Assembly (NCBI GenBank): GCA_964017145.1
Contig: OZ024841.1
Span: 1,426,001-1,490,000 of the forward strand
DNA from: Agrocybe praecox
Lineage: Eukaryota; Basidiomycota; Agaricomycetes; Agaricales; Agrocybaceae
Direction of reading: 5' to 3'
Length of the DNA stretch: 64,000 bases
A program made the position numbers and the translations under genes. The notes under the pieces were generated by a model. That model was not told where the DNA came from. It saw nothing but the letters and a program-made list of their open reading frames with translations, and did no database searches. Numbering within the stretch: position 1 is the first letter of the stretch; the number at the start of each line of letters is the position of its first letter. Shown here piece by piece: positions 1 through 64,000 of the stretch.

Positions 1-551
1 TCTCTCGGTTTTCACCAGTTTCAGTTAAACAAGTGAAAATAGCACATATAACGTTCCAGGGATAATAATACCATGCTACTGGGTGAAATATACCAGATTC
101 CAAACGGGTATTTTCTATGACCTGAAAAAAGGGGAAAATAACCTCACTATCCCGGGCGCTTTTTTGGTAGTAATTTTTACTGGTATAACGGCCTATTTGA
201 AAACCCGTTTATTGAAGTAAAATATCAGGTATACTCTAATGGTATATTTTACCCCTTTTCGGTAGTTGCAGGGGTTAAATATCCTATGTAAAAATATCAG
301 TTTTTGTAGTTAAATATATAGTATTTTGCTTGGGTATTTTTTTGCCCGTTGTATGGGAGAAAATTGCTCAGTTCTAATTATTTAGCTCCAACTGTAAATA
401 GAAGCTGGCTGCCCCACATTCCCCAACAAAGCACATAAATTAAGCAAATATATCACTTAGAATTATGTAGCTTCGTCCGTGAACAGCCTCTGCAACATAG
501 GCCTGTGTGTGAATTGTTCGCAACTACCAAGTCATTTCAAACTCCGCACAC
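1..551. other. AT-rich intergenic DNA
   Basis: No gene, RNA or clear repeat was found here. The stretch is AT-rich with many stops in all frames and looks like decayed non-coding DNA at the window edge. Confidence 0.5.
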
Positions 552-665
552 GTGACATCGTTGATTAGCGCTTGCCGCCCTTCCTTTCTCTTTCGCCCCA
601 TCATCAACGCCGTTCACAATCTGCAGATTCCCTCCCCCCACTCTATTCCTTTGTTCTCTCTTCAC

Positions 666-1120
666 ATGTACACAGCGTTTTTCTCTTTGGTATGTTATCT
701 CGTCACGCCCAAACGCGCCTCGTCAAGCTGTCACAGTTTCCAACAATAGCGAGGGCAACCTTCTTGCTGAAAACCGCCGCCTCGAGGGAATCGTCGAGAA
801 GATGAAAGGTATATTCCTTCTTGATAACTTCTATAACTTCTTGTCAAGGATTGCTGGAAAGAAGTTGAACTTGACTGCCAGTAAAATATCAACCACGTCG
901 AACTGGGCGCGATAATCAAAATGGTATGCCGTTTATTAACGCCTTTCCTTTATTTCTCACCCGCATATAGGCACATTCTAGGAAAAATTATCTCGACTTG
1001 TTACAGTCAACACAGGACAGCATCGATAAACCGCCGCGGTATGGACAAACACCCGCCCCCTCTCAACCTGACATCACTACAAGCGATTCCGAGGCGCCTG
1101 AGGGAGACGCCGCCCGGTGA
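666..1120 (+). pseudogene. Possible small multi-exon gene or remnant, unrecognised
   Basis: Two short segments read like coding exons but no complete model could be built. A segment near 739-806 follows an intron-like stretch (gtatgt..cacag, about 690-738). It encodes a charged, helix-forming peptide containing NLLAENRRLEGIVEKMK, then meets another donor (gtatat). A segment near 1006-1120 after a ttacag acceptor encodes a Ser/Pro/Asp-rich tail ending PEGDAAR before a stop. The nearest ATG (666) joins out of phase with the first segment, so either the start lies elsewhere or the gene is broken. The short heptad-like stretch could be part of a coiled coil. No family was recognised. Confidence 0.22.
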
Positions 1121-1987
1121 CCATGACGAGGGAGGAACTCAATAATGAGGAACATGTTTTGTCTACGTATGTACTCGATTTGTATTGTTTTTAGTTCTCT
1201 TTATTTTGTCCAATAAAGCCTCGTATTTGGTCCCTCTTAGTACTGTCAATTTTACCTGTCTAACATGTCTTTTCTGTGATTATTTTGACCCTATTCAACT
1301 GCCCGTTGAACTGGTTATCGATTATCTCTTGAGAGGAGTTTATCCTACTTTACCTGATACTATTCATCCGAAACATGTTGTCATGTTTTCTATTTACCCT
1401 GGTCATTCTGGGATCTGTCTGCCTGGTTATTACAGATAGTTAACATGTCTTGTACATTGGGATAAAATAACCATTATTTCTAAGTTTCCCTGATGCACGT
1501 CATACAGATATTTTTGCCTATGTAAGTGGGTCATATTTTCACCATGTCTACATAGTGAAATGGACATAACCATGCTTATTTTCACCCGTTATTCGTTCTA
1601 TTACCACTACTTACGTCCTACCCGTATACCGGGTACCCAACCAGTTAAACCGTCTTTTTTCATTACTTACACGTTCTTTCTTTGTTCATTTTTCGGGTCA
1701 CAAACCGGGTCATTCTTACCCTGTCCAGGGCACACAGTGTGAAAGGAAAGGCATAAAATCCTACACGCAGTAGTGGCTCTTTCGGTCCTTGGCAGGCCCT
1801 TCCGTGACAGGCAAAGAGAAGCTGAAAGGTTTCTCGATTACTGATGGCGCTGGATGGGATGGCTTCGTCCTTAGATAGACTAGTGTCGGACACCGCCTGT
1901 ATGTGTATTTTTGGTGTGATGACATGTCATTATGAAAAAAATTGTAAAGAGCTGTATCAAGAGGCTTGCAAGACCCGAGGAAAGGAG
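1121..1987. other. Intergenic DNA with part of a dispersed repeat
   Basis: No convincing gene. The right part (about 1750-1890) is a diverged copy of a repeat found in inverse orientation near 26.2 kb. The remainder is low-complexity, T-rich sequence in which short ORFs have no recognisable content. Confidence 0.45.
1750..1890 (+). repeat. Dispersed repeat, copy 1 (inverse copy near 26.14-26.29 kb)
   Basis: The two copies share blocks such as CTACACGCA, GAAGCTGAAAGGTTTC and GGATGGGATGGCT in the same order but opposite strands. No terminal inverted repeats or target-site duplications could be defined by eye, so the element class is unknown. Confidence 0.5.
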
Positions 1988-2660
1988 AAGAAATGCAAAC
2001 TTGAGTCAAAGAGAGGCCATAAATTGCCAAAATGGAGTCATGAGCCGTCGAGGCAGAGGCGATAGGATTACAAATTGGAAAGCGCGATATGATTTCAGAC
2101 TGGAAGCCGATAGTAGGATTACAGATTGGAAGTCTGTAGGGTGACAATATAAGGAGAATGTTGACGCCGGGTAGGAACACGGTGCTTCTGGCCAGAAGTA
2201 TCGTGGTGATAGTGTCCTCATTTCTAGCATGGTATAGACGTGGTGATATCTTGGTTCCTAATATGATATAGACGCGGTGATATCTTGATTCCTAAGATAG
2301 ACATGGTGATATCTTAATTCCTAATATAGTATAGACTGTGATAATTGATTTCAATGACTGGTACTGCTAAAATTATAGGACATTGAGTTCTAGACAATGA
2401 TGCACAATGGGGGACTGTCATTGCACCAGTATTTTATTTGCGTGCCTTTTCGGTCGCGGGGTGGCCCTAATTTTGCTTGGAACCTTAAGGTTTGAGCAAT
2501 ACGGAAAGGAATGGAAAAATTATAAGATGAACTGAAATGACTCTAGAGGAAGCACAAAACCGACCCAATTATCTGAGGCATCCTAGCATCCAATCCTTTG
2601 CACTATGACTGAAAACACTCGCCAAGCTGCAAATAGGGACAGCGGTGAACAAATGTTATC
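1988..2660 (+). repeat. Direct duplication, copy 1 (HMG A upstream region)
   Basis: This roughly 670-bp segment, ending just inside the first codons of HMG gene A, is repeated in the same orientation at about 24471-25165. Shared anchors include GAAATGCAAACTTGAGTCAA, GTCGAGGCAGAGGCGATAGG and the block around the A start codon. The copies differ by substitutions and small indels. It contains the presumed promoter of HMG A. Confidence 0.8.
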
Positions 2661-3693
2661 ATCACTTGCCGTAGGATTTCAGCCGCTCGGCACACCGCAC
2701 CGGCTGTACCCTTTACAGAATGATAACCCTTCTGTTGTCTCCTCACCACCTCCCATCAACTCAGACCGTCAAGCGCATCTAGATACTTCTCTCCCACCTC
2801 GAAAATTCAAGAAGCCAAAAACATCTCGCAAAACAAAGGGCCCCAATCACGTCCCTCAGCCTAAAAACAGCTTTCTTTGTTTCCGTTCGAAATTTGTTGC
2901 TGCCCATGCCTCATCTCTCGCCAATGGAGAAAAGCAGCAAAACGAGCTTAGTAAAAGGGCGGGTGAGTTATGGCGTGCGATGACCGACGAACAGAAAGCA
3001 GAATATCATGAGGAGGCAAGACAAGAAAGGGAAAAACACGCGATCAAGTATCCAACATATGGACTGAAGGAAAGGGCACGCCAGGCATCCTCTCGCAGCA
3101 ACAAAAGTCCCATTTCACCAGAGGCCGCCACAGAGACTTTTGTACGCGAAACATTCCCATTCAACCCGCAATCATTCTTCCAAAATCCAGCTGAGCAGAT
3201 TGCGGGCCCTCGTCATTCTTGGGAGACAAACGGACATGCTACTTTCACTCATGGATTACCTTTTAATCACGGCGTAGAGTCAAACATGGTGCGTGTCTTC
3301 TCTAATTAAACGACTGAAGTCGGATTGTATTCACGCCCTCTTTGTCTTCAGCCCAAACTATTCCCACCTGATCATCCTCCTACTTTCCCTCACCAATCTT
3401 TCGCAGGAGCCGACCCCACGCTACCCATGGCAAGCTTCCAACAGTTTGAAGGATACCGACAGTACGAGAATTGCCAACGTCCTTTTGTTCCTCAACAATT
3501 CAGTTTACCGATGGGATACATGCCGGAATTCCAGCTGCCACAGGCACCGATGCCCATACAACCACTGCCATACCCGCTTCTCCGGGGAACTTTCGTGCCT
3601 CCATCCATCCAAAGCGACTCGTTCTGGACCTCGGATGTCCCGGTGGACTATGACATCAGCTCAGATGTCGGGATCCTCCCTCAATCCCAATGA
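2605..3693 (+). CDS. HMG-box protein, MATA_HMG-like (HMG gene A)
   Basis: Exons are 2605-3288 and 3352-3693, giving 341 residues. The HMG box covers about residues 80-150, beginning PQPKNSFLCFRSKF and ending EREKHAIKYPTYG, which is the arrangement of fungal mating-type-like (MATA_HMG) boxes that bind DNA in the minor groove. The rest is Pro/Ser/Gln-rich and probably disordered. Intron 2 (3289-3351) is at the position conserved in the paralogs. The intron 1 seen in paralog E is reduced here to 30 nt (2645-2674), in frame, and is probably read through. A 2-nt deletion relative to E near 3660 changes the last 12 or so residues, so the family C-terminal signature AQMSxSxxN is lost. It is likely a nuclear transcription factor; its targets are unknown. 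Confidence 0.8.
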
Positions 3694-4065
3694 ATAATGT
3701 GCGCTAGTTCCATTTCTGGCACAAACTCACCTTCTTTTACACCACAACAGCTACTGCACACGTCTTAAAACTCTTTTTCGCCCCAAGATATTCTGGAATA
3801 ACCACCTTTTCTCTTCATTTATCGACTAGAACCTTTCTGCTACAATTTCAATGTAATCTATCTGTGGTCTACATTGTACTACGTACGTTCACAATGACAA
3901 TTAGCGCCCGGTTGGGCTTGCTCGGACTTGTATTTTCAAAGCCCCGTTCTCACTAGGAATAGAGTTGTATGCGTGAAGCGTATATCTCTAGCCGCATGGC
4001 GCGTATTTGAAATTTCTGCGAATTCTACCAATCAACGAAGCACATACCGAGCCTACGATGAAAAC
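3694..4065. other. Spacer downstream of HMG A
   Basis: No gene. The DNA up to about 3990 is mirrored downstream of HMG E (22380-22080) and probably holds the A 3' UTR. Beyond about 4020 the match to the right arm is lost until about 4630. Confidence 0.5.
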
Positions 4066-4253
4066 ATGAACATCTTCAACGTACTCCTCGTCGTTCCTCT
4101 CCCCCTCGTCGTCTCGGCAGCACCAGTGTCCGAGTCGGGTGAGCTGCATCCTGGAACATCGGACTCGTGCTCGTGTCGTGTGTAAGTACTAGTACTATTT
4201 CCTCCCTCCAACTGAGAATAACATCACACAATAGGTGGAAGACACTATGCTGA
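4066..4253 (+). CDS. Candidate small secreted cysteine-containing peptide
   Basis: Exons 4066-4181 and 4235-4253 give a 44-residue precursor. Residues 1-19 (MNIFNVLLVVPLPLVVSAA) look like a signal peptide with an Ala-Ala cleavage site. The mature part is short and Ser/Gly-rich and ends in a three-Cys tail, CSCRVWKTLC. The 53-nt intron has canonical ends (gtaagt..aatag); if it is retained, translation stops after CSCRV. The gene lies wholly in the spacer block present only in the left arm. It could be an effector-like or signalling peptide, or a chance ORF; no family is recognised and it is too short to judge by codon use. Confidence 0.3.
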
Positions 4254-4885
4254 CGTTTATGCTCATGCACAGCGTGTACTACCACAACCATCCTCGTCTA
4301 TAAACGTCCCACTAGCTAATGTGGTGGAATGTTAACTACGAAGGTATACCCCTCCCCAGCTGACTATGGAACGATGGAAATCGAATAACTTGGATCGAGT
4401 GGGATATTGACTGATATTGATTGCATACTTCTTTCGTTTATTGGAAGAAATGTACAGCTGGAACGTCTCTGAGCTGTGTAACGAAAGGGACCAACCAGTG
4501 TGGACGTACGTTATCCAAGCGATAGTATCTTCCGTTTCCGAAAGTAGACATTGTTATACCTTAAATGGAAGTTCCTTGTCTGTTCTGAGAAGTCATCCTT
4601 CATCGTATCGTGTCCCATTATTCGCCATCTCGAATATCTTAAAACGGGCTCTAATTTTTATTGTGGAGCTACAATACAATTTACGGATAGCTTGCATAGG
4701 TGTTTTATTGTGCGAGAAAATCAGAATATTATTCTAGTTCAAAATTGAGGAGGAAGCAGACATTCCGGAAGGTTGGCGAAAAAATAGAAAATAAGAAAGG
4801 CAATCAAGTAGGAAGTGGGGTGTAATCTATATTCATTATTGTTGGGAAAGGATTATGATTGGGAAGCAAAGATGGAAGGAGCGCA
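4254..4885. other. Spacer between HMG A and HMG B
   Basis: AT-rich, with no supported gene. From about 4630 it matches the right arm again in inverse orientation, for example the stretch reading GCTCTAATTTTTATTGTGGA. Confidence 0.5.
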
Positions 4886-5266
4886 TTATCCGTAGAGATT
4901 GAGATAGGTTTCCGACATTGGGACTAGCAAGTCCGTGAAAGTCCGTGTCATCGTCCGCCTCAACGTTCGACGTCCAAAGTGGGTCACTCTGCGTCGAAGG
5001 AGCTGCATGAGTGTCCCCATACATGTTGAAAAATGGTTACAACAGCGGATGCATCGCAGTGGATACCTAAGGCAGGTTGAATCCTGGCGTGAGTCCCATG
5101 GATGGACCGATGGTCGTTGGGCGTTATGGAGGAAAGAATGGACATTGAAGATTCTCATACTGTGTGTATCCTTGAGGCTGTTAAAAGCCGCCATTGAGCC
5201 GTGAAGTTGACTCCCGTAAAAAAAGGTCCGCTGTACGGTCGTAGGATTGGCTGGGAAGAGCTCGGG
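4886..5266 (-). pseudogene. Decayed extra copy of the HMG last exon (left arm)
   Basis: Downstream of HMG B lies a second copy of the family's last exon. It starts after a cag acceptor with PELFPANP (compare PEVFLPG in B and PKLFPPD in A) and ends in MSETYLNLYG, a version of the C-terminal signature. Reading frames shift inside it: a start resembling MAAFNS is out of frame with the beginning. It therefore cannot be a normal alternative exon. The same relic occurs in the right arm at 21411-21780, so the exon was duplicated before the arms were. Confidence 0.65.
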
Positions 5267-5361
5267 CTGAACAGGAAAAGAAAATAGTATTGCATTAGTT
5301 GGGTAGAATGGACATCGGTGTAGAAAAGAACGGAGCATAAGCTAGAGCATGCAGTCATGCA

Positions 5362-6532
5362 TTATCCGTCAAGATTGAGATACGAGTCCGACATTTGGGC
5401 TAGCATTTCGTCGTCCACGGCGAGGTTCGACGCCCGAAATGGGTGGCTCTGCATTGAAATAGGTGCGTGATTGTCGCTAGCCATGTTGAATAACGAGTAT
5501 GGTAGTTGTTCTATGGGCATCTGTGTCTGTGTAAGGTCGACGTTTGGTGTAAATGCGGTACTAGACGGAGTAAAGGCCGTTGGAAGCGGTTGAGGAAAGT
5601 AAGGGTAAGGGGGAGAAAACCGAGAATTATCGTATTTTGCGTACGCTTGGAACTGTTGGAAGCCTGCCAATGTGGCCATGGTATTGAATACTGTGTAGGA
5701 TTGCTGGAGGAGAGTCGAACTCGAACTTAAACCAGGTAGGAATACCTCAGGCTGAAGTCAAAAGAATTCTGCGAGTGCAAGTCCTTGGTCATCTGCTTAG
5801 AGAAGGCGTGTACTTCGTTGAGTTCTACACCGTGGTTGGACTGCAGAGTAGAAGTAGAGATAGCAAGGTTGCTGGTCTCCAAATAATGACCAGGAACATG
5901 CGAAAGGCTCGCGATCTGCTCAGCTGGCTGCTGGTCAATTGTCGGTTGAAATGGGAGTGCCTCGTGCAAAAAAACCTCAGCGGCAGCCTCTGGTAGAGTG
6001 GGAAGCTTGTTCTCGCGAGGCCGAGACGAAGGCGGCTCGGGTTGCCTTCCCTTCGATTTCTGGGGAGAGTAAATATAACCAGGATACTTCTTGGCGTGCT
6101 CCTCCCTTTCCTTCCTAGCCATCTCACGGTATTTCGACTTTTCTTCGTTAGTCAGTTCATGCCATGCAGCACCCGCATCTTTACTAAGCTCGCTTTGGGA
6201 CAACGTCAAGGTAGCAACATAGTCCAACCGGAAGAGAATGAAGCAGTTTCTTGGCCGAGGGATGTGATTGGGGTCCTTTGTGCTGCAAGAGGTTTTTGGT
6301 TTTCGAGGTGGGAAAGAAGTGTCTGTAGACGCTCGACTGACAGAGTCGCTAGACGATGGTGAGGAGACAACAGAAGCCTGGTTATCATCATTCAAAGGGA
6401 GCGGTGTGCCGGCCCGCTGATATCCTATGGTGTAACGTGATTGGTTGGTGGTGAACAGGATAGTGATGACGATATACGCTTACCACCATAGGATCTATTT
6501 GTGGCTTGGCGAGAGTTCCTAATAGCAGGCAT
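5362..6532 (-). CDS. HMG-box protein, MATA_HMG-like (HMG gene B)
   Basis: Transcribed leftwards from exons 6532-6484, 6424-5814 and 5751-5362 (349 residues). All splice sites are GT..AG and phases agree. The start MPAIRNSRQ matches the start of paralog C (MPVIRNNRQ), which supports the short first exon. The HMG box spans about residues 70-135, from HIPRPRNCFILFRLDYVA to EREEHAKKYPGY. The tail is rich in Phe, Tyr, Pro and Gln and ends with the family signature LAQMSDSYLNLDG. It is the intact counterpart of pseudogene D. It is presumably a DNA-binding nuclear regulator; whether it takes part in mating or fruiting cannot be told from sequence. Confidence 0.85.
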
Positions 6533-6772
6533 AGTTAATAGAACGGGACAGGAAGACGCTGGACACCTCAGATAATGGAGGCGTTTGTGGGCGTTTTTCG
6601 TCTCTTTCGGAGTCCTTTATAGTTTTTCTCAATCCCAGTTTTTTTTCTCAATCCTCCCATATTTTGTGCCGAGGCCACATTCTGAACGCCTCGCAGGGGA
6701 ATTGGGGATCCATAAAAGGTATTTTCATATCAGACTCTACCATACTCTGCCTGCATAGTGGGCTTCTCCGAA

Positions 6773-6786
6773 GAGGTGGCGATGCA
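6773..6786 (+). promoter_or_regulatory. Conserved HMG-family upstream element (gene B)
   Basis: The sequence GAGGTGGCGATGCA lies about 240 bp upstream of the B start. Near-identical elements sit at almost the same distance and orientation upstream of C and F, and upstream of D. Confidence 0.5.
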
Positions 6787-6800
6787 GGAGGTATTCAGAT

Positions 6801-7421
6801 GAAAGGGAATCAATTATTCAGCAGGGTTCTGAATAGGGACGGCCACTAATAATGTAACTTTCCGTTTCCTAAATTAGGTATCGCGATACCTTAATAGGAA
6901 GGTTCAACCTTGTCTGTTCTAGAAGCCGTCGTCCTTCAAGCATTGTATTTTTTGCTACGATGAGTATGTATCTTGAGTGCATAACCTGCCAATGTATATA
7001 AGTATGTGTTATTCATCGAATGAAATGATAAACGATAAATTTACTCTGTGGTAATAAATGGACATATATTGAATCATATTCATCAGAGAGGTCGTACAAG
7101 TATATGTTTAGTATGTGGATGTTGTGTTCTTCTGGTAATGTTCAGAGAGAAGGGAAAGAAAATAATTTGAGAGGAGGGTGTAATGTTTTGGTCGTTAGTA
7201 TGAGTCGGTGGGATTTCCATTTTTTATTGAGTCGAGAAAGGAGAAGGGAGTCGATCATAGATCCATAATTTGTGGTTTGAAGTAAAAAAATAAAGGTGCC
7301 GTGAAGAGAAAAGAAATTCGTTCGTTTCGTTCATCACATGCCCGCTCGTACGAGTCGCCAACACTCGCAAGCCCATTCGTCATTGGTCTATTCGTCGACC
7401 AACCGCATCATTGCCCGGGCC
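6801..7421. other. Intergenic DNA between HMG B and HMG C
   Basis: AT-rich, without a supported gene. It holds the 3' flank of gene C on its right side. No repeat was recognised. Confidence 0.5.
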
Positions 7422-8779
7422 TTATATCTCAGTTCCCTCAAGGTTGAGATACGAAGCAGTCAAATCTGCCAACACCTGGGTCTCCACATTTACTGTAGAC
7501 GGCGCACAATTTTCGTTCTGCATATATCCGTTCTGCGCAGAGGAGCTGCCAGTATGCAGTACGATCTCGCCCATGCAGTTGAAGAATAGGTGCGTGGTTG
7601 TGATTTGGCTTTCCCTTTGGGTTTCGCGTTTGGTGGGTTGTCTGTAGAATGTGGATGGGTGCGGCAGAGGATTGTTGAACAGAAGGCCGATTTGGCTGGT
7701 GGTAACAGAAGTAGAAGCAGCAACAGCGGCAAAGGCCAGGGGAGGTTGCGAAGATGAGGATGCCGACGACGAAGAAGAGCCAATATCATAGCGCTCGTAC
7801 TCCTTGAGATAATCCCAGACGTATGGCGTCTCGGTGTCGTTACACACCACCGACGAGGGTTCAAAGGCCTGCGGGGTGATTCTGCCAAGAGAAGGAGAAG
7901 GCGAATACGGGATCGGAGAAAGCATCGAGAGCATTGCCGTAGGGCTGAGGTATGGCTTGAATCCGGGATGTTGGGCGATCCTCTGGTCTGGGATGCATGG
8001 CTGGTGGAAGGCTGGGATATGACAGAAGAATGGCTCGGTCTGACCAGGTGGATAAAAAGAATGTGAGTAACTATTTGTATAAAAATACTAGAGGGAACGT
8101 ACCTCTGCTTGATCTGTCTCGGAATTCGACTGAGTTGCAGGAGATACCGGCTCACTTGGGACTGCCTCGGGCGTCAAACCCTCACGCACACGACCAACAG
8201 ACTCCGGAGTCGCAGGAGTCCAAGTGTCTTTCGAAGACGAAGGCGTCTTCCGCGTCACAGACGCCTGTGCCCTTGAACTACCCTTAGGAGAATAACTATA
8301 ACCCGGATACTTGATCGCATGCTCCTCCCTTTCCTTCTTTGCGAGTTCCCGGAATGGACATTTCTCTTCGTCCGACAACATCGCCCACGCTTTGCCCGCA
8401 TTCTTGCTGAGCTCGTTCTGCTGATCTTCTCCGTTGGTCGCAGATGGAGTAGCGACGTAGGTGGAACGGAAGAAGATGAAGGCCTTCCGGGGACGAGGGA
8501 TGTGATTTGGGTCTTTTCGCAGTTTGTATTTACAGTTGTAATTCCTTGACGGTACGGTGACGGAGCTATCAGTTCCTGAAGACGCGAGTGTAGCCGCCTG
8601 ATTGTTCGAATTCACTGAGGGCACAACAAAGGGCTGGCTGTAAGGATTGGATAGCTTGTATCCTGTACCAGATATCTTTGATTAATTCCTCAATGGGTTC
8701 TTATTGAAGATACGTGCTTACCACCATATTTGACGGAGTACATATTTCCAGTTTGGCGATTGTTGCGAATGACAGGCAT
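7422..8779 (-). CDS. HMG-box protein, MATA_HMG-like (HMG gene C)
   Basis: Exons 8779-8722, 8662-8103 and 8039-7422, read leftwards, give 411 residues with matching phases. The short first exon encodes MPVIRNNRQTGN. The HMG box is at about residues 72-140, from HIPRPRKAFIFFRSTYVA to EREEHAIKYPGYSYSP. A Ser/Thr-rich linker follows, then a Pro-rich region and a C-terminal motif LTASYLNLEGTEI that resembles the signature of B. It lies in the spacer of the palindrome but is a clearly diverged paralog, not a product of the recent inversion. The conserved upstream element lies about 240 bp from the start. It is probably a nuclear DNA-binding protein of unknown targets. Confidence 0.85.
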
Positions 8780-8957
8780 GATAACAGAGATGGTTTCAAA
8801 AAGCGGGAAATAATCGCAGGGAATTTCTGGGTAACCCAGAATCCGTTACGACCATCTTATACCTTTCCGAATCCTGAACTTTGAGGGTCATAAATAGTAG
8901 TCAAATGACATTTTGGAGGCTTCGTGGAGGTCCAGATATCCATAGCAGGTAAATAGC

Positions 8958-9024
8958 ATCAGCCTCGAGGCGGCTATTCACAAAATAAAATGCTTCCGCG
9001 ACACTTCAAAGGGGTGGCGGTGCA
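8958..9024 (+). promoter_or_regulatory. Conserved HMG-family upstream element (gene C)
   Basis: ATCAGCCTCGAGGC (8958-8971, with a GCCTCGAGGC palindrome) is followed about 40 bp on by GGGGTGGCGGTGCA (9011-9024). The same two-part arrangement with similar spacing occurs upstream of HMG gene F at 59277-59344. The AGGGG core resembles a stress-response element, but that reading is an inference. Confidence 0.6.
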
Positions 9025-10177
9025 TCCAATCAATCGGCCTTGTTTATCCAGTAAATAATATCCGGCACAGAACGGCGGCTGGCGTGGTTTAAAACAAAAA
9101 ATATAGGCTCGTGTAGACTCGCGACCAGTACGTTAGGTGGTGATTACTCATATGTCATCGATTCATTTGACATCTCTGATGCCTCATTGTTTGGTCTTTG
9201 TTGTGAGTTTGTTTGTGCTTCCTAACATCAAGCGAAACTCAATCGGGCTTGATGTTTGAATAGGCTCGTGAGTCCAACGAACTGGTCGCGAGTCTACAAA
9301 AAACATGACTACATAGTAACCAAACACGAGTAAATTACTAGGCTCGTGACCAGCCATTTCTGTTTCAAACCCCGCTAGCCCTTTGAAGAGTCCGCTTGAT
9401 GTTTGAACCCTATTTTTGGACACAACAAACAAGCACAAATCATGTACAAATAATAGAGCACCGCTCAAGGAGAGATTCAAGTTCGAACTGGTCGACCGTC
9501 GGGAGTCTAGTAAATCACCACTGTTACGCACAGAGTCTGGTGCGAGTCGCGAGTCTATTTTTTCAAGTTCATCCACATAACGGGGAGAACATAATCAACA
9601 ACATGTTCGGAATACCATATAGAAGACGTAGTAGCGTTGTTCGCCATCATCAGTGCCGAAAAAGAACTTCTTCCCTGCACTCGCTTGACTTGAGGAACAA
9701 ATCTTTGCAAGGTCGAATCGTCGATGATTTCCAAGGAGCGTCTGAAGGCATCGGTGAAGAAAGTTAAGGAGTTTACGGGGCTGAGTGGGACTGTAGTTGG
9801 CTTGGTTTAGAGGAAGTGTCGTCCTCAGATCACAGAGTTGAACCGACAGGCTTTCCGACAGTCGCGACTCTGACGAATTATGTCATTGACTAGCCCAACT
9901 TGTTCCCTGGCCAAGTGTGGTGCTTATGCTGACCTTGACGTTTCCGCAGACTCTACAGACTGTCAAAATTGCTACCAGTAACGACGAGATCTCAACTCCA
10001 TAGTTGATTCAAGGTACGTAGTAAACCTCTATTATTGCTTACACAAATATCAAAAATTATACTCTAAGGATAAACATTCTACATCTTGGGATCCTCTACG
10101 ACGGACATACCCTGACGATCTTTGTAATAAAGTATGTCCCCTGTTTTTATTGTTATCTTAATCAGAAAAAATTCATC
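9025..10177. other. Intergenic DNA
   Basis: Short overlapping ORFs on both strands (9184-9767) have no recognisable domain and no splice model. The phrase 'CTCGTGA/CGCGAGTC' recurs loosely at 9110-9560, suggesting a degenerate repeat. The right end is the 3' flank of the desaturase gene. Confidence 0.4.
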
Positions 10178-11751
10178 TCAAATTTCAGGAGGTACATTAC
10201 CTTCATCTTCAACGAATTGGCAGCTCTTAAAGTTTGCCCACAGGCTCGTAAACGAATTCTTGGCGCTGAAGTGATACTCGTCCCCGAGCTCACGTTTAAC
10301 TATCTCCGTAGCTTCCTCGATGTAATAGAAAGGCATCGCAGGGAAAAGGTGATGTACGGTGTGATAATGGGCAATCTAAAAACATTTATTCGTAAGTTAC
10401 AGACCAGCAACTGTATGCAAAAAACTGTCCACTCACATTATGCAAGAAGAACTTCCCTTGCCACCCGAGGAAATTGCGATCCATGGTCGAGAGCGCTCCG
10501 AGTCGGTAGCTCCATGCGCTCTTGCGGTAATGCGGCAGGATCGGATCGGTATGCTGCAAGAAGACAATCATGGTGACCCAATGGCATACAGCAATCGATG
10601 GGATTCCATATAGCGCCCAGACACGGGTAGCGCCGGCCCAGGACCCCGCGACGTACACCAGGTATACCATCAAACATATCCCAAAGTTGGATAACATAAT
10701 ATGTTTCCTTTGGGAGGGCTTAAAGATACCCGTTGAATAAGCTGCGACGTGCGTGAGCTCAAACGCATAGTAATTTGCATTGTTTTGTTTTTAGCGGAGG
10801 GGTGGGGAGGGGAGTGACTCACGGTTAAAGTGGCTCGTTGGAGTTGAGTATTTCTGCCCGGAGGTGTTCATGACCAGGTAGGCGTGGTACCCGAGGATCT
10901 GTTGGATGAGCAGGCGGAAGACGTTGACTATCGGAGTGTCTTCGAAGAACTCGGCGATGTTGGTGTTCTCGGCGGGCAGTCCGAGTTCACTTCGTGTTTT
11001 TGGGATCCAGCTGGGTGGGGGTAGATGGTGTAAGTGAGATTCTAATTTCTCACAAAGTCCATATAAGGCACGTACTGTTCGTCCTTTTCCATCGAGGCAT
11101 GGTGGCGATGATGAGACTGATGCGTGTATTTCCAGCTGAAGTACGGTGTCCATGTGAATGTGTGGCATAGCTACGCCGACGACGAGTGAGTATATCGCCG
11201 GCATATTAAGTGAATTGTGTATGCACTCACGAAACCGACGAAGTCTGACAATTTTCTCGATTGGGAAAAGGCGCCATGTCCACACTGGAAAAAAATTAGT
11301 GCGGGCCTGACGCGCTAGAGCCAAAGGCGTACGTACCTCATGTCCAATAACCCATATTCCGGTGAAATTCAAACCTTGAAACCACCAGCTAGCGCGATAT
11401 GTTAGCCTCGTCGCCACCAGCGTCAAACAACACGGGATATGGGAGCCACACTCACTAGGTTAACCAAAGGGCCGTTTTGAGAACCCATTTCGTTCCAGCT
11501 CCCCCCTCGTAAGATGCAACTAGTCCATCACCCTTCACCACCGCATACCCAAGGAGAATGGCCACTGCGACGTCGCGAATAAAAGTATGAAGTGACCGTT
11601 TGGTATCTGGTCTGAAGAAGTGCTCGGGCATCTTCGCCCTGAGACTAACGACTCCTCCACTTTTATATCCAGGAAGCTTGAATTAGGAACGGGAACACCT
11701 TGACCGGGATAGATCGACATGACAGGCTTACCTTTCGACAGGCGGGGCCAT
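10178..11751 (-). CDS. Delta-12 type (FAD2-like) membrane fatty acid desaturase
   Basis: Eight exons read leftwards: 11751-11732, 11638-11456, 11388-11337, 11284-11231, 11170-11076, 11010-10823, 10741-10437, 10375-10178; 364 residues. The three histidine boxes of membrane desaturases are present: HECGH (about 84-88), HQSHH (about 120-124) and HTVHH (about 304-308). The segment VFLQHTDPILPHYR is typical of delta-12/omega-3 desaturases, di-iron enzymes of the ER that add a double bond to oleoyl or linoleoyl chains. Hydrophobic segments lie between the boxes. The protein is some 50-80 residues shorter than usual at the N-terminus; the 20-nt first exon is the least certain part, and an alternative acceptor near 11680 puts the reading out of frame. 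Regiospecificity cannot be settled by eye. Confidence 0.85.
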
Positions 11752-14700
11752 CTTTTATGAGAGAGACGACAAGGGGTACGTACGGAAAGCTTCGATTGTT
11801 GGCGAAAAAGAAGAAAAACTACCAATCATTAACTCCTCTCCATCTTATATATTTCAGGATGCAGCGCTGGGTAGTAGTTCCTTAATCGCGCGCGTGTGTG
11901 CCGTTTCAGTGCATGACCATGACACCCACCTCCGATTCATGTACATACAAAACAAGCAGCGAGTTGCTGGCGGAGCGAGTGCCCCCCTGCATACAAACAT
12001 TTCTACTAAAAATAGAACGTGATGGACAGCATCCTCCGATTCAGTTGACTACGGATCTGTGGTATGTGTATGCTCACTTATTACTATTAGTATTACTGTA
12101 TCTCGTTAAAATCATTTCGCCGAGCCGACCTGATTCTGTTGTGTGATCAAGATAGATATATAAAGCTTATAGCTCCAAATATCAGTGATTCATGAGCAGC
12201 AAACAAATCTATCAGCGCTCCAAAAGGTGTGATCCTTCGCAGCATCTTTTTTTAATGGTTCCTCCCTTTCAAACCTTACAAGAACACACATATATATACT
12301 AGGATATCCGCTTCACAGATCGGAGATTGATACTCAAACAATTTGTTGTACCTGCCTTGCAGACACTTACACCTCGCTTGAGATGGGAGGGTGCACACAT
12401 TATCTATATTTAGACATGAATATTAGTAGTACACCAGGTAACATTAACCTGGTTCTGCATCCGCTTGATAGAGGGGTAGAATGTAAGTATATTGTAATGA
12501 TCACCGCTTGGTGAGCAGTACCTCCCGCTGAGTGTTGGCACCACTATTATGATGAGCACTGCGGCAGGTAAATCCTTGATAAGCTGGGTAGTATTAAGTA
12601 GTAGTACTTCTTTCTCAGGACTTGTCGGACACTATCGCCTCTGCCAAGTAGAGCAAGGAGCACCTACTACGTACATACAACCAACTCTATTGTAGGTAAG
12701 GAAGATGAGGATACGTTCTGTGATAACGATAAGTCCATGATAAATGAAAATGAATAGGAATAGTACGTGTGCCCAGGCTGTTGATGGTAAAGATTAACTG
12801 ACCGCGTCTAGATCATGATATTTCGACGTTCCTTCATTGATAGAACCTGGTAGAATCTCCACATACATGCGTCAAGCACTGCCAGGCTCGAACAAGGTTT
12901 CTGAAAGCATGGATGATGGAATGATGACTTTACTTCATCACGTTGGAACCGACCTGTTTTAACCTGACGGTGCGTAGTACGTACGTAACAGTAGGAGCAA
13001 TTTCAGCACTGTCTATCATTGTCAAGGTGACCTGAGCTGAACAGTGCGACTCTTGCCTGGGTAAGTATATGAAAGCTGCCACAAGGTGATAGAGACCTTG
13101 GAGTCGTACTACTCTCCGATCAGGTAGCATCAATAATATCGTATCATGATGATATAGGTAGGGTGTACTAATAATGGCGCTATTCCATCCGCAAGGATCA
13201 CATCATCCATCTCCTTGAGAGGATGCACAAGAGCAATTACTACACACTGAGCTCTATCAGATCAGATTAATTCTATCAGGATAAAGGATGAACGCGATAT
13301 GGATGTTACCACACTGATCGTATGGAAAGAAACTTCAATCGCGTACATAGCGGTAATTACTTGTGTAAAGTTAGCGCGCCGACATCGGACGACTTCGGCG
13401 TATATGTAGCGAACCGAGCACGTGTCAGACTTTAGACGCTTAAAATCTTGAACCGACGTGATTCTGAACATGAAGAAGAGAATCACAAAACGACCAAAAA
13501 TACGCATTAATGATTTCTGGTGAGAGTTCTATGCAGATCCTACGCACTAAATTGATAGAAGTATTTTCAGTCCCAGGGGTGTATGATTTTTTTTGTAAAA
13601 TTAGAGTAGGAATCAGGATCATCCAAGGATCACCGGTGCACCCGCCATGCCATCACATCACATTTATCAAAAATAAGTATGCGAAGAAGAAGCGTAGCAA
13701 TGCCATACCAAATTTAACGTGCACTCGGAAGTTATTAGCACATAAAGGAATAAACACTCCCGCTCCGAATTTAAACCTAAAGAGCGGAGGACCGTCGGTC
13801 TGCATCGTCGTGCGATACCACAGCGGTCCGCAAAGGTCACTGAGTCTTTACGACAATCAATCAACATCTGCATGATGGAAAGAAGCAAAAAACAAGCAAA
13901 AATAATAACAACGGCGGCGGCAATGCAATGATCTTGAGTCTAAAACCGTACGTACACAGTGCACTCCGACGAACAGATAGGATCATTACGAAACCGCTTT
14001 TAAAAATAAAGGTACGAAATCAGGGGGAAGAAAAACACACAAGAGTGATTCTCTATCACAAGGTTGCATGCTAATGAGATGGAAGAAATATGAACCGCGA
14101 AATGACCACAGCCTTTTCTTCCAACTTCAGCTTCATCGGTCATCAGCAGCCTCCTGAGCCATTCAAGAAGAGACATAGAAAGGTAAAGTGGGAAGCAGCA
14201 ACTGGTAAATCAACAGCACGACGCGATCGCGTATTCGGATCCTCTTTAGCCATTCAAGAAGAGACAGAAAGGTAAAGTGGGCAGCGGCAGCTGGTAAATC
14301 AACAGTCACGATATGATGGTGTATCCGGACCCTGATTAATGATTGATCATTCCATAGGTAAAAAAAAAAAAGTAAAAAAAAAGCAACAACATATAAATAA
14401 AAAAGCGACAAATTGAAGAATGCAGATGGCTCGGCGAGTTGGTAAGCAAATGAGTATGTACTAAGTGAATAGATGAGCAAGTGGATAAGTAATAAATAAC
14501 ACAATGGCAACAAGAATGCCGCCCAAAGTAAGCAAAGTTATTCGCGCTGCCACCAATAAGCGCTCGGAGCCAGTAGTCGGTTGGTTTTGTCTAGGCTGTA
14601 CAATAATTCGACTCGTGTGTCGTTATGGTTATGATTGTGTGTCAGCGGAGGAGTCTTTTGTTCGGAGGGGTGGCTGCCTGGTAAGAGGTAGGTAGTAGTA

Positions 14701-14941
14701 CCGGGGAGAGAGAATCGTTCATATTCGCTGGCTCGGAAACGACAGCGCAGCGAAAAAGTGTCGTAAGGTCGAATCCGTCCTGTAGGTGTTGTTGTAGTCC
14801 AATGATGACGATGATGATGATGATGTCCAATGATGATCGATGATGTAGAAAGAACACGGAGGATATGGGCATCCACGTCCGCCGGGGGTATCATGAAAAT
14901 TGGGGTAAGGAGGAAGATTTGATTGCCAGCAACATAAGAAA
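11752..14941. other. Long gene-poor stretch
   Basis: No gene could be supported in about 3.2 kb. There are many short GTACGTAC-like words, several poly-A or poly-T tracts (around 14360-14380), a partial local duplication near 14160-14280 (AGCCATTCAAGAAGAGACA twice) and a short GAT-triplet run near 14800-14835. Hydrophobic antisense ORFs here follow from A-rich composition. Confidence 0.5.
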
Positions 14942-17131
14942 TCATATCTTGCCCTCGACCCGGTCTTCAATGAGTTTAGCCAAGGATGCGGCATGTACGG
15001 GGATTTCATTCCCCTGAAAGCCGTCGGGGTAGTCCACGTCCGGTTTGTTGGGGTAATAGTGGGCCCTGGGTGGGTGAAAGGAGTAATGCGTTAGTATAAC
15101 GTGTAATTCAAAACGAAAACGAGATTCACAAAAAAAAAAAAAAGAGACAAAAAAAAGTAAACTTACTTGTCGTTCCAGATGGCAAAATGACGCATCCCAA
15201 GAGCCCGAGATGTCCAATAGTAATCGTGTGCAAAGCCTTTGGGGTAGAAGATCTCAATGACGGTAGACAGTCGACTGGGCTTCATGAAGACAAGGTGAGT
15301 GAGCCCATTGCCGTGTACGCCCAACATAATCTAGGAAGAAAATGAGAAAACAAAAATGATAACATAATAAAACAAGACCAACCGTAGTCCTAGCAGCCTC
15401 TCTAACCTGCTCATCCTTCGACATCTTCTCAGCCTGGAGGACATTAAATTCCCACTCAAGCGGTACTTGATAGTGAAAATCGTCTCTTTTTGTCCTCCCA
15501 TCTTCATCTTCATCATCGCCAATCAGATCAACAGCCATCAAAAATTCCTGTCTCTCCTTATTCTTCCTCGCCACCAACTCCTTCATCGCCTTGACCATCT
15601 CCTCGTGATCCTTCTGTATCAGCTTTCTGTTCCTCGCGCCCTGCCGGCTGATATAGCTGATGACCACCTTATCAGGTAACGGCAGCTTCTTCTGTTCGTC
15701 GTCGCTCACTTCGACGAGCTTCGAGGGGGAGTTGTCAATACCTACGACGTCGGTATTGGAAGCCATGAAATGCATAACTTGTTGCGTGCCCTCATCGGAT
15801 GATGAAGCAGCACGAGCCAAGAAACCAGAAGCCGACGAGGGTGATGTAACACTCTGCAGGCCTTCTTCAGCGCCTGCGAAGCGCCATACTGCTTCGCGCA
15901 AAGGGGCCCACCAACCACCTACGTGGATGCCCCTGAGCTTTCCCTTCCTGCGCATGAAATCCCATGCCTCAGCAGCCGTTCTCTGCGTCTGCGAGCCACA
16001 AATTGGGCCGCGGTGCGCTGCGCTCCTATCGGTGAGGAGGACGGTGGAAAAGTGCCATGCTCTTTCTGGCTGGCCGGGCTTGGGTTGGGTGGAAATTATA
16101 CGGTCCTGCCAGTCTTCTTGGTGTTCGACGATGAGAGAAGGAAGAGCCGCGCGAAGGAAGTAGGAGTTGAACCCTGGGTCGTCTCTCCATCCGTTTGCAT
16201 TGGAATGGGCGAAAATGGCACGATGGATCGGGGGTGCCGGTGGATGTATCAAGGAGAAGTGAGGCGAAGAAGAAGCAGAGGACGAATCCGTAGCTGGTAC
16301 AGGTTGGGAAAAAGCTCCATGCCAGAAAGCCTGTGCACCAAAGAAAAGTTCGGCGACAAAGTGGTAGTAATGTCGTAGGAATTGCTTGGGGTCGTTGAAA
16401 AGCAGCTAAATTAACGCTCGATCAGCTCCCGTTTAAACGGTGTCAAGGACTTTCAAAACATATGACAATCACTTCAAGCGGTGATCGAGGGGAGAAAACA
16501 TATTGTATATAAGAGAACTTACTGTATTGCCCTCTACAGTCCACACCCTGTTCAACGCCCTTTCCCTCTTCCCAACAGGATACACCCAGCGCCGCCTCGC
16601 TTCTTCCGGAGAGATAATCTGCATATTCTTGTCCGTAGGCTCTCTCATAGCAATGTTCTCTGGTGTGTTCTCCGCCTCCAACCCAGTACTTGTCATCATC
16701 CTAATCTCAGGAAACGCCTTGCGCTCTTCCTCATCTGCGACGATGAACAATGTCCCGTCTGCCATGTATAAATTCCGGAATAACGTCCATCCTGGTGCGT
16801 GAGCGAGGAGCTCTGTATGCGGGAGATCGTCGAATGGAAGGACGAGGCTGCTGCTGCTCTTCGCTATGGGCGTACCCAACGCCGTAGCAGTGACCGTCTG
16901 TGTCTGCGTCTGTGTCTCCTTCTCTGTCGCCGTCGCCGTCTCGTGGCGCACCAAAGTCTTAGTCAAAGTCACTTGCGGCACTGCAGGCTGCAGACTCGTA
17001 TTGATGACGATATTCTGGTCGCTCAGTCCGATATTGTTGCCGAACAGGAGCGACCATATGTGCATGGACGACGCTCCTATAAGTAGGAGGAACGCATCTC
17101 TTCGGGATAGTGCGCCGTGTCGGAATATCAT
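14942..17131 (-). CDS. GT61 family (DUF563) glycosyltransferase, type II membrane protein
   Basis: Exons 17131-16523, 16405-15383, 15330-15167 and 15065-14942, read leftwards, give 639 residues. Residues about 10-32 form a single N-terminal membrane anchor, as expected for a Golgi or ER type II glycosyltransferase; a Thr-rich stem follows. The catalytic region carries the GT61-type motifs HYYHFVAELFFG (about 214-225), GVHGNGLTHLVFM (about 548-560) and VIEIFYPKG, ending with the ALGMRHFAIWND segment. Known GT61 enzymes transfer xylose, arabinose or GlcNAc to glycans or protein; the donor here cannot be predicted. The second intron has an unusual donor (gttggt), but the phase and the continuous motif across it support the model. 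Confidence 0.85.
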
Positions 17132-18520
17132 GGTTTATGGATGGTTTCGCCTTGAGGGGTACCAAGTACTGGATAGAATACGCACGCGCCGGGTTGGTTG
17201 GCGTATGTATGTATGCTCCTTGATTTTTAGGATTTTAGAAAGAAAAAAAGAGTGAAACGGCCTTACACCGCCCGCTGCTGACGGGGGTCGAGTAACTGGA
17301 AGGGAAAAGAGAAAGATGGAACCAACCAGGTATCGACCCTTTCATATTGGTTTAACCAAATTGTGCTTATGTTAGTGTTAGTTTACATAACATATTGATC
17401 TTCTCTTGGCATTTTTTCTCGTTTTGAAATCGTGGGAATTGTCAGAAAAAAAATTCTTGCTCGTTCTACGACGTCCTGTGTATGTCCTTTCCTTACCGTC
17501 GTGGACTATAACCGGGTCTTCAAAAAGATCTTCGGGGATGATTTTTATCTGTTACTACTATTCACAAGAGCGGTACTTATCGAAGAAGAAAACGTACATA
17601 GGATCACGGCAGAAGGCTCGTGTCCGTTGGTAGAGCGACTTCGAAGGATCAAAGCTCGGCATTTCGAAATTTCATCAATGTAATCCACAGGTCAGCAGCC
17701 AACTATTCTGCGTTAATGGTATGACATACGCAAACAACTCGATGTACAAGACGACCGTCTGAGACGTGGCTCTGAATCGTCGGAGTCGTATTCGGAACCG
17801 CCTCTGAGTCTAGGTATTTATTTTCTTCCCACTTTATCTGCACGAAGCTTCTACATACACCCACACGTCACGCCTTGAGTGCAAAGTTGAAATTCAACGA
17901 AAATGGGCCGTCTGTCTCTGTGTGGTGCCTGCTGCTCCTGCTCCTGCTCCTGCTCTCCGGGCTTATCTGCGATAATTTATAATCCACCGTTACTGATTAT
18001 TCTAGGACTTGACCATGGCACTTTATGCCTGTTTCATCGCAGACATAGCGATATGTAGTTTGTAGCACTTTAGTCGGTGTTCCTGTCTCATATCGGCCAC
18101 CTTCATCTGCCGCTCGTCGCTCGTCGACTCCTTTACTATCACTCCAGTCTCTGTCTGTCTTCTCTGTTTCTGGACTCTGGACTCTGGAGATTCGTCTGCG
18201 TGCCGAAGCAAAACACAACAAAATTACGTACGTACGTAATGTCTTGGACGACCCAGGGTATCGCTTACATACTTACATGCTACTGGCCGTTATCGCAGGT
18301 ATTACGGGCAAGAAGGGCACTGTTTCTTTCTTAACTGCGATTTCTGTCTCTTGGTTCCAATCAAGTCTCATCACCATGGTGCATATGTACATAAGGAAAG
18401 CCCTAAGTCAGCTCTGGCCAGACAATAATTATATCCCTACGTGCATGAATCATCTTCCAGCAGAAGTACACTATGTCTGTCCTGTCGATCATGACACCAT
18501 ATAGACGTAATCAAGGGATG
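17132..18520. other. Intergenic DNA upstream of the GT61 gene
   Basis: Contains the presumed GT61 promoter on its left side. Short ORFs (17406-17683, 18077-18504) show no recognisable content. A short CTGCTC-type hexamer run lies at about 17930-17955. Confidence 0.5.
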
Positions 18521-19235
18521 CTGCTATGCTATTCATAATTCTAGGCGTACGTTTTCGTGGTGAATGTTCAGATGCGAAGTGCAATAGAAATAGTTTCCGT
18601 CAAATGACAGTAGATTTGCCGTTGGCGTCTCGTGGGGTGTTTCACACTACCTTGTACAACTTTGATGTCAACTTATCGAAAAGTTGAGCCAAAAGTCGAA
18701 GCAAAGTTGGGCCAAAAGCTGGCTACTGTGAAGCCCCCTAATGACGATTTGTTTCGATGGTTTACATCTCATGGGCTTTGAACGTAGGCTCTAAAAAAAT
18801 CAAAATGAATCCTCCATCGTAGGTCCTAGTCTGTTGGTGTCTATACTAACATGCACACCGCCTGATCGCGACCTCCTCCTCTTCTTCTTCATACACCCCT
18901 CCATTGAAGCTTCAAACTCGATCCTCCTTCATCCCTCTCGGCGAATACCTCTAAATTCGATACGACTTTCGGAACGGCTCATGATTCGCGACTTGTATGC
19001 CACATACGAGGAGAAGGTGGTCGGTGAGCTAAGGGAGGAGGTCAAGAGGAGCTTGAAGTAAATGTCGATGTATGAGATTTTTTTATAGGTAAAGTAAAGG
19101 ATATTAAAATGATATAGAGTTAGTTTGATTTATCATGGACTATTCTGTAAAGAAATATGGACGCAAGTACGAAAAAAAAAGGAATTATCAATTGAAAGAT
19201 GCAAAAAGGGACCAGCTCCGACTCCTACCAGGCAC
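18521..19235 (+). repeat. Duplicated segment, copy 1, with a possible prenyltransferase relic
   Basis: This segment matches about 25176-25730 in the same orientation, with a block near 18545-18745 missing from the other copy. Near its end the reading LMIRDLYATYEEKVVGELR (about 18978-19034) occurs in both copies. In the second copy it is preceded by CRKDAERK and KELFEQLKIRD. This resembles the C-terminal end of farnesyl-diphosphate-synthase-type proteins, but frames are broken, so at most a gene fragment is present. Confidence 0.55.
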
Positions 19236-20039
19236 TCTTTTTGGGTGCTCTCCAGTCTAGGTCAAGAACATGATCTCCTTTCACTTATTTAAGTATTTAC
19301 TTTGGATTCGTTTTCACTTTTACAAATCTGGGCGCTTCTCTAGCAGTAGCTGAGTATCCTCACGGTCTCACAGTCAAGTGTTCGATATCCAATTGTTTTG
19401 GAGTTGTTTTTTTTTTGGCCTTGGTGATTTATATCCTGTGTTTGTTTCCATTTGAATATGTATCTGGCCTTTTCTTCGCATCTTTCGGGGCCGGATTGGA
19501 AGCTTAGCAACCCATGGCATAAATAAATTGGATTTAACCTCACCAGGTGCAATCCGCAAATAAGCTCGAGCTCCTGGAGAAATTTGGCGATTAACGTCTA
19601 CGTTTAATTCTCGAACTCGGGGAGATGTATAATTATGAGATGCTAAAATATAACAGTGAACTTTTTCTGGTAGTGACCTGTAGTACCCCTTCCTACGGTA
19701 CAAATTACAGACCATTTCTAATTCTGTCATATGATTATGGAGTTTGGGTCGACCGTCGTTGGTTGTTCGTCGGTTATGCTTTCCACATTGCAAACGTCAA
19801 GAGTCGTTTGAGCGTCTTGAAGCTCGATGCTGATAAATATATTTATTCGGGATATTTTGTAGCGCCAGGATCACTGCTAACGCGGTGTAATCGTTCGGAG
19901 GACTTCTCTAGGCCCTGATCTGGATAGATTAGGGAGAAAGACGCGGTATCCAGTCTGACAACTCACACTTCAAAATTCAGAAATACCTATAGTACTTGAG
20001 GAAGACAGTCACGTTCACGCAATCCACTTCCTTCCCATT
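19236..20039. other. Intergenic DNA with an unassigned ORF
   Basis: A 139-codon open frame on the minus strand (19793-19374) contains a basic tail KSPRPKKKQ, but it has no recognisable domain, no clear start context and no paralog in the window, so it is not called a gene. Confidence 0.4.
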
Positions 20040-20053
20040 CATCAAATACCTCC

Positions 20054-20067
20054 TGCATCGCCACCCC
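20054..20067 (-). promoter_or_regulatory. Conserved HMG-family upstream element (gene D)
   Basis: TGCATCGCCACCCC on the + strand is the reverse complement of the element upstream of B, C and F, keeping the same orientation relative to the gene. It lies much closer to the coding remnant than in B because the intervening DNA has been deleted. Confidence 0.5.
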
Positions 20068-20150
20068 TTTGGAGAGGCCCACGAGGCAGGCAGAGTATGG
20101 TAGGGTCTAATCTGGTCTAATATGAAAATACCTTTTTTGGACCACCTCCC

Positions 20151-21308
20151 CCTCGCCAAGCCAAAAATAGATCCTACGGTGGTAAGCGTATATCGTCATC
20201 ACTATCCTTTTCACCGCCAACCAATCACGTTACACCATAGGATATCAGCGGGCCGGCACACCGCTCCCTTTGAATGATGATAACCAGGCTTCTGTTGTCT
20301 CCTCACCATCGTCTAGCGACTCTGTCAGTCGAGCGTCTACAGACACTTCTTTCCCACCTCGAAAATCTACCAAACCAAAAACCTCTTGCAGCACAAAGGA
20401 CCCCAATCACATCCCTCGGCCAAGAAACTGCTTCATTCTCTTCCGGTTGGACTATGTTGCTACCTTGACGTTGTCCCAAAGCGAGCTTAGTAAAGATGCG
20501 GGTGCTGCATGGCATGAACTGACTAACGAAGAAAAGGCGAAATACCGCAAGAAGACTAGGGAAGAAAGGGAGGAACACGCCAAGAAGTATCCTGGCTATT
20601 CTTACTCTCCCCAGAAATCGAAGGGAAGGCGACCCAAGTCGCCTTCGTCTCTATCTGGCAAGAACAAACTTCCCACTCTACCAGAGGCTGCCGCTGAAGT
20701 TTTCTTGCACGAGGCACTCCCATTCCATTCCAACCGACAATTGACCAGCATCCGGCTGAGCAGATTGCGAGCCTTTCGCGTGTTCCTGGTCATTATTTGG
20801 AGACCAGCAGCCCTGCTATCTCTACTTCTACTCTGCAGACCAACCACGGTGTAGAACTCAATGAAGTACGCGCCTTCTCTAAGCAGATGACCAAGGACTT
20901 GCACTCACAAAATTCTTTTGACTTCAGCCTGAGCTATTCCTACCTGGTTCAAGTTCGAGTTCGACTCTCCTCCAGCAATCCTACACAGTATTCAATACCA
21001 TGGCCACATTGGCAGGCTTCCAACAGTTCCAAGCGTACGCACAATACGATAATTCTCGGTTTTCTCCCCCTTACCCTTACTTTCCTCAACCGCTTCCAAC
21101 GGCCTTTACTCCGTCTAGTACCGCATTTACACCAAACGTCGACCTTACACAGACACAGATGCCAATAGAACAGCTACCATACCCGTTATTCAACATGGCT
21201 AGCGACAATCACGCACCTACTTCAACGCGGAGCCACCCATTTTGGGCGTCGAACCTCGCCGTGGACGACGAAGTGCTAGCCCAAATGTCGGACTCGTATC
21301 AATCTTGA
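20151..21308 (+). pseudogene. HMG gene D, broken copy of HMG gene B
   Basis: Exon remnants lie at about 20151-20181, 20241-20865 and 20928-21308, with intron 1 (20182-20240) and intron 2 (20866-20927) conserved relative to B. Three lesions are visible. First, the DNA holding B's start codon and the region between the start and the upstream element is deleted, so exon 1 has no in-frame ATG. Second, an insertion of 5 nt near 20725 shifts the frame after the HMG box, so the open frame runs into SLLLLCRPTTV and stops. Third, loss of 2 nt near 21297 removes the terminal YLNLDG signature. The HMG box itself is still open (about 20410-20590). A shortened protein from the ATG at 20270 is possible but would lack the normal C-terminal half. 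Confidence 0.8.
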
Positions 21309-21410
21309 CGGATAATGCACGACTGCATGCTCTAGCTTATGCTCCGCTCTTTTCTACACCAATGACCATTCTACCCAAATGATGTATTACTATTTTCTTT
21401 TCCTGTTCAG

Positions 21411-21780
21411 CCCGAGCTCTTCCTACCCAATCCTACGACCGTACAGCAGACCTTTTTTACGGGAGTCAACTTTACAGTTTCGATGTAGCTTCAAGGATAC
21501 GGACAGTACGAGAATCTTCAATTGCCATTCTTTCCTCCACAACTTCCAACGACCTTCGATCCATCCACCTGACTCACGCCGGGATTCAACTTGCCTTAGA
21601 CATCGACCGCCATGCATCCGCTGCCATACCCGTTCTTCGACATGTCTAGGGACACTCATACACCTCCTTCGACGCAGAGCGTCCCATTTTGGATGTCGAA
21701 CGTTAGGGTGGACGATGACACGGGCTTGCACGGACTTGCTAGTCCGAATGTCGGACACCTATCTCAAACTCGACGGATAA
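21411..21780 (+). pseudogene. Decayed extra copy of the HMG last exon (right arm)
   Basis: Counterpart of 4886-5266. It begins after a ttcag acceptor with PELFLPNP and ends in MSDTYLKLDG, with internal stops and frame changes (a TAG near 21487 in the starting frame). It shows that a last-exon duplication is common to both arms. Confidence 0.65.
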
Positions 21781-22378
21781 TGCGCTCCTTCCATCCTTGC
21801 TTTCAAATGATCATAATCCCGTCCCCCACAATAATGAATATAGATTATATGCTTCGATTCCTTCTCTCATTTTCCATTTTTGCACCAACCTTCTGCGATG
21901 TCTGTTTTTCTCCTTAAATGTGAACTAGAATGATTCTGATTCTCTCACAAAATAAAACATGCAAGCTATCCGTAGATTGTATTTTAGCTCCACAATAAAA
22001 ATTAGAGCCCATCTTAAGATATTCGAGGAGACGAATATTGAGCCACGGATGCGATGAAGGACGATGCAACTAGAGCTATACGCTTCACGCATATAAATCT
22101 ATTCCTAGTGAGAACGAGGCTTTAAAAATGCAACTCTGAGCAAGCCCGAGCGGGCGCTAATTGTCACTGTGAACGTACGTAGTACAATGTAAATTACAGA
22201 TAGATTACATTGAAACAAATATAATTTATAGCAGAAAGATTCCAGTTGGGAAATGAAGAGAAAAGGTGGTTATTCCAGAATATCTTGGTGCGAAATTTGA
22301 AAAGAATATAAGACGTGTGGAGTACCTGTTGTGGTGTAAAAGAGGGTGAGTTAGTGCCAGAAGTGGAACTAGCGCACA
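21781..22378. other. Spacer between D and E
   Basis: Non-coding. It matches the left-arm spacer and the 3' flank of HMG A in inverse orientation. No gene; the left-arm secreted-peptide block is absent here. Confidence 0.55.
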
Positions 22379-23510
22379 TTATTCATCGGGATTGGGGGAG
22401 GACCCCGACATCTGAGCTGATATGTCATAGTCCACCGGGACATCCGAGGGCCAGAATGAGTTGCTTTGGATGGATGGAGGCATGAAAGTTCCCCGGAACG
22501 GCGGGTATGGCATTGGGTGTATGGGCATCGGCGCCTGTGGCAGGTGGAATTCCGGCATGTATCCCATTGGTGGACCGATTTGTTCAGGAACGAAAGGACG
22601 TTGAAAATTCTCGTACTGTCCATATCCTTCAAACTGTTGGAAGCTTGACATAGGTAACGTGGGGTCGGCTCCTGCGAAGGATGGGTGAGGGAAAGTAGGA
22701 CGGTGATCAGGTAGGAATAGCTCGGGCTGAAGATAAAGAGGGCGTGAATACAATCCGACTTCAGTCGTTTAATTAGAGAAGACACGTACCATATTTGACT
22801 CTAAGCCGTGATTGAAAGGTAGTCCATGGGTGAAAGCAACATATCCGTTGGTCTCCAGAGAATAACGAGGGCCCGCAATCTGCTCAGCTGGGTTTTAGAA
22901 AAATGGTTGCGGATATGAATGGGAGTGCTTCGCGTACAAAAGCGTCCGTGGCCGCCTCTGGTAAAGTAGGACTTTTGTCCCTGCGGGAGGATCCCTGGCG
23001 TGTCCTTTCCTTCAGTCCATATGTTGGATACTTGATCGCGTGTTTTTCCCTTTCTTTTCTTGCTTCCTCATGATATTCTGCTTTCTGTTCGTCGGTCATC
23101 GCACGCCATAACTCACCCGCCCTTTTACTAAGCTCATTTTGCTGCTTTCCTCCATTGGCGAGAGACGAGGCATGGGCAGCAACAAATTTCGAACGGAAAC
23201 AAAGAAAGCTGTTTTTAGGCTGAGGGATGTAATTGGGACCCTTTGTTTTGCGAGATGTTTTTGGCTTCTTGGATTTTCGAGGTGAGAGCGAAGTATCTGG
23301 ATGCGCTTGACGGTCTGAGTTGATGGGAGGTGGTGGGGAGACAACAGAAGGGTTATCGTTCTGTAAAGTGTACGGCCGGTACGGTGTGCCGGGCTGCTGG
23401 TATTCTACGTCATGAGATGATTGACTGATGACTCCAGTAGGATAGTGATGATAACATTCAATTTGCTCACCGCCACCCCTCTTTGCAGCTTGGCGAGTGT
23501 TCTCAGTCAT
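22379..23510 (-). pseudogene. HMG gene E, broken copy of HMG gene A
   Basis: Read leftwards, exons are 23510-23471, 23404-22790 and 22726-22379. Intron 1 (23470-23405, 66 nt, gtgagc..gtag) has full length here, unlike in A, and is itself open in frame. The HMG box (PQPKNSFLCFRSKF to REKHAIKYPTYG) is intact. After it, one extra nucleotide near 22914 relative to A shifts the frame, giving FISATIFLKPS and a stop. The exon lengths before intron 2 add to 655 nt, one more than a multiple of three, as expected from this insertion. The last exon is open in its own frame and keeps the signature AQMSGSSPNPDE that A has lost. It is probably a pseudogene, unless an unseen intron removes the shift. Confidence 0.7.
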
Positions 23511-23717
23511 AGTGCATAGGATTGGATGCTAGGATGCCCCAGATAATGGGGTTGGTTTTGCGCTTCCTCTAGAGTCCTTTCAGCCCATCTTATAATTTTT
23601 CCATTCCTTTCCGTATTGCTCAAACTTGAAGATTTCGTCATTGCACTCACCAGTTTTGCCCTATGTGATACGGTCCTTAGCCGCGAGCCCAGCTTTCGGA
23701 ACATATATACCCAATAC

Positions 23718-23847
23718 ATCCTTAGAAGATGGACAGGTATCCTCAGAAGATGGGCAGGCGTCGGCTACGAGACATATATCTTTAGATGATGGGCAGACGT
23801 CGGCTACGAGACATATCCTTAGATGATGGGAATATCGGCTACGACAC
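23718..23847. repeat. Short minisatellite
   Basis: About four tandem units of 37-39 bp (the first and last are partial), each built on ATCYTTAGATGATGGGCAG followed by CGTCGGCTACGAGACAT. Units differ by a few bases. No protein-associated palindromes or spacers of unique sequence occur, so it is not a CRISPR-like array. Confidence 0.75.
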
Positions 23848-24470
23848 AATATACCGGCATGCTCCCCGCGGAATCAAAAGACGTTCTCCTTATTTCTCTT
23901 CAAATCTAGCTTGTTTACATAAAGGACTTGCCCCTGTTACCAGACCTATCTATGTGACCTCCAGGGTCCTGTAACATGTCATCTTGTGAACTCCTAATAT
24001 TTCCTCAGTATCGTTATTGAGAGCAAATCCACCCAGGGCTACTGGATTAGGGAAAGGCCAGACCTTCTTCATTACCTGGCCCTAATAGTAATGAAACAGT
24101 TTTGATCTTATTTAAGACAGGAGGAAAGGAGAAGACGTCAAGACGATGATCTTCTTCATTCTCACGAGCCTACAAGAATCTGACGAAAGGATTTTCTCGT
24201 CGCCTTTCTTGTTTCTCAAGTAAAGGATCCTCGAGCCTGCAACTCTTTGGGTTGTCTTTCGGGTCAATTTCTTTCGTGTAGGACTAGATGAAGCTTCGGC
24301 ATAGAGATGAATCTATAAATTCCACAGGCCTGGCCAAATAGGATGATAACACAAAATCGCAAACGAGAACACACGAATAAGTAGGGGGGTGATTTATGTA
24401 TAAAAACACAATGAGGAGATGATACATATAATGAAAGTAATTAGAGACAGAGGACGTCCCATATTGTTGA
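23848..24470. other. Intergenic DNA
   Basis: AT-rich, with no supported gene or repeat. Confidence 0.5.
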
Positions 24471-25165
24471 AGAAATGCAAACTTGAGTCAAAGACAGGCC
24501 CTATATTGCCAGAATGGAGTCATGAGTCGTCGAGGCAGAGGCGATAGGATTATAAATTGGAAAGTGCGATAAGATTACAGACTGGAAGCCGATAGTAGGA
24601 TTACAGACTGGAAACCGATAGTAGGATTACAGAGAATGTTAACGCCGGGTAGGATGGCCAGAAGCATCGTGTTGAAAGTCACTGTTGTTGGAATCGCGGT
24701 AATATCCTCATTCCTCGACTGAAAATAGTTCTATTATCAAACATCACTGATTTTTATCTTTTCTTATTATAACTATAGGGAGGTTTAAAAAGGCATAGTA
24801 TAGACGTGGTCGATATCCTCATTCTTAATATAGTGTAGTCTGTGATTTCAATCACCGGTACTGCTAAAAATATATAACCGTTGTCACTTGAGAATGCGCC
24901 ACAGCCTACTAATCTCGTCATTGCACCAGTATTTTATTTGCGTGCCTTTGTGGGCGCGGGGTGGCCCTAATTTTGCTTGGAACCTTAAGGTTTGATCAAT
25001 ATAGAAAGGAATGGAAAATTTATAAGATGGACTGAAAGGACTCTACTCTAAAGGAAGCGCAAAACCGACGCCATTATCTGAGGCGTCCTAGCATCCAATC
25101 CTTTGCACTATGACTGAGAACACTCGCCAAGTTGCAAATAGGGATAGCGGTGAGCATATGCTATC
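24471..25165 (+). repeat. Direct duplication, copy 2 (HMG upstream region)
   Basis: Copy of 1988-2660, with a block of about 100 bp near 24700-24800 that has no equivalent in copy 1. It carries the presumed HMG A promoter and its start codon. Confidence 0.8.
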
Positions 25166-25175
25166 ATCGCTATCA
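25110..25175 (+). pseudogene. Truncated 5' end of an HMG gene
   Basis: Encodes MTENTRQVANRDSG, matching the first exon of A and E, then the start of intron 1 (gtgagc). It breaks off at about 25175, where the sequence jumps to a copy of the 18.5-kb segment. Only the promoter and the first 13 or so codons are present. Confidence 0.75.
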
Positions 25176-25730
25176 CTGCTATGCTATTCATAATTCCATG
25201 CGTACGCGCGTCTATTATTAATGATGATTTGTTTCGATGACTTACATCTCATGGGATTGGGAATGTAGGTTTAAAAATCTAAATGAATCCTTCATACGCA
25301 GGTCCTAGTCTGTTGATGTATATACTACACACACCGCTTGATCGCGACCTAAAAAACCTCTTACTAGTACTTCTCCCTCCCCATCGCATGCGCGTTGCTC
25401 GTTTCCAAGATCCCATTTTCACCCTACACCACTCCATTAAAGCTTTACGCCGAACGACGCAGGGTGGTCGACGAGAATAATTGCAGGAAGGACGCAGAGA
25501 GGAAAAGAGGGTAAAGAGCTTTTTGAGCAGCTCAAGATTCGCGACTTGTATGCCGCGTACGAGAAGGTGGTTGGTGAGGCGCTAAGGTAGAAGATTGAAG
25601 CAAATGTCGATATATTGGTTTATTTCAGATAAAAATAAAGGAATAAGATATAGAGGTAAGTTGAGAAAGAAAAAAAGAAAGAATTATCAATTGAAAGATG
25701 CAAAAAGGGACCAATTCCAACTCCAACAGG
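25176..25730 (+). repeat. Duplicated segment, copy 2, with a possible prenyltransferase relic
   Basis: Matches 18521-19235 with internal deletions. It ends in a reading KELFEQLKIRDLYAAYEKVV and then GEALR before a TAG (about 25520-25590), preceded out of frame by CRKDAERK. This looks like the eroded end of a farnesyl-diphosphate-synthase-like gene, but the frame break argues against function. Confidence 0.5.
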
Positions 25731-26638
25731 GCACAAACACTCACACTTCTTCTGAAGATTGAGTCGTTGAAAATAAGACAATCAAACCGAAAAAATGGCA
25801 AGCCTGTTTTTTTGTTTTGTTTCTCGACTCTGGATACCTTTGTGAGCAATCTGACAACGAATGTATGTAATCGCATGAACATGACCCTATAACCAACGAA
25901 CTGAAAAGTCCGGTGAATGCTGATCGATTGATACCAGCTACGGATTCCCATGGGCATATGTTCGAAACCTATGATGACCGCTAATACCCCTATTAGTCAA
26001 TCTCGTTACGTGAGTTCCTTCAGATGCAGCCCACTTGTGAAAACAGCCCTCAGGCTTGGGATGAACAGTGCGGCCCGCCGGCAGCTTCATAAAGAATGTT
26101 GAATGCTTGACTGAAGGCTGAGTTATACTAGCCTATCTAAGGACGACTGAAGCTATCTATGGTTATCTGCATACTAAGTCGTTGCTTGAGCCATCCCATC
26201 CGGGGCCATCATTAACTGGGAAACCTTTCAGCTTCGAATGTTCTTCGTCTTTCACGGAAAGGACCGCAAGGGCCACTCTTGCGTGTAGAATTCGAACTAT
26301 GCCGTGTCTTTCAGTTAATTAAAGAGGCAAATTCCATCTTATTTTGGACTAGTCATATTTAGTTCTGAAAAAAATATGAACCTTCATAAGATGAGCCTTG
26401 TATATGCCCGATGAGGAAATCGTCTACTAGGCCGTGTAGCTCTAGCGCCGGCGCTTACGACAATCCTTGGTAAGCGCTTAGTCCCATATGCGTAGTGACA
26501 TATTCTCTCCGAAAAGCTATCTCCGAAAAAGCCTCATGTTACAGGGACTTACGATGACCATGATCAACGGTAAATCGTATGTACGTCTATTTATACAGAA
26601 CGACGCAAAAGATGAGGGTACGCTCATCGTTTACTGCT
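25731..26638. other. Intergenic DNA with inverted repeat copy
   Basis: No supported gene. About 26140-26290 is the inverse copy of the repeat at 1750-1890. ORFs near 25625-25957 are AT-driven. Confidence 0.45.
26140..26290 (-). repeat. Dispersed repeat, copy 2
   Basis: Its reverse complement shares ordered blocks with 1750-1890, including GAAGCTGAAAGGTTTC, GGATGGGATGGCT and GTCCTTAGATAG. The element ends are not defined. Confidence 0.5.
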
Positions 26639-28353
26639 TTAACTACTGGGAAAAGGAGTTGAATCCTCAAGCTCAAGAATTGAATGCTCGCTAGACGATG
26701 ATATTGCATGAGATTCCCTCCCGTCGTCATCAATACCGAGGATGTCTACGGTAGTGTGGCCGTCTTGACATTCTTCCGACATAATTCCGCCACTGGACTG
26801 TACATTCGAGCTGCGGATAGCATTGGCATCCACCACCAGTTCACTGCACCTTCGGATGCACAGACGGGTTAGAGGGAGTACGTATGCTTCGGCGATAGGA
26901 AAAAGCTTCGCTCCTCGACGCTCCTGTGTAGGGTATCTCGTTATCCAAGTGCGGTAAAGCTTGTACAAGCCAGTAGGTAAGTGGATAGTATCAGTGGACC
27001 ATGGAATACAAACGTGGGATAGCCATCAAGGCAAGCGAGCGGCCAAAGGCGCCCAAATCCGGTCAGACAAGGCGGAAGGCAGAAAACCAACGCAAGAGCA
27101 CAGTAGATATTAAAACGAATGTATACAAAGACAGTAGGTAGACGTCCGACATAGGGTGGATGCCCCAATGGACGTAAATGGAAATAAAAATAAAAAAAAG
27201 AAGTGGGATAGGGCCAATCAACTTACCGTTCGACGAAGCGCAGGTACCCGCCGTGCATTCTCCACGCTTGAAATTCTGCGTCCCTCTCGCGGTACAAGAG
27301 CACATTGACGACGTGCTCGGTGTCGTCGACAGTGATTATTTGAGGCCTAGAGGTTCTTGTTAACTCGTTTTAAAAACCGTATTTTAAAAGCTGCCTCGAA
27401 CGTACATTTTCCTCTGAATCTTTACAGCAGCGAGATAGTTTCCTTTCAATCGATAGAACCGTTGCATGTAAGTCTTGCTGATCTGAGCAGAAGGCAGTGA
27501 GTAACGAACTTCCGGAACTAATTAATGTTGTGGGGGCTTACAAGACGCCAGCCTTCAACCAAGGACTTTGTCTCCCGCAACTCTTCTTCGTCTGTAATAA
27601 AAGGAAGCAGATCGCAGGGATCATCCTTCTTTGTAATCTTTCTCCGAGAAGAGGGTACACTGTTGAGGTCCCGTTGGCTTCTGCGAGGCTCAGGAAACGG
27701 TCCTGTGGTGACATGTTCTTGACTCGTACTAGACTCATCGTCAGCAGCGTTGAAAGCCGTATCCGTGTTGGAAACGTCGCCAGGCCGCGAAGAGGTAGTA
27801 CACCAGCTGGAGAGAGTACCCTGATTGGCAGCCAGAGGCTTCTTCAACCCTTTATCCGGACCTTTCCTCGTTCCTCTCGTTCCCTGTGATATGTCATCAG
27901 TGTTCAAAGGCACGCTCAAGCATATAAGACGATTGGCTCGTCACCTTCATTCCTCTGCTAGCTTTGCCACGAGACACTCTACCATTACGCGTCGCGCCGT
28001 TGGTGCTACAGTTGCTGGACTCTGCGCCATGACGCGTCTGGTCCGTGTTGCCAACATCAACGTAGTGAACATTGCCGCCTTCTTCGTTCTGAGTCTCGAG
28101 GACGTTCGATACAGCCGTCAACGCTGAATTCGCAGCCCGCTCAGGTGTGGTGCCTGATATGTAAGATTGATGCTACGCGAAGATAATCTAATCTCGGCGC
28201 TCGCTCACCTTCATTTCCAATAGGACTGTTAATGTGATTTGTGTCCATCAACGGAAGCATTTCTGCATCCGTATTCAGTGATGCCCCTATTCCTGTAGGG
28301 GTACAATCTCCCCCTTCCTTGAAGGGCTTGAAAAAAGTAGTAATCTTTGTCAT
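26639..28353 (-). CDS. Unrecognised multi-exon protein with PIP-box-like N-terminus
   Basis: Read leftwards, exons 28353-28209, 28153-27945, 27883-27542, 27482-27406 and 27346-27227 join in phase. A last exon probably ends at the TAG at 26639-26641, but its acceptor is unclear: the obvious one (about 26960) joins out of frame, so the 3' model is provisional. The protein starts MTKITTFFKPF, whose IxxFF spacing resembles a PCNA-interacting motif but with Met in place of Gln. A long Ser/Thr/Asn-rich, probably disordered region follows. A conserved-looking part contains LLPFITDEEELRETKSLVEG, then MQRFYRLKGNYLAAVKIQRK, then LLYRERDAEFQAWRMHGGYL. No family is recognised, and a role in DNA metabolism would be speculation from the N-terminal motif alone. 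Confidence 0.55.
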
Positions 28354-29044
28354 GGGTAACTACTCTTATGTGGGGTCCTGTTAGTGGTGATGGTGGTACA
28401 ATAATAACCTTGTTGATTGCTCAAAAGGTCAGGTGTACCGCGTCATGTCGCGTTAATTACCATTATTTACTGAAGTCACACACGTTCGAACTTGGTGTAT
28501 GTGGCTTTAAGGATAGATATTCTTTAGCCAACGGTCGTTATTTCTAGTGCTTTAAGCCTGTCAGAGTCCAGCTCGCACAGTGAGTCCCCTTGGATCTTGT
28601 GATCTATAAGTTCAGTTGACAGTATTGAACGTGGATGATTTCTAACTCGGCACGCAGATCGGTCATGACAGAATGGTAACTGGTTACATATTAGCATGAG
28701 ACTGCATCAGTACGTACAAAACACTCTTCGAATTTAGATCTAGTTACAAAATATTTCTACGATGATAATGGGACGAGATACAAGATATGCTTGATACTAG
28801 TAGATGACCTAAACACTGCAACTGGCGACAATGGCCACAGGTCGCGTCTTTCAACTTCCAAAAAGGATCGGAGTGCCCGATAGTACTTTGGAAGTTCCAA
28901 AGTCCGGAACTACATATAGTATATCCAACCTTTGTTTTTGTTCCATCTCTCTCAATATATCCGGATCAGTACATAAAATCGACTGTCACTCATACATCGA
29001 GCCCGACTAGAGTACAAATCTACGTATTTCAAGAACAAAAATAT
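28354..29044. other. Intergenic DNA
   Basis: Holds the presumed promoter of the leftward gene at 28353 and the 3' flank of the tRNA gene. No other feature was seen. Confidence 0.5.
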
Positions 29045-29123
29045 TCGGGTACGGGGAATCGAACCCCGAGCTGCCGCGATCTTGAGTGAGAGGCGGCAAT
29101 GTTAGCCGTTACACCATACCCGA
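29045..29123 (-). tRNA. tRNA-Glu (anticodon CTC) with a short intron
   Basis: The minus strand folds as a full cloverleaf. The acceptor strands are TCGGGTA and TACCCGA, the D-arm region reads GGTGTAACGGCTAA, and the T-arm is CGGGG-TTCGATT-CCCCG. The anticodon stem is GCCGC/GCGGC. Its loop is 15 nt, which fits a 7-nt loop with anticodon CTC interrupted one base 3' of the anticodon by an intron of about 8 nt. A- and B-box promoter sequences are internal, as usual for RNA polymerase III. Confidence 0.9.
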
Positions 29124-29437
29124 TATGGTATTTCTTGCTGAAATAGGCAGATACGGCTGGACGTCAGGAGTTCGTGAGGACCAACTTGCCAAGGGGAGGA
29201 TATGAACTTGTAAATTATGAGGAATTCAAATCTTCATGCTACTACTACATATACATATAAGAAGATAATTATAGGACATTATATACATACAACTAGCATG
29301 AAAATGTAAGTATGATGAGCAAGATAAAGATAATTGAGATGGTGTCGAAGTAGGAGTGTGATCCACCAAGCGCTGCTAGTTAATAAATACTATGAGTAGT
29401 TTTCGGCAGTAAATTGTACAATTCCAACAAGCCCATG
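29124..29437. other. Intergenic DNA between tRNA-Glu and MYND gene 1
   Basis: AT-rich, with no gene; contains the upstream region of the tRNA and the 3' flank of the MYND gene. Confidence 0.5.
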
Positions 29438-30934
29438 CTAGACTTGGAGCATATCCGCCAGGGCCATGCCAATGTTCCCATTGGAGGGCCCTTTTCCGTG
29501 TTGGAAGGCGCGTTTGCTTTGTTTGAACTTCTGCTGTTTGAGACATTCTAGAAATTTACATCAACACAAGATGTCCTTAAGGCCACGAAGAGGCGCGCTT
29601 ACCTGGTTTATGCCTCGTCCAGTCATCCTTCTGACATTTCACGCTGCAATAAGAAACCTATGAAATAATTACACACTGACGTCACAATAGTTGAAATGCG
29701 TTATTGACTCACAAGATGGCAGGCAGCGCATTGCTTGTACTCCGCGACACGAACTTCCCTGGTGGTACATTCAGGTCTACTGCAGACCTTGAGGACAACG
29801 TCTTTCACATCGGGATTGTCGTTGGCCCATTTCCATACTTCTTTTTCCATCCAAAAATCTTGGGCAAGCCAAAGGTAGTCTTGCGCATCTTCGGGACCGT
29901 TGAATGATCGAATGCCATTATTTAAGTTCACTGAAGGAAAGATAATAAGTATCATAACCACGGAGGAATTGGAGGTTCACTAACCAGGTCGCTTGATATT
30001 CCCCAGAACTTTGAGCAGAATGATTGGGTTATTCTTGGCCGCCATCCGGAGGTATTGTCTCGACTGTTCACAATCGCCAAAATGTTTGAAAGACGCCAGT
30101 GCTGCGCAATGTAGGACAGAACAGTCCGTTGAGCTATGTTTTTTCTCCTTTTTCACTGCCATAGTATTTCTATGCGGCTTTGTAAAGTCGATACCCCCAC
30201 GTTCCGGCGGTAGGCCAGTTGTGATAGTCTTGTCTGTGAGCCACTGTTGGCAAAAAGAAAGAGCATCGCCGTAGCGACCACAGCGGAATAGGAGAGGGCC
30301 CGTCCAAGTACGCATGCCCATGTTATCGCCAGGACAAAGACGAAGCATTTCCAGGATGACTTTACTGTAGATGGGTGATCAGTGGCCTAAAACCATAATC
30401 GAATATAAACCGACCGGAAACATACGTTGATTCTTCGTACCTTTGAAGATGATAATAAACCTCAACCAGAAATTTCATCACACGCATGTAAGGACGTGTC
30501 GGCAGGATTAACCAGAATTTTCCGACGATGTCGCTTCCATCCTCAAAGCAGTCTTTGCCAAGGGTATCTTGCAAGAACCGACGGCCTGTTTTCGAAGAAC
30601 ATAAGGCATAGAGCGGCAATAAGTCCCAATGACTACTTACCTCGACGTTCAGCCGCTTCCAGCATTTCCAATCCACTCTCCAAGTCCACAAGTTGGGACA
30701 TTTGGATCACAGCATCCAGATTATTACCGTCCTCGATTGCATCCATAAGATAGGGCATCGCTTTCTTGGGTTTCTTCTGGCGGAATAGTAGCTCTGCCAT
30801 GTCAAGTCTTTAAAAACACTTTATGAGTCCTGGTCAGCAGCATAAAAAGGCACTGCATACTTTTTGCGAGATTCTTCGGATACAATGCCTCCTCCTATCC
30901 CCATCATGGCTTCAATCCCCAGACCTCGATTCAT
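29438..30934 (-). CDS. MYND-type zinc finger protein (paralog 1)
   Basis: Seven exons read leftwards: 30934-30861, 30807-30641, 30585-30426, 30364-29985, 29930-29713, 29657-29603, 29547-29438; 387 residues. The C-terminal part (about 310-355) is a MYND finger: CSRPEC, then CAAC, YCSVKC, QKDDW and a final H and C, all zinc-ligand positions being present. MYND fingers usually mediate protein-protein contacts. The N-terminal 300 residues are helical and repeat-like (RKKLDMAELLFRQKKPKKAM; ALSFCQQWL; ASFKHFGDCEQSRQYL), suggesting TPR- or Sel1-like packing. Exon sizes match those of the neighbour at 31279-32819 almost exactly (74, 160, 380, 218, 55), so the two arose by tandem duplication. Confidence 0.85.
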
Positions 30935-31278
30935 GTCGCGGGTAGTTTCGATGAATTATCCAGAGGTGATTACTAGAAAGTGAAACGATGAATGTTCAAA
31001 AGTAAAAGAAATCAAGGCATCATCCATGTGCCATATTGGTGGAACAAATTTGAAAGACGCCAAAGTGTGACAGGTACGATATTATTCAGATTAGTCACGT
31101 GTGGTTACTGATGGCGCTTAAATCTCAAAAGCATCGAAATTCGAACTGTGAACGCGACGCGACACGACTATGTAGAATGAATGAAACTAAATAATTGACA
31201 AATGTCCAAGGAAAGATCTCATCAACTCCCACCTCTTCTGACAACCTCCAGATATGTTCCTCACGATAGTTGGTCATT

Positions 31279-32819
31279 TTAAGCCAATTGCTGAGTCGTT
31301 CCCGTCGCTGTATCTGCACTGAAGACAGAGAACGGACTACCTTTTGGTGGCATTCTACCCATCTGAATGGCACGAGTCGTCTCCTTGAACAAGTTATGCT
31401 CCCGACATTCTGCGAAGTAGTAATACTAAGCTTATGGTTGGCCCAGATAATTCGCAGACTTACTTGGTTTGTGGTTTTCCCAGTCCTCCTTTTGACAACC
31501 TGGGGTACAGTATGATACCTTGAAAGAGAATGAGCACGAGCATAAGAAGGACCTCTGAGATAGCAAGCATACCAGATGACAAGCAGAACACCGTTTAAAT
31601 TCGGCCACGCGTACTTCTCTCGTTTCACAAGTTGGGCGACTGCAAGTTTTCAAAACAGTCTTTTTGACGTCCGCATCATCATTTGCCCAGTTCCATACGC
31701 TGCTTTCCATCCAAAGGTCCTGAGTGAGCCAGAGATAGTCTTGTGCATCTTCTGCTCCATTTAACATTCGAGGGCCGTTATTAAGGCTATCTATCAGAGC
31801 CATATGAGATTTCCATTGACGCTAGAAAGAACGTGGACAGGTGATTACCTGGTTTTCTTATATTGGCCAAGATCTTGAGCAGAATGTTTGGGTTGGCCGT
31901 AACTGCTAACTTAAGGTATTGACGAGCCTGTTCACAATCCCCGAAATGCTTGAAAGATGCTAGCGCAGCAGAGTGCAACAAAGCACCAGCAGTGTATGCA
32001 TAGCGCTTTTCCTTCTTGACCGCCATTGTGTTCTTATGTGGAGGCTTAAAGTCAACGCCGCCGTATGGAGGAGGTTGTCCATGTTCCACTGTGTTCATAT
32101 CGAGCCACCGTTGGCAGAAGTACAAGGCATCTGCAAAGCGTCCGCATCTGATGAGCACAGATCCTGCCCAGTAACGCTGACCCATGTTGTCTCCGTGACT
32201 GAGTCGAAGCATTTGTATAATTATTTCGCTATATACATGTAACCAATGAGCCCGATGAAATCTGAACGTCTGATTCGATCTGTATGCTTACGCTGATTTA
32301 TTATAATCCTTGGAGTCGTAATAGCACTTGACTAGGGCCTGAAGCACTCGCATGTACGGACGAGTTTGGACGATGATACTGAATTGTCCGGCTACAGGAC
32401 TTTGGTCTTCGAAGCAGTCCTGCTGGAGAGATTGTTTTAACATCTCTCGTCCTATAGTCCGATGTTCGTCGTGTTATAAATAAAATATTCATATGTTTTA
32501 GTATATTACCTACCTCTCAGCTCGGCTGTTTTAAGGACTTCAATGCTTCCCTGGATATCAGGACTTAGGAAAGCCATCTGAATAACGGCGTCGAGATTGT
32601 TGTGGTCTTGGATTGCTTTGAACAGGTAAGGAACGGCCAGGTTTGGCTTTCTCCTCCTGCAAAGATCTTCTGCTTTCTGAAGACTTAATGGGGTTACATA
32701 TCATTAGACAAGATGTCTTTGACAATAGTTATAAAGCGAACGTACCTTCGACGAGACTCCTCTGTCACTACTCCGCCCCCGAGACCGTCTATAGCTTCCT
32801 GCCCGTATCGCTTATCCAT
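31279..32819 (-). CDS. MYND-type zinc finger protein (paralog 2)
   Basis: Exons 32819-32746, 32683-32514, 32451-32292, 32228-31849, 31790-31573, 31518-31464 and 31409-31279, read leftwards, give 395 residues. The finger begins CSRPTC and continues CSAC, YCTPGC, QKEDWENH and a final C. The helical N-terminal region parallels paralog 1 segment by segment (for example LLRxGR-type FADALYFCQRWL and KHFGDCEQARQYL). It lies head-to-tail behind paralog 1 with about 345 bp between the stop of this gene and the start of the next. No SET domain is present, so these are not SMYD methyltransferases. The function is unknown; protein-protein adaptor is the cautious reading. Confidence 0.85.
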
Positions 32820-35511
32820 AGATATTCTACTTAAGAGTGATTATTTTGATTTGCGTTAGTTGAAAATGCCCGACAAAAGAGAAGAGACGACACGAAATTC
32901 ACGCGCGCCTCTGTTATCGATGGTGACGGCGAACTTTCTGATCTATATATTTGGCTCCAGGCACGTGGATTTACAGAAGAAGCGGTGTAACTGGAAAACC
33001 TTCGAATGCTGAGTCATCTTTCAGAAAAAAAAGTAGCAAGAAATACGTGGGGTGCCGACCAGACCTGTATACCACCGTCAATCAATGATTAGTCTGAGAT
33101 GCAGAACAAATTTGAGAGCGGACATGATTTTTATTTATAGACTTGTACAGTCTCGGGAAAGATAAGATAAGATTCATTGAACGTCGAACAAGGGTTTGTC
33201 ATGTAAACCGGCTTGGCCTTGAGAAATTTTAACACTCGGAGTAGCTTGCTCAAAGATCAAGCTGAAAAATGAAATCCAATAAAAACTCTCGTATGAATAA
33301 GTGCGTCTTATTTGTTTCTAACGTGAGGTACCTGGTACAGCGGCTGCAACCTAATCAGAATATGTCGATAATATTCTCATCTACCGAAAGTTTATCCGGT
33401 AATCCGAATGAGCCTGCCTGTCTATTTCTCATGTTAGAGTTGCGGCAAAGAAATAACGATGTTCATGTATATATCCGTGTACTAGTCGGAGCTCTGCGAT
33501 GAGTATATTACTATAATTATAATGCGAAACTACGAATTTTCTCTTAAAGTGAGTTTTGCCCACCACCCACGATTTCTGTCAAACAGGACACTTGTTTGTT
33601 TGGGGGTGGTATTATACTTTCAATAAACCCAGGCGTTTTATCTTTATTTGCGTTGATGAAGTACTTGACAGGCGTGGTATATTCTCTCAGGAACATTATT
33701 GGATATATATCCGAATATGACGTCAGGAGGTCGAGAACTTACTCTCATGTCAACGTTGAAGACATAAAAAGATCTGGTAAGTGGAAAGAGGTCTAGAGCT
33801 TTAACCAAAAGACACGAATAAATCTTTCCATCTCTGGTTGAATGCGACCTTGATGTGACCCAAACGGCCCTCCACGATGCGACATGAAATTTGAAACACC
33901 TTCCCGGCGTCCATTTCAACGATATATGAATATTGCTGTCGGAGGATAGTATGATTTTTATCATAAGAGAAAAATCACCCTCGATCAATCATCACAGAGC
34001 AGACAGCTTGTCAGTCGGAAGTCAATGAGCTTCCGTTATTTTCCTCGATTTCGATCCTCTTATGGCTTTGCTAACTGATCGCTTCACATCCACAGGCACA
34101 GGCCGACAAATGTACCGGTTTACCGTATTTTCCCATGAGCAAATCTGCCCACGTTTATGTCCTCGACGCCATAGCCCTGGATTACGCGGTAAGCCGACGG
34201 TACACTGGACCGAGAAAAGGAACCCTTGTTTTCCGTTTCTCCTTGGTTCACGGCGGGCTGGGAGCTGGGATCCGAGATCGGTCAGGAAGAAATATTACAC
34301 CTCCTATTGCATCCTTTTGGACTTCAATCGCGTTTTTTTCCTCGATGACTCATGTCTTCTTACCTGTTGTAATGCAAAAGACTTGATCACAGCCGTCTGT
34401 AACACCCTATACTCTCGGAAAATGCCACTGAGGACTTCACAGGATTCATTCCCATGCCATAAAATGGCATTTGTGTGAGCAATAGTACTTGGATGATAGG
34501 GGAACAAATTTTTTAGGAACCGGAAAAAATTAATGTTTCATCGTCAGGGCTCCTCATGCTCTGGCCCGAGAAGTGCAACTCTCCCCAACAATGCTGATAA
34601 ATTGAGCATCACCATGCTCAAAGTCAGCAGTAGAAATGTTGAGCTCCATTAGCCTTAAATGGGATTTTCTCGGAGAATAACGATCCATTTCAGAAATTTG
34701 CCTCCTATTCGGAGAGGTACGCCGTCAAACGCTCTCGAGAACCAATACCACAATGCCGTTTCTTACCAGAGATCGGCTTGTTTCGTTGGGAGTAGCGACC
34801 ACATGGAATTTACCTCGTGCATGTCAAATTCAAAACAGGGTGTTGGCTGTCATTTATAGGCTTCACAGTGACGCATTGCTTGACATGTCAAGCGTCCAAG
34901 AAACACTGTTTTGTCGGAATTAGGCCAAGTTACTCGGCGAAAGTTGGATCACTTGCTCAACACCTATAATAGTGAAATACGACCGTTCGCAGAAACGGAC
35001 AGAACTGCCAATATTACTTGATTGTAAAGCAGTGATATGATGAAAATGAGTAGTTTCTTGTAAGTAGGACCTTACTAAAGCTGCAAATGAGTGGCTGACA
35101 CCCCGGTTGTGCGAAAATCAGTGTATGTATACCTCTACTGCCAAGGACTCCGGGTTAGTCACAATGAATGGGCAAGAGCAAGACAGTTATCATTCTCGCC
35201 GATGTATTACGTCCATTGGAAGGTCTGAGACTGATTTCACCCCCGATCTCGTCGACGTCTCGCACGTCTGTGGGATGTGATGGTCATGAATACATGCCTA
35301 GAATTCAATATGAGACTGTACAAACATGGTATTACAACGACAATACATTTTGAAGCACAATGTAGTCCGTGATGTGTAGATGAGTGAGAGATAGAATTAG
35401 AAATGGAAAGGGGCTGATCGTAAGGGTATCCCAAAAATTTGTAAAAAAAAAAAGTAGGTCTGTTTGATGGAAGCAAGCTCAAACAGTTTTCATCCCAAAG
35501 AATCGGTCTCT
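32820..35511. other. Gene-poor stretch
   Basis: No supported gene in about 2.7 kb. A frame at about 34135-34386 reads MSKSAHVYVLDAIALDYAV and then continues without recognisable content; it and the overlapping ORF at 34062-34478 are not called. Upstream DNA of MYND paralog 2 lies at the left end. Confidence 0.45.
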
Positions 35512-36463
35512 TTATCCTGAAGTTATATCACCTGGAGAAGTTCTCCTCATTTCTTCAGTGTGTAAACGCGCGTTTTGCGTTGCTCCAGTTTCTGTAGTTG
35601 TATTTGAAGATCCCAGCTCGTAATTGACAGGTACAGGCACTCGGTTTGACCGTAGTTCGACTGGTGGAGGCCTTGTAATTCCATTCCCGAATAACCCCGT
35701 TTGCAGTTCAATCTCAGCGTACTTAGGGGGGCCGCCAAGGTTGTCGTATGCGGGTAGAATATCCTTGTCCCCAAGTTGACCGTCGTGGTCTGGTTCTATC
35801 GTGTAGCCTGCCCTGCGTCCATTCATGTCAACGTCTTGAGCATGAACCCGCCGGTTATCACTTGCCCTATATACACCGGGGATACCGGTAAGATGTGGCT
35901 CAGTATATAGCAGTCCACGGGGGTCAAAAGGTGGTAGGCCTGTTGTTCGGGGAAAGGTTTGCCGAGCGTATGTGTGGGCATGACTTCGCCCACCAGGCGC
36001 CGGAATAAAAAATGCAGTGAAGGGCTGGTTATTACGCTTTAAACTTAGAAATCTAAAACGTAACACATCCGTTCCCTTGCTTAAATTAACCTTGTAAATG
36101 CTCAAAGATGGCACATACCTGCGAAAAACGACACAGACGACGATAACAAGCACAACACCAAGAAAAAGGTATTCAAGAATAGACTACACCCAAAAAATTT
36201 AACAACAGTGATTTCTATAAAATCTGTGGACGTACCTTGGCCAACCCATTTTTGTGGTTATCATCCGAAGACGCGGCGGGTGGTGGTTTGAGAGTGCTAG
36301 GATCGGGAAAGAACGGCATTGTATTTGTAGAATCTGCTGTTGTTGCTTGAGGTTCCCGTTTGAAAAACTCGTATGTGATTTTCCTCGCGACATCGCGGTC
36401 ATCCAGGTCAGGTTCAGTCGCTCTTGTATCATAAAATGGTTCTTTCCCAGCTGCGACAATCAT
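35512..36463 (-). CDS. Single-pass membrane protein with proline-rich tail
   Basis: Exons 36463-36236, 36183-36119 and 36052-35512, read leftwards, give 277 residues. A short hydrophilic N-terminal part is followed by one strong membrane helix (about residues 80-97, YLFLGVVLVIVVCVVF) flanked by basic FRR. The C-terminal part is Pro/Gly/Thr-rich and contains LPAYDNLGGPPKYAEI, a tyrosine-containing proline motif (PPxY-like) that could recruit WW-domain proteins such as Rsp5-type ligases. No signal peptide is present, so the N-terminus may face the lumen by a signal-anchor mechanism. Such small membrane proteins with a PAYxxxGGPPxY motif are common in Agaricomycetes, but their role is not known to me. 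Confidence 0.7.
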
Positions 36464-36801
36464 CGTAACAGATTTGATGTCGTGCGAGGTTTAGAATTAG
36501 GCGAATTAAGGTGTAGCAGATTCCTAGAGTGTTATATTGGGTATGATATAAGAGAATAAGAGAGATGGTGGATTCTGGGTGAAGGATGGTCGTAAAAGCA
36601 GATCCTCCTACATTGCCCAATACCAGTGGCGTTAGTATGCATTTCCGATGTCATTTTCCAATGAGGCACCTTGTTTACACTTGATTGGCGGCGTCCTTAA
36701 GATATTGGTTACAACTTTAGGATGCACGTGACTGGCCGAAAAAGAGCAATGCGCTCTTGTCGTCGTTCGGCATCGCGACAGCGAAGAAATCTTCTAGTAG
36801 G
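36464..36801. promoter_or_regulatory. Divergent promoter region
   Basis: The 338 bp between the start codons of the membrane protein (leftward) and uS19m (rightward) must carry both promoters. No TATA box or other element can be named with confidence. Confidence 0.45.
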
Positions 36802-37236
36802 ATGCGCCCAACTCAAGCACTTCTGAAAACCGGGCGGTCGGCCTGGAAGGGTTTGTTATCTTTTTGTGCTTTTTCTAAGAGCTTCAATCTCACTGGTCTC
36901 TAGGTCCATATTTCGTTCCGTTCCCAAACCTTCGGGACTCATTGGCAAACCATACACCTATCCAGACGCAGGCACGTTCCTGTACCATTTTGCCAAATTT
37001 TGTTGGGTGAGTAACTCTGAAATATATACCCTGTCTTCTATAATGGACTGCTTTGCAGGGTCCGCTTTTTGGTTCACAACGGCAGGGATTATTTGCCTGT
37101 TCTCGTTACGCAGGATATGGTAGGGCATAAACTGGGGGAGTTTGCAATTACGAAGAAGAGATTTACATTTAGGTGCGTCGTGTAAGCATAACGCTGTCCT
37201 TTGCTGACCTATTGCACCTCCAGATCCAAAAAGTAG
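36802..37236 (+). CDS. rsm19: Mitochondrial small ribosomal subunit protein uS19m
   Basis: Four exons (36802-36850, 36904-37006, 37059-37172, 37224-37236) give 92 residues, the usual length of bacterial-type S19. The sequence reads [17 protein letters not shown], then [18 protein letters not shown], then [16 protein letters not shown]; these are the conserved S19 core that contacts 16S-like rRNA in the small-subunit head. There is no long presequence, as in other fungal uS19m proteins. The last exon encodes only SKK and the stop. The gene converges with the leftward gene ending at 37255, leaving only 18 bp between stop codons. Confidence 0.9.
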
Positions 37237-37254
37237 TTCAATGTCATTAATTTA

Positions 37255-38087
37255 TCACCTAAACACGTTGGGCTCCAGCAAACATATACCCTTGAACTGG
37301 AACCCGCATTTCGAGCTCTCCACTGATATATCACTCATGAATATTTTCTTTGCATCGTGGCAAAGTTGCTCGACATCTTCTATAGATTTATGGACTTACC
37401 CAAGCTCATAATGATGGTCAAGTTATCGTTCAAGCCCCAGGCTTGGAACCATAAAATATCCTTTCCAAATACAAATCCCAGGAGCGTGATAAGTCCAGCA
37501 ATATGAATCAGAGACTCAAGAACCTAAATTTGAGGAGGCATTCATCAATAAAAACTTGGACTTGAATGCAAACCCATATTCTAGGTGCGTTTCTGTTTCT
37601 GTCATAACAATGATAATATACTGTCACTGTCAATTCAGAATAGTGAAACATCATAGTATCACATTGTCAAACGAGCAACAACGAAGTGCAAGGCGCCTGC
37701 AAGGAAACAATCACGAGTTCATCCTTGGTGAATCTTCGGCACCTGGTGTCCAATGTGCGCATCTATCTCGCATCTAGCAAGTTCGACACTCGATTCTTCT
37801 ATCCGAAGTGCCTGCGTATACATATAGGAGCACGAAGCATACATTACCTCCAATGATTCGCCCCCGAAATGCTTCTCGATACTAGCGGGGTGGAGTGGTC
37901 GTCCTCGACTAATTCCTCGACGACAAATATACCTTCGGTTGACGAGTAACTGGGACGACTAGAAAGGACCTCTCCGAATACCTATCAATTTTCGCTTTCG
38001 GTGCTTATAATCTCTTGGTTTAGGCGACTATCGAGTTTTTAATGGAGACGGCTGGATTATTGCTGCGGATAGACGAAATCCTCCCAT
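37255..38087 (-). CDS. Unrecognised small multi-exon membrane protein
   Basis: Three downstream exons join cleanly: 37811-37743, 37523-37400 and 37322-37255. They encode ALRIEESSVELARCEIDAH, then a hydrophobic stretch LIHIAGLITLLGFVFGKDIL, then a tail CGFQFKGICLLEPNVFR. An upstream exon ending at 37848 reads ISRGRPLHPASIEKHFGGES. The 5' end is uncertain: an ATG at 38087 (MGGFRLSAA) can be joined through a donor near 38028 or 38048 to an acceptor near 37900, but the exact sites are not proven. One membrane helix is likely. I do not recognise the family. It ends 18 bp from uS19m on the opposite strand. Confidence 0.5.
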
Positions 38088-39737
38088 GATAGAGTTTATC
38101 TGTGCCTATCGTTGCTACGATGCCCGCAAGCGCGCAAGCGCGCAGCACCCGATATGATATTAAACTAAATGACTGCGCTTTCTAATGACTTGCTTGGGCT
38201 TCGAACCCTTCTTCCCTCATTTCTGGCGCTGGAGGTTATGTGGATGTGCAGGTGAGTGATGCTGTGGTCGATGATATGTCAATTTAATGATGAAACGGTC
38301 TCTAAGCCACTATAATCCTGCATACCTGTTCTTTGGGGCACAGTATTCCGAGGGACGTTCGTAACTCGTCTGCATCACGGCTTCGTCATACCACATGGTA
38401 GCACTCTCGCTTTTCAAAGGCCAATGATCACTTGGCGGCGCTCGTTGACATCTCTGACTCAAGGTGTCGAAAGGCCGTCTTGTTTCAGGAAATGCACAAC
38501 GTCTCTGCTGTCCTCCAAAACGAATATCGAATACAACCGACTGGCAAACTTGACCATTCATGGACAGACCGATACTAGCATTGCTATGTTGCATGTTCGT
38601 CTGGCTACAGCTATTCTTTAGCTGTGCTGTCGTCGTCAAACTCACATTGCTCATCCCTCGGGCAGTGGGGGGGTTTTCTGGGTTTCAGTTTCTGCAAACA
38701 TTGGGACAAATGGACCGGAACGATTACGAGTTTGCATGGGGTGATACGAATCCTTCCAGGTACTGGATAGGAACTGGCCAATTTCGGGTACCTCACAATG
38801 TCTTCGCTTGAGAAACCTTGCTGAGAAATCTCTCACAATCGAGGGGTTACTGTGTAAAGATCTAACGTACCGATATCAAAGCATCAATAAAAGGCAAGTA
38901 ACGATGTTGTTTGCTCTTCCCCAAGTAAAATTATATTGACAATAGAACAATTATTTATAGCTATATCTTCCATGCGAAGTATGTAACGACGGGCTTGATC
39001 AATACCGATTTCCCGAAACCAGACTCTCATCAAGGACTACCATTTCTAGGGGTGGCTGTGCCACCTAGGTACAACCCCTTTACTCAAGCGTCTGTTCATG
39101 CGATTGGGTTCTTGTACGTTCTTATACATGGAAATACACACAGCTATCACCTTCACGAAACAATTCTTTGGTAAACCTATCCACTTCGAGAATATAGAAA
39201 GTATCTACATTGCCAGTTCCTCCACACCTGCTCCGGGTCCCAAATATCTGTCTGGACAAAGATGACGCGTTTCATAGAGCTTCAGCGACAGTTGCCTATA
39301 TTGGACAGCAAGCGCGACGGAACCTGGTTCTTGCAGCCAGAAACGGCCGTTTCTTAGGGAGATTTATTTTAGGATTTTTGTTCCGTCTCTTGCGCTAGTG
39401 GCACGGCGAGTCAACGCAGTTGCAAATCAGGCGTCTATGATCTCTCATGGGTCGGGATTTAGCTGTTTTCGAGATCCCAATGTCGACTTCACACCTTCTT
39501 TCTTTGGTCGCACGCTTACTACGCGCCGCTCTGTTGGATCGCTTCTCCTCCGGCAGGCTGTTTTGTGATAACTTTTGAGATCTGCTGTCATACCCTGCGG
39601 CTTGACAGACTCTCATGAAAGGACCTGTACATGCCCTACGAAAATTCGTATAAAGGGGAACAGGTTTCAAACCATCGTCTTCAGGATACACAAGTACTCC
39701 CTCTCGAACACAGCTACTCAACTGAACAAGTATCGTA
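38088..39737. other. Intergenic DNA upstream of the peroxidase
   Basis: No gene could be supported. A minus-strand frame at 38654-38310 and one overlapping it at 38836-38651 (ending TETQKTPPLPEG) have plausible composition but no start or splice model. A short GCGCGCAAGCGCGC-like cluster lies near 38125-38140. The right end holds the peroxidase promoter. Confidence 0.4.
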
Positions 39738-41108
<1,371 letters not shown>

Positions 41109-43209
41109 ATGGCTAGGCACTAGAGGATAGCTCTTTATTTATTTATATGTTAAATAATAGTTCTCATATCGTCATAACCACTAAAATGGCTGTTGTAACA
41201 CCGTTAGATCCATAATATTATTTTCCTTTCTTCTCCTTTATTTGGTGTGTTTTATAATAAATAACTCAACTCCTAAGAGGCTGCGTTTTTGTTGTGATCC
41301 CCGCCGGTGATTCGACTTCTCAACTCTATAGGGATAAAAATCATAATCATTGATGCGCCGCCCTTATCTATGATTCTTTTTGAAGCTGCCAACTCAATTA
41401 TGATACAGAAATTGACGTATCTTAGTTCTCACTTGCCCGTTCTTTATGGTTCCTCTGATTGAAATACCCGAGGTCTGTGCTCTTGACCTTGACTTCTACT
41501 TTAGTCTAATTGCTATCCAAATGCGGTTGTCAGTGAGACTTTCAACATATAATATAAGTATATAAAAACGCTCTCGATACGTACGCGAGTTACAAAAATA
41601 TTCCGAATGCGATTCGAGGGAGTGTCTTAATCGTGTTCTTATTTTACTAGAGATGGGCATGTCCACAGTGACCGGTACTATTTTCGTTATTTACTTCGGA
41701 CTCTCGACCACATGTTATATACCGGTCGCGTGTATAAATTGACCTGTCACCGGTTCACCAGTCAACTAGTCACCGCTGGCGAGAATAACTATTTTTTGTC
41801 CAAATATGCTTGAGGATATGTATCATATTTTGAATACCTGTTTCGTGGAGGAATGGCCTTCGACCTTACTATTTATGGGAATCCGAAAACGCGGGCATAC
41901 CATACATAGCAAGCCCGATAACTATTTCACGGAGAAATAGCTGTTTAAACTATAAATCATATTTATCAATGGCTATCTGGCCAATAAATGACCTCTTCTC
42001 GCCAGCGGTGTGTATTTCCAAGATATATGTATCGGTCATACTATATATAGGAAGCCCGAGCCAGTATCTCTGGCATACAGGTTAATAAATACACGCGACC
42101 TGTATTTATTAACCTGTCTCTCCGAGAAACAGGTATCGGCGTCTGCCGTGTACGCCTCTTGTTCTTTGTTACTACAATCACTTCGAAATCTGAGGTCGCC
42201 AACTTTGCATTTCTTACTGACAGAACTCTTGATCATCAAAGAAGAGCATAAGGCATACTCTGTACTGCACACTCTGAGTTTTTCGGGACCCGCTCTGCGT
42301 TGGTATCTCTGACTGTGCAAGACGACAATCTTGGATACAGTCTACTTGTCTCGCAGCCCAGGTCTTTTTTGCTCTTGCAGCCGCAGCCCTTACTATTTTC
42401 TCTTTCCGGCTATGTTCCGATGTGTCCTCCGATTCCTGCAGGATTCTTAGCTTCATGAAGTTCACACCTAACCCACATCATCGATTTGGATTCTCCAGTC
42501 GCATACATATATAGTCGACATGACGACCACCTAGCACTAGTTGTGCACCCTGTCTTAGGCTTGACGCCCTTCACGACCATCGTTCATGTACTTACAGCAG
42601 GTTTTGACAGCGTAACTGTGTGGTTTGCTGGCAGAATACTTCTTTATGTGATTTTATTGACGGACCAGAAGAAACGACTCCCCACACGTACGTTGTTCTT
42701 TAATGTTTCTGAAATTTCTAGGAGTATAGAAGGTATGATATTTCGAGGGGGACAGGAGGAATAGATTTCTGATCATCTTCAAGTTGCAGGTCTTGACATG
42801 ACGAGAGAAAGAAGGATTTACCAAGCATATTGATCGTCTCTGATTTTAATCATTACATACTCAGAAATGTATCATATGCAGGTTCAGCGTATGATGGGAC
42901 GTTTGAGCGCCCCGGCGCTTGTTCCCTTTTCTCCATTCTAGTTCGATCCCTGGAGGCCAGCTTAAAAACAATGTACTAGAAGACAGTTTACTTGCTCGCT
43001 AGCCCTTTTTGCTTGGTTACCTACCTTCTACTGTCCGCTTACTATACCCATCGCTGATGAAAGTTCTGTTTGGAATGGTTGTGCTGAGTGATGCGGAAAG
43101 CCGACAGCTTCGCAAATAAAAGACGTACAGGGAGAGATGAACACACGGAATTCTCTTTCCTTTCCTTCGTCATTCCGCTGGTAGTTTCTTTGACGACTGC
43201 ACGTCGATT
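41109..43209. other. Intergenic DNA with a hairpin
   Basis: No gene. The AT-rich stretch contains loosely repeated ACCGGT-type words near 41670-41780 and the inverted repeat at 42077-42117. ORFs at 42010-42465 and 43042-43366 overlap on both strands without recognisable content. Confidence 0.5.
42077..42117. repeat. Perfect 16-bp inverted repeat with 9-nt loop
   Basis: ACAGGTTAATAAATAC pairs with GTATTTATTAACCTGT across the loop ACGCGACCT. It is too weak in GC to be a typical terminator and lies far from either flanking gene. It could be the tip of a small foldback element. Confidence 0.7.
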
Positions 43210-44410
43210 ATGTTGGGAGTTTTCGTATCTCAGTTCGCGACAAGCTCTAGTTCTAACCCGAACTCCAACGACCCCCACAATCCCAGGGAAGGCAGCCGGT
43301 GTCCAACCCCGGAGGTGGTTTCTGTGCTGGAAGACTACTTCAACGAAGACGACGATACACAACTAAAAGACGAAGGCTCCGGTCGCTATTCTTTGTCATT
43401 GATACCTTTCTCGGTACTCCTTCCTCGCAAAGGCATAGAATTACCGGAAGATGTCGAACGTATTATCTTCGAGATTGCTGCTCGGGAGGATATTACAGCT
43501 GCGGTTGATACACTGGTATATGTATGTCACCGCGTACGGCATTGGTAAGCTTGAAGTTTATAACAAAATTTTGTTCAAAGGAAAGCTTAACTGATGACTG
43601 ACCCTTGGATTCTATTCTAATAGGGTAGAATACGTCATTTACAATTCGGCCATTCTGAAGGATAGTAGGCGCGCTCGCCTATTCCTTGATTCGCTGGAAG
43701 AAAAACACCCCGATTTTATTGAGAGGGCCGTTAGAATACTTGCTCTTCCACCTCGCGTATCCGATAATACTGCGCGTGGAATACTTGAAGCTTGCAAGAA
43801 TTTGGAGCATCTTTCTTGGCTAGCTATCAGCCCGTTATCTCCAGAACTCATTGAAGTAATTTCGAACCTTCCTCTGAAGTCTCTGAGATTACGGCTATTG
43901 ACTACGCTGGGAGATGAGCCTGATTTTTCATCGCCTATATTCGAGAAGATCAATACCCTCTTTATCTCGGATAGCTCCGCGTTCTGGAAAGAGTGGAGAT
44001 GGGATGGCTTGCGAACGCGACCGAACATCAAATGGATCGCAATTAACTTGGATGGACGACTGCACCGGTATTCAGGCTGGAGGCTTGTTCACGCTCTAGA
44101 AACGAGGCTACTCAAGCCGTATGCTGGTCCGCATGGGGTGCAGCTTTGTATCTGCTACCATTATAACGAGAAAATTACAGGTGGTCGGTGGGTTCACCGC
44201 AGCGAGGAAACATTCTCAGAAGAGCGCCTTGCGATCCTGAGTCTAGACCACCGCATCGACGAAAAACAATGGGTGAAAAGAATCAATGGAGAAAGTCGCG
44301 ATTTTGAAATCTCAGAGCAGTTGATTCGTGAGAGATTCGAGGAGGACCGGCGGTTGCGGTTTGGCTGTGAGTGTTTCATTTTCCTTTTCCAAGCAATATA
44401 CGTTATTTAA
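43210..44410 (+). CDS. F-box-like protein of the Agaricomycete type
   Basis: Exons 43210-43544 and 43624-44410 give 373 residues. Near residue 75 the segment IELPEDVERIIFEIAARED is the type of short F-box (LPxDVxxxIFE) used to bind Skp1 in SCF ubiquitin ligases. The helical text VYVCHRVRHWVEYVIYNSAIL follows, then a leucine-rich region (LEHLSWLAISPLSPELIEVISNLPLKSLRL, split here over two lines of leucine spacing) that is probably LRR-like. The large F-box families of mushrooms have this layout. A donor-like site at 44367 (gtgagt) raises the possibility that the C-terminus continues in another exon; the version given ends at the first stop. Confidence 0.65.
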
Positions 44411-44932
44411 ATAAGCGCCCCACCCCCTGTCGTCCGTTTTTCCCCAATGAAAGTGTACCGGACGTCTGTTTTGTTTTAATAAAACCTTGTACCTGATGCA
44501 AAAGAAAGTTGTCGTGTATGTTTTCCAATTGAAATGAGAGCAAATAGGAGTGATTGTACCGTTATGGCAAGGGTGGAATGGTTTCCTTAGTGACAAACGG
44601 CGTGGGCCGGATAGATCCGGCCAGTGGCAATGCTCGTGTTTACAAACAAGGGCCATCCAATCCTACTACGACTTGCTCATTCGCTGGTCTCAGACACCAG
44701 CTTGCGCACTTACTATCGTCGCTTTCGTTCCCAACGACGACGACGGTCCCTTCCTCATTGCAGATATCTGGACCGCAACTGCCGTTCTTCTGGCACTTAT
44801 ACCCCTTCCACGACCCTTTATCCTGACGAAAGATCGCTTGTTCTTTTCCCCGCGACACCTTTGGATCCACCTTAATCAGCTTTAGGAAATCACAATTTCA
44901 AGAGAAGAAGTTATCGATCCTTTTCTTCAACA
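44411..44932. promoter_or_regulatory. Intergenic region and 5' flank of the PAK gene
   Basis: Holds the 3' flank of the F-box-like gene and the promoter and 5' UTR of the kinase gene. ORFs of 80-110 codons on both strands at 44550-44885 have no recognisable content. Confidence 0.45.
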
Positions 44933-47929
44933 ATGTCATATCCTCCCTTATCGTCGACATCTCTGACGCCGTCGCGTCCAGCACCGCAAGCACCTCGACG
45001 CGGGACAGACCCCGCGCCAGGGTATGGGGGTAATGGTTCACTAGCAAGCTCGGGATACAGCTCATCGTTCGCATTTACACCAGCGTCACCCTCAGGCTCT
45101 TCGTACGCCTTTCCATATTCTGGCATTGGGGGCTCTCCCAATCGCGGGCCAGATGATCCTGCAAATTTGGAAATTGTTCGGCAGGGTGCGGTCAGTATGA
45201 AGGAGGACAGTTTTGGGAACTGGCTATTCCAGAGGAAATGGTTGATCCTGAGGGACCAGTCGCTTTCTATCCATAAGAGCGAGGTGCGTAGACCATCCCT
45301 CAGCGGCCTCTTTGAATGGCTTGCGTTTTACTGATTGTTGTCCATGCCAATCCGTAGTCATCACCGCAACAAAGCGTCATCTGGTTACGTGACATTTCCA
45401 ATATCGAACGCATAGATATGAAGCCGTATTGCTTGCTGCTAGAAGCCAGTAATCGAAGATACTTCCTCGCAGTGAAGAACGATGAAGAACTTTATGGGTG
45501 GCTTGACGACGTGTATGCCAGAAGCCCCCTCATGGGTGTCAGCAACCCGACGAACTTTGTTCATAAAGTTCATGTTGGTTTCGACCCAGTGTCCGGTGCA
45601 TTCACCGTAAGTCATCCTGTCATGGTATTTCTCTGTCTTTTGGCCGACAGACTTTTATAGGGAATGCCTGAACAATGGACCAAATTGCTGACAAAGTCAG
45701 CAATCACTAGAGAAGACTATGCCAAAGATCCTCAAGCTGTTCTAGATGTCCTAGAGTTTTACACGGACCACCAGAAGCGGGAAATGGAAGAGTTGTCTCT
45801 AGGTATGCAGAATTTTCAGATCAGATCGTAGATTCCCACTAACTTTATTGAAGGTGCCCCAGCTCGGTTTGGCGCTGGAACAGGGTTTGGTGGTGCGGCC
45901 AAGCTCAGTGATAATAACAGGCCAGGTATGATGAAACGGCAGGACAGCTCTCCACCTGGCTTGGGTGTAGACAGCGATAATCTCCCGAGCGCTGCTGCCC
46001 GTGCGGCGGAGCTTGTGAATGGATCGCACGTCGCAAGCGCTATCTCTACCGTCCAAGGTCCTCGTGCTCTCCCTCTCCCCTCCCTTCCTCAGGCATCTAG
46101 ACCAGCACCTCCAAGACCAGGTATTTCTTCCAGGCCCGCGCCCCCCACGCCCGGGACTTCATCATCCAAAGGAGATGTCACACCCCTTGCCGCAGACTTA
46201 CGGGCTAGGGCAAAACCACAGGGACCGCCATCGGCTGCTATTCCAGCGAGGAGCGAATCTCTGCCTGAGCAACAAGCTCGTCAAAATCAAGAACGTCAAG
46301 ATCAGTTGTGGCAGCAAGAAGAAGCTCAACGGCAAGAAACCCAGCGAGCAGAGCAGCGGACTGAGCAATGGCAGCGGGAACAGAGAGAACAAGCAGCCGA
46401 GGAAAAATGGCAACAACGACAGCAGCAGCAGCAGCAGCAACAACAACAACAACAAGTGCAGCAAAAGTCACAAGATTTACCGCGACCTCCTATCGCTCCC
46501 TCCAAATCATCTCCTGCTACGACAACACCTGCAACACAACCCGCTGCTGGCGCAGCTGGGTCGACGACCGGACCACCGCCTGTTTTGCCTCTGCAGCCCA
46601 CCAAAAAGGTGCAAATTCAGCAACAGGACAAACCACCAAAGGTCACTGCTGGCAATGGTGGTGTGGCGGCGGCGGCAGCAGCATTGGAGAAGCCGAAGAA
46701 TGTCGAGAAGAGGATAAGCACGATGACTGAGGTCCAAATTATGGAGAAATTAAGGCAGGTCGTCTGTGACGATGACCCGAAGCTCCTATACAGCAAGATC
46801 AAGAAAGTTGGTCAAGGGTGAGCATCGAATGCACTTTTATTCCCCCCCCGCATTATCTTATGCTTTTGGCGTATCCGCTTCGTCCCTTCCCCTTTCTTGC
46901 CTCGCTTCCGTTGCGTCTTATGGTATACTGATACGTCTGTCTATAGTGCTTCTGGACACGTGTACGTAGCCAAAACCCTTGCCACTGGCAAGAAGGTTGC
47001 TATCAAGGAGATGGATCTATCTCATCAGCCACGAAAAGAACTGATCGTGAACGAGATCTTGGTCATGAAGGAGTCGCAGCATCCAAACATCGTCAACTTC
47101 CTCGAATCATATTTGGTGAAAAACAACGAGTTGTGGGTGGTGATGGAGTATATGGAGGGTGGTGCGTTGACAGATATCATCGAGAACAATCAGTTGGAAG
47201 AAGATCAGATTTCAAGTATCTCCTTCGAGGTCAGTTCAACATTTTTTCTCGTGATGAGCGGATATTGATAATGTGTGAATTTAATGTGTGAATTGTGACA
47301 GACGTGTAAAGGACTCGGCCATCTGCACAGCCAGAGTATCATCCATCGTGATATCAAGTCTGATAACGTGCTCCTAGATGCTCAAGGACGAGTGAAGATT
47401 AGTGCGTTGTTTATCATTTCCGAGGAACTTCTTTTCTGACAGCACTTTGTGTAGCTGACTTCGGTTTCTGTGCGAAACTTACTGACCAGAAATCGAAACG
47501 TGCGACCATGGTTGGGACGCCGTACTGGATGGCACCCGAGGTCGTCAAGCAGAAGGAGTACGGTGCCAAGGTTGATATTTGGTCTTTGGGAATCATGGCT
47601 ATTGAAATGATTGAGAACGAACCACCCTATCTGGACGAAGAGCCGCTCAAGGCTCTATACCTGATTGCGACGAATGGTACCCCAACTCTCAAGAAGCCCG
47701 AGGCCCTGAGTAGGGAATTGAAGAGCTTCTTAGCGGTGTGTCTATGTGTGGATGTGGCTAGTCGTGCTACCGCAAATGAGCTGCTCGAGGTTAGCAAACG
47801 CAATTTATTTTTTCCCAAAAGCTCGTTACTAATTCGACCTCCATCTAGCACGATTTTCTGAAGAAGGCCTGCGCTGCATCAGGACTCGCACCTTTGCTAC
47901 GATTCAAGACTGGCAAGCAAGGATCATAA
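44933..47929 (+). CDS. cla4: p21-activated protein kinase with PH and CRIB domains (Cla4-type)
   Basis: Eight exons (44933-45283, 45358-45606, 45661-45802, 45854-46817, 46947-47229, 47302-47401, 47455-47789, 47849-47929) give 834 residues. Domains in order: a Pro/Ser-rich N-terminus; a PH domain at about 78-171, for phosphoinositide binding; a CRIB motif at about 179-195 ([15 protein letters not shown]), which binds GTP-loaded Cdc42/Rac; a long linker with a poly-Gln run (about residues 460-475); and a Ser/Thr kinase domain at about 560-825. Catalytic features include [30 protein letters not shown] and the activation segment [14 protein letters not shown] plus CRIB plus kinase is the fungal Cla4 arrangement; Ste20 lacks the PH domain. 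Such kinases control septin organisation, budding or hyphal polarity. Confidence 0.95.
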
Positions 47930-50153
47930 GCGCACCTCTTTCTACCTTCAATCTCTCCGATCTTCATCAATTGCCTACGACTATTACGACTATCCGGCTC
48001 AGTCACACTTACCAAGTTTTACAGGACCACGAATTTCTATGCTTACGTCCATCGCAAATCAAGTCGCCAGACACAACTCTTTACAAGTGCTACCATTATT
48101 ACTTTTCACTCTGGAGTTAGTGCTCTTTACTCATCTTTTTACGGTTTGCGAGTTTCCTTTCTACTTCGTCTTTCGTTTACTGCAAACCCATTCTTGTCTT
48201 GTCTTTTTCGTTTCCTACCTTTCCTACTCCGGATTTTCTTAGTGACTTTCCTCTCCCTCTTTACTTGCATGCGTGTAAAATAATGTTTGACCGGGGACTT
48301 GCGTTCCAACTTTTTTATACTTTTTTTTTTTTTTGGAAATTAACATCTCATTTCTGTATCCTTGGTTTTATGCTTTCTACTGGCATTATGGCGGCCCATT
48401 ATCATACATGCAATCACCCTCGATCCATTTCATCTATATGTTTTCCTATTCTCAGTCCAACGTTTGTCCGATGAGACCTTTCTCGGAAGGACCTCGGCAA
48501 TTACACTGGGAGTTCGGTCAGGTAACATAGTTGGTTTGGTAGTTGCTCAGTGGGATGGAGTGGGCTGAGTGATTTATGGTATTCTGGGCGTAACGCCGTA
48601 CAGCGCAAGCGTGAGTAGATTAGATTAATTAGATCATGTCTGCACTTCTGAACACTGTACGCGTCTAGGTGACTCCAGTCGAACTCGACATTGCCATCGT
48701 ATGAAAAACAAGTCGGCGTACTATTCTCAGTTTCTTTCACAGTGAGATGAACGACCCTCAAAGACAAGTATAACTGCTCAATCAGCAATTCTGGTATGAA
48801 TCCCCGAAACTTCATCCCCAGGCCATCGTGGGAACTTCTCTAACTTCGCCGACAAGCGAGAGTCATTTCTGCTGTAAATATGAGCCACTGGGTTATGAAA
48901 TCGGAATGTCATCTTTTGAGGCTAAATAAATGTGACTACACATTATCGGCAACAACCTGCGAGTTATTTGGAACGACGTGATAGTACAATTTCGAAGGTA
49001 ATATTGATACACAAAAAATGAAGTTTTTGTTCTTTGGATTTTCGCTCTTTTTGATGAAGCACACTTACCTCAGGCATATCGCCGAAAAAGAAATAAAGAT
49101 CTACGACGTTTCGAACCCTCGATGCGACAAGCTCGAGAATATCTGAAATGTCTTCTATCTGATCGTTGAAGTGGAGTTTTGGGGGTTGGTGGAGGTCTTT
49201 GGCAGTGTTGCAAGCGTCCGATAACGACCGAACGGGAACGGGAAAGGAGAGAAGGCCGCCATTGCAAAGGCCTGAGTTTATGGGTAGTAGCCAAGCGCAG
49301 CAAATCCAGAAGCCCCGTAGCTGCACCGAACACCCAAATACTAAAGGGAGTGGGAGGAGGGAGGAGGGAGGAGGGAGAAGAAGAAATTTACGAGAGAATT
49401 TCAAAAAAATATTTAAATATTTTAAAAAACGGCATACGTGGAGAAAAAGAATCAGGCAGTAAACGTGTAAGACCATCATATCCATACGATGAGCTCCCTC
49501 GTAAATTCGGCTTTGCTTTTCACCCATCCTCACTGGCGGGCTGACATGCAAAGTTCAAGATTCCAGGGAAATTCCAAGGAGCATCGCTGTTCCACTCGTC
49601 ACTGTGCTTGTGGAGGAGCAAGGTGACTGCGATTATAGGCATCAAGAGTTTGGCAAATTTCCAGTTTGAAAATTCCCGGAGCGCTTCTTTCAAACGAATA
49701 TTTTCTCCTGATACTTCTTAATGTTCAGTCCAGTCTCAAACTATGTCGGAAAGCGTCAGCAGAGAAATATATTCCCTTGAAGTGCAGATCATAACAAGTC
49801 TAGGTGATACTGATTGGTTCTCCTATAAAGTACTGCATCCACATGTTGGGAGGACACACATTCGACTTGGGGAGACGAGATGAGAGCGGAGGCATGGAAT
49901 ACACCAATTCCATGTCTGGACTGACGTCTCCCTCTTTCTGACGCAACTTTGAAGAGTGAAACCATAAATTACATGGATATTAGACTGACGAGGCACTAGG
50001 GATACAACGACTTGAATACATGGGTTATTATCGCTTGGTATATGCTGAGAGAATTTGGACGTTGGATACGTGGGTCGAACTTGCAAGGTTATTCATGGAC
50101 CTAATGATAGTTTCAATGATTATTTTTGAATGAAAACAGGTTACTTACGAGGG
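47930..50153. other. Long intergenic stretch with possible gene remnants
   Basis: The left part is the 3' flank of the kinase. On the minus strand, frames at 48815-48501 (LSLRVVHLTVKETENSTP) and 49200-49080 (KLHFNDQIEDISDILELVAS) look coding in composition and may be exons of an F-box-like gene or its remnant, but no start or joined model was found. The GA-rich block at 49340-49400 is a simple repeat. Confidence 0.35.
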
Positions 50154-50642
50154 CTACCTGTCTTCAAACTTCTCGTCTTTCTCGACCATCCTACCCTTGC
50201 CTTTCACATCAATCTTTTTCGGTCCTTCAGGCTTGACATCCTCGACGGAGTCCTTGTTCTCGGCACAGGCTACCGCAATATGACACAGCACCCGTGCTGT
50301 GAGGCCTATAACTCCGCCCGTAATGCAGGCGACTCCACAAAAGACGTATAACGGAAATAGCGCGTCAAGCAGGTATACGGTGATCCTGTACGGCGACCGG
50401 ATGAATATCGTCGTTAAGATGTCCGTGAATACAATCACTGGAGCAAAGACATAGAGCAATATCGGTATTGGCGGAAACAGAGAAAGCGGTCGGAATAAAG
50501 AAACAGAGAGTCCAAAGATATATCGCAGGCCAGCGTAAGCGGCCTTGAGATATGGTATCAGCTGGACAAGAGGGGTTGGTCGTTGTACATCATTTCCTAA
50601 TGTCGCTGTAGCTGTTTCTTGCAATATTTCTTGAACTGTCAT
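50154..50642 (-). CDS. Small multi-pass membrane protein, unrecognised
   Basis: A single exon read leftwards gives 162 residues from the ATG at 50642; the open frame continues upstream, but that part overlaps the promoter and start region of the divergent CNOT11 gene and is not used. Two or three hydrophobic stretches are clear: FPPIPILLYVFAPVIVFTD, VYLLDALFPLYVFCGVA and GGVIGLTARVLCHIAVAC. The C-terminus is highly charged (KPEGPKKIDVKGKGRMVEKD), as in cytosolic tails. No signal peptide. I do not recognise the family, and function cannot be inferred; the divergent partner is a CCR4-NOT subunit. Confidence 0.6.
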   Translation of the reverse strand: MTVQEILQETATATLGNDVQRPTPLVQLIPYLKAAYAGLRYIFGLSVSLFRPLSLFPPIPILLYVFAPVIVFTDILTTIFIRSPYRITVYLLDALFPLYVFCGVACITGGVIGLTARVLCHIAVACAENKDSVEDVKPEGPKKIDVKGKGRMVEKDEKFEDR

Positions 50643-50829
50643 GAAGGAAAATGCAAATCCTGGAGGCTGGAAGGACCCCTTGCAGTGGTCACTGGTGGGA
50701 GCATCTAATGGACGTGTGACTGTGATGTTACATAATCTGGTATTTATCTTGTTTCGGACGAGTGAATCTTTGGTTAGCTGGGTGAACTCAACTTGGCCCC
50801 TACGCCTTTTGTTTTTCGTTGGCTTAGGA
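50643..50829. promoter_or_regulatory. Bidirectional promoter region
   Basis: Only 187 bp separate the leftward membrane-protein start and the proposed rightward CNOT11 start, so the two genes probably share a promoter. No specific element is evident. Confidence 0.4.
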
Positions 50830-52514
50830 ATGCAAACATATCCTTCGCTGTCCGGGTCATCCACCAGCTTGAAGGCGACAACGGCGACGACAAAGAACCA
50901 AGTCCAGTCGTTGGCTTCTGGCGACACTATCCGGGCATCGGTCAGCCACTTGCTCTCCAGGGCATTTACTTTGCCTTGCTCGACGGCAGCTTTGGCTTTT
51001 ACCCAACTCGTTCAGCCTACTTCGCGCTTTCAGCTGGCTCTTGACGCGCTGCTGCCAGTTCTTGACTCGAATACGTCTGCTGAGGTGAGCATCATGCGTG
51101 AGATCCGCATCTGCGAGGGGTGCGTGCATATGAACAGGGGCTGACGGTTCTGGGTTATTGAACAGCTAGCTCAGAGGATTTTGGTTTCTTTTATTCTGTA
51201 TTCACTCTATACGCCCCATCCGGTTACCATAAACCCTTTCAAATCCGCCTTACTCGTGGCTTACGTGAGGGAGAGGGACAAGGCCGTTAGTGTTGCCAAC
51301 GAGGGCGGGGTGAGCCCAAATGAGCAATTTGTGTGGGTTTTATGGAAAATCCTGAAAGGTGACGGTAATGATGTGCGTATTCATTTTATCTGTTTTCATC
51401 GTGCATAAATCAATGAACATGTTTTCATCTTACAGATCGGCCCATATTCACCTAGTACTCTGTCCCGCTGTGTTCTTCCACCTAAATTAAGAGCGATTAA
51501 TCTGGTCCTTGATGAAGAACTGTATAATAGTATTTCTGACATGTGGGTCTTGAAACTACTATAAAGCTGCTGATTACTGAAGCAGTTTTTCCAGAGACGA
51601 TTCTACTTATTATTATTTTCAAAAACAAAACAGGCGATCGGCCTCCTCCGATACTAACGATTCCATGAACAATACTTCTCTGAACTACAACCATCTCAAC
51701 GCGAGATCTCCCGGGCCTCGTGCCACGCCTGATTTCTCCTCAAGGTCACCAATCAATTTCGAGGAAGACCGACAGAATGAGAGACTTATCCACGCGATGA
51801 AACTCGTTCTGGCTGCCCGCGACCGTGTTCTTACTCTTTCTGAACAGCGGGTAAGGATCACTTCCCTTACCTTGAATTAGTCATCATCACACGTAACTGA
51901 TCGGCAAATTAGTCGTTGGCACCGGTTATTCCAGACCTTGCTAGCACAAACATCATCACCTCAATTGATCTAACACCTATCATTGCCAACAATCCTACGA
52001 TTGCCCATCCTCTTTTAGTTGGCCTACTTACGCACCTTAACCCGGAGAAGAACAACCCGAGGCCCTTCCTTGATATTCTCCCTTTTTTGCCACCAACGCT
52101 GCCCACATTTGACCTGTATGGTCGTTTGTTAAGGGACCAAACTCGGGTGACTGTGCCCGAATACTCGACAGTGGCGGACCTGGTACTTATGGAAGTGCTC
52201 GCCCGCTTCATCCATGAATCTATTAACTGGCTGGAACGTGCCGAAAGAGAAGAACGAGAAGGCAATATCAGTGACGACCGTTTTGCGAAAGGTGTACAGC
52301 ATGTAATTGTCTTTCTTTAAATCTCCATCAAAAACTCAGCTAACTTTCTTCTTTCTAGTTGTGCCGCTTCTATGCATCTCTCATCAAGCTTCAAATCGTG
52401 GATCCAGTGTCTGATGCGGATTCCACTGAAATGGCCCACTTCAGCCTCCGCAACGCCCGGTTTGAGGAAGCGAATGCACTTTACCGTATCATCGTCACCT
52501 CTCGTCAATATTGA
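50830..52514 (+). CDS. CCR4-NOT complex subunit 11 (CNOT11, DUF2363)
   Basis: Six exons (50830-51084, 51166-51372, 51436-51542, 51634-51850, 51913-52302, 52359-52514) give 443 residues, all phases consistent. The C-terminal region (about 270-440) carries the hallmark conserved text of the family: STVADLVLMEVLARFIHES, then INWLERAEREEREGNISDD, then RFAKGVQHLCRFYASLIKL and MAHFSLRNARFEEANALYR. The N-terminal part is helical, including NEQFVWVLWKILKG. CNOT11 with CNOT10 forms a docking module on the NOT1 scaffold of the mRNA deadenylation complex. The start is chosen at the first ATG of the frame after the divergent neighbour; a slightly later start is possible. Saccharomyces lacks this subunit, while basidiomycetes keep it. 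Confidence 0.85.
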
Positions 52515-55207
52515 TCTTTCAATTTATGTCCCAATATGATCCGCCGTCGACCTCCCGTTACCAACATTATCCTCCATCCCTGCATATGAATTCGGCTTAT
52601 TTATGTCTATGGTTCTCTCGCGTATCTGCTACATCACCAACCAACTATTCCAACGACCATCGTACACCAACCAGCCAAACACATCAATAACCAACCCCAA
52701 TGCCCATAACCACAATCGCCACAAAACAACACCTTCGTTGACATTCAATGACGAGTGTTGGTGGAAAAAATAGAAAATTAAGAAGAAAAAAATAGGATAT
52801 CGATATATGCACTAGGCTATTCCCATGGATAAAGCTTCAATCTTACGTTTTAACTTAATGAAGGCACGAAAGGATTACGGTGGTTCAGTGGGGTTTTGAC
52901 TATGATTAGACGGCATCACGGACGTGGGTGGCTAGCCATGGGGGCACGACGGGCGTGACAACGATGTGTTGAACCTTGGCTGGCTGGCTGGAGGTTTCTA
53001 TGACCGAAATTTTTGCCACTCCTTCCCCGACTCTTTTTGTCTTTCGTTCTTCCATGTATGGTTCATGTCCCAGTTTCGGCTTTGACACCAGGGCCTTGAC
53101 TTTTTCTTCCTTTCTCTTTTGTGTATGTAATTATATACCTCATGTGCATCTTTATTATTCTTGCATCTTTTTTCTTCTTCACTGCGGCGTGGATTGGGTC
53201 CCGACTACTGTTCTTGTGTTTATTTTGTTTTTTTCTCTGGCAAGCAAACAATGAGGGAATGGAAGTGGGTTTAGTCCTATTTTGATGTTTCGAAATTGTG
53301 TATCTTATGTTTGTCCTGGTCCTGTCCTCTTACTCTTCCCCTCCTTCCCCCCTGTCGACTTCTCCGACATACACCTTTTCTTCCTTCCTCTCGTTCCAGT
53401 CAAAGCGGGACAAGAATACTTCCTTTTCGTGGTTTTCTCCTCTATGTGTTGTTTAGATCCTTGTTTGTTATGTAACCTTCGACTCGATACCCGTTGTTAC
53501 GCTTTCTGGCTATATAGAATTCATGCTAATTGACCTCCATATTTCTCTGATGAATCTGAGTAGGTACTTATATGTACAAAATTAAACTCCCGGATCGTTG
53601 AGCGGACATTCAAGATGTTCGTAGATGTTTCACACCCCCGGTACGTTGTTCATCAGTGTGCGTGCACCGACTCGTGGAATGTTCTTTCTCGCATATTTCT
53701 TGACGTTATCAATTCAGTGTGGCTGTGGTGAATATTTTGTCTTGATTCATGAAGCACATGGATTGAGGCGACTATAAATATGTCTTCTGAGTCGCTGAAT
53801 GCCAACGATAGCGCATTTAATGGGTGATGACTACGACTGCAGAAAAACCCCATGCATGGACTAATACTAGCCCAAGTGGTTTGTTTATCCATACTCAGTA
53901 AACATAAAGACCTTCCGAGCTCATATACTATTAGTGTCAGTTCATAATCATAATCTAGGGTTCCTTATGCGTCCATATCAGTTAAAAGCGCCCATCAACC
54001 CCATTTACACTGTATATGCCTTTCTCACGGTTGAGCCAAACCCTGGGGAGCGTAATTCTTTAATCATATTCCACGGGTCTGTCGTTTACTCTCAAAAAAT
54101 TCAGATGCGAAAGGAATTTTGACATTCAATAAATTGGCACAGAACACGCACTTCGACTACCACGATAACCGTGTTGTCTTTACGGAGTGCGATTGCAACA
54201 GCACATATTTCATCGCCCTTGTGAGTTCATTACCTCTACATCAATATATATGTTTACAGAACCCTTCTCACTTCTCTTCCGACCGCAGTTTCTTCGTGAG
54301 TAAAGTCTCTAGCTCTACCAAAGACAATAGCTTAACAGTTAACTTAATCATAGCCACCGAGACTCAGAGCAACCCAAAGCTACTCAGTGTTTTCGAAACC
54401 TCGGGTACTCGCCATTGGTCCCATCTCAGTCTTGAAGTTGATGAGAATTAATCATTGAGTGGCCACTTCCTAATGAACCATCGCGCCCTTTTCGAAGAAA
54501 CAAAATACAAAACGAAAACCCTACGAAAGGAAAAAAAAAAAAAAAAAAAAGAAGAAGCCACATCCGGTAACATGCACAGTGGAAATCTCCAGTGGCAAAA
54601 CCGACAGGTGGAAATCCGCTAGTGGAAAAGTTAAACATTGTCATCGGTGAACCCCGAGCTGCCGTCCATCGGCATAGTCCAGCCGGTTACACGTGCACGG
54701 CGCGTCGCGTCAACTTCCTTTCACTTGCATAAGTAATAACAACTTCCCCCATCCTTTTCAACATATTTTTGATTTATTGACGTGCAGCAAGCGGCTTACA
54801 GGAGTGAGCTCTGAAACTATCAGTGTATCAGAAGAAAGCCTTTATGAGTATATTGAGCTCTGCATTTTTGATTTCAACTACGCAGTCTGGAACTGATTGT
54901 TATTGAGATTCTACACTGTTACATAGATCTACATAATAGATTTAATCATACCTATAAGTAGGCTTATAGCTGTTGTACATGTCAGTAATCGATGTATGGC
55001 ATTAAAAGCGGACACGTCCCATTAGGCGGAGCTTGAACATGGGTCTGCCGTTACACGGCAGGACTTAGCCACTGGATGGTGAAGAAAAATACATGTCCGA
55101 GAGGCCGAACATCACCGAATGGAAAGTGGAAAGACAATTTACATTTCCACTTCCACAAGTCTGGTCGTGATTCCATCATAACCATGACCGTACTGATCGA
55201 ATAGGAT
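52515..55207. other. Long intergenic stretch
   Basis: No firm gene. A minus-strand frame at 53088-52906 (PKLGHEPYMEERKTKRVGEG, then PPWLATHVRDAV and a stop) could be the last exon of a small gene but has no supported upstream part. An A-run of about 20 lies at 54530-54550. Near 54647-54690 a 16-nt match to the 3' half of the tRNA-Glu gene (GAACCCCGAGCTGCCG) suggests a tRNA-derived relic. Confidence 0.4.
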
Positions 55208-56839
55208 TCATAATCTATTCCTGGTGCAGCGTACGCAGGCCAACATAGAGCAACACCTGCAAAGCTGGAAAACCTCGATGTCAGGCTGCGTGTATTGTTT
55301 TTCATTCGAAAATATAGCTCTTACCATCAGGAACTGGGGAAAGTCAGAGTCACACGAATCACATCTTCCTTCACCAGCCCGATACCTCCACAAGTGGCGA
55401 TCACACGCAGCGTGATTGAACGTCAAACTCGCAAGTATTTCCTCAAATCTCCGTTGAACTATTGAGGGTGCAGTGCGTTCAATGGCACGAGCACCGAGTT
55501 CGTTCTCGACCCTCTGCTGGGCTGAAGCAATCTTGCGGGATTCGTCCCATTGAGGACAGGCGCACTGCTTCCAGGGAACGGCACACAAGTAGCAGAACTG
55601 TGTCCTGCATCGGCATGTCACATGAAAACATCCCAAGCTGAGCTCGACGACGGTGTTACATCCAGGGCATGTCTGCCATCCGTTTTCGCTGGCAAGAGCA
55701 CGCAGGGCGACCATGCTCGTGCTATCCCCGCAGCCTTCGTTCTGATGTGCCAATTGCTTGCATTTTGGGCACGTGGACGTGAAGCAGCTAGGGCAGACCA
55801 TGCCTGCCTCTATCACTCCCTCCGAAGAGCCGAGAAAGTTCGAGCACTGTGGACTGACGCAGTACACGCGGTTCTGGGAGGATACACTGAACTCGGCGTG
55901 TTTTTCGTTAAAAAGACGAGCGAGCGGTCCGTCCAGGAAGGGAATGACGTCGTTGCTAGGAATAGCTTTGCCACAACAGCGGAGAGGGAATAGAGACTCG
56001 TCGCGAGTGAATTCCTCGACCAGGGCGACGACGCAGGCTTTGCAGTAGTAATGATCGCACGACGTCTTCAGAGCCTTGTCGATTCGTGCACAGTCGGTGC
56101 ATATGGTGCAGTCGACACTATGAATTGTTTCCTTCAATATGTGCTTTGTATTGCAGGAATTCATACCCACTTCTGAATTTTGGGCCGAACAACAGCTGGC
56201 ACCTTTCCATTGACGATGCTGGAAGGTCTATTGGACACAGCGGATGAAAGTGGAGAACTTGGTGCACATTGATCCAAGTCCCCATACACACTGTCTAGGT
56301 CAGAGTCACCGAAATCGCTGAATCCATCAGTTATGCTCCAGTCACTATCGTCATCGCTGACGTCCTCGTCGTCAGAAATGACAATAACGCTGCAATCAAA
56401 CCAGGGGGTGCCTTGAGCGAGCACATAACGAGCGATGGGCTCTGAGGAACACTCACGCAGATGATCGATCTACCCGCCTAGTATCTTGAGTCTGAACTTC
56501 GTCTGGGATGATGAAAGCGTTTAGATATGCCTCTTCGGTATTGACGGAGTCTGCGATGCTCTTGGCCAAGAATGAGTCTTCAGCCGCAGCGAGCATTTCC
56601 TGATAGTGCGCGACCTGCATCCGATACGCCACTTCTTCATCCGTCGATGGGAGATCTTGGCGTCCATTCTTATTGTGTCCTTGATAAAACTCAAGGTCTT
56701 CCAAGGCAACCCTGGCAATTAGCGCATCCGTTTCTGCATCAAGGCCATCTATGTTGATAGGAGGGGAGCGATGCGGGTACGGGACAGATGAAGGAGCACC
56801 GTAATTCGTGGAAGGTACAAAAGTTGAATAGATAGGCAT
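55208..56839 (-). CDS. RBR-type E3 ubiquitin ligase (paralog 1)
   Basis: Exons 56839-56457, 56389-56171, 56117-55325 and 55264-55208, read leftwards, give 483 residues. An N-terminal Tyr/Pro-rich part and a helical region (AETDALIARVALEDLE; EEVAYRMQVAHYQEML) are followed by an acidic Asp/Ser stretch (SDDEDVSDDDSD). The RING-IBR-RING module follows: RING1 from CTICTDC with CDHYYCKAC, IBR with YCVSPQC and CPKCKQLAHQNEGC, and RING2 with CPGCNTVVELSLGCFHVTC and FCYLC. RING2's catalytic cysteine, which takes ubiquitin as a thioester in RBR ligases, is likely the Cys of GCFHVTC. A final Cys-rich tail is encoded by the small last exon. Confidence 0.88.
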
Positions 56840-56953
56840 ATTTTCTGGAAAGACGGCAAGTGGAAAGTTTCTTGTCGGTAGAGAATACTCGACGAGGTGA
56901 TTGAGAATGAAATAAGTCCTCAGAGATATAGCACGACGTGCAGGATTTGTAAG

Positions 56954-56980
56954 GTTATATAGCGAATTTAATAAGCGCCC
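56954..56980 (-). promoter_or_regulatory. Shared RBR promoter element (paralog 1)
   Basis: On the + strand TTATATAGCGAATTTAATAA is followed by GCGCCC. The block TATATAG(C/T)GAA..AATAAGCGCCC recurs at 62071-62094 upstream of RBR paralog 2, at a similar distance from the start (115-160 bp). It likely combines a TATA box with a second binding site. Confidence 0.55.
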
Positions 56981-58022
56981 GATGGTTCTTTGATGTTGGA
57001 TCCATCTTTTAGTCTCATCTTCAACTCCTATCCCATGGCAAATGACCTGATATCAATTTCAATATCAATTTATTGAAGAATGACAGATCCAACCCCACGT
57101 ATATTGTTCGACATTGACATCGCCTTAACCGTGACGCCCGTTGCCTCTGAGGAGTTCAAAACCAATGAGATGCTCTGAGAATTGGAGTCAGTGCTTCTGT
57201 GTCGTTTGAGAGATTCTTGGACATTACACAAAAGTGCCTCGTAGAGCAGCTTCTAGTGACATCCTCACCTCACGCGAGTTATTTCAAGCCATTTCTGAGG
57301 GTTGATCGACAAATTTAAACACAAGTTCTGTCTTTATACACGCCGAAGAATGCCTTGTCTCCTTGATTAACAAGAAAGACCAGCCAGTGACGTAAATCAA
57401 TAGCAAGGACTCTCTCATCAGCGGCGCCCAGTCGGAGCTTGACATACACCGCCCTCAAAATCAAAATTCCGAGGAGAGAGGAGAAAGGAGAAAGGAAAAG
57501 AAGTATGTAAGAGACAGAGGCTGCAGACGAAAAAAGTCAGCGATTTCAAGGTTCTGGAGAGGCACTGCAAAGGTAATGGACTGAGTCGAATAAGTATGCA
57601 GCAAGGGTCTGAAATGGGTCGAGTAGCCAACCACGATGTTGGTTGTGAACAGATAACTTGTGCGCGTGATGCCGCACGACGCACTAAAGTCTGATTCTAA
57701 TCTAATCTACTTATATCTATTATTATCTCTGCAATAGTGCACTGCCACACGGACCGGACCCCGTAGAGGCTCAGTACAGTCGACTCATGTCAAGGTGTGG
57801 CCATGAATTGCTGTAGCTCGAATACTCGAACGTGCTGTCATGTGTATATTTCATTCAACATAATCTAGTATTCCCTACTTTATCACGCACACATCCGGAT
57901 TCTCTAAAAGCTACTTGATGTTTTTGATATGACAGAGTCGTGCATCGGAGGAGTGAATATAGATAGGCAGAAAATAAGAAAGGAAATAAACTACAATGAT
58001 GCAGCTCGAAAATAACCAAGCG
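56981..58022. other. Intergenic DNA between RBR paralog 1 and HMG F
   Basis: No gene was supported. The minus-strand frame at 57684-57418 is Leu/Ser-rich with no recognisable domain. The right end is the 3' flank of HMG F. Confidence 0.5.
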
Positions 58023-59103
58023 TTAATATGAGCTTTGCGTATGTGATTGCAGTGAAGAGTAAAGAAATGCGTTGGATTGGTGAGTATCCAGCGTAGCAGG
58101 ACAGAAATGATATGGGTCGTAAGGAGTCGATGATGGGTCGCGTTGTGTGAAGTTCATGTTGTCCACTATGGAAAGAAAATTATCAGAAAACGATGGTTTA
58201 TGCTCATCGGCGGCAAGGTAAGGATAATTTGGCATATAAAAGTGGGAAGAATATAGAGGTGAATGTTGTAGCACATCATGTGCATGATTCCCTGTGAATG
58301 TGGGGTGGAAAGCAGGAGGATCGGGAAGGAAGGTTTCCGAGTCAGAATATTTCTGTCAAATGAGATTATGAGTCTTTGAGGTACATTTATAATGGTGTAG
58401 AACTTACGATTTCGCTTTGGCAATCCATGCTCTCATCATAATACGTGGTAGCATATGAAGTATGAGACTCGGGCCCGCTTTGAGGAAGTCGAGGTGCGGA
58501 ATGAACGGATGATGGTGACGGTGACGCAGGCGGAGACGACCACGCCCACATAGTACTCTCGCCAGGTATGGGAGCTTTCGCCTTTCTGGGCTTCGAACAA
58601 CCCTTGGGCGAGTAGTTAAAGTCGGGATATCTATGTCTGTGCTCCTCCTTTTCTTTCTGAGCAAGTATTCGGAATGATCTCTTCTGTTCTTCTGTCAACG
58701 AGGCCCATACCTGAGCGGCTTGCTTGCTGAGTTCGTTTTGCTGCTCTTCGCCATTAACGCTGTATGGGCTTGCAACATAGATCGACCGGAAGATGATGAA
58801 CGCGTTGCGTGGACGAGGAATGTGGTTCGGGTTTCTTCGACGGATTCGTTTTGGCAATAATGGAGCTGAGAAGGGTGTATACGGGGGGTAAACTGGTGCA
58901 CTTTGATTGTCATAGTGGATGAACGGAAAGACGTCGACAGTGCTGGTCGTCGTACTATACGGAGAGGCGGTCCATTCGTATGTCGTGTCTAATAATAATA
59001 TCACTCAACATGATGCAATAAAATGACGAGAGGATGCTGACGTACCAAAACACATGTTTGAGAAGTTCTGTTCAGCTTGGCGAATGTCGTGAGAAGCAGA
59101 CAT
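58023..59103 (-). CDS. HMG-box protein, MATA_HMG-like (HMG gene F)
   Basis: Exons 59103-59046, 58988-58408 and 58352-58023, read leftwards, give 322 residues. The first exon has exactly the same length (58 nt) and phase as that of HMG C and encodes MSASHDIRQAEQ. The HMG box (HIPRPRNAFIIFRSIYVA to KEEHRHRYPDFNYSP) lies at about residues 70-140. The Pro/Ser/Tyr-rich tail lacks the YLNLDG signature of the other members and ends in HTQSSY. Both upstream elements of HMG C recur at 59277-59344. This is the most distant copy in the window, 35 kb from the cluster, and is flanked by the two RBR paralogs. It is presumably a nuclear DNA-binding regulator. Confidence 0.85.
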
Positions 59104-59276
59104 GATGAAGGATGCGATAAGAGATAGAGGATAGGGAGGATACTGGGGAGGAAATGCAGGCGCTTCCTATCTGTTTGGACGCATATTCGAGAGTACATTG
59201 CGACCTACTTATACTTTCCAGCAGCTCGTAGGTTATGTCCGCTTTGAGGAGGATACGTCCATACAGTGTATTTTTA

Positions 59277-59344
59277 ATCAGCCTCGAGGCAGTTAAGCAT
59301 AGAAAACAAAAATACCGAGAAAACTTGAAAGGGGTGGCGATGCA
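59277..59344 (+). promoter_or_regulatory. Conserved HMG-family upstream element (gene F)
   Basis: ATCAGCCTCGAGGC at 59277-59290 and GGGGTGGCGATGCA at 59331-59344 repeat the arrangement found upstream of HMG C (8958-9024), at 175-240 bp from the start codon in both cases. Confidence 0.6.
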
Positions 59345-60225
59345 GGGGGGTGTTTCTTTCATCGGCATATGTGCCGGAGGATAAAAATATTATTTTACTT
59401 TTAACATAATGCCAGAGGGTCAGGACACGAAAGAGAGTAGTTTTGTGTGCTCCAATGTCGCTCTAAAAATTGATCACCCAAAATATAAATGTAGGAGGAC
59501 GGAACACCCGGTATGCGCTAAGGCTAGCGGGTGTCCGATGAAAGAGGAGTCTTCGGGCCCCTTTTGAATGAGAAATAGTTAATACAAAGAAATGTGAAAT
59601 TGTACGAGTTACGGTGGGGTTACTTTGTCGTTGCCATTAGATTTAAGTAAACATTCTGTTTAAATTCAATATATCTGCGATCACCATGATAGGCGCCCAG
59701 CATTTCGATGTGAAAATTTGACCTCTTACACGTTCAATTGAAAAGGATAATTTATTTACCAATTATTGCTTCGAAAGGTCTTTGTTTCTGTGAGCCAATG
59801 AGGGTCCTTTTTCTTTTTCTTTTTCTTTTTTTTTTTGGAAGTAACACCCCGAAGTTAAAGGTCACGGCGGAAATTGTGAGTACAAGTGCAGGAGGCTATT
59901 TTTAACGCATTTCATGGCTCGCGGCCCTTAAAATATCTTACCGTCCACGAAGTACTCTGAGCAGGGTACACCAGACAGAAGTTGACAAATTGTTTATGCT
60001 TCCGATTTTGATTCGAGTGCACACAACGAGACGTGGATTTTTTATGGCGTACTTTATGTAAACATGTACGCAATTTTGTGAGTAACGAAACATGATTTGT
60101 GTAAGCATCAAATAGTGTTCAAGTATTTTAGCAGACGGCAGGTGCAACGTGGACAGGACGAAGGCATACATGCATTTGACTTTGCAGGAATTAAGCGATA
60201 ATATATCGTACTTCTCAGAAGCATT
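59345..60225. other. Intergenic DNA
   Basis: No gene. Contains a T-rich TTTTTC simple repeat near 59810-59840. The right end is the 3' flank of RBR paralog 2. Confidence 0.5.
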
Positions 60226-61936
60226 TCACAATCTGTTTCTGGTGCACCGTACGCAGGCCAGCATAGCGCAGTGCCTGCAAAGCTAAAGAAGTCAAAACGT
60301 CAGGCCCCGCTTTGTTATAGATATAAGAATATTACTCTTACCAGAAGGAACTGCGGCAAATTAAAGTTGCATGATTCGCATCTTCCTCCTCCATCCCGAT
60401 ATCTCCATGCATGACGTTCACATTCGTGATTAACCCTTAAATTAGCCACCAGCTCTTCGAACTGCCGGCGTACAATCGAAGGTGCAGTGCGTTGAATGGC
60501 ACGAGGACCGAGCTCGTTCTCGACTCTTTGTTGAGCCGTCGCAAGAAGGCGCGACTCTTCCCATTGTGGACAGGCGCACTCTTTCCAGGGAACGGCACAC
60601 AAGTAGCAGAATTGTGTCCTGCATCGGCATGTCATATGAAAGCACCCCAAGCTAAGTTCAACGACGGCGTTACATCCAGGGCACGTTTGCCATCCGTTTT
60701 CGCTGGCAAGAGCACGCAGAGCGACTGCGCTCGTGTTCTCCCCACAGCCTTCGCCCTCGTGTGCCGCCTGCTTGCATTTTGGGCACGTGGACGTGAAGCA
60801 ACTAGGGCAGACCATTCCTGGCCGCCTCACTCCCTCCGAAGAGCCGAGGAATTTTGAGCATTGTGGACTGACGCAGTACACGCGGTGTTGGGAGGACACA
60901 CTGAATTCAGTATGTTTCTCGTTAAAAAGACGAGTGAGGGGTCTGTCCAGGAAGGGAACAACGTCATCTTTGGGAATAGGTTCACCACAGCAGCGGAGAG
61001 GAAATAGAGATTCGTCGCGAGTAAATGCCTCGACGAGGGCAACGACGCAGTCTTTGCAATAGTAATGATTGCATGGTGTGTGAAGAGCCTTGTTGATTCG
61101 TACGTGATCGGTGCAAATGGTGCAGTCGGCACTATGATTTGGTTCCTTTCAATGTGTGCCGTTTAATGCATGAATCTATACTCACTTCTGAATCTTGGGC
61201 TGAGCAAAGGCTGGCCTCTTTCCGTTGGCAACACTGGAAGGTCTGCCGGAAACAAGCGGAGCAAAAGGCGACCTGTTTCGTAAATTTCTGTCGAACTCTT
61301 CATACATACTATCCAGATCAGAGTTGGTGGAAGCGTTCGATATGTTATCTGAGCCATGGTCGCTGTCGTCGTCGCTAACATCGACCTCGTCCTCGTCATC
61401 GGAAATCACAACACTGAAAAATAAAGCTTAATCTTAAGCACTCAGAAACACCGAAAAATCACAAATGGTACTCACACAGGCGGGGGATCGGGGTGCATAA
61501 CGAATGTAGGCTGCTCCACTCGTACCTGAGCCGCCGTACGCTCAGGGAGTCTATCGTTCCGGGATAACATTTCTGCTGCCCGCCTATCTTGAGCAGCAGC
61601 TTCCTCTGCTATGATGAAAGCGTTCAAATATGCCTCATCGGTATTGACGGCCCCTGCGATGCTCTTCGCCAAAATAGAATCTTCCGCTGCAATGAGCATT
61701 TGTTGATAGTGCGCGACCTGTGCCTGATACGCAACTTCTTCGTCTGTTAATGGCAAATTTGCTCGCCCTTTCCCTTTCCGACCCTGATACGATTCTTCAA
61801 GATCCTCCAAGGCAAGTTTCGCAATAAGCGCGCTCGTTTCTGCGTCAATATCGACATCGATGGGAGCAGATCGATGGGAATGAGGAATAGATGATGGTGC
61901 ACGATAGTTCGTGGAAGGCACATAAGAGGAATACAT
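60226..61936 (-). CDS. RBR-type E3 ubiquitin ligase (paralog 2)
   Basis: Exons 61936-61476, 61413-61186, 61131-60342 and 60282-60226, read leftwards, give 511 residues. The start MYSSYVPSTNY aligns with MPIYSTFVPSTNY of paralog 1. The acidic stretch SDDEDEVDVSDDDSD precedes the RING-IBR-RING module (CTICTD; YCVSPQC; CPKCKQAAHEGEGC; CPGCNAVVELSLGCFHMTC; FCYLC). The last exon (LCRHCAMLACVRCTRNRL) has the same size as in paralog 1 (57 nt). The two copies share all intron positions and lie in the same direction with HMG F between them, so they come from a local duplication. They probably act with E2 enzymes on unknown substrates in nucleus or cytosol. Confidence 0.88.
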
Positions 61937-62926
61937 TGGGTATATTTGTTGGAAACCCAGCAAGAGGAAGGTGTCTTGCTCGCCAGATGAGATTCTGACG
62001 AGGGGATGGTGATGGCTCTTATCTGAGGAGCAAGACAGGTGCCTGGGGAACGGCGTGATGGAGTTGCCGGTTTATATAGTGAAAATAAGCGCCCATTGAC
62101 TCTTTAGTGTTCGATTCATCTTTATTTATCTTCAACTTCCTTCCATTGCCCTATGACCTGATGATTTTGTAATTTTGACTCCATTGATGGTTTGAATATC
62201 AAATCCCACATACATTGTTTTAATATCGCCTCGAGGTTGAAACAATGATACAGAACGTCCGAAAAAGACAAATGTATTGTTTCTGTCTCATGTACGACTC
62301 TTCAACAAATAATACTGTAATCTGCGTAAGGTGGCTACATAATCCTGAAGAATCAGATTGCCTCGCGTCCGACATGCGGCTTAACTTTAAGCGGCGTAGG
62401 TGACTCACGAGACCCGTGTGAAGTGGCAGGCACTCCTGGGCTTCATCAACAGATAGCTTTTGTCTTTTCTAAGCCAAAAAGTGGTCTACCTTGTGCATCG
62501 CCAGGAAATCTGATCCAATACTGGGCGTGAAGAACAATTCCCGGCGGGTTTCTCTTTCTACAAGCGAGAGTCAGAGATAAATATTATGTCGCCAGAGTTT
62601 TCGCCAGGTTGAAGGTCCACATAAATATTGCTATTTACAGGCCTTGAACTACAGGACAGACCAGAGACAGAAGTTGTATATACAAAGACGGTGAAGCTTT
62701 AAGTCAAACGTTCTTGCGCATTCATTGAAGGAATAAGTATGTGGTTGTCAAGAAGAAAGCAGGATCCGGAATTGGAGAAAGTGGATTTGCAGTTGCGTAA
62801 CCGAATCCATTGTTAGGCAGCAGCTACCAGGGCAAACAAACTTCGTCAATGCTTTGTACCCGGATTCGGTACACCGTTCAGTCCCGACTCGCACATTATC
62901 GTCACAACTCCTTTCTTTTTTGAGCA
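61937..62926. other. Intergenic DNA and promoters
   Basis: The left part is the promoter of RBR paralog 2, including the shared element at 62071-62094. No gene was seen between there and the MICOS gene. Confidence 0.5.
62071..62094 (-). promoter_or_regulatory. Shared RBR promoter element (paralog 2)
   Basis: TTTATATAGTGAAAATAAGC followed by GCCC matches the element at 56954-56980 upstream of paralog 1. The TATATA is a good TATA-box candidate. Confidence 0.55.
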
Positions 62927-63906
62927 ATGTTTCGGTCTGCTTCTCGCTTGGTAAATATTGAAAATCATAGAAAGGATATCCAACTTTCTAAAGCCAAAAT
63001 TTTAGCCGAGAAGGGCTCTTCTGTCAGCGACAGTCGCCGGAACAGCTGTCGGCCTACACGATCCTTCAAAGGTATGTGCAAATCTAATATATTGTGTCGA
63101 GGAATGCCCGGCTAAAGAAAAATATTCACGAATAGCTCTCCATATATCCAGAGCCGACGCCTGATATCGTCCTCGTAGATTCTCCATCGGAACTAGAGAA
63201 ACAAATCGGTGTAGCACGCCGCCATGTCTTCCGCACATACTCGGACGCCCGTGCGCATGTTCAAGGATGGATATCCAAGTGGATTGGCGTCGAGCATGCA
63301 GTAGAAAGTGCGTAACGCTATTTCTTATCACACAGGCATATCATTGAACATGCATCATAAAATCTAGACCGAGTAAAGTCCATCATCTCCCCCGAAGAAT
63401 CCATGACTCCCAACCTGTTATACGTCGGGGTTGCTACACTCACAGGGTCAATCCTAGGAAGAAACCGTATTCTATTCACCCGCCTACTTCTCCCACCCAT
63501 CTTCCTCGTTGCTTCTGCCAAATATTTCATTCCCAAAACAACTCACAACCTCTCGTCATACCTCGGCAATCTCGAAGAGACCTACCTCCCTCAAGTCGCT
63601 GAGAAACACGAGATCGCAAAGGCACACTCTGCTATGACCTGGGAACGCGTCAAGGATGCTACCAAGAACGGCAGGGAACAGATTAACCATGGAGCTGTTG
63701 TTGCTATTGCAAAAGTTCAAGAGGCGACTGGCCTGAAACTCCAGGAGACGTTAGGCTGGAAAGCAGAAGCTAAAAAGGCCTTTGCTGAGGCCAAGGCAGA
63801 GGCTGCGAAGGTTTTGGATGAGGTGGAGAAACCTGTCGAGAAAGACGTCGCAGATGTCAAGGAAGCAGTCGCGAAAGAGGTTGAGGAAGTTAAGAACGCC
63901 TCATGA
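62927..63906 (+). CDS. MICOS subunit Mic26/Mic27 (apolipoprotein O-like)
   Basis: Four exons (62927-62950, 63006-63071, 63136-63307, 63368-63906) give 266 residues. The N-terminus (MFRSASRLPRRALLSATVAG) is basic and Ser/Ala-rich like a mitochondrial presequence. The middle part contains the ApoO-type text VFRTYSDARAHVQGWISKWI and, after it, membrane-like segments LLYVGVATLTGSILGRNRIL and LLLPPIFLVASAKYFIPKT. The last 100 residues form a long charged helix rich in Ala, Glu and Lys (KAFAEAKAEAAKVLDEVEK). Mic26/Mic27 proteins sit in the inner mitochondrial membrane and, as part of MICOS, help shape cristae junctions and bind cardiolipin. The exon 1 donor leaves only eight codons, but phase and the presequence support it. 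Confidence 0.85.
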
Positions 63907-64000
63907 CGTTTTCTCGTATAGATTATTATTCTATTTCTCACCACTGATTGAATTAAGGTTCAAAATTACTAGACGTTGCAGAAGCCCAATGGCCGAGTGC
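63907..64000. other. 3' flank of the MICOS gene at the window end
   Basis: Nothing beyond the probable 3' UTR was seen. Confidence 0.5.

What the first reader, a model, noticed from the sequence alone, without database searches (positions are those of the whole stretch)
2490..23640. Giant imperfect palindrome carrying two convergent HMG-box genes per arm
A block of about 4 kb with genes A and B facing each other is repeated as a reverse complement about 13 kb away (D and E), including promoters, introns, 3' flanks and even a relic exon. Inverted duplications of this size are unstable and can mediate inversion or gene conversion. Their presence around mating-type-like HMG genes recalls MAT-region architecture, although no known MAT marker gene is in the window.
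Basis: seen in the sequence. Interest (0 to 1): 0.75.

Follow-up and report, generated by a model that had tools for sequence, protein, structure and literature searches.

The report
HMG-gene palindrome beside mushroom mating-type locus
In an unnamed gilled-mushroom-like fungus, a real but ageing inverted duplication carries sex-factor-like HMG-box genes and belongs to a larger array of such genes lying on both sides of the pheromone/receptor mating-type locus, which makes a possible link between HMG factors and mushroom mating types testable.

Summary
The palindrome is real. Win 2481-6513 matches win 23634-20152 in reverse complement, 91% over 3,408 aligned columns, introns and flanks included. 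It is larger than reported: inverted homology resumes outside (C2:1423646-1425519 ~ 1454408-1452352, 85%). The arms are unequal: A and B give intact models, D has lost its start codon and upstream region and has a 5-base insertion, E a 1-base insertion. A 311-base identical tract in B/D suggests arm-to-arm gene conversion.

The context is the stronger result. 17 of 38 genome HMG-box hits lie at C2:1.288-1.485 Mb, eight left and nine right of a pheromone-receptor (MATB) locus at 1.348-1.381 Mb with eight STE3 models and four pheromone-precursor candidates. A CLA4/STE20-class kinase, a MATB marker, is in the window. An HD gene with MIP is on another contig. So 'no MAT marker' is wrong and the MAT idea partly right. 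I read the palindrome as one duplication in a birth-and-death HMG array flanking MATB, not a switch. A mating role is unproven; in 8 of 8 comparable species the listed HMG and STE3 proteins have different contig lengths.

The parts
2481..6809 (+). left arm (inner part) of the palindrome, genes A and B; win ~3998-4592 and ~6514-6708 have no counterpart in the right arm
20032..23634 (-). right arm (inner part), copies D and E
2605..3693 (+). gene A, HMG-box, exons 2605-3288 and 3352-3693, 341 aa, intact model (type starting MTENTRQ)
   Evidence: own gene finder; Pfam
5362..6532 (-). gene B, HMG-box, exons 6532-6484, 6424-5814, 5751-5362, 349 aa, intact model (type starting MPAIRN)
   Evidence: own gene finder; Pfam
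4883..5338 (-). relic copy of the last exon downstream of B; counterpart in the right arm about 21379-21783
7422..8779 (-). gene C, HMG-box, 3 exons, 411 aa, intact model; in the spacer; paralogue at C2:1413793-1415171 (80% DNA, direct)
6810..20031 (.). spacer between inner arms, about 13.2 kb, with gene C and a GT61 gene
14942..17065 (-). glycosyltransferase family 61 gene in the spacer
20152..21308 (+). copy D (partner of B): homology stops 19 bases short of B's start, upstream region lost, 5-base insertion after the HMG box; read as a pseudogene
22379..23510 (-). copy E (partner of A): HMG box open, 1-base insertion shifts the frame before the C-terminal part; read as a pseudogene or truncated gene
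6138..6448 (-). 311 bases identical between B and D (HMG box and part of intron 1): candidate gene-conversion tract
24981..25174 (.). extra copy of the HMG upstream/first-exon piece beside E (84%, inverted to E; direct copy of A's flank, 90%)
26352..28891 (-). outer right arm: X' (26352-27022, 27190-28408) and S' (28438-28891); left partners C2:1423646-1425519 and 1418728-1419186, both before the window start
58023..59103 (-). more distant HMG-box gene (322 aa) on the kinase side
45358..47929 (+). CLA4/STE20-class kinase (PBD + protein kinase), MATB marker; only the last 716 of 1,198 residues of the model were scanned, and the part from 43210 may be a fused neighbour
   Evidence: marker use: PMC3140503, PMC8970355

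Best explanation
The palindrome is an old inverted segmental duplication (block S-X-A-B) inside a rapidly duplicating array of SRY/SOX-like HMG-box genes that flanks both sides of the MATB (pheromone precursor / STE3 receptor) locus of an Agaricales-like mushroom. Shown: inverted collinear blocks, uneven identity, decay of the right arm, further copies of A, B, C and X nearby in direct and inverted order, array members on both sides of a P/R locus. Inferred: the array grows and shrinks by ectopic recombination between copies (birth and death) with occasional arm-to-arm gene conversion; low recombination around MATB lets such duplications persist; and at least the intact HMG genes still act as DNA-binding regulators, plausibly of the neighbouring sexual genes.
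For: Inverted arms; palindrome extends outward in the same order X-A-B; all DNA matches of X found are near this array. 17 of 38 HMG hits at C2:1.288-1.485 Mb. STE3 hits at C2:1.348-1.379 Mb; eight STE3 models and four pheromone-precursor candidates. CLA4/STE20-class kinase in the window. Tree of 20 rows: the 8 left copies group (99/99), the 3 right A-type copies group (95/93), both within the A type (99/98). D and E frameshifted; L2, L5, L6 of the left cluster look broken. dN/dS 0.42-0.56 in 8 of 11 pairs, 0.68-0.77 in C-C'', L1-A and B-D. Tract: 311 identical columns, 0 of 2,000 shuffles, against 45 mismatches in 774 in the rest of B.
Against: The HMG copies arose by local duplication, so their density beside MATB is roughly one placement, not 17 independent ones. 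In 8 of 8 comparable species the listed HMG relative and STE3 hit have different contig lengths, though several of those contigs are short. The 311-base tract lies mostly in the conserved HMG box, so constraint explains part of it. Expression and recombination were not measured; all gene models come from my own simple gene finder.
Confidence: 0.75

Rival explanations
1. Neutral passenger (differs from the best explanation only in function): the HMG array has no role in mating and expanded near MATB only because low recombination there tolerates duplications. Its odds are not exclusive of the main structural reading.
For: No shared contig length of HMG and STE3 in 8 of 8 comparable species; five of 17 copies look broken (D, E, L2, L5, L6) and B'' may be truncated; dN/dS 0.68-0.77 in 3 of 11 pairs, two of whose intervals reach 1.
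Against: 8 of 11 pairs have dN/dS 0.42-0.56 with upper limits of at most 0.81. 3 of 5 other above-cut-off STE3 loci have an HMG hit within 50 kb (simulated P 0.0002; 2 of 4 without C195, P 0.006), a test framed after seeing the hits.
Confidence: 0.45
2. Maintained palindrome like those of the human Y or the Cryptococcus MAT pheromone repeats: arm-to-arm conversion preserves the HMG genes.
For: 311-base identical tract; introns of B/D 95-97% identical against 85% in the neighbouring part 4593-5361.
Against: Arms only 91% identical overall, and one arm has a lost start codon and two frame-shifting insertions not removed by conversion.
Confidence: 0.15
3. Switching device: inversion of the 13-kb spacer through the arms alters HMG expression.
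For: Geometry only.
Against: Divergent arms; only one orientation available; the 5' flanks of A, B and E lie within the arms, so inversion would not exchange them.
Confidence: 0.03
4. Assembly artefact.
For: No reads available; a run of 200 N lies in the left HMG cluster.
Against: Arms differ by 9% with private indels; matches of win 2400-6900 outside C2 only 82 and 140 bases; no N in the window.
Confidence: 0.03

Closest known systems
Agaricomycete MATB (pheromone/receptor) loci
   Same: STE3 array, CaaX precursors, CLA4 in the neighbourhood: PMC3140503 (passages) calls CLA4 linked to the B locus in other mushrooms, PMC8970355 (passage) delimits MATB by it
   Different: 17 HMG-box hits on both sides of the receptor locus. 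The word HMG occurs 0 times in the held main texts of PMC3140503, PMC8970355, PMC8686365, PMC13108863, PMC10598064, PMC8305134. In Flammulina CLA4 is not linked to matB
Inverted pheromone-gene repeats of the Cryptococcus MAT locus (PMC526376, PMC12510652; passages)
   Same: Inverted repeats in or beside a P/R region; gene conversion invoked
   Different: There ~500-base repeats with pheromone genes; here multi-kb arms with HMG genes, 91% identical, one arm decayed
SRY/SOX-type HMG-box factors (fungal MAT1-2-1, Prf1 and Mat2 as relatives are named from recall)
   Same: HMG box of gene C aligns best to SRY/SOX chains among 34 PDB sequences (2gzk, 6t78, 1j46)
   Different: Only the box was compared with PDB; no function tested; not compared directly with MAT1-2-1, Prf1 or Mat2
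HMG proteins of Psilocybe, Agrocybe, Flammula alnicola, Cyclocybe and others (98 hits)
   Same: Same family by profile; P0001 shares the MPxxRN start with types B and C; several copies in Psilocybe cyanescens, P. cubensis and Agrocybe pediades

Membership tests
Agaricomycete MATB (P/R) locus | STE3-type receptor genes | tested here: met
   PF02076 hits up to 198 bits at C2:1348171-1379441; eight models, one of them partial
Agaricomycete MATB (P/R) locus | CaaX pheromone precursor genes | tested here: met
   five CaaX-ended ORFs of 29-111 aa in C2:1345-1406 kb; four look like precursors (1368014, 1368651, 1374478, 1380957), the fifth overlaps a receptor; motif only
Agaricomycete MATB (P/R) locus | CLA4 linkage | tested here: met
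   PBD + kinase at win 45358-47929; CLA4 and STE20 not told apart
Agaricomycete MATB (P/R) locus | the window itself contains P/R genes | tested here: not met
   no STE3 hit inside C2:1426001-1490000; CaaX genes were not sought in the window
Tetrapolar layout | HD locus with MIP on another contig | tested here: met
   Homeobox_KN C1:3045525 beside Peptidase_M3 C1:3047645-3049173; a second Homeobox_KN hit is at C11:2147665; linkage of contigs to one chromosome not excluded
SRY/SOX-type HMG-box factor | HMG_box domain above the Pfam cut-off | tested here: met
   A, B, C and the 58-kb gene score 46.4-52.5 bits against 25.4
SRY/SOX-type HMG-box factor | sequence-specific DNA binding | not testable with these tools
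   only ACAAAG counts upstream: rank 1 of 30 same-composition motifs for STE3, 2 of 30 for HMG, 6 of 30 for pheromone genes
MAT idiomorph gene | different alleles in different mating types | not tested
   one haplotype only
Gene-conversion palindrome (Y type) | near-identical arms | tested here: not met
   91.2% overall
Gene-conversion palindrome (Y type) | exchange tracts between arms | tested here: inconclusive
   one 311-base tract

The most novel reading that the evidence does not exclude
HMG-box transcription factors are resident members of an extended MATB region in this mushroom lineage and are retained beside STE3 loci (also C3 and C10), so that the P/R locus carries its own SRY-like regulators in addition to the HD factors of MATA.
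Probability: 0.15. Interest if true: 0.85.

Novelty: new variant of a known kind. Interest (0 to 1): 0.55.

Why it matters
HMG-box factors decide sex or mating type in ascomycetes, mucoromycetes and mammals (recalled), while mushroom mating types are described by HD and P/R genes. A large HMG array on both sides of a MATB locus makes a direct question testable: have HMG factors been recruited to, or kept at, a basidiomycete mating-type locus? The palindrome is also a measurable case of inverted duplication, decay and possible conversion beside a MAT locus.

Tried and rejected
Organism by rDNA: the 5.8S search listed four hits, all on contig C217 (39 of 2,062 first-look candidates were scored); the sequence looks metazoan (nematode-like) to me from memory, so probably contamination; species not identified. 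Agaricales rests on the nearest STE3 (Agrocybe pediades, 78% over 75% of the query) and on HMG relatives.

X as a transposon: rejected as a dispersed element, the 5 matches are all near the array; no Pfam match.

Ustilago-type pheromone response 9-mer ACAAAGGGA (recalled): 0 upstream of 14 HMG starts (14 of 17 copies used), 1 in total upstream of 8 STE3 starts, 0 of 4 pheromone genes; no support. The core ACAAAG was 17 against 8.4 expected (HMG, P 0.009), 12 against 4.8 (STE3, P 0.0025), 4 against 2.4 (pheromone, P 0.23) versus random 800-base windows, a control not matched to promoters; some starts were set by hand. Against 33 other genes and same-composition motifs it leaves only a hint.

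HMG-STE3 co-location elsewhere: counted 5 STE3 loci above cut-off outside C2; left out three weak hits below cut-off (C6:1172688, C10:2954571, C11:1862392), none of them with an HMG hit within 50 kb, so 3 of 8 if counted. Two of the five (C12, C195) pass only with their neighbours in the frame.

Conserved HMG-STE3 linkage in other fungi: not found; 0 of 8 species with both proteins listed share a contig length (Agrocybe pediades, Psilocybe cubensis, Flammula alnicola, Desarmillaria tabescens, Armillaria novae-zelandiae, Mycena filopes, Coprinopsis cinerea, Bondarzewia mesenterica). Weak test: only the best 120 of 629 STE3 hits are listed, one contig length per cluster, different strains may be mixed, and several contigs are under 120 kb, too short to show linkage at 30-100 kb.

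Literature: nine searches; I saw no title or abstract in the listings that describes HMG arrays at a basidiomycete P/R locus. Only open-access papers are held; of eight-odd papers only passages by keyword were seen. PMC5871698 passages mention HMG for ascomycetes only.

First tree had two wrong domain cuts (C, L8) and was replaced, which also dropped C4_3292 and P0004; C3_2175 was never extracted.
Full report
Observation. Self-comparison confirms two inverted blocks: win 4593-6513 with 22064-20152 (89.7%) and win 2481-3997 with 23634-22064 (87.7%), plus a short piece 6709-6809 with 20141-20032 (81%). Aligned, the arms are 91.2% identical over 3,408 columns; coding 93.2%, non-coding 88.2%. Identity per 100 bases runs from 79% to 100% inside and drops to 35-47% in the bins outside 2481 and 6809. 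Both arms hold the convergent pair A/B or E/D, their introns, flanks and a relic last exon.

Extent. On a 264-kb stretch (C2:1256001-1520000, joined) inverted homology resumes outside the reported arms: C2:1423646-1424866 with 1454408-1453190 (85%), 1424845-1425519 with 1453022-1452352 (85%), and 1418728-1419186 with 1454891-1454438 (84%). The order X-A-B on the left is mirrored on the right, with stretches between the blocks that do not align. An extra A-type copy (A'', C2:1421117-1422659) sits between S and X on the left only, and B and C have further direct copies at C2:1411.7-1415.4 kb (70% and 80%). The DNA of X matched only near this array (5 matches) and its protein no Pfam family.

State of the genes. 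A, B and C give complete models with an HMG box above the Pfam cut-off. In the right arm, homology of D stops 19 bases short of B's start, the upstream region is gone, and there is a 5-base insertion; E has a 1-base insertion between the HMG box and the C-terminal part. I read D and E as decayed, though E keeps an open HMG box. In the left cluster, L2, L5 and L6 have stops outside the usual introns or frame breaks. Pairwise dN/dS is 0.42-0.56 for 8 of 11 pairs and 0.68-0.77 for C-C'', L1-A and B-D; models of D and E are approximate and B'' may be truncated.

Exchange between arms. The longest identical run between the arms is 311 bases (win 6138-6448) against a largest run of 145 in 2,000 shuffles; the adjoining part of B (5362-6137) has 45 mismatches in 774. 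The run covers the HMG box and part of intron 1. Constraint on the box explains part of it; silent sites and intron bases favour recent conversion (inference). One tract is weak ground for calling the palindrome maintained.

Setting. The window is C2:1426001-1490000 of a 59.17-Mb genome in 347 contigs. Of 38 HMG-box hits, 17 lie at C2:1,288-1,485 kb: eight at 1,288-1,306 kb, eight at 1,412-1,449 kb, one at 1,485 kb (the local re-scan of 264 kb also gave 17). Between the two clusters lies a STE3 array at 1,348-1,379 kb. My gene models give eight receptors there, one partial, with exon hits for further copies at 1,355-1,358 and 1,363-1,364 kb, and four CaaX precursor candidates ending CIVA, CVVA, CIIS and CTVA. 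The window holds a PBD + kinase gene of the CLA4/STE20 class; CLA4 marks MATB in PMC8970355 and is called B-linked in other mushrooms in PMC3140503, although not linked in Flammulina itself (passages). A homeodomain hit beside MIP is on C1. I take this as a MATB region; the inner palindrome begins 47 kb from the last pheromone candidate.

History. In the HMG tree (20 rows, midpoint root) the eight left copies form one group (99/99) and the three right A-type copies another (95/93), both within the A type (99/98). C, C'' and the 58-kb gene fall with two Psilocybe and one Desarmillaria protein (92/91, below the starred level). A convergent A-B block, with B as a relic, also exists at the left end (C2:1287632-1289901). 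So the two clusters probably share an A-B ancestor and then grew separately on the two sides of the receptor locus.

How far the link to mating goes. For: position on both sides of MATB; HMG hits within 50 kb of 3 of 5 other above-cut-off STE3 loci (simulated P 0.0002; 2 of 4 without small contig C195, P 0.006; 3 of 8 if weak hits are counted), framed after seeing the hits; ACAAAG ranks 1 of 30 motifs upstream of STE3. Against: the HMG copies are not independent; no listed HMG relative shares a contig length with a listed STE3 hit in 8 of 8 comparable species, a weak test; the 9-base response element gave nothing. I keep a functional role as a hypothesis.

Literature. Nine searches listed no title or abstract describing such an array at a basidiomycete P/R locus. 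The closest printed parallel I saw is the inverted pheromone-gene repeats of Cryptococcus, with gene conversion invoked (PMC526376, PMC12510652; passages).

Verdict. A genuine, ageing inverted duplication, one of several rearrangements in an HMG-box array that flanks a mushroom MATB locus. The palindrome alone is ordinary; the array at MATB is the part worth following.

Noticed in passing
C3:2175469 with STE3 at 2209679-2210766; C10:305880, 342719, 368186 around STE3 at 323894-324793; C195:94307 with STE3 at 77561: HMG-box hits within 50 kb of secondary STE3 loci elsewhere in the genome.
   Followed up: partly
C217:8538-51530 (L047): Four 5.8S rRNA hits about 12-18 kb apart; the sequence looks metazoan, nematode-like, to me (recalled), suggesting contamination of the assembly.
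   Followed up: partly
win 55207-57051 and 60225-62162: Direct duplicate (80% and 70%) of an IBR-type ubiquitin ligase gene on both sides of the HMG gene at 58 kb; the first copy was checked with Pfam.
   Followed up: no
win 39738-41108 and C2:1496567-1497955: Class II fungal peroxidase gene (Pfam on the first) and a copy 83% alike.
   Followed up: no
win 1987-2666 and 24469-25171: Direct (not inverted) repeat at the outer edges of both inner arms, with short tandem repeats of 25-34 bases.
   Followed up: no
win 29044-29123: tRNA-like gene (Rfam tRNA 47.8 bits; ARAGORN did not name the amino acid) just outside the outer right arm.
   Followed up: no
C2:1293848-1294047: Run of 200 N inside the left HMG cluster; gap or withheld, not known.
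   Followed up: no
C2:1299522-1301837 and 1304929-1307306: 2.4-kb duplicate (85%) in the left cluster that carries reading frames which look gag-like to me (not tested), next to HMG copies.
   Followed up: no
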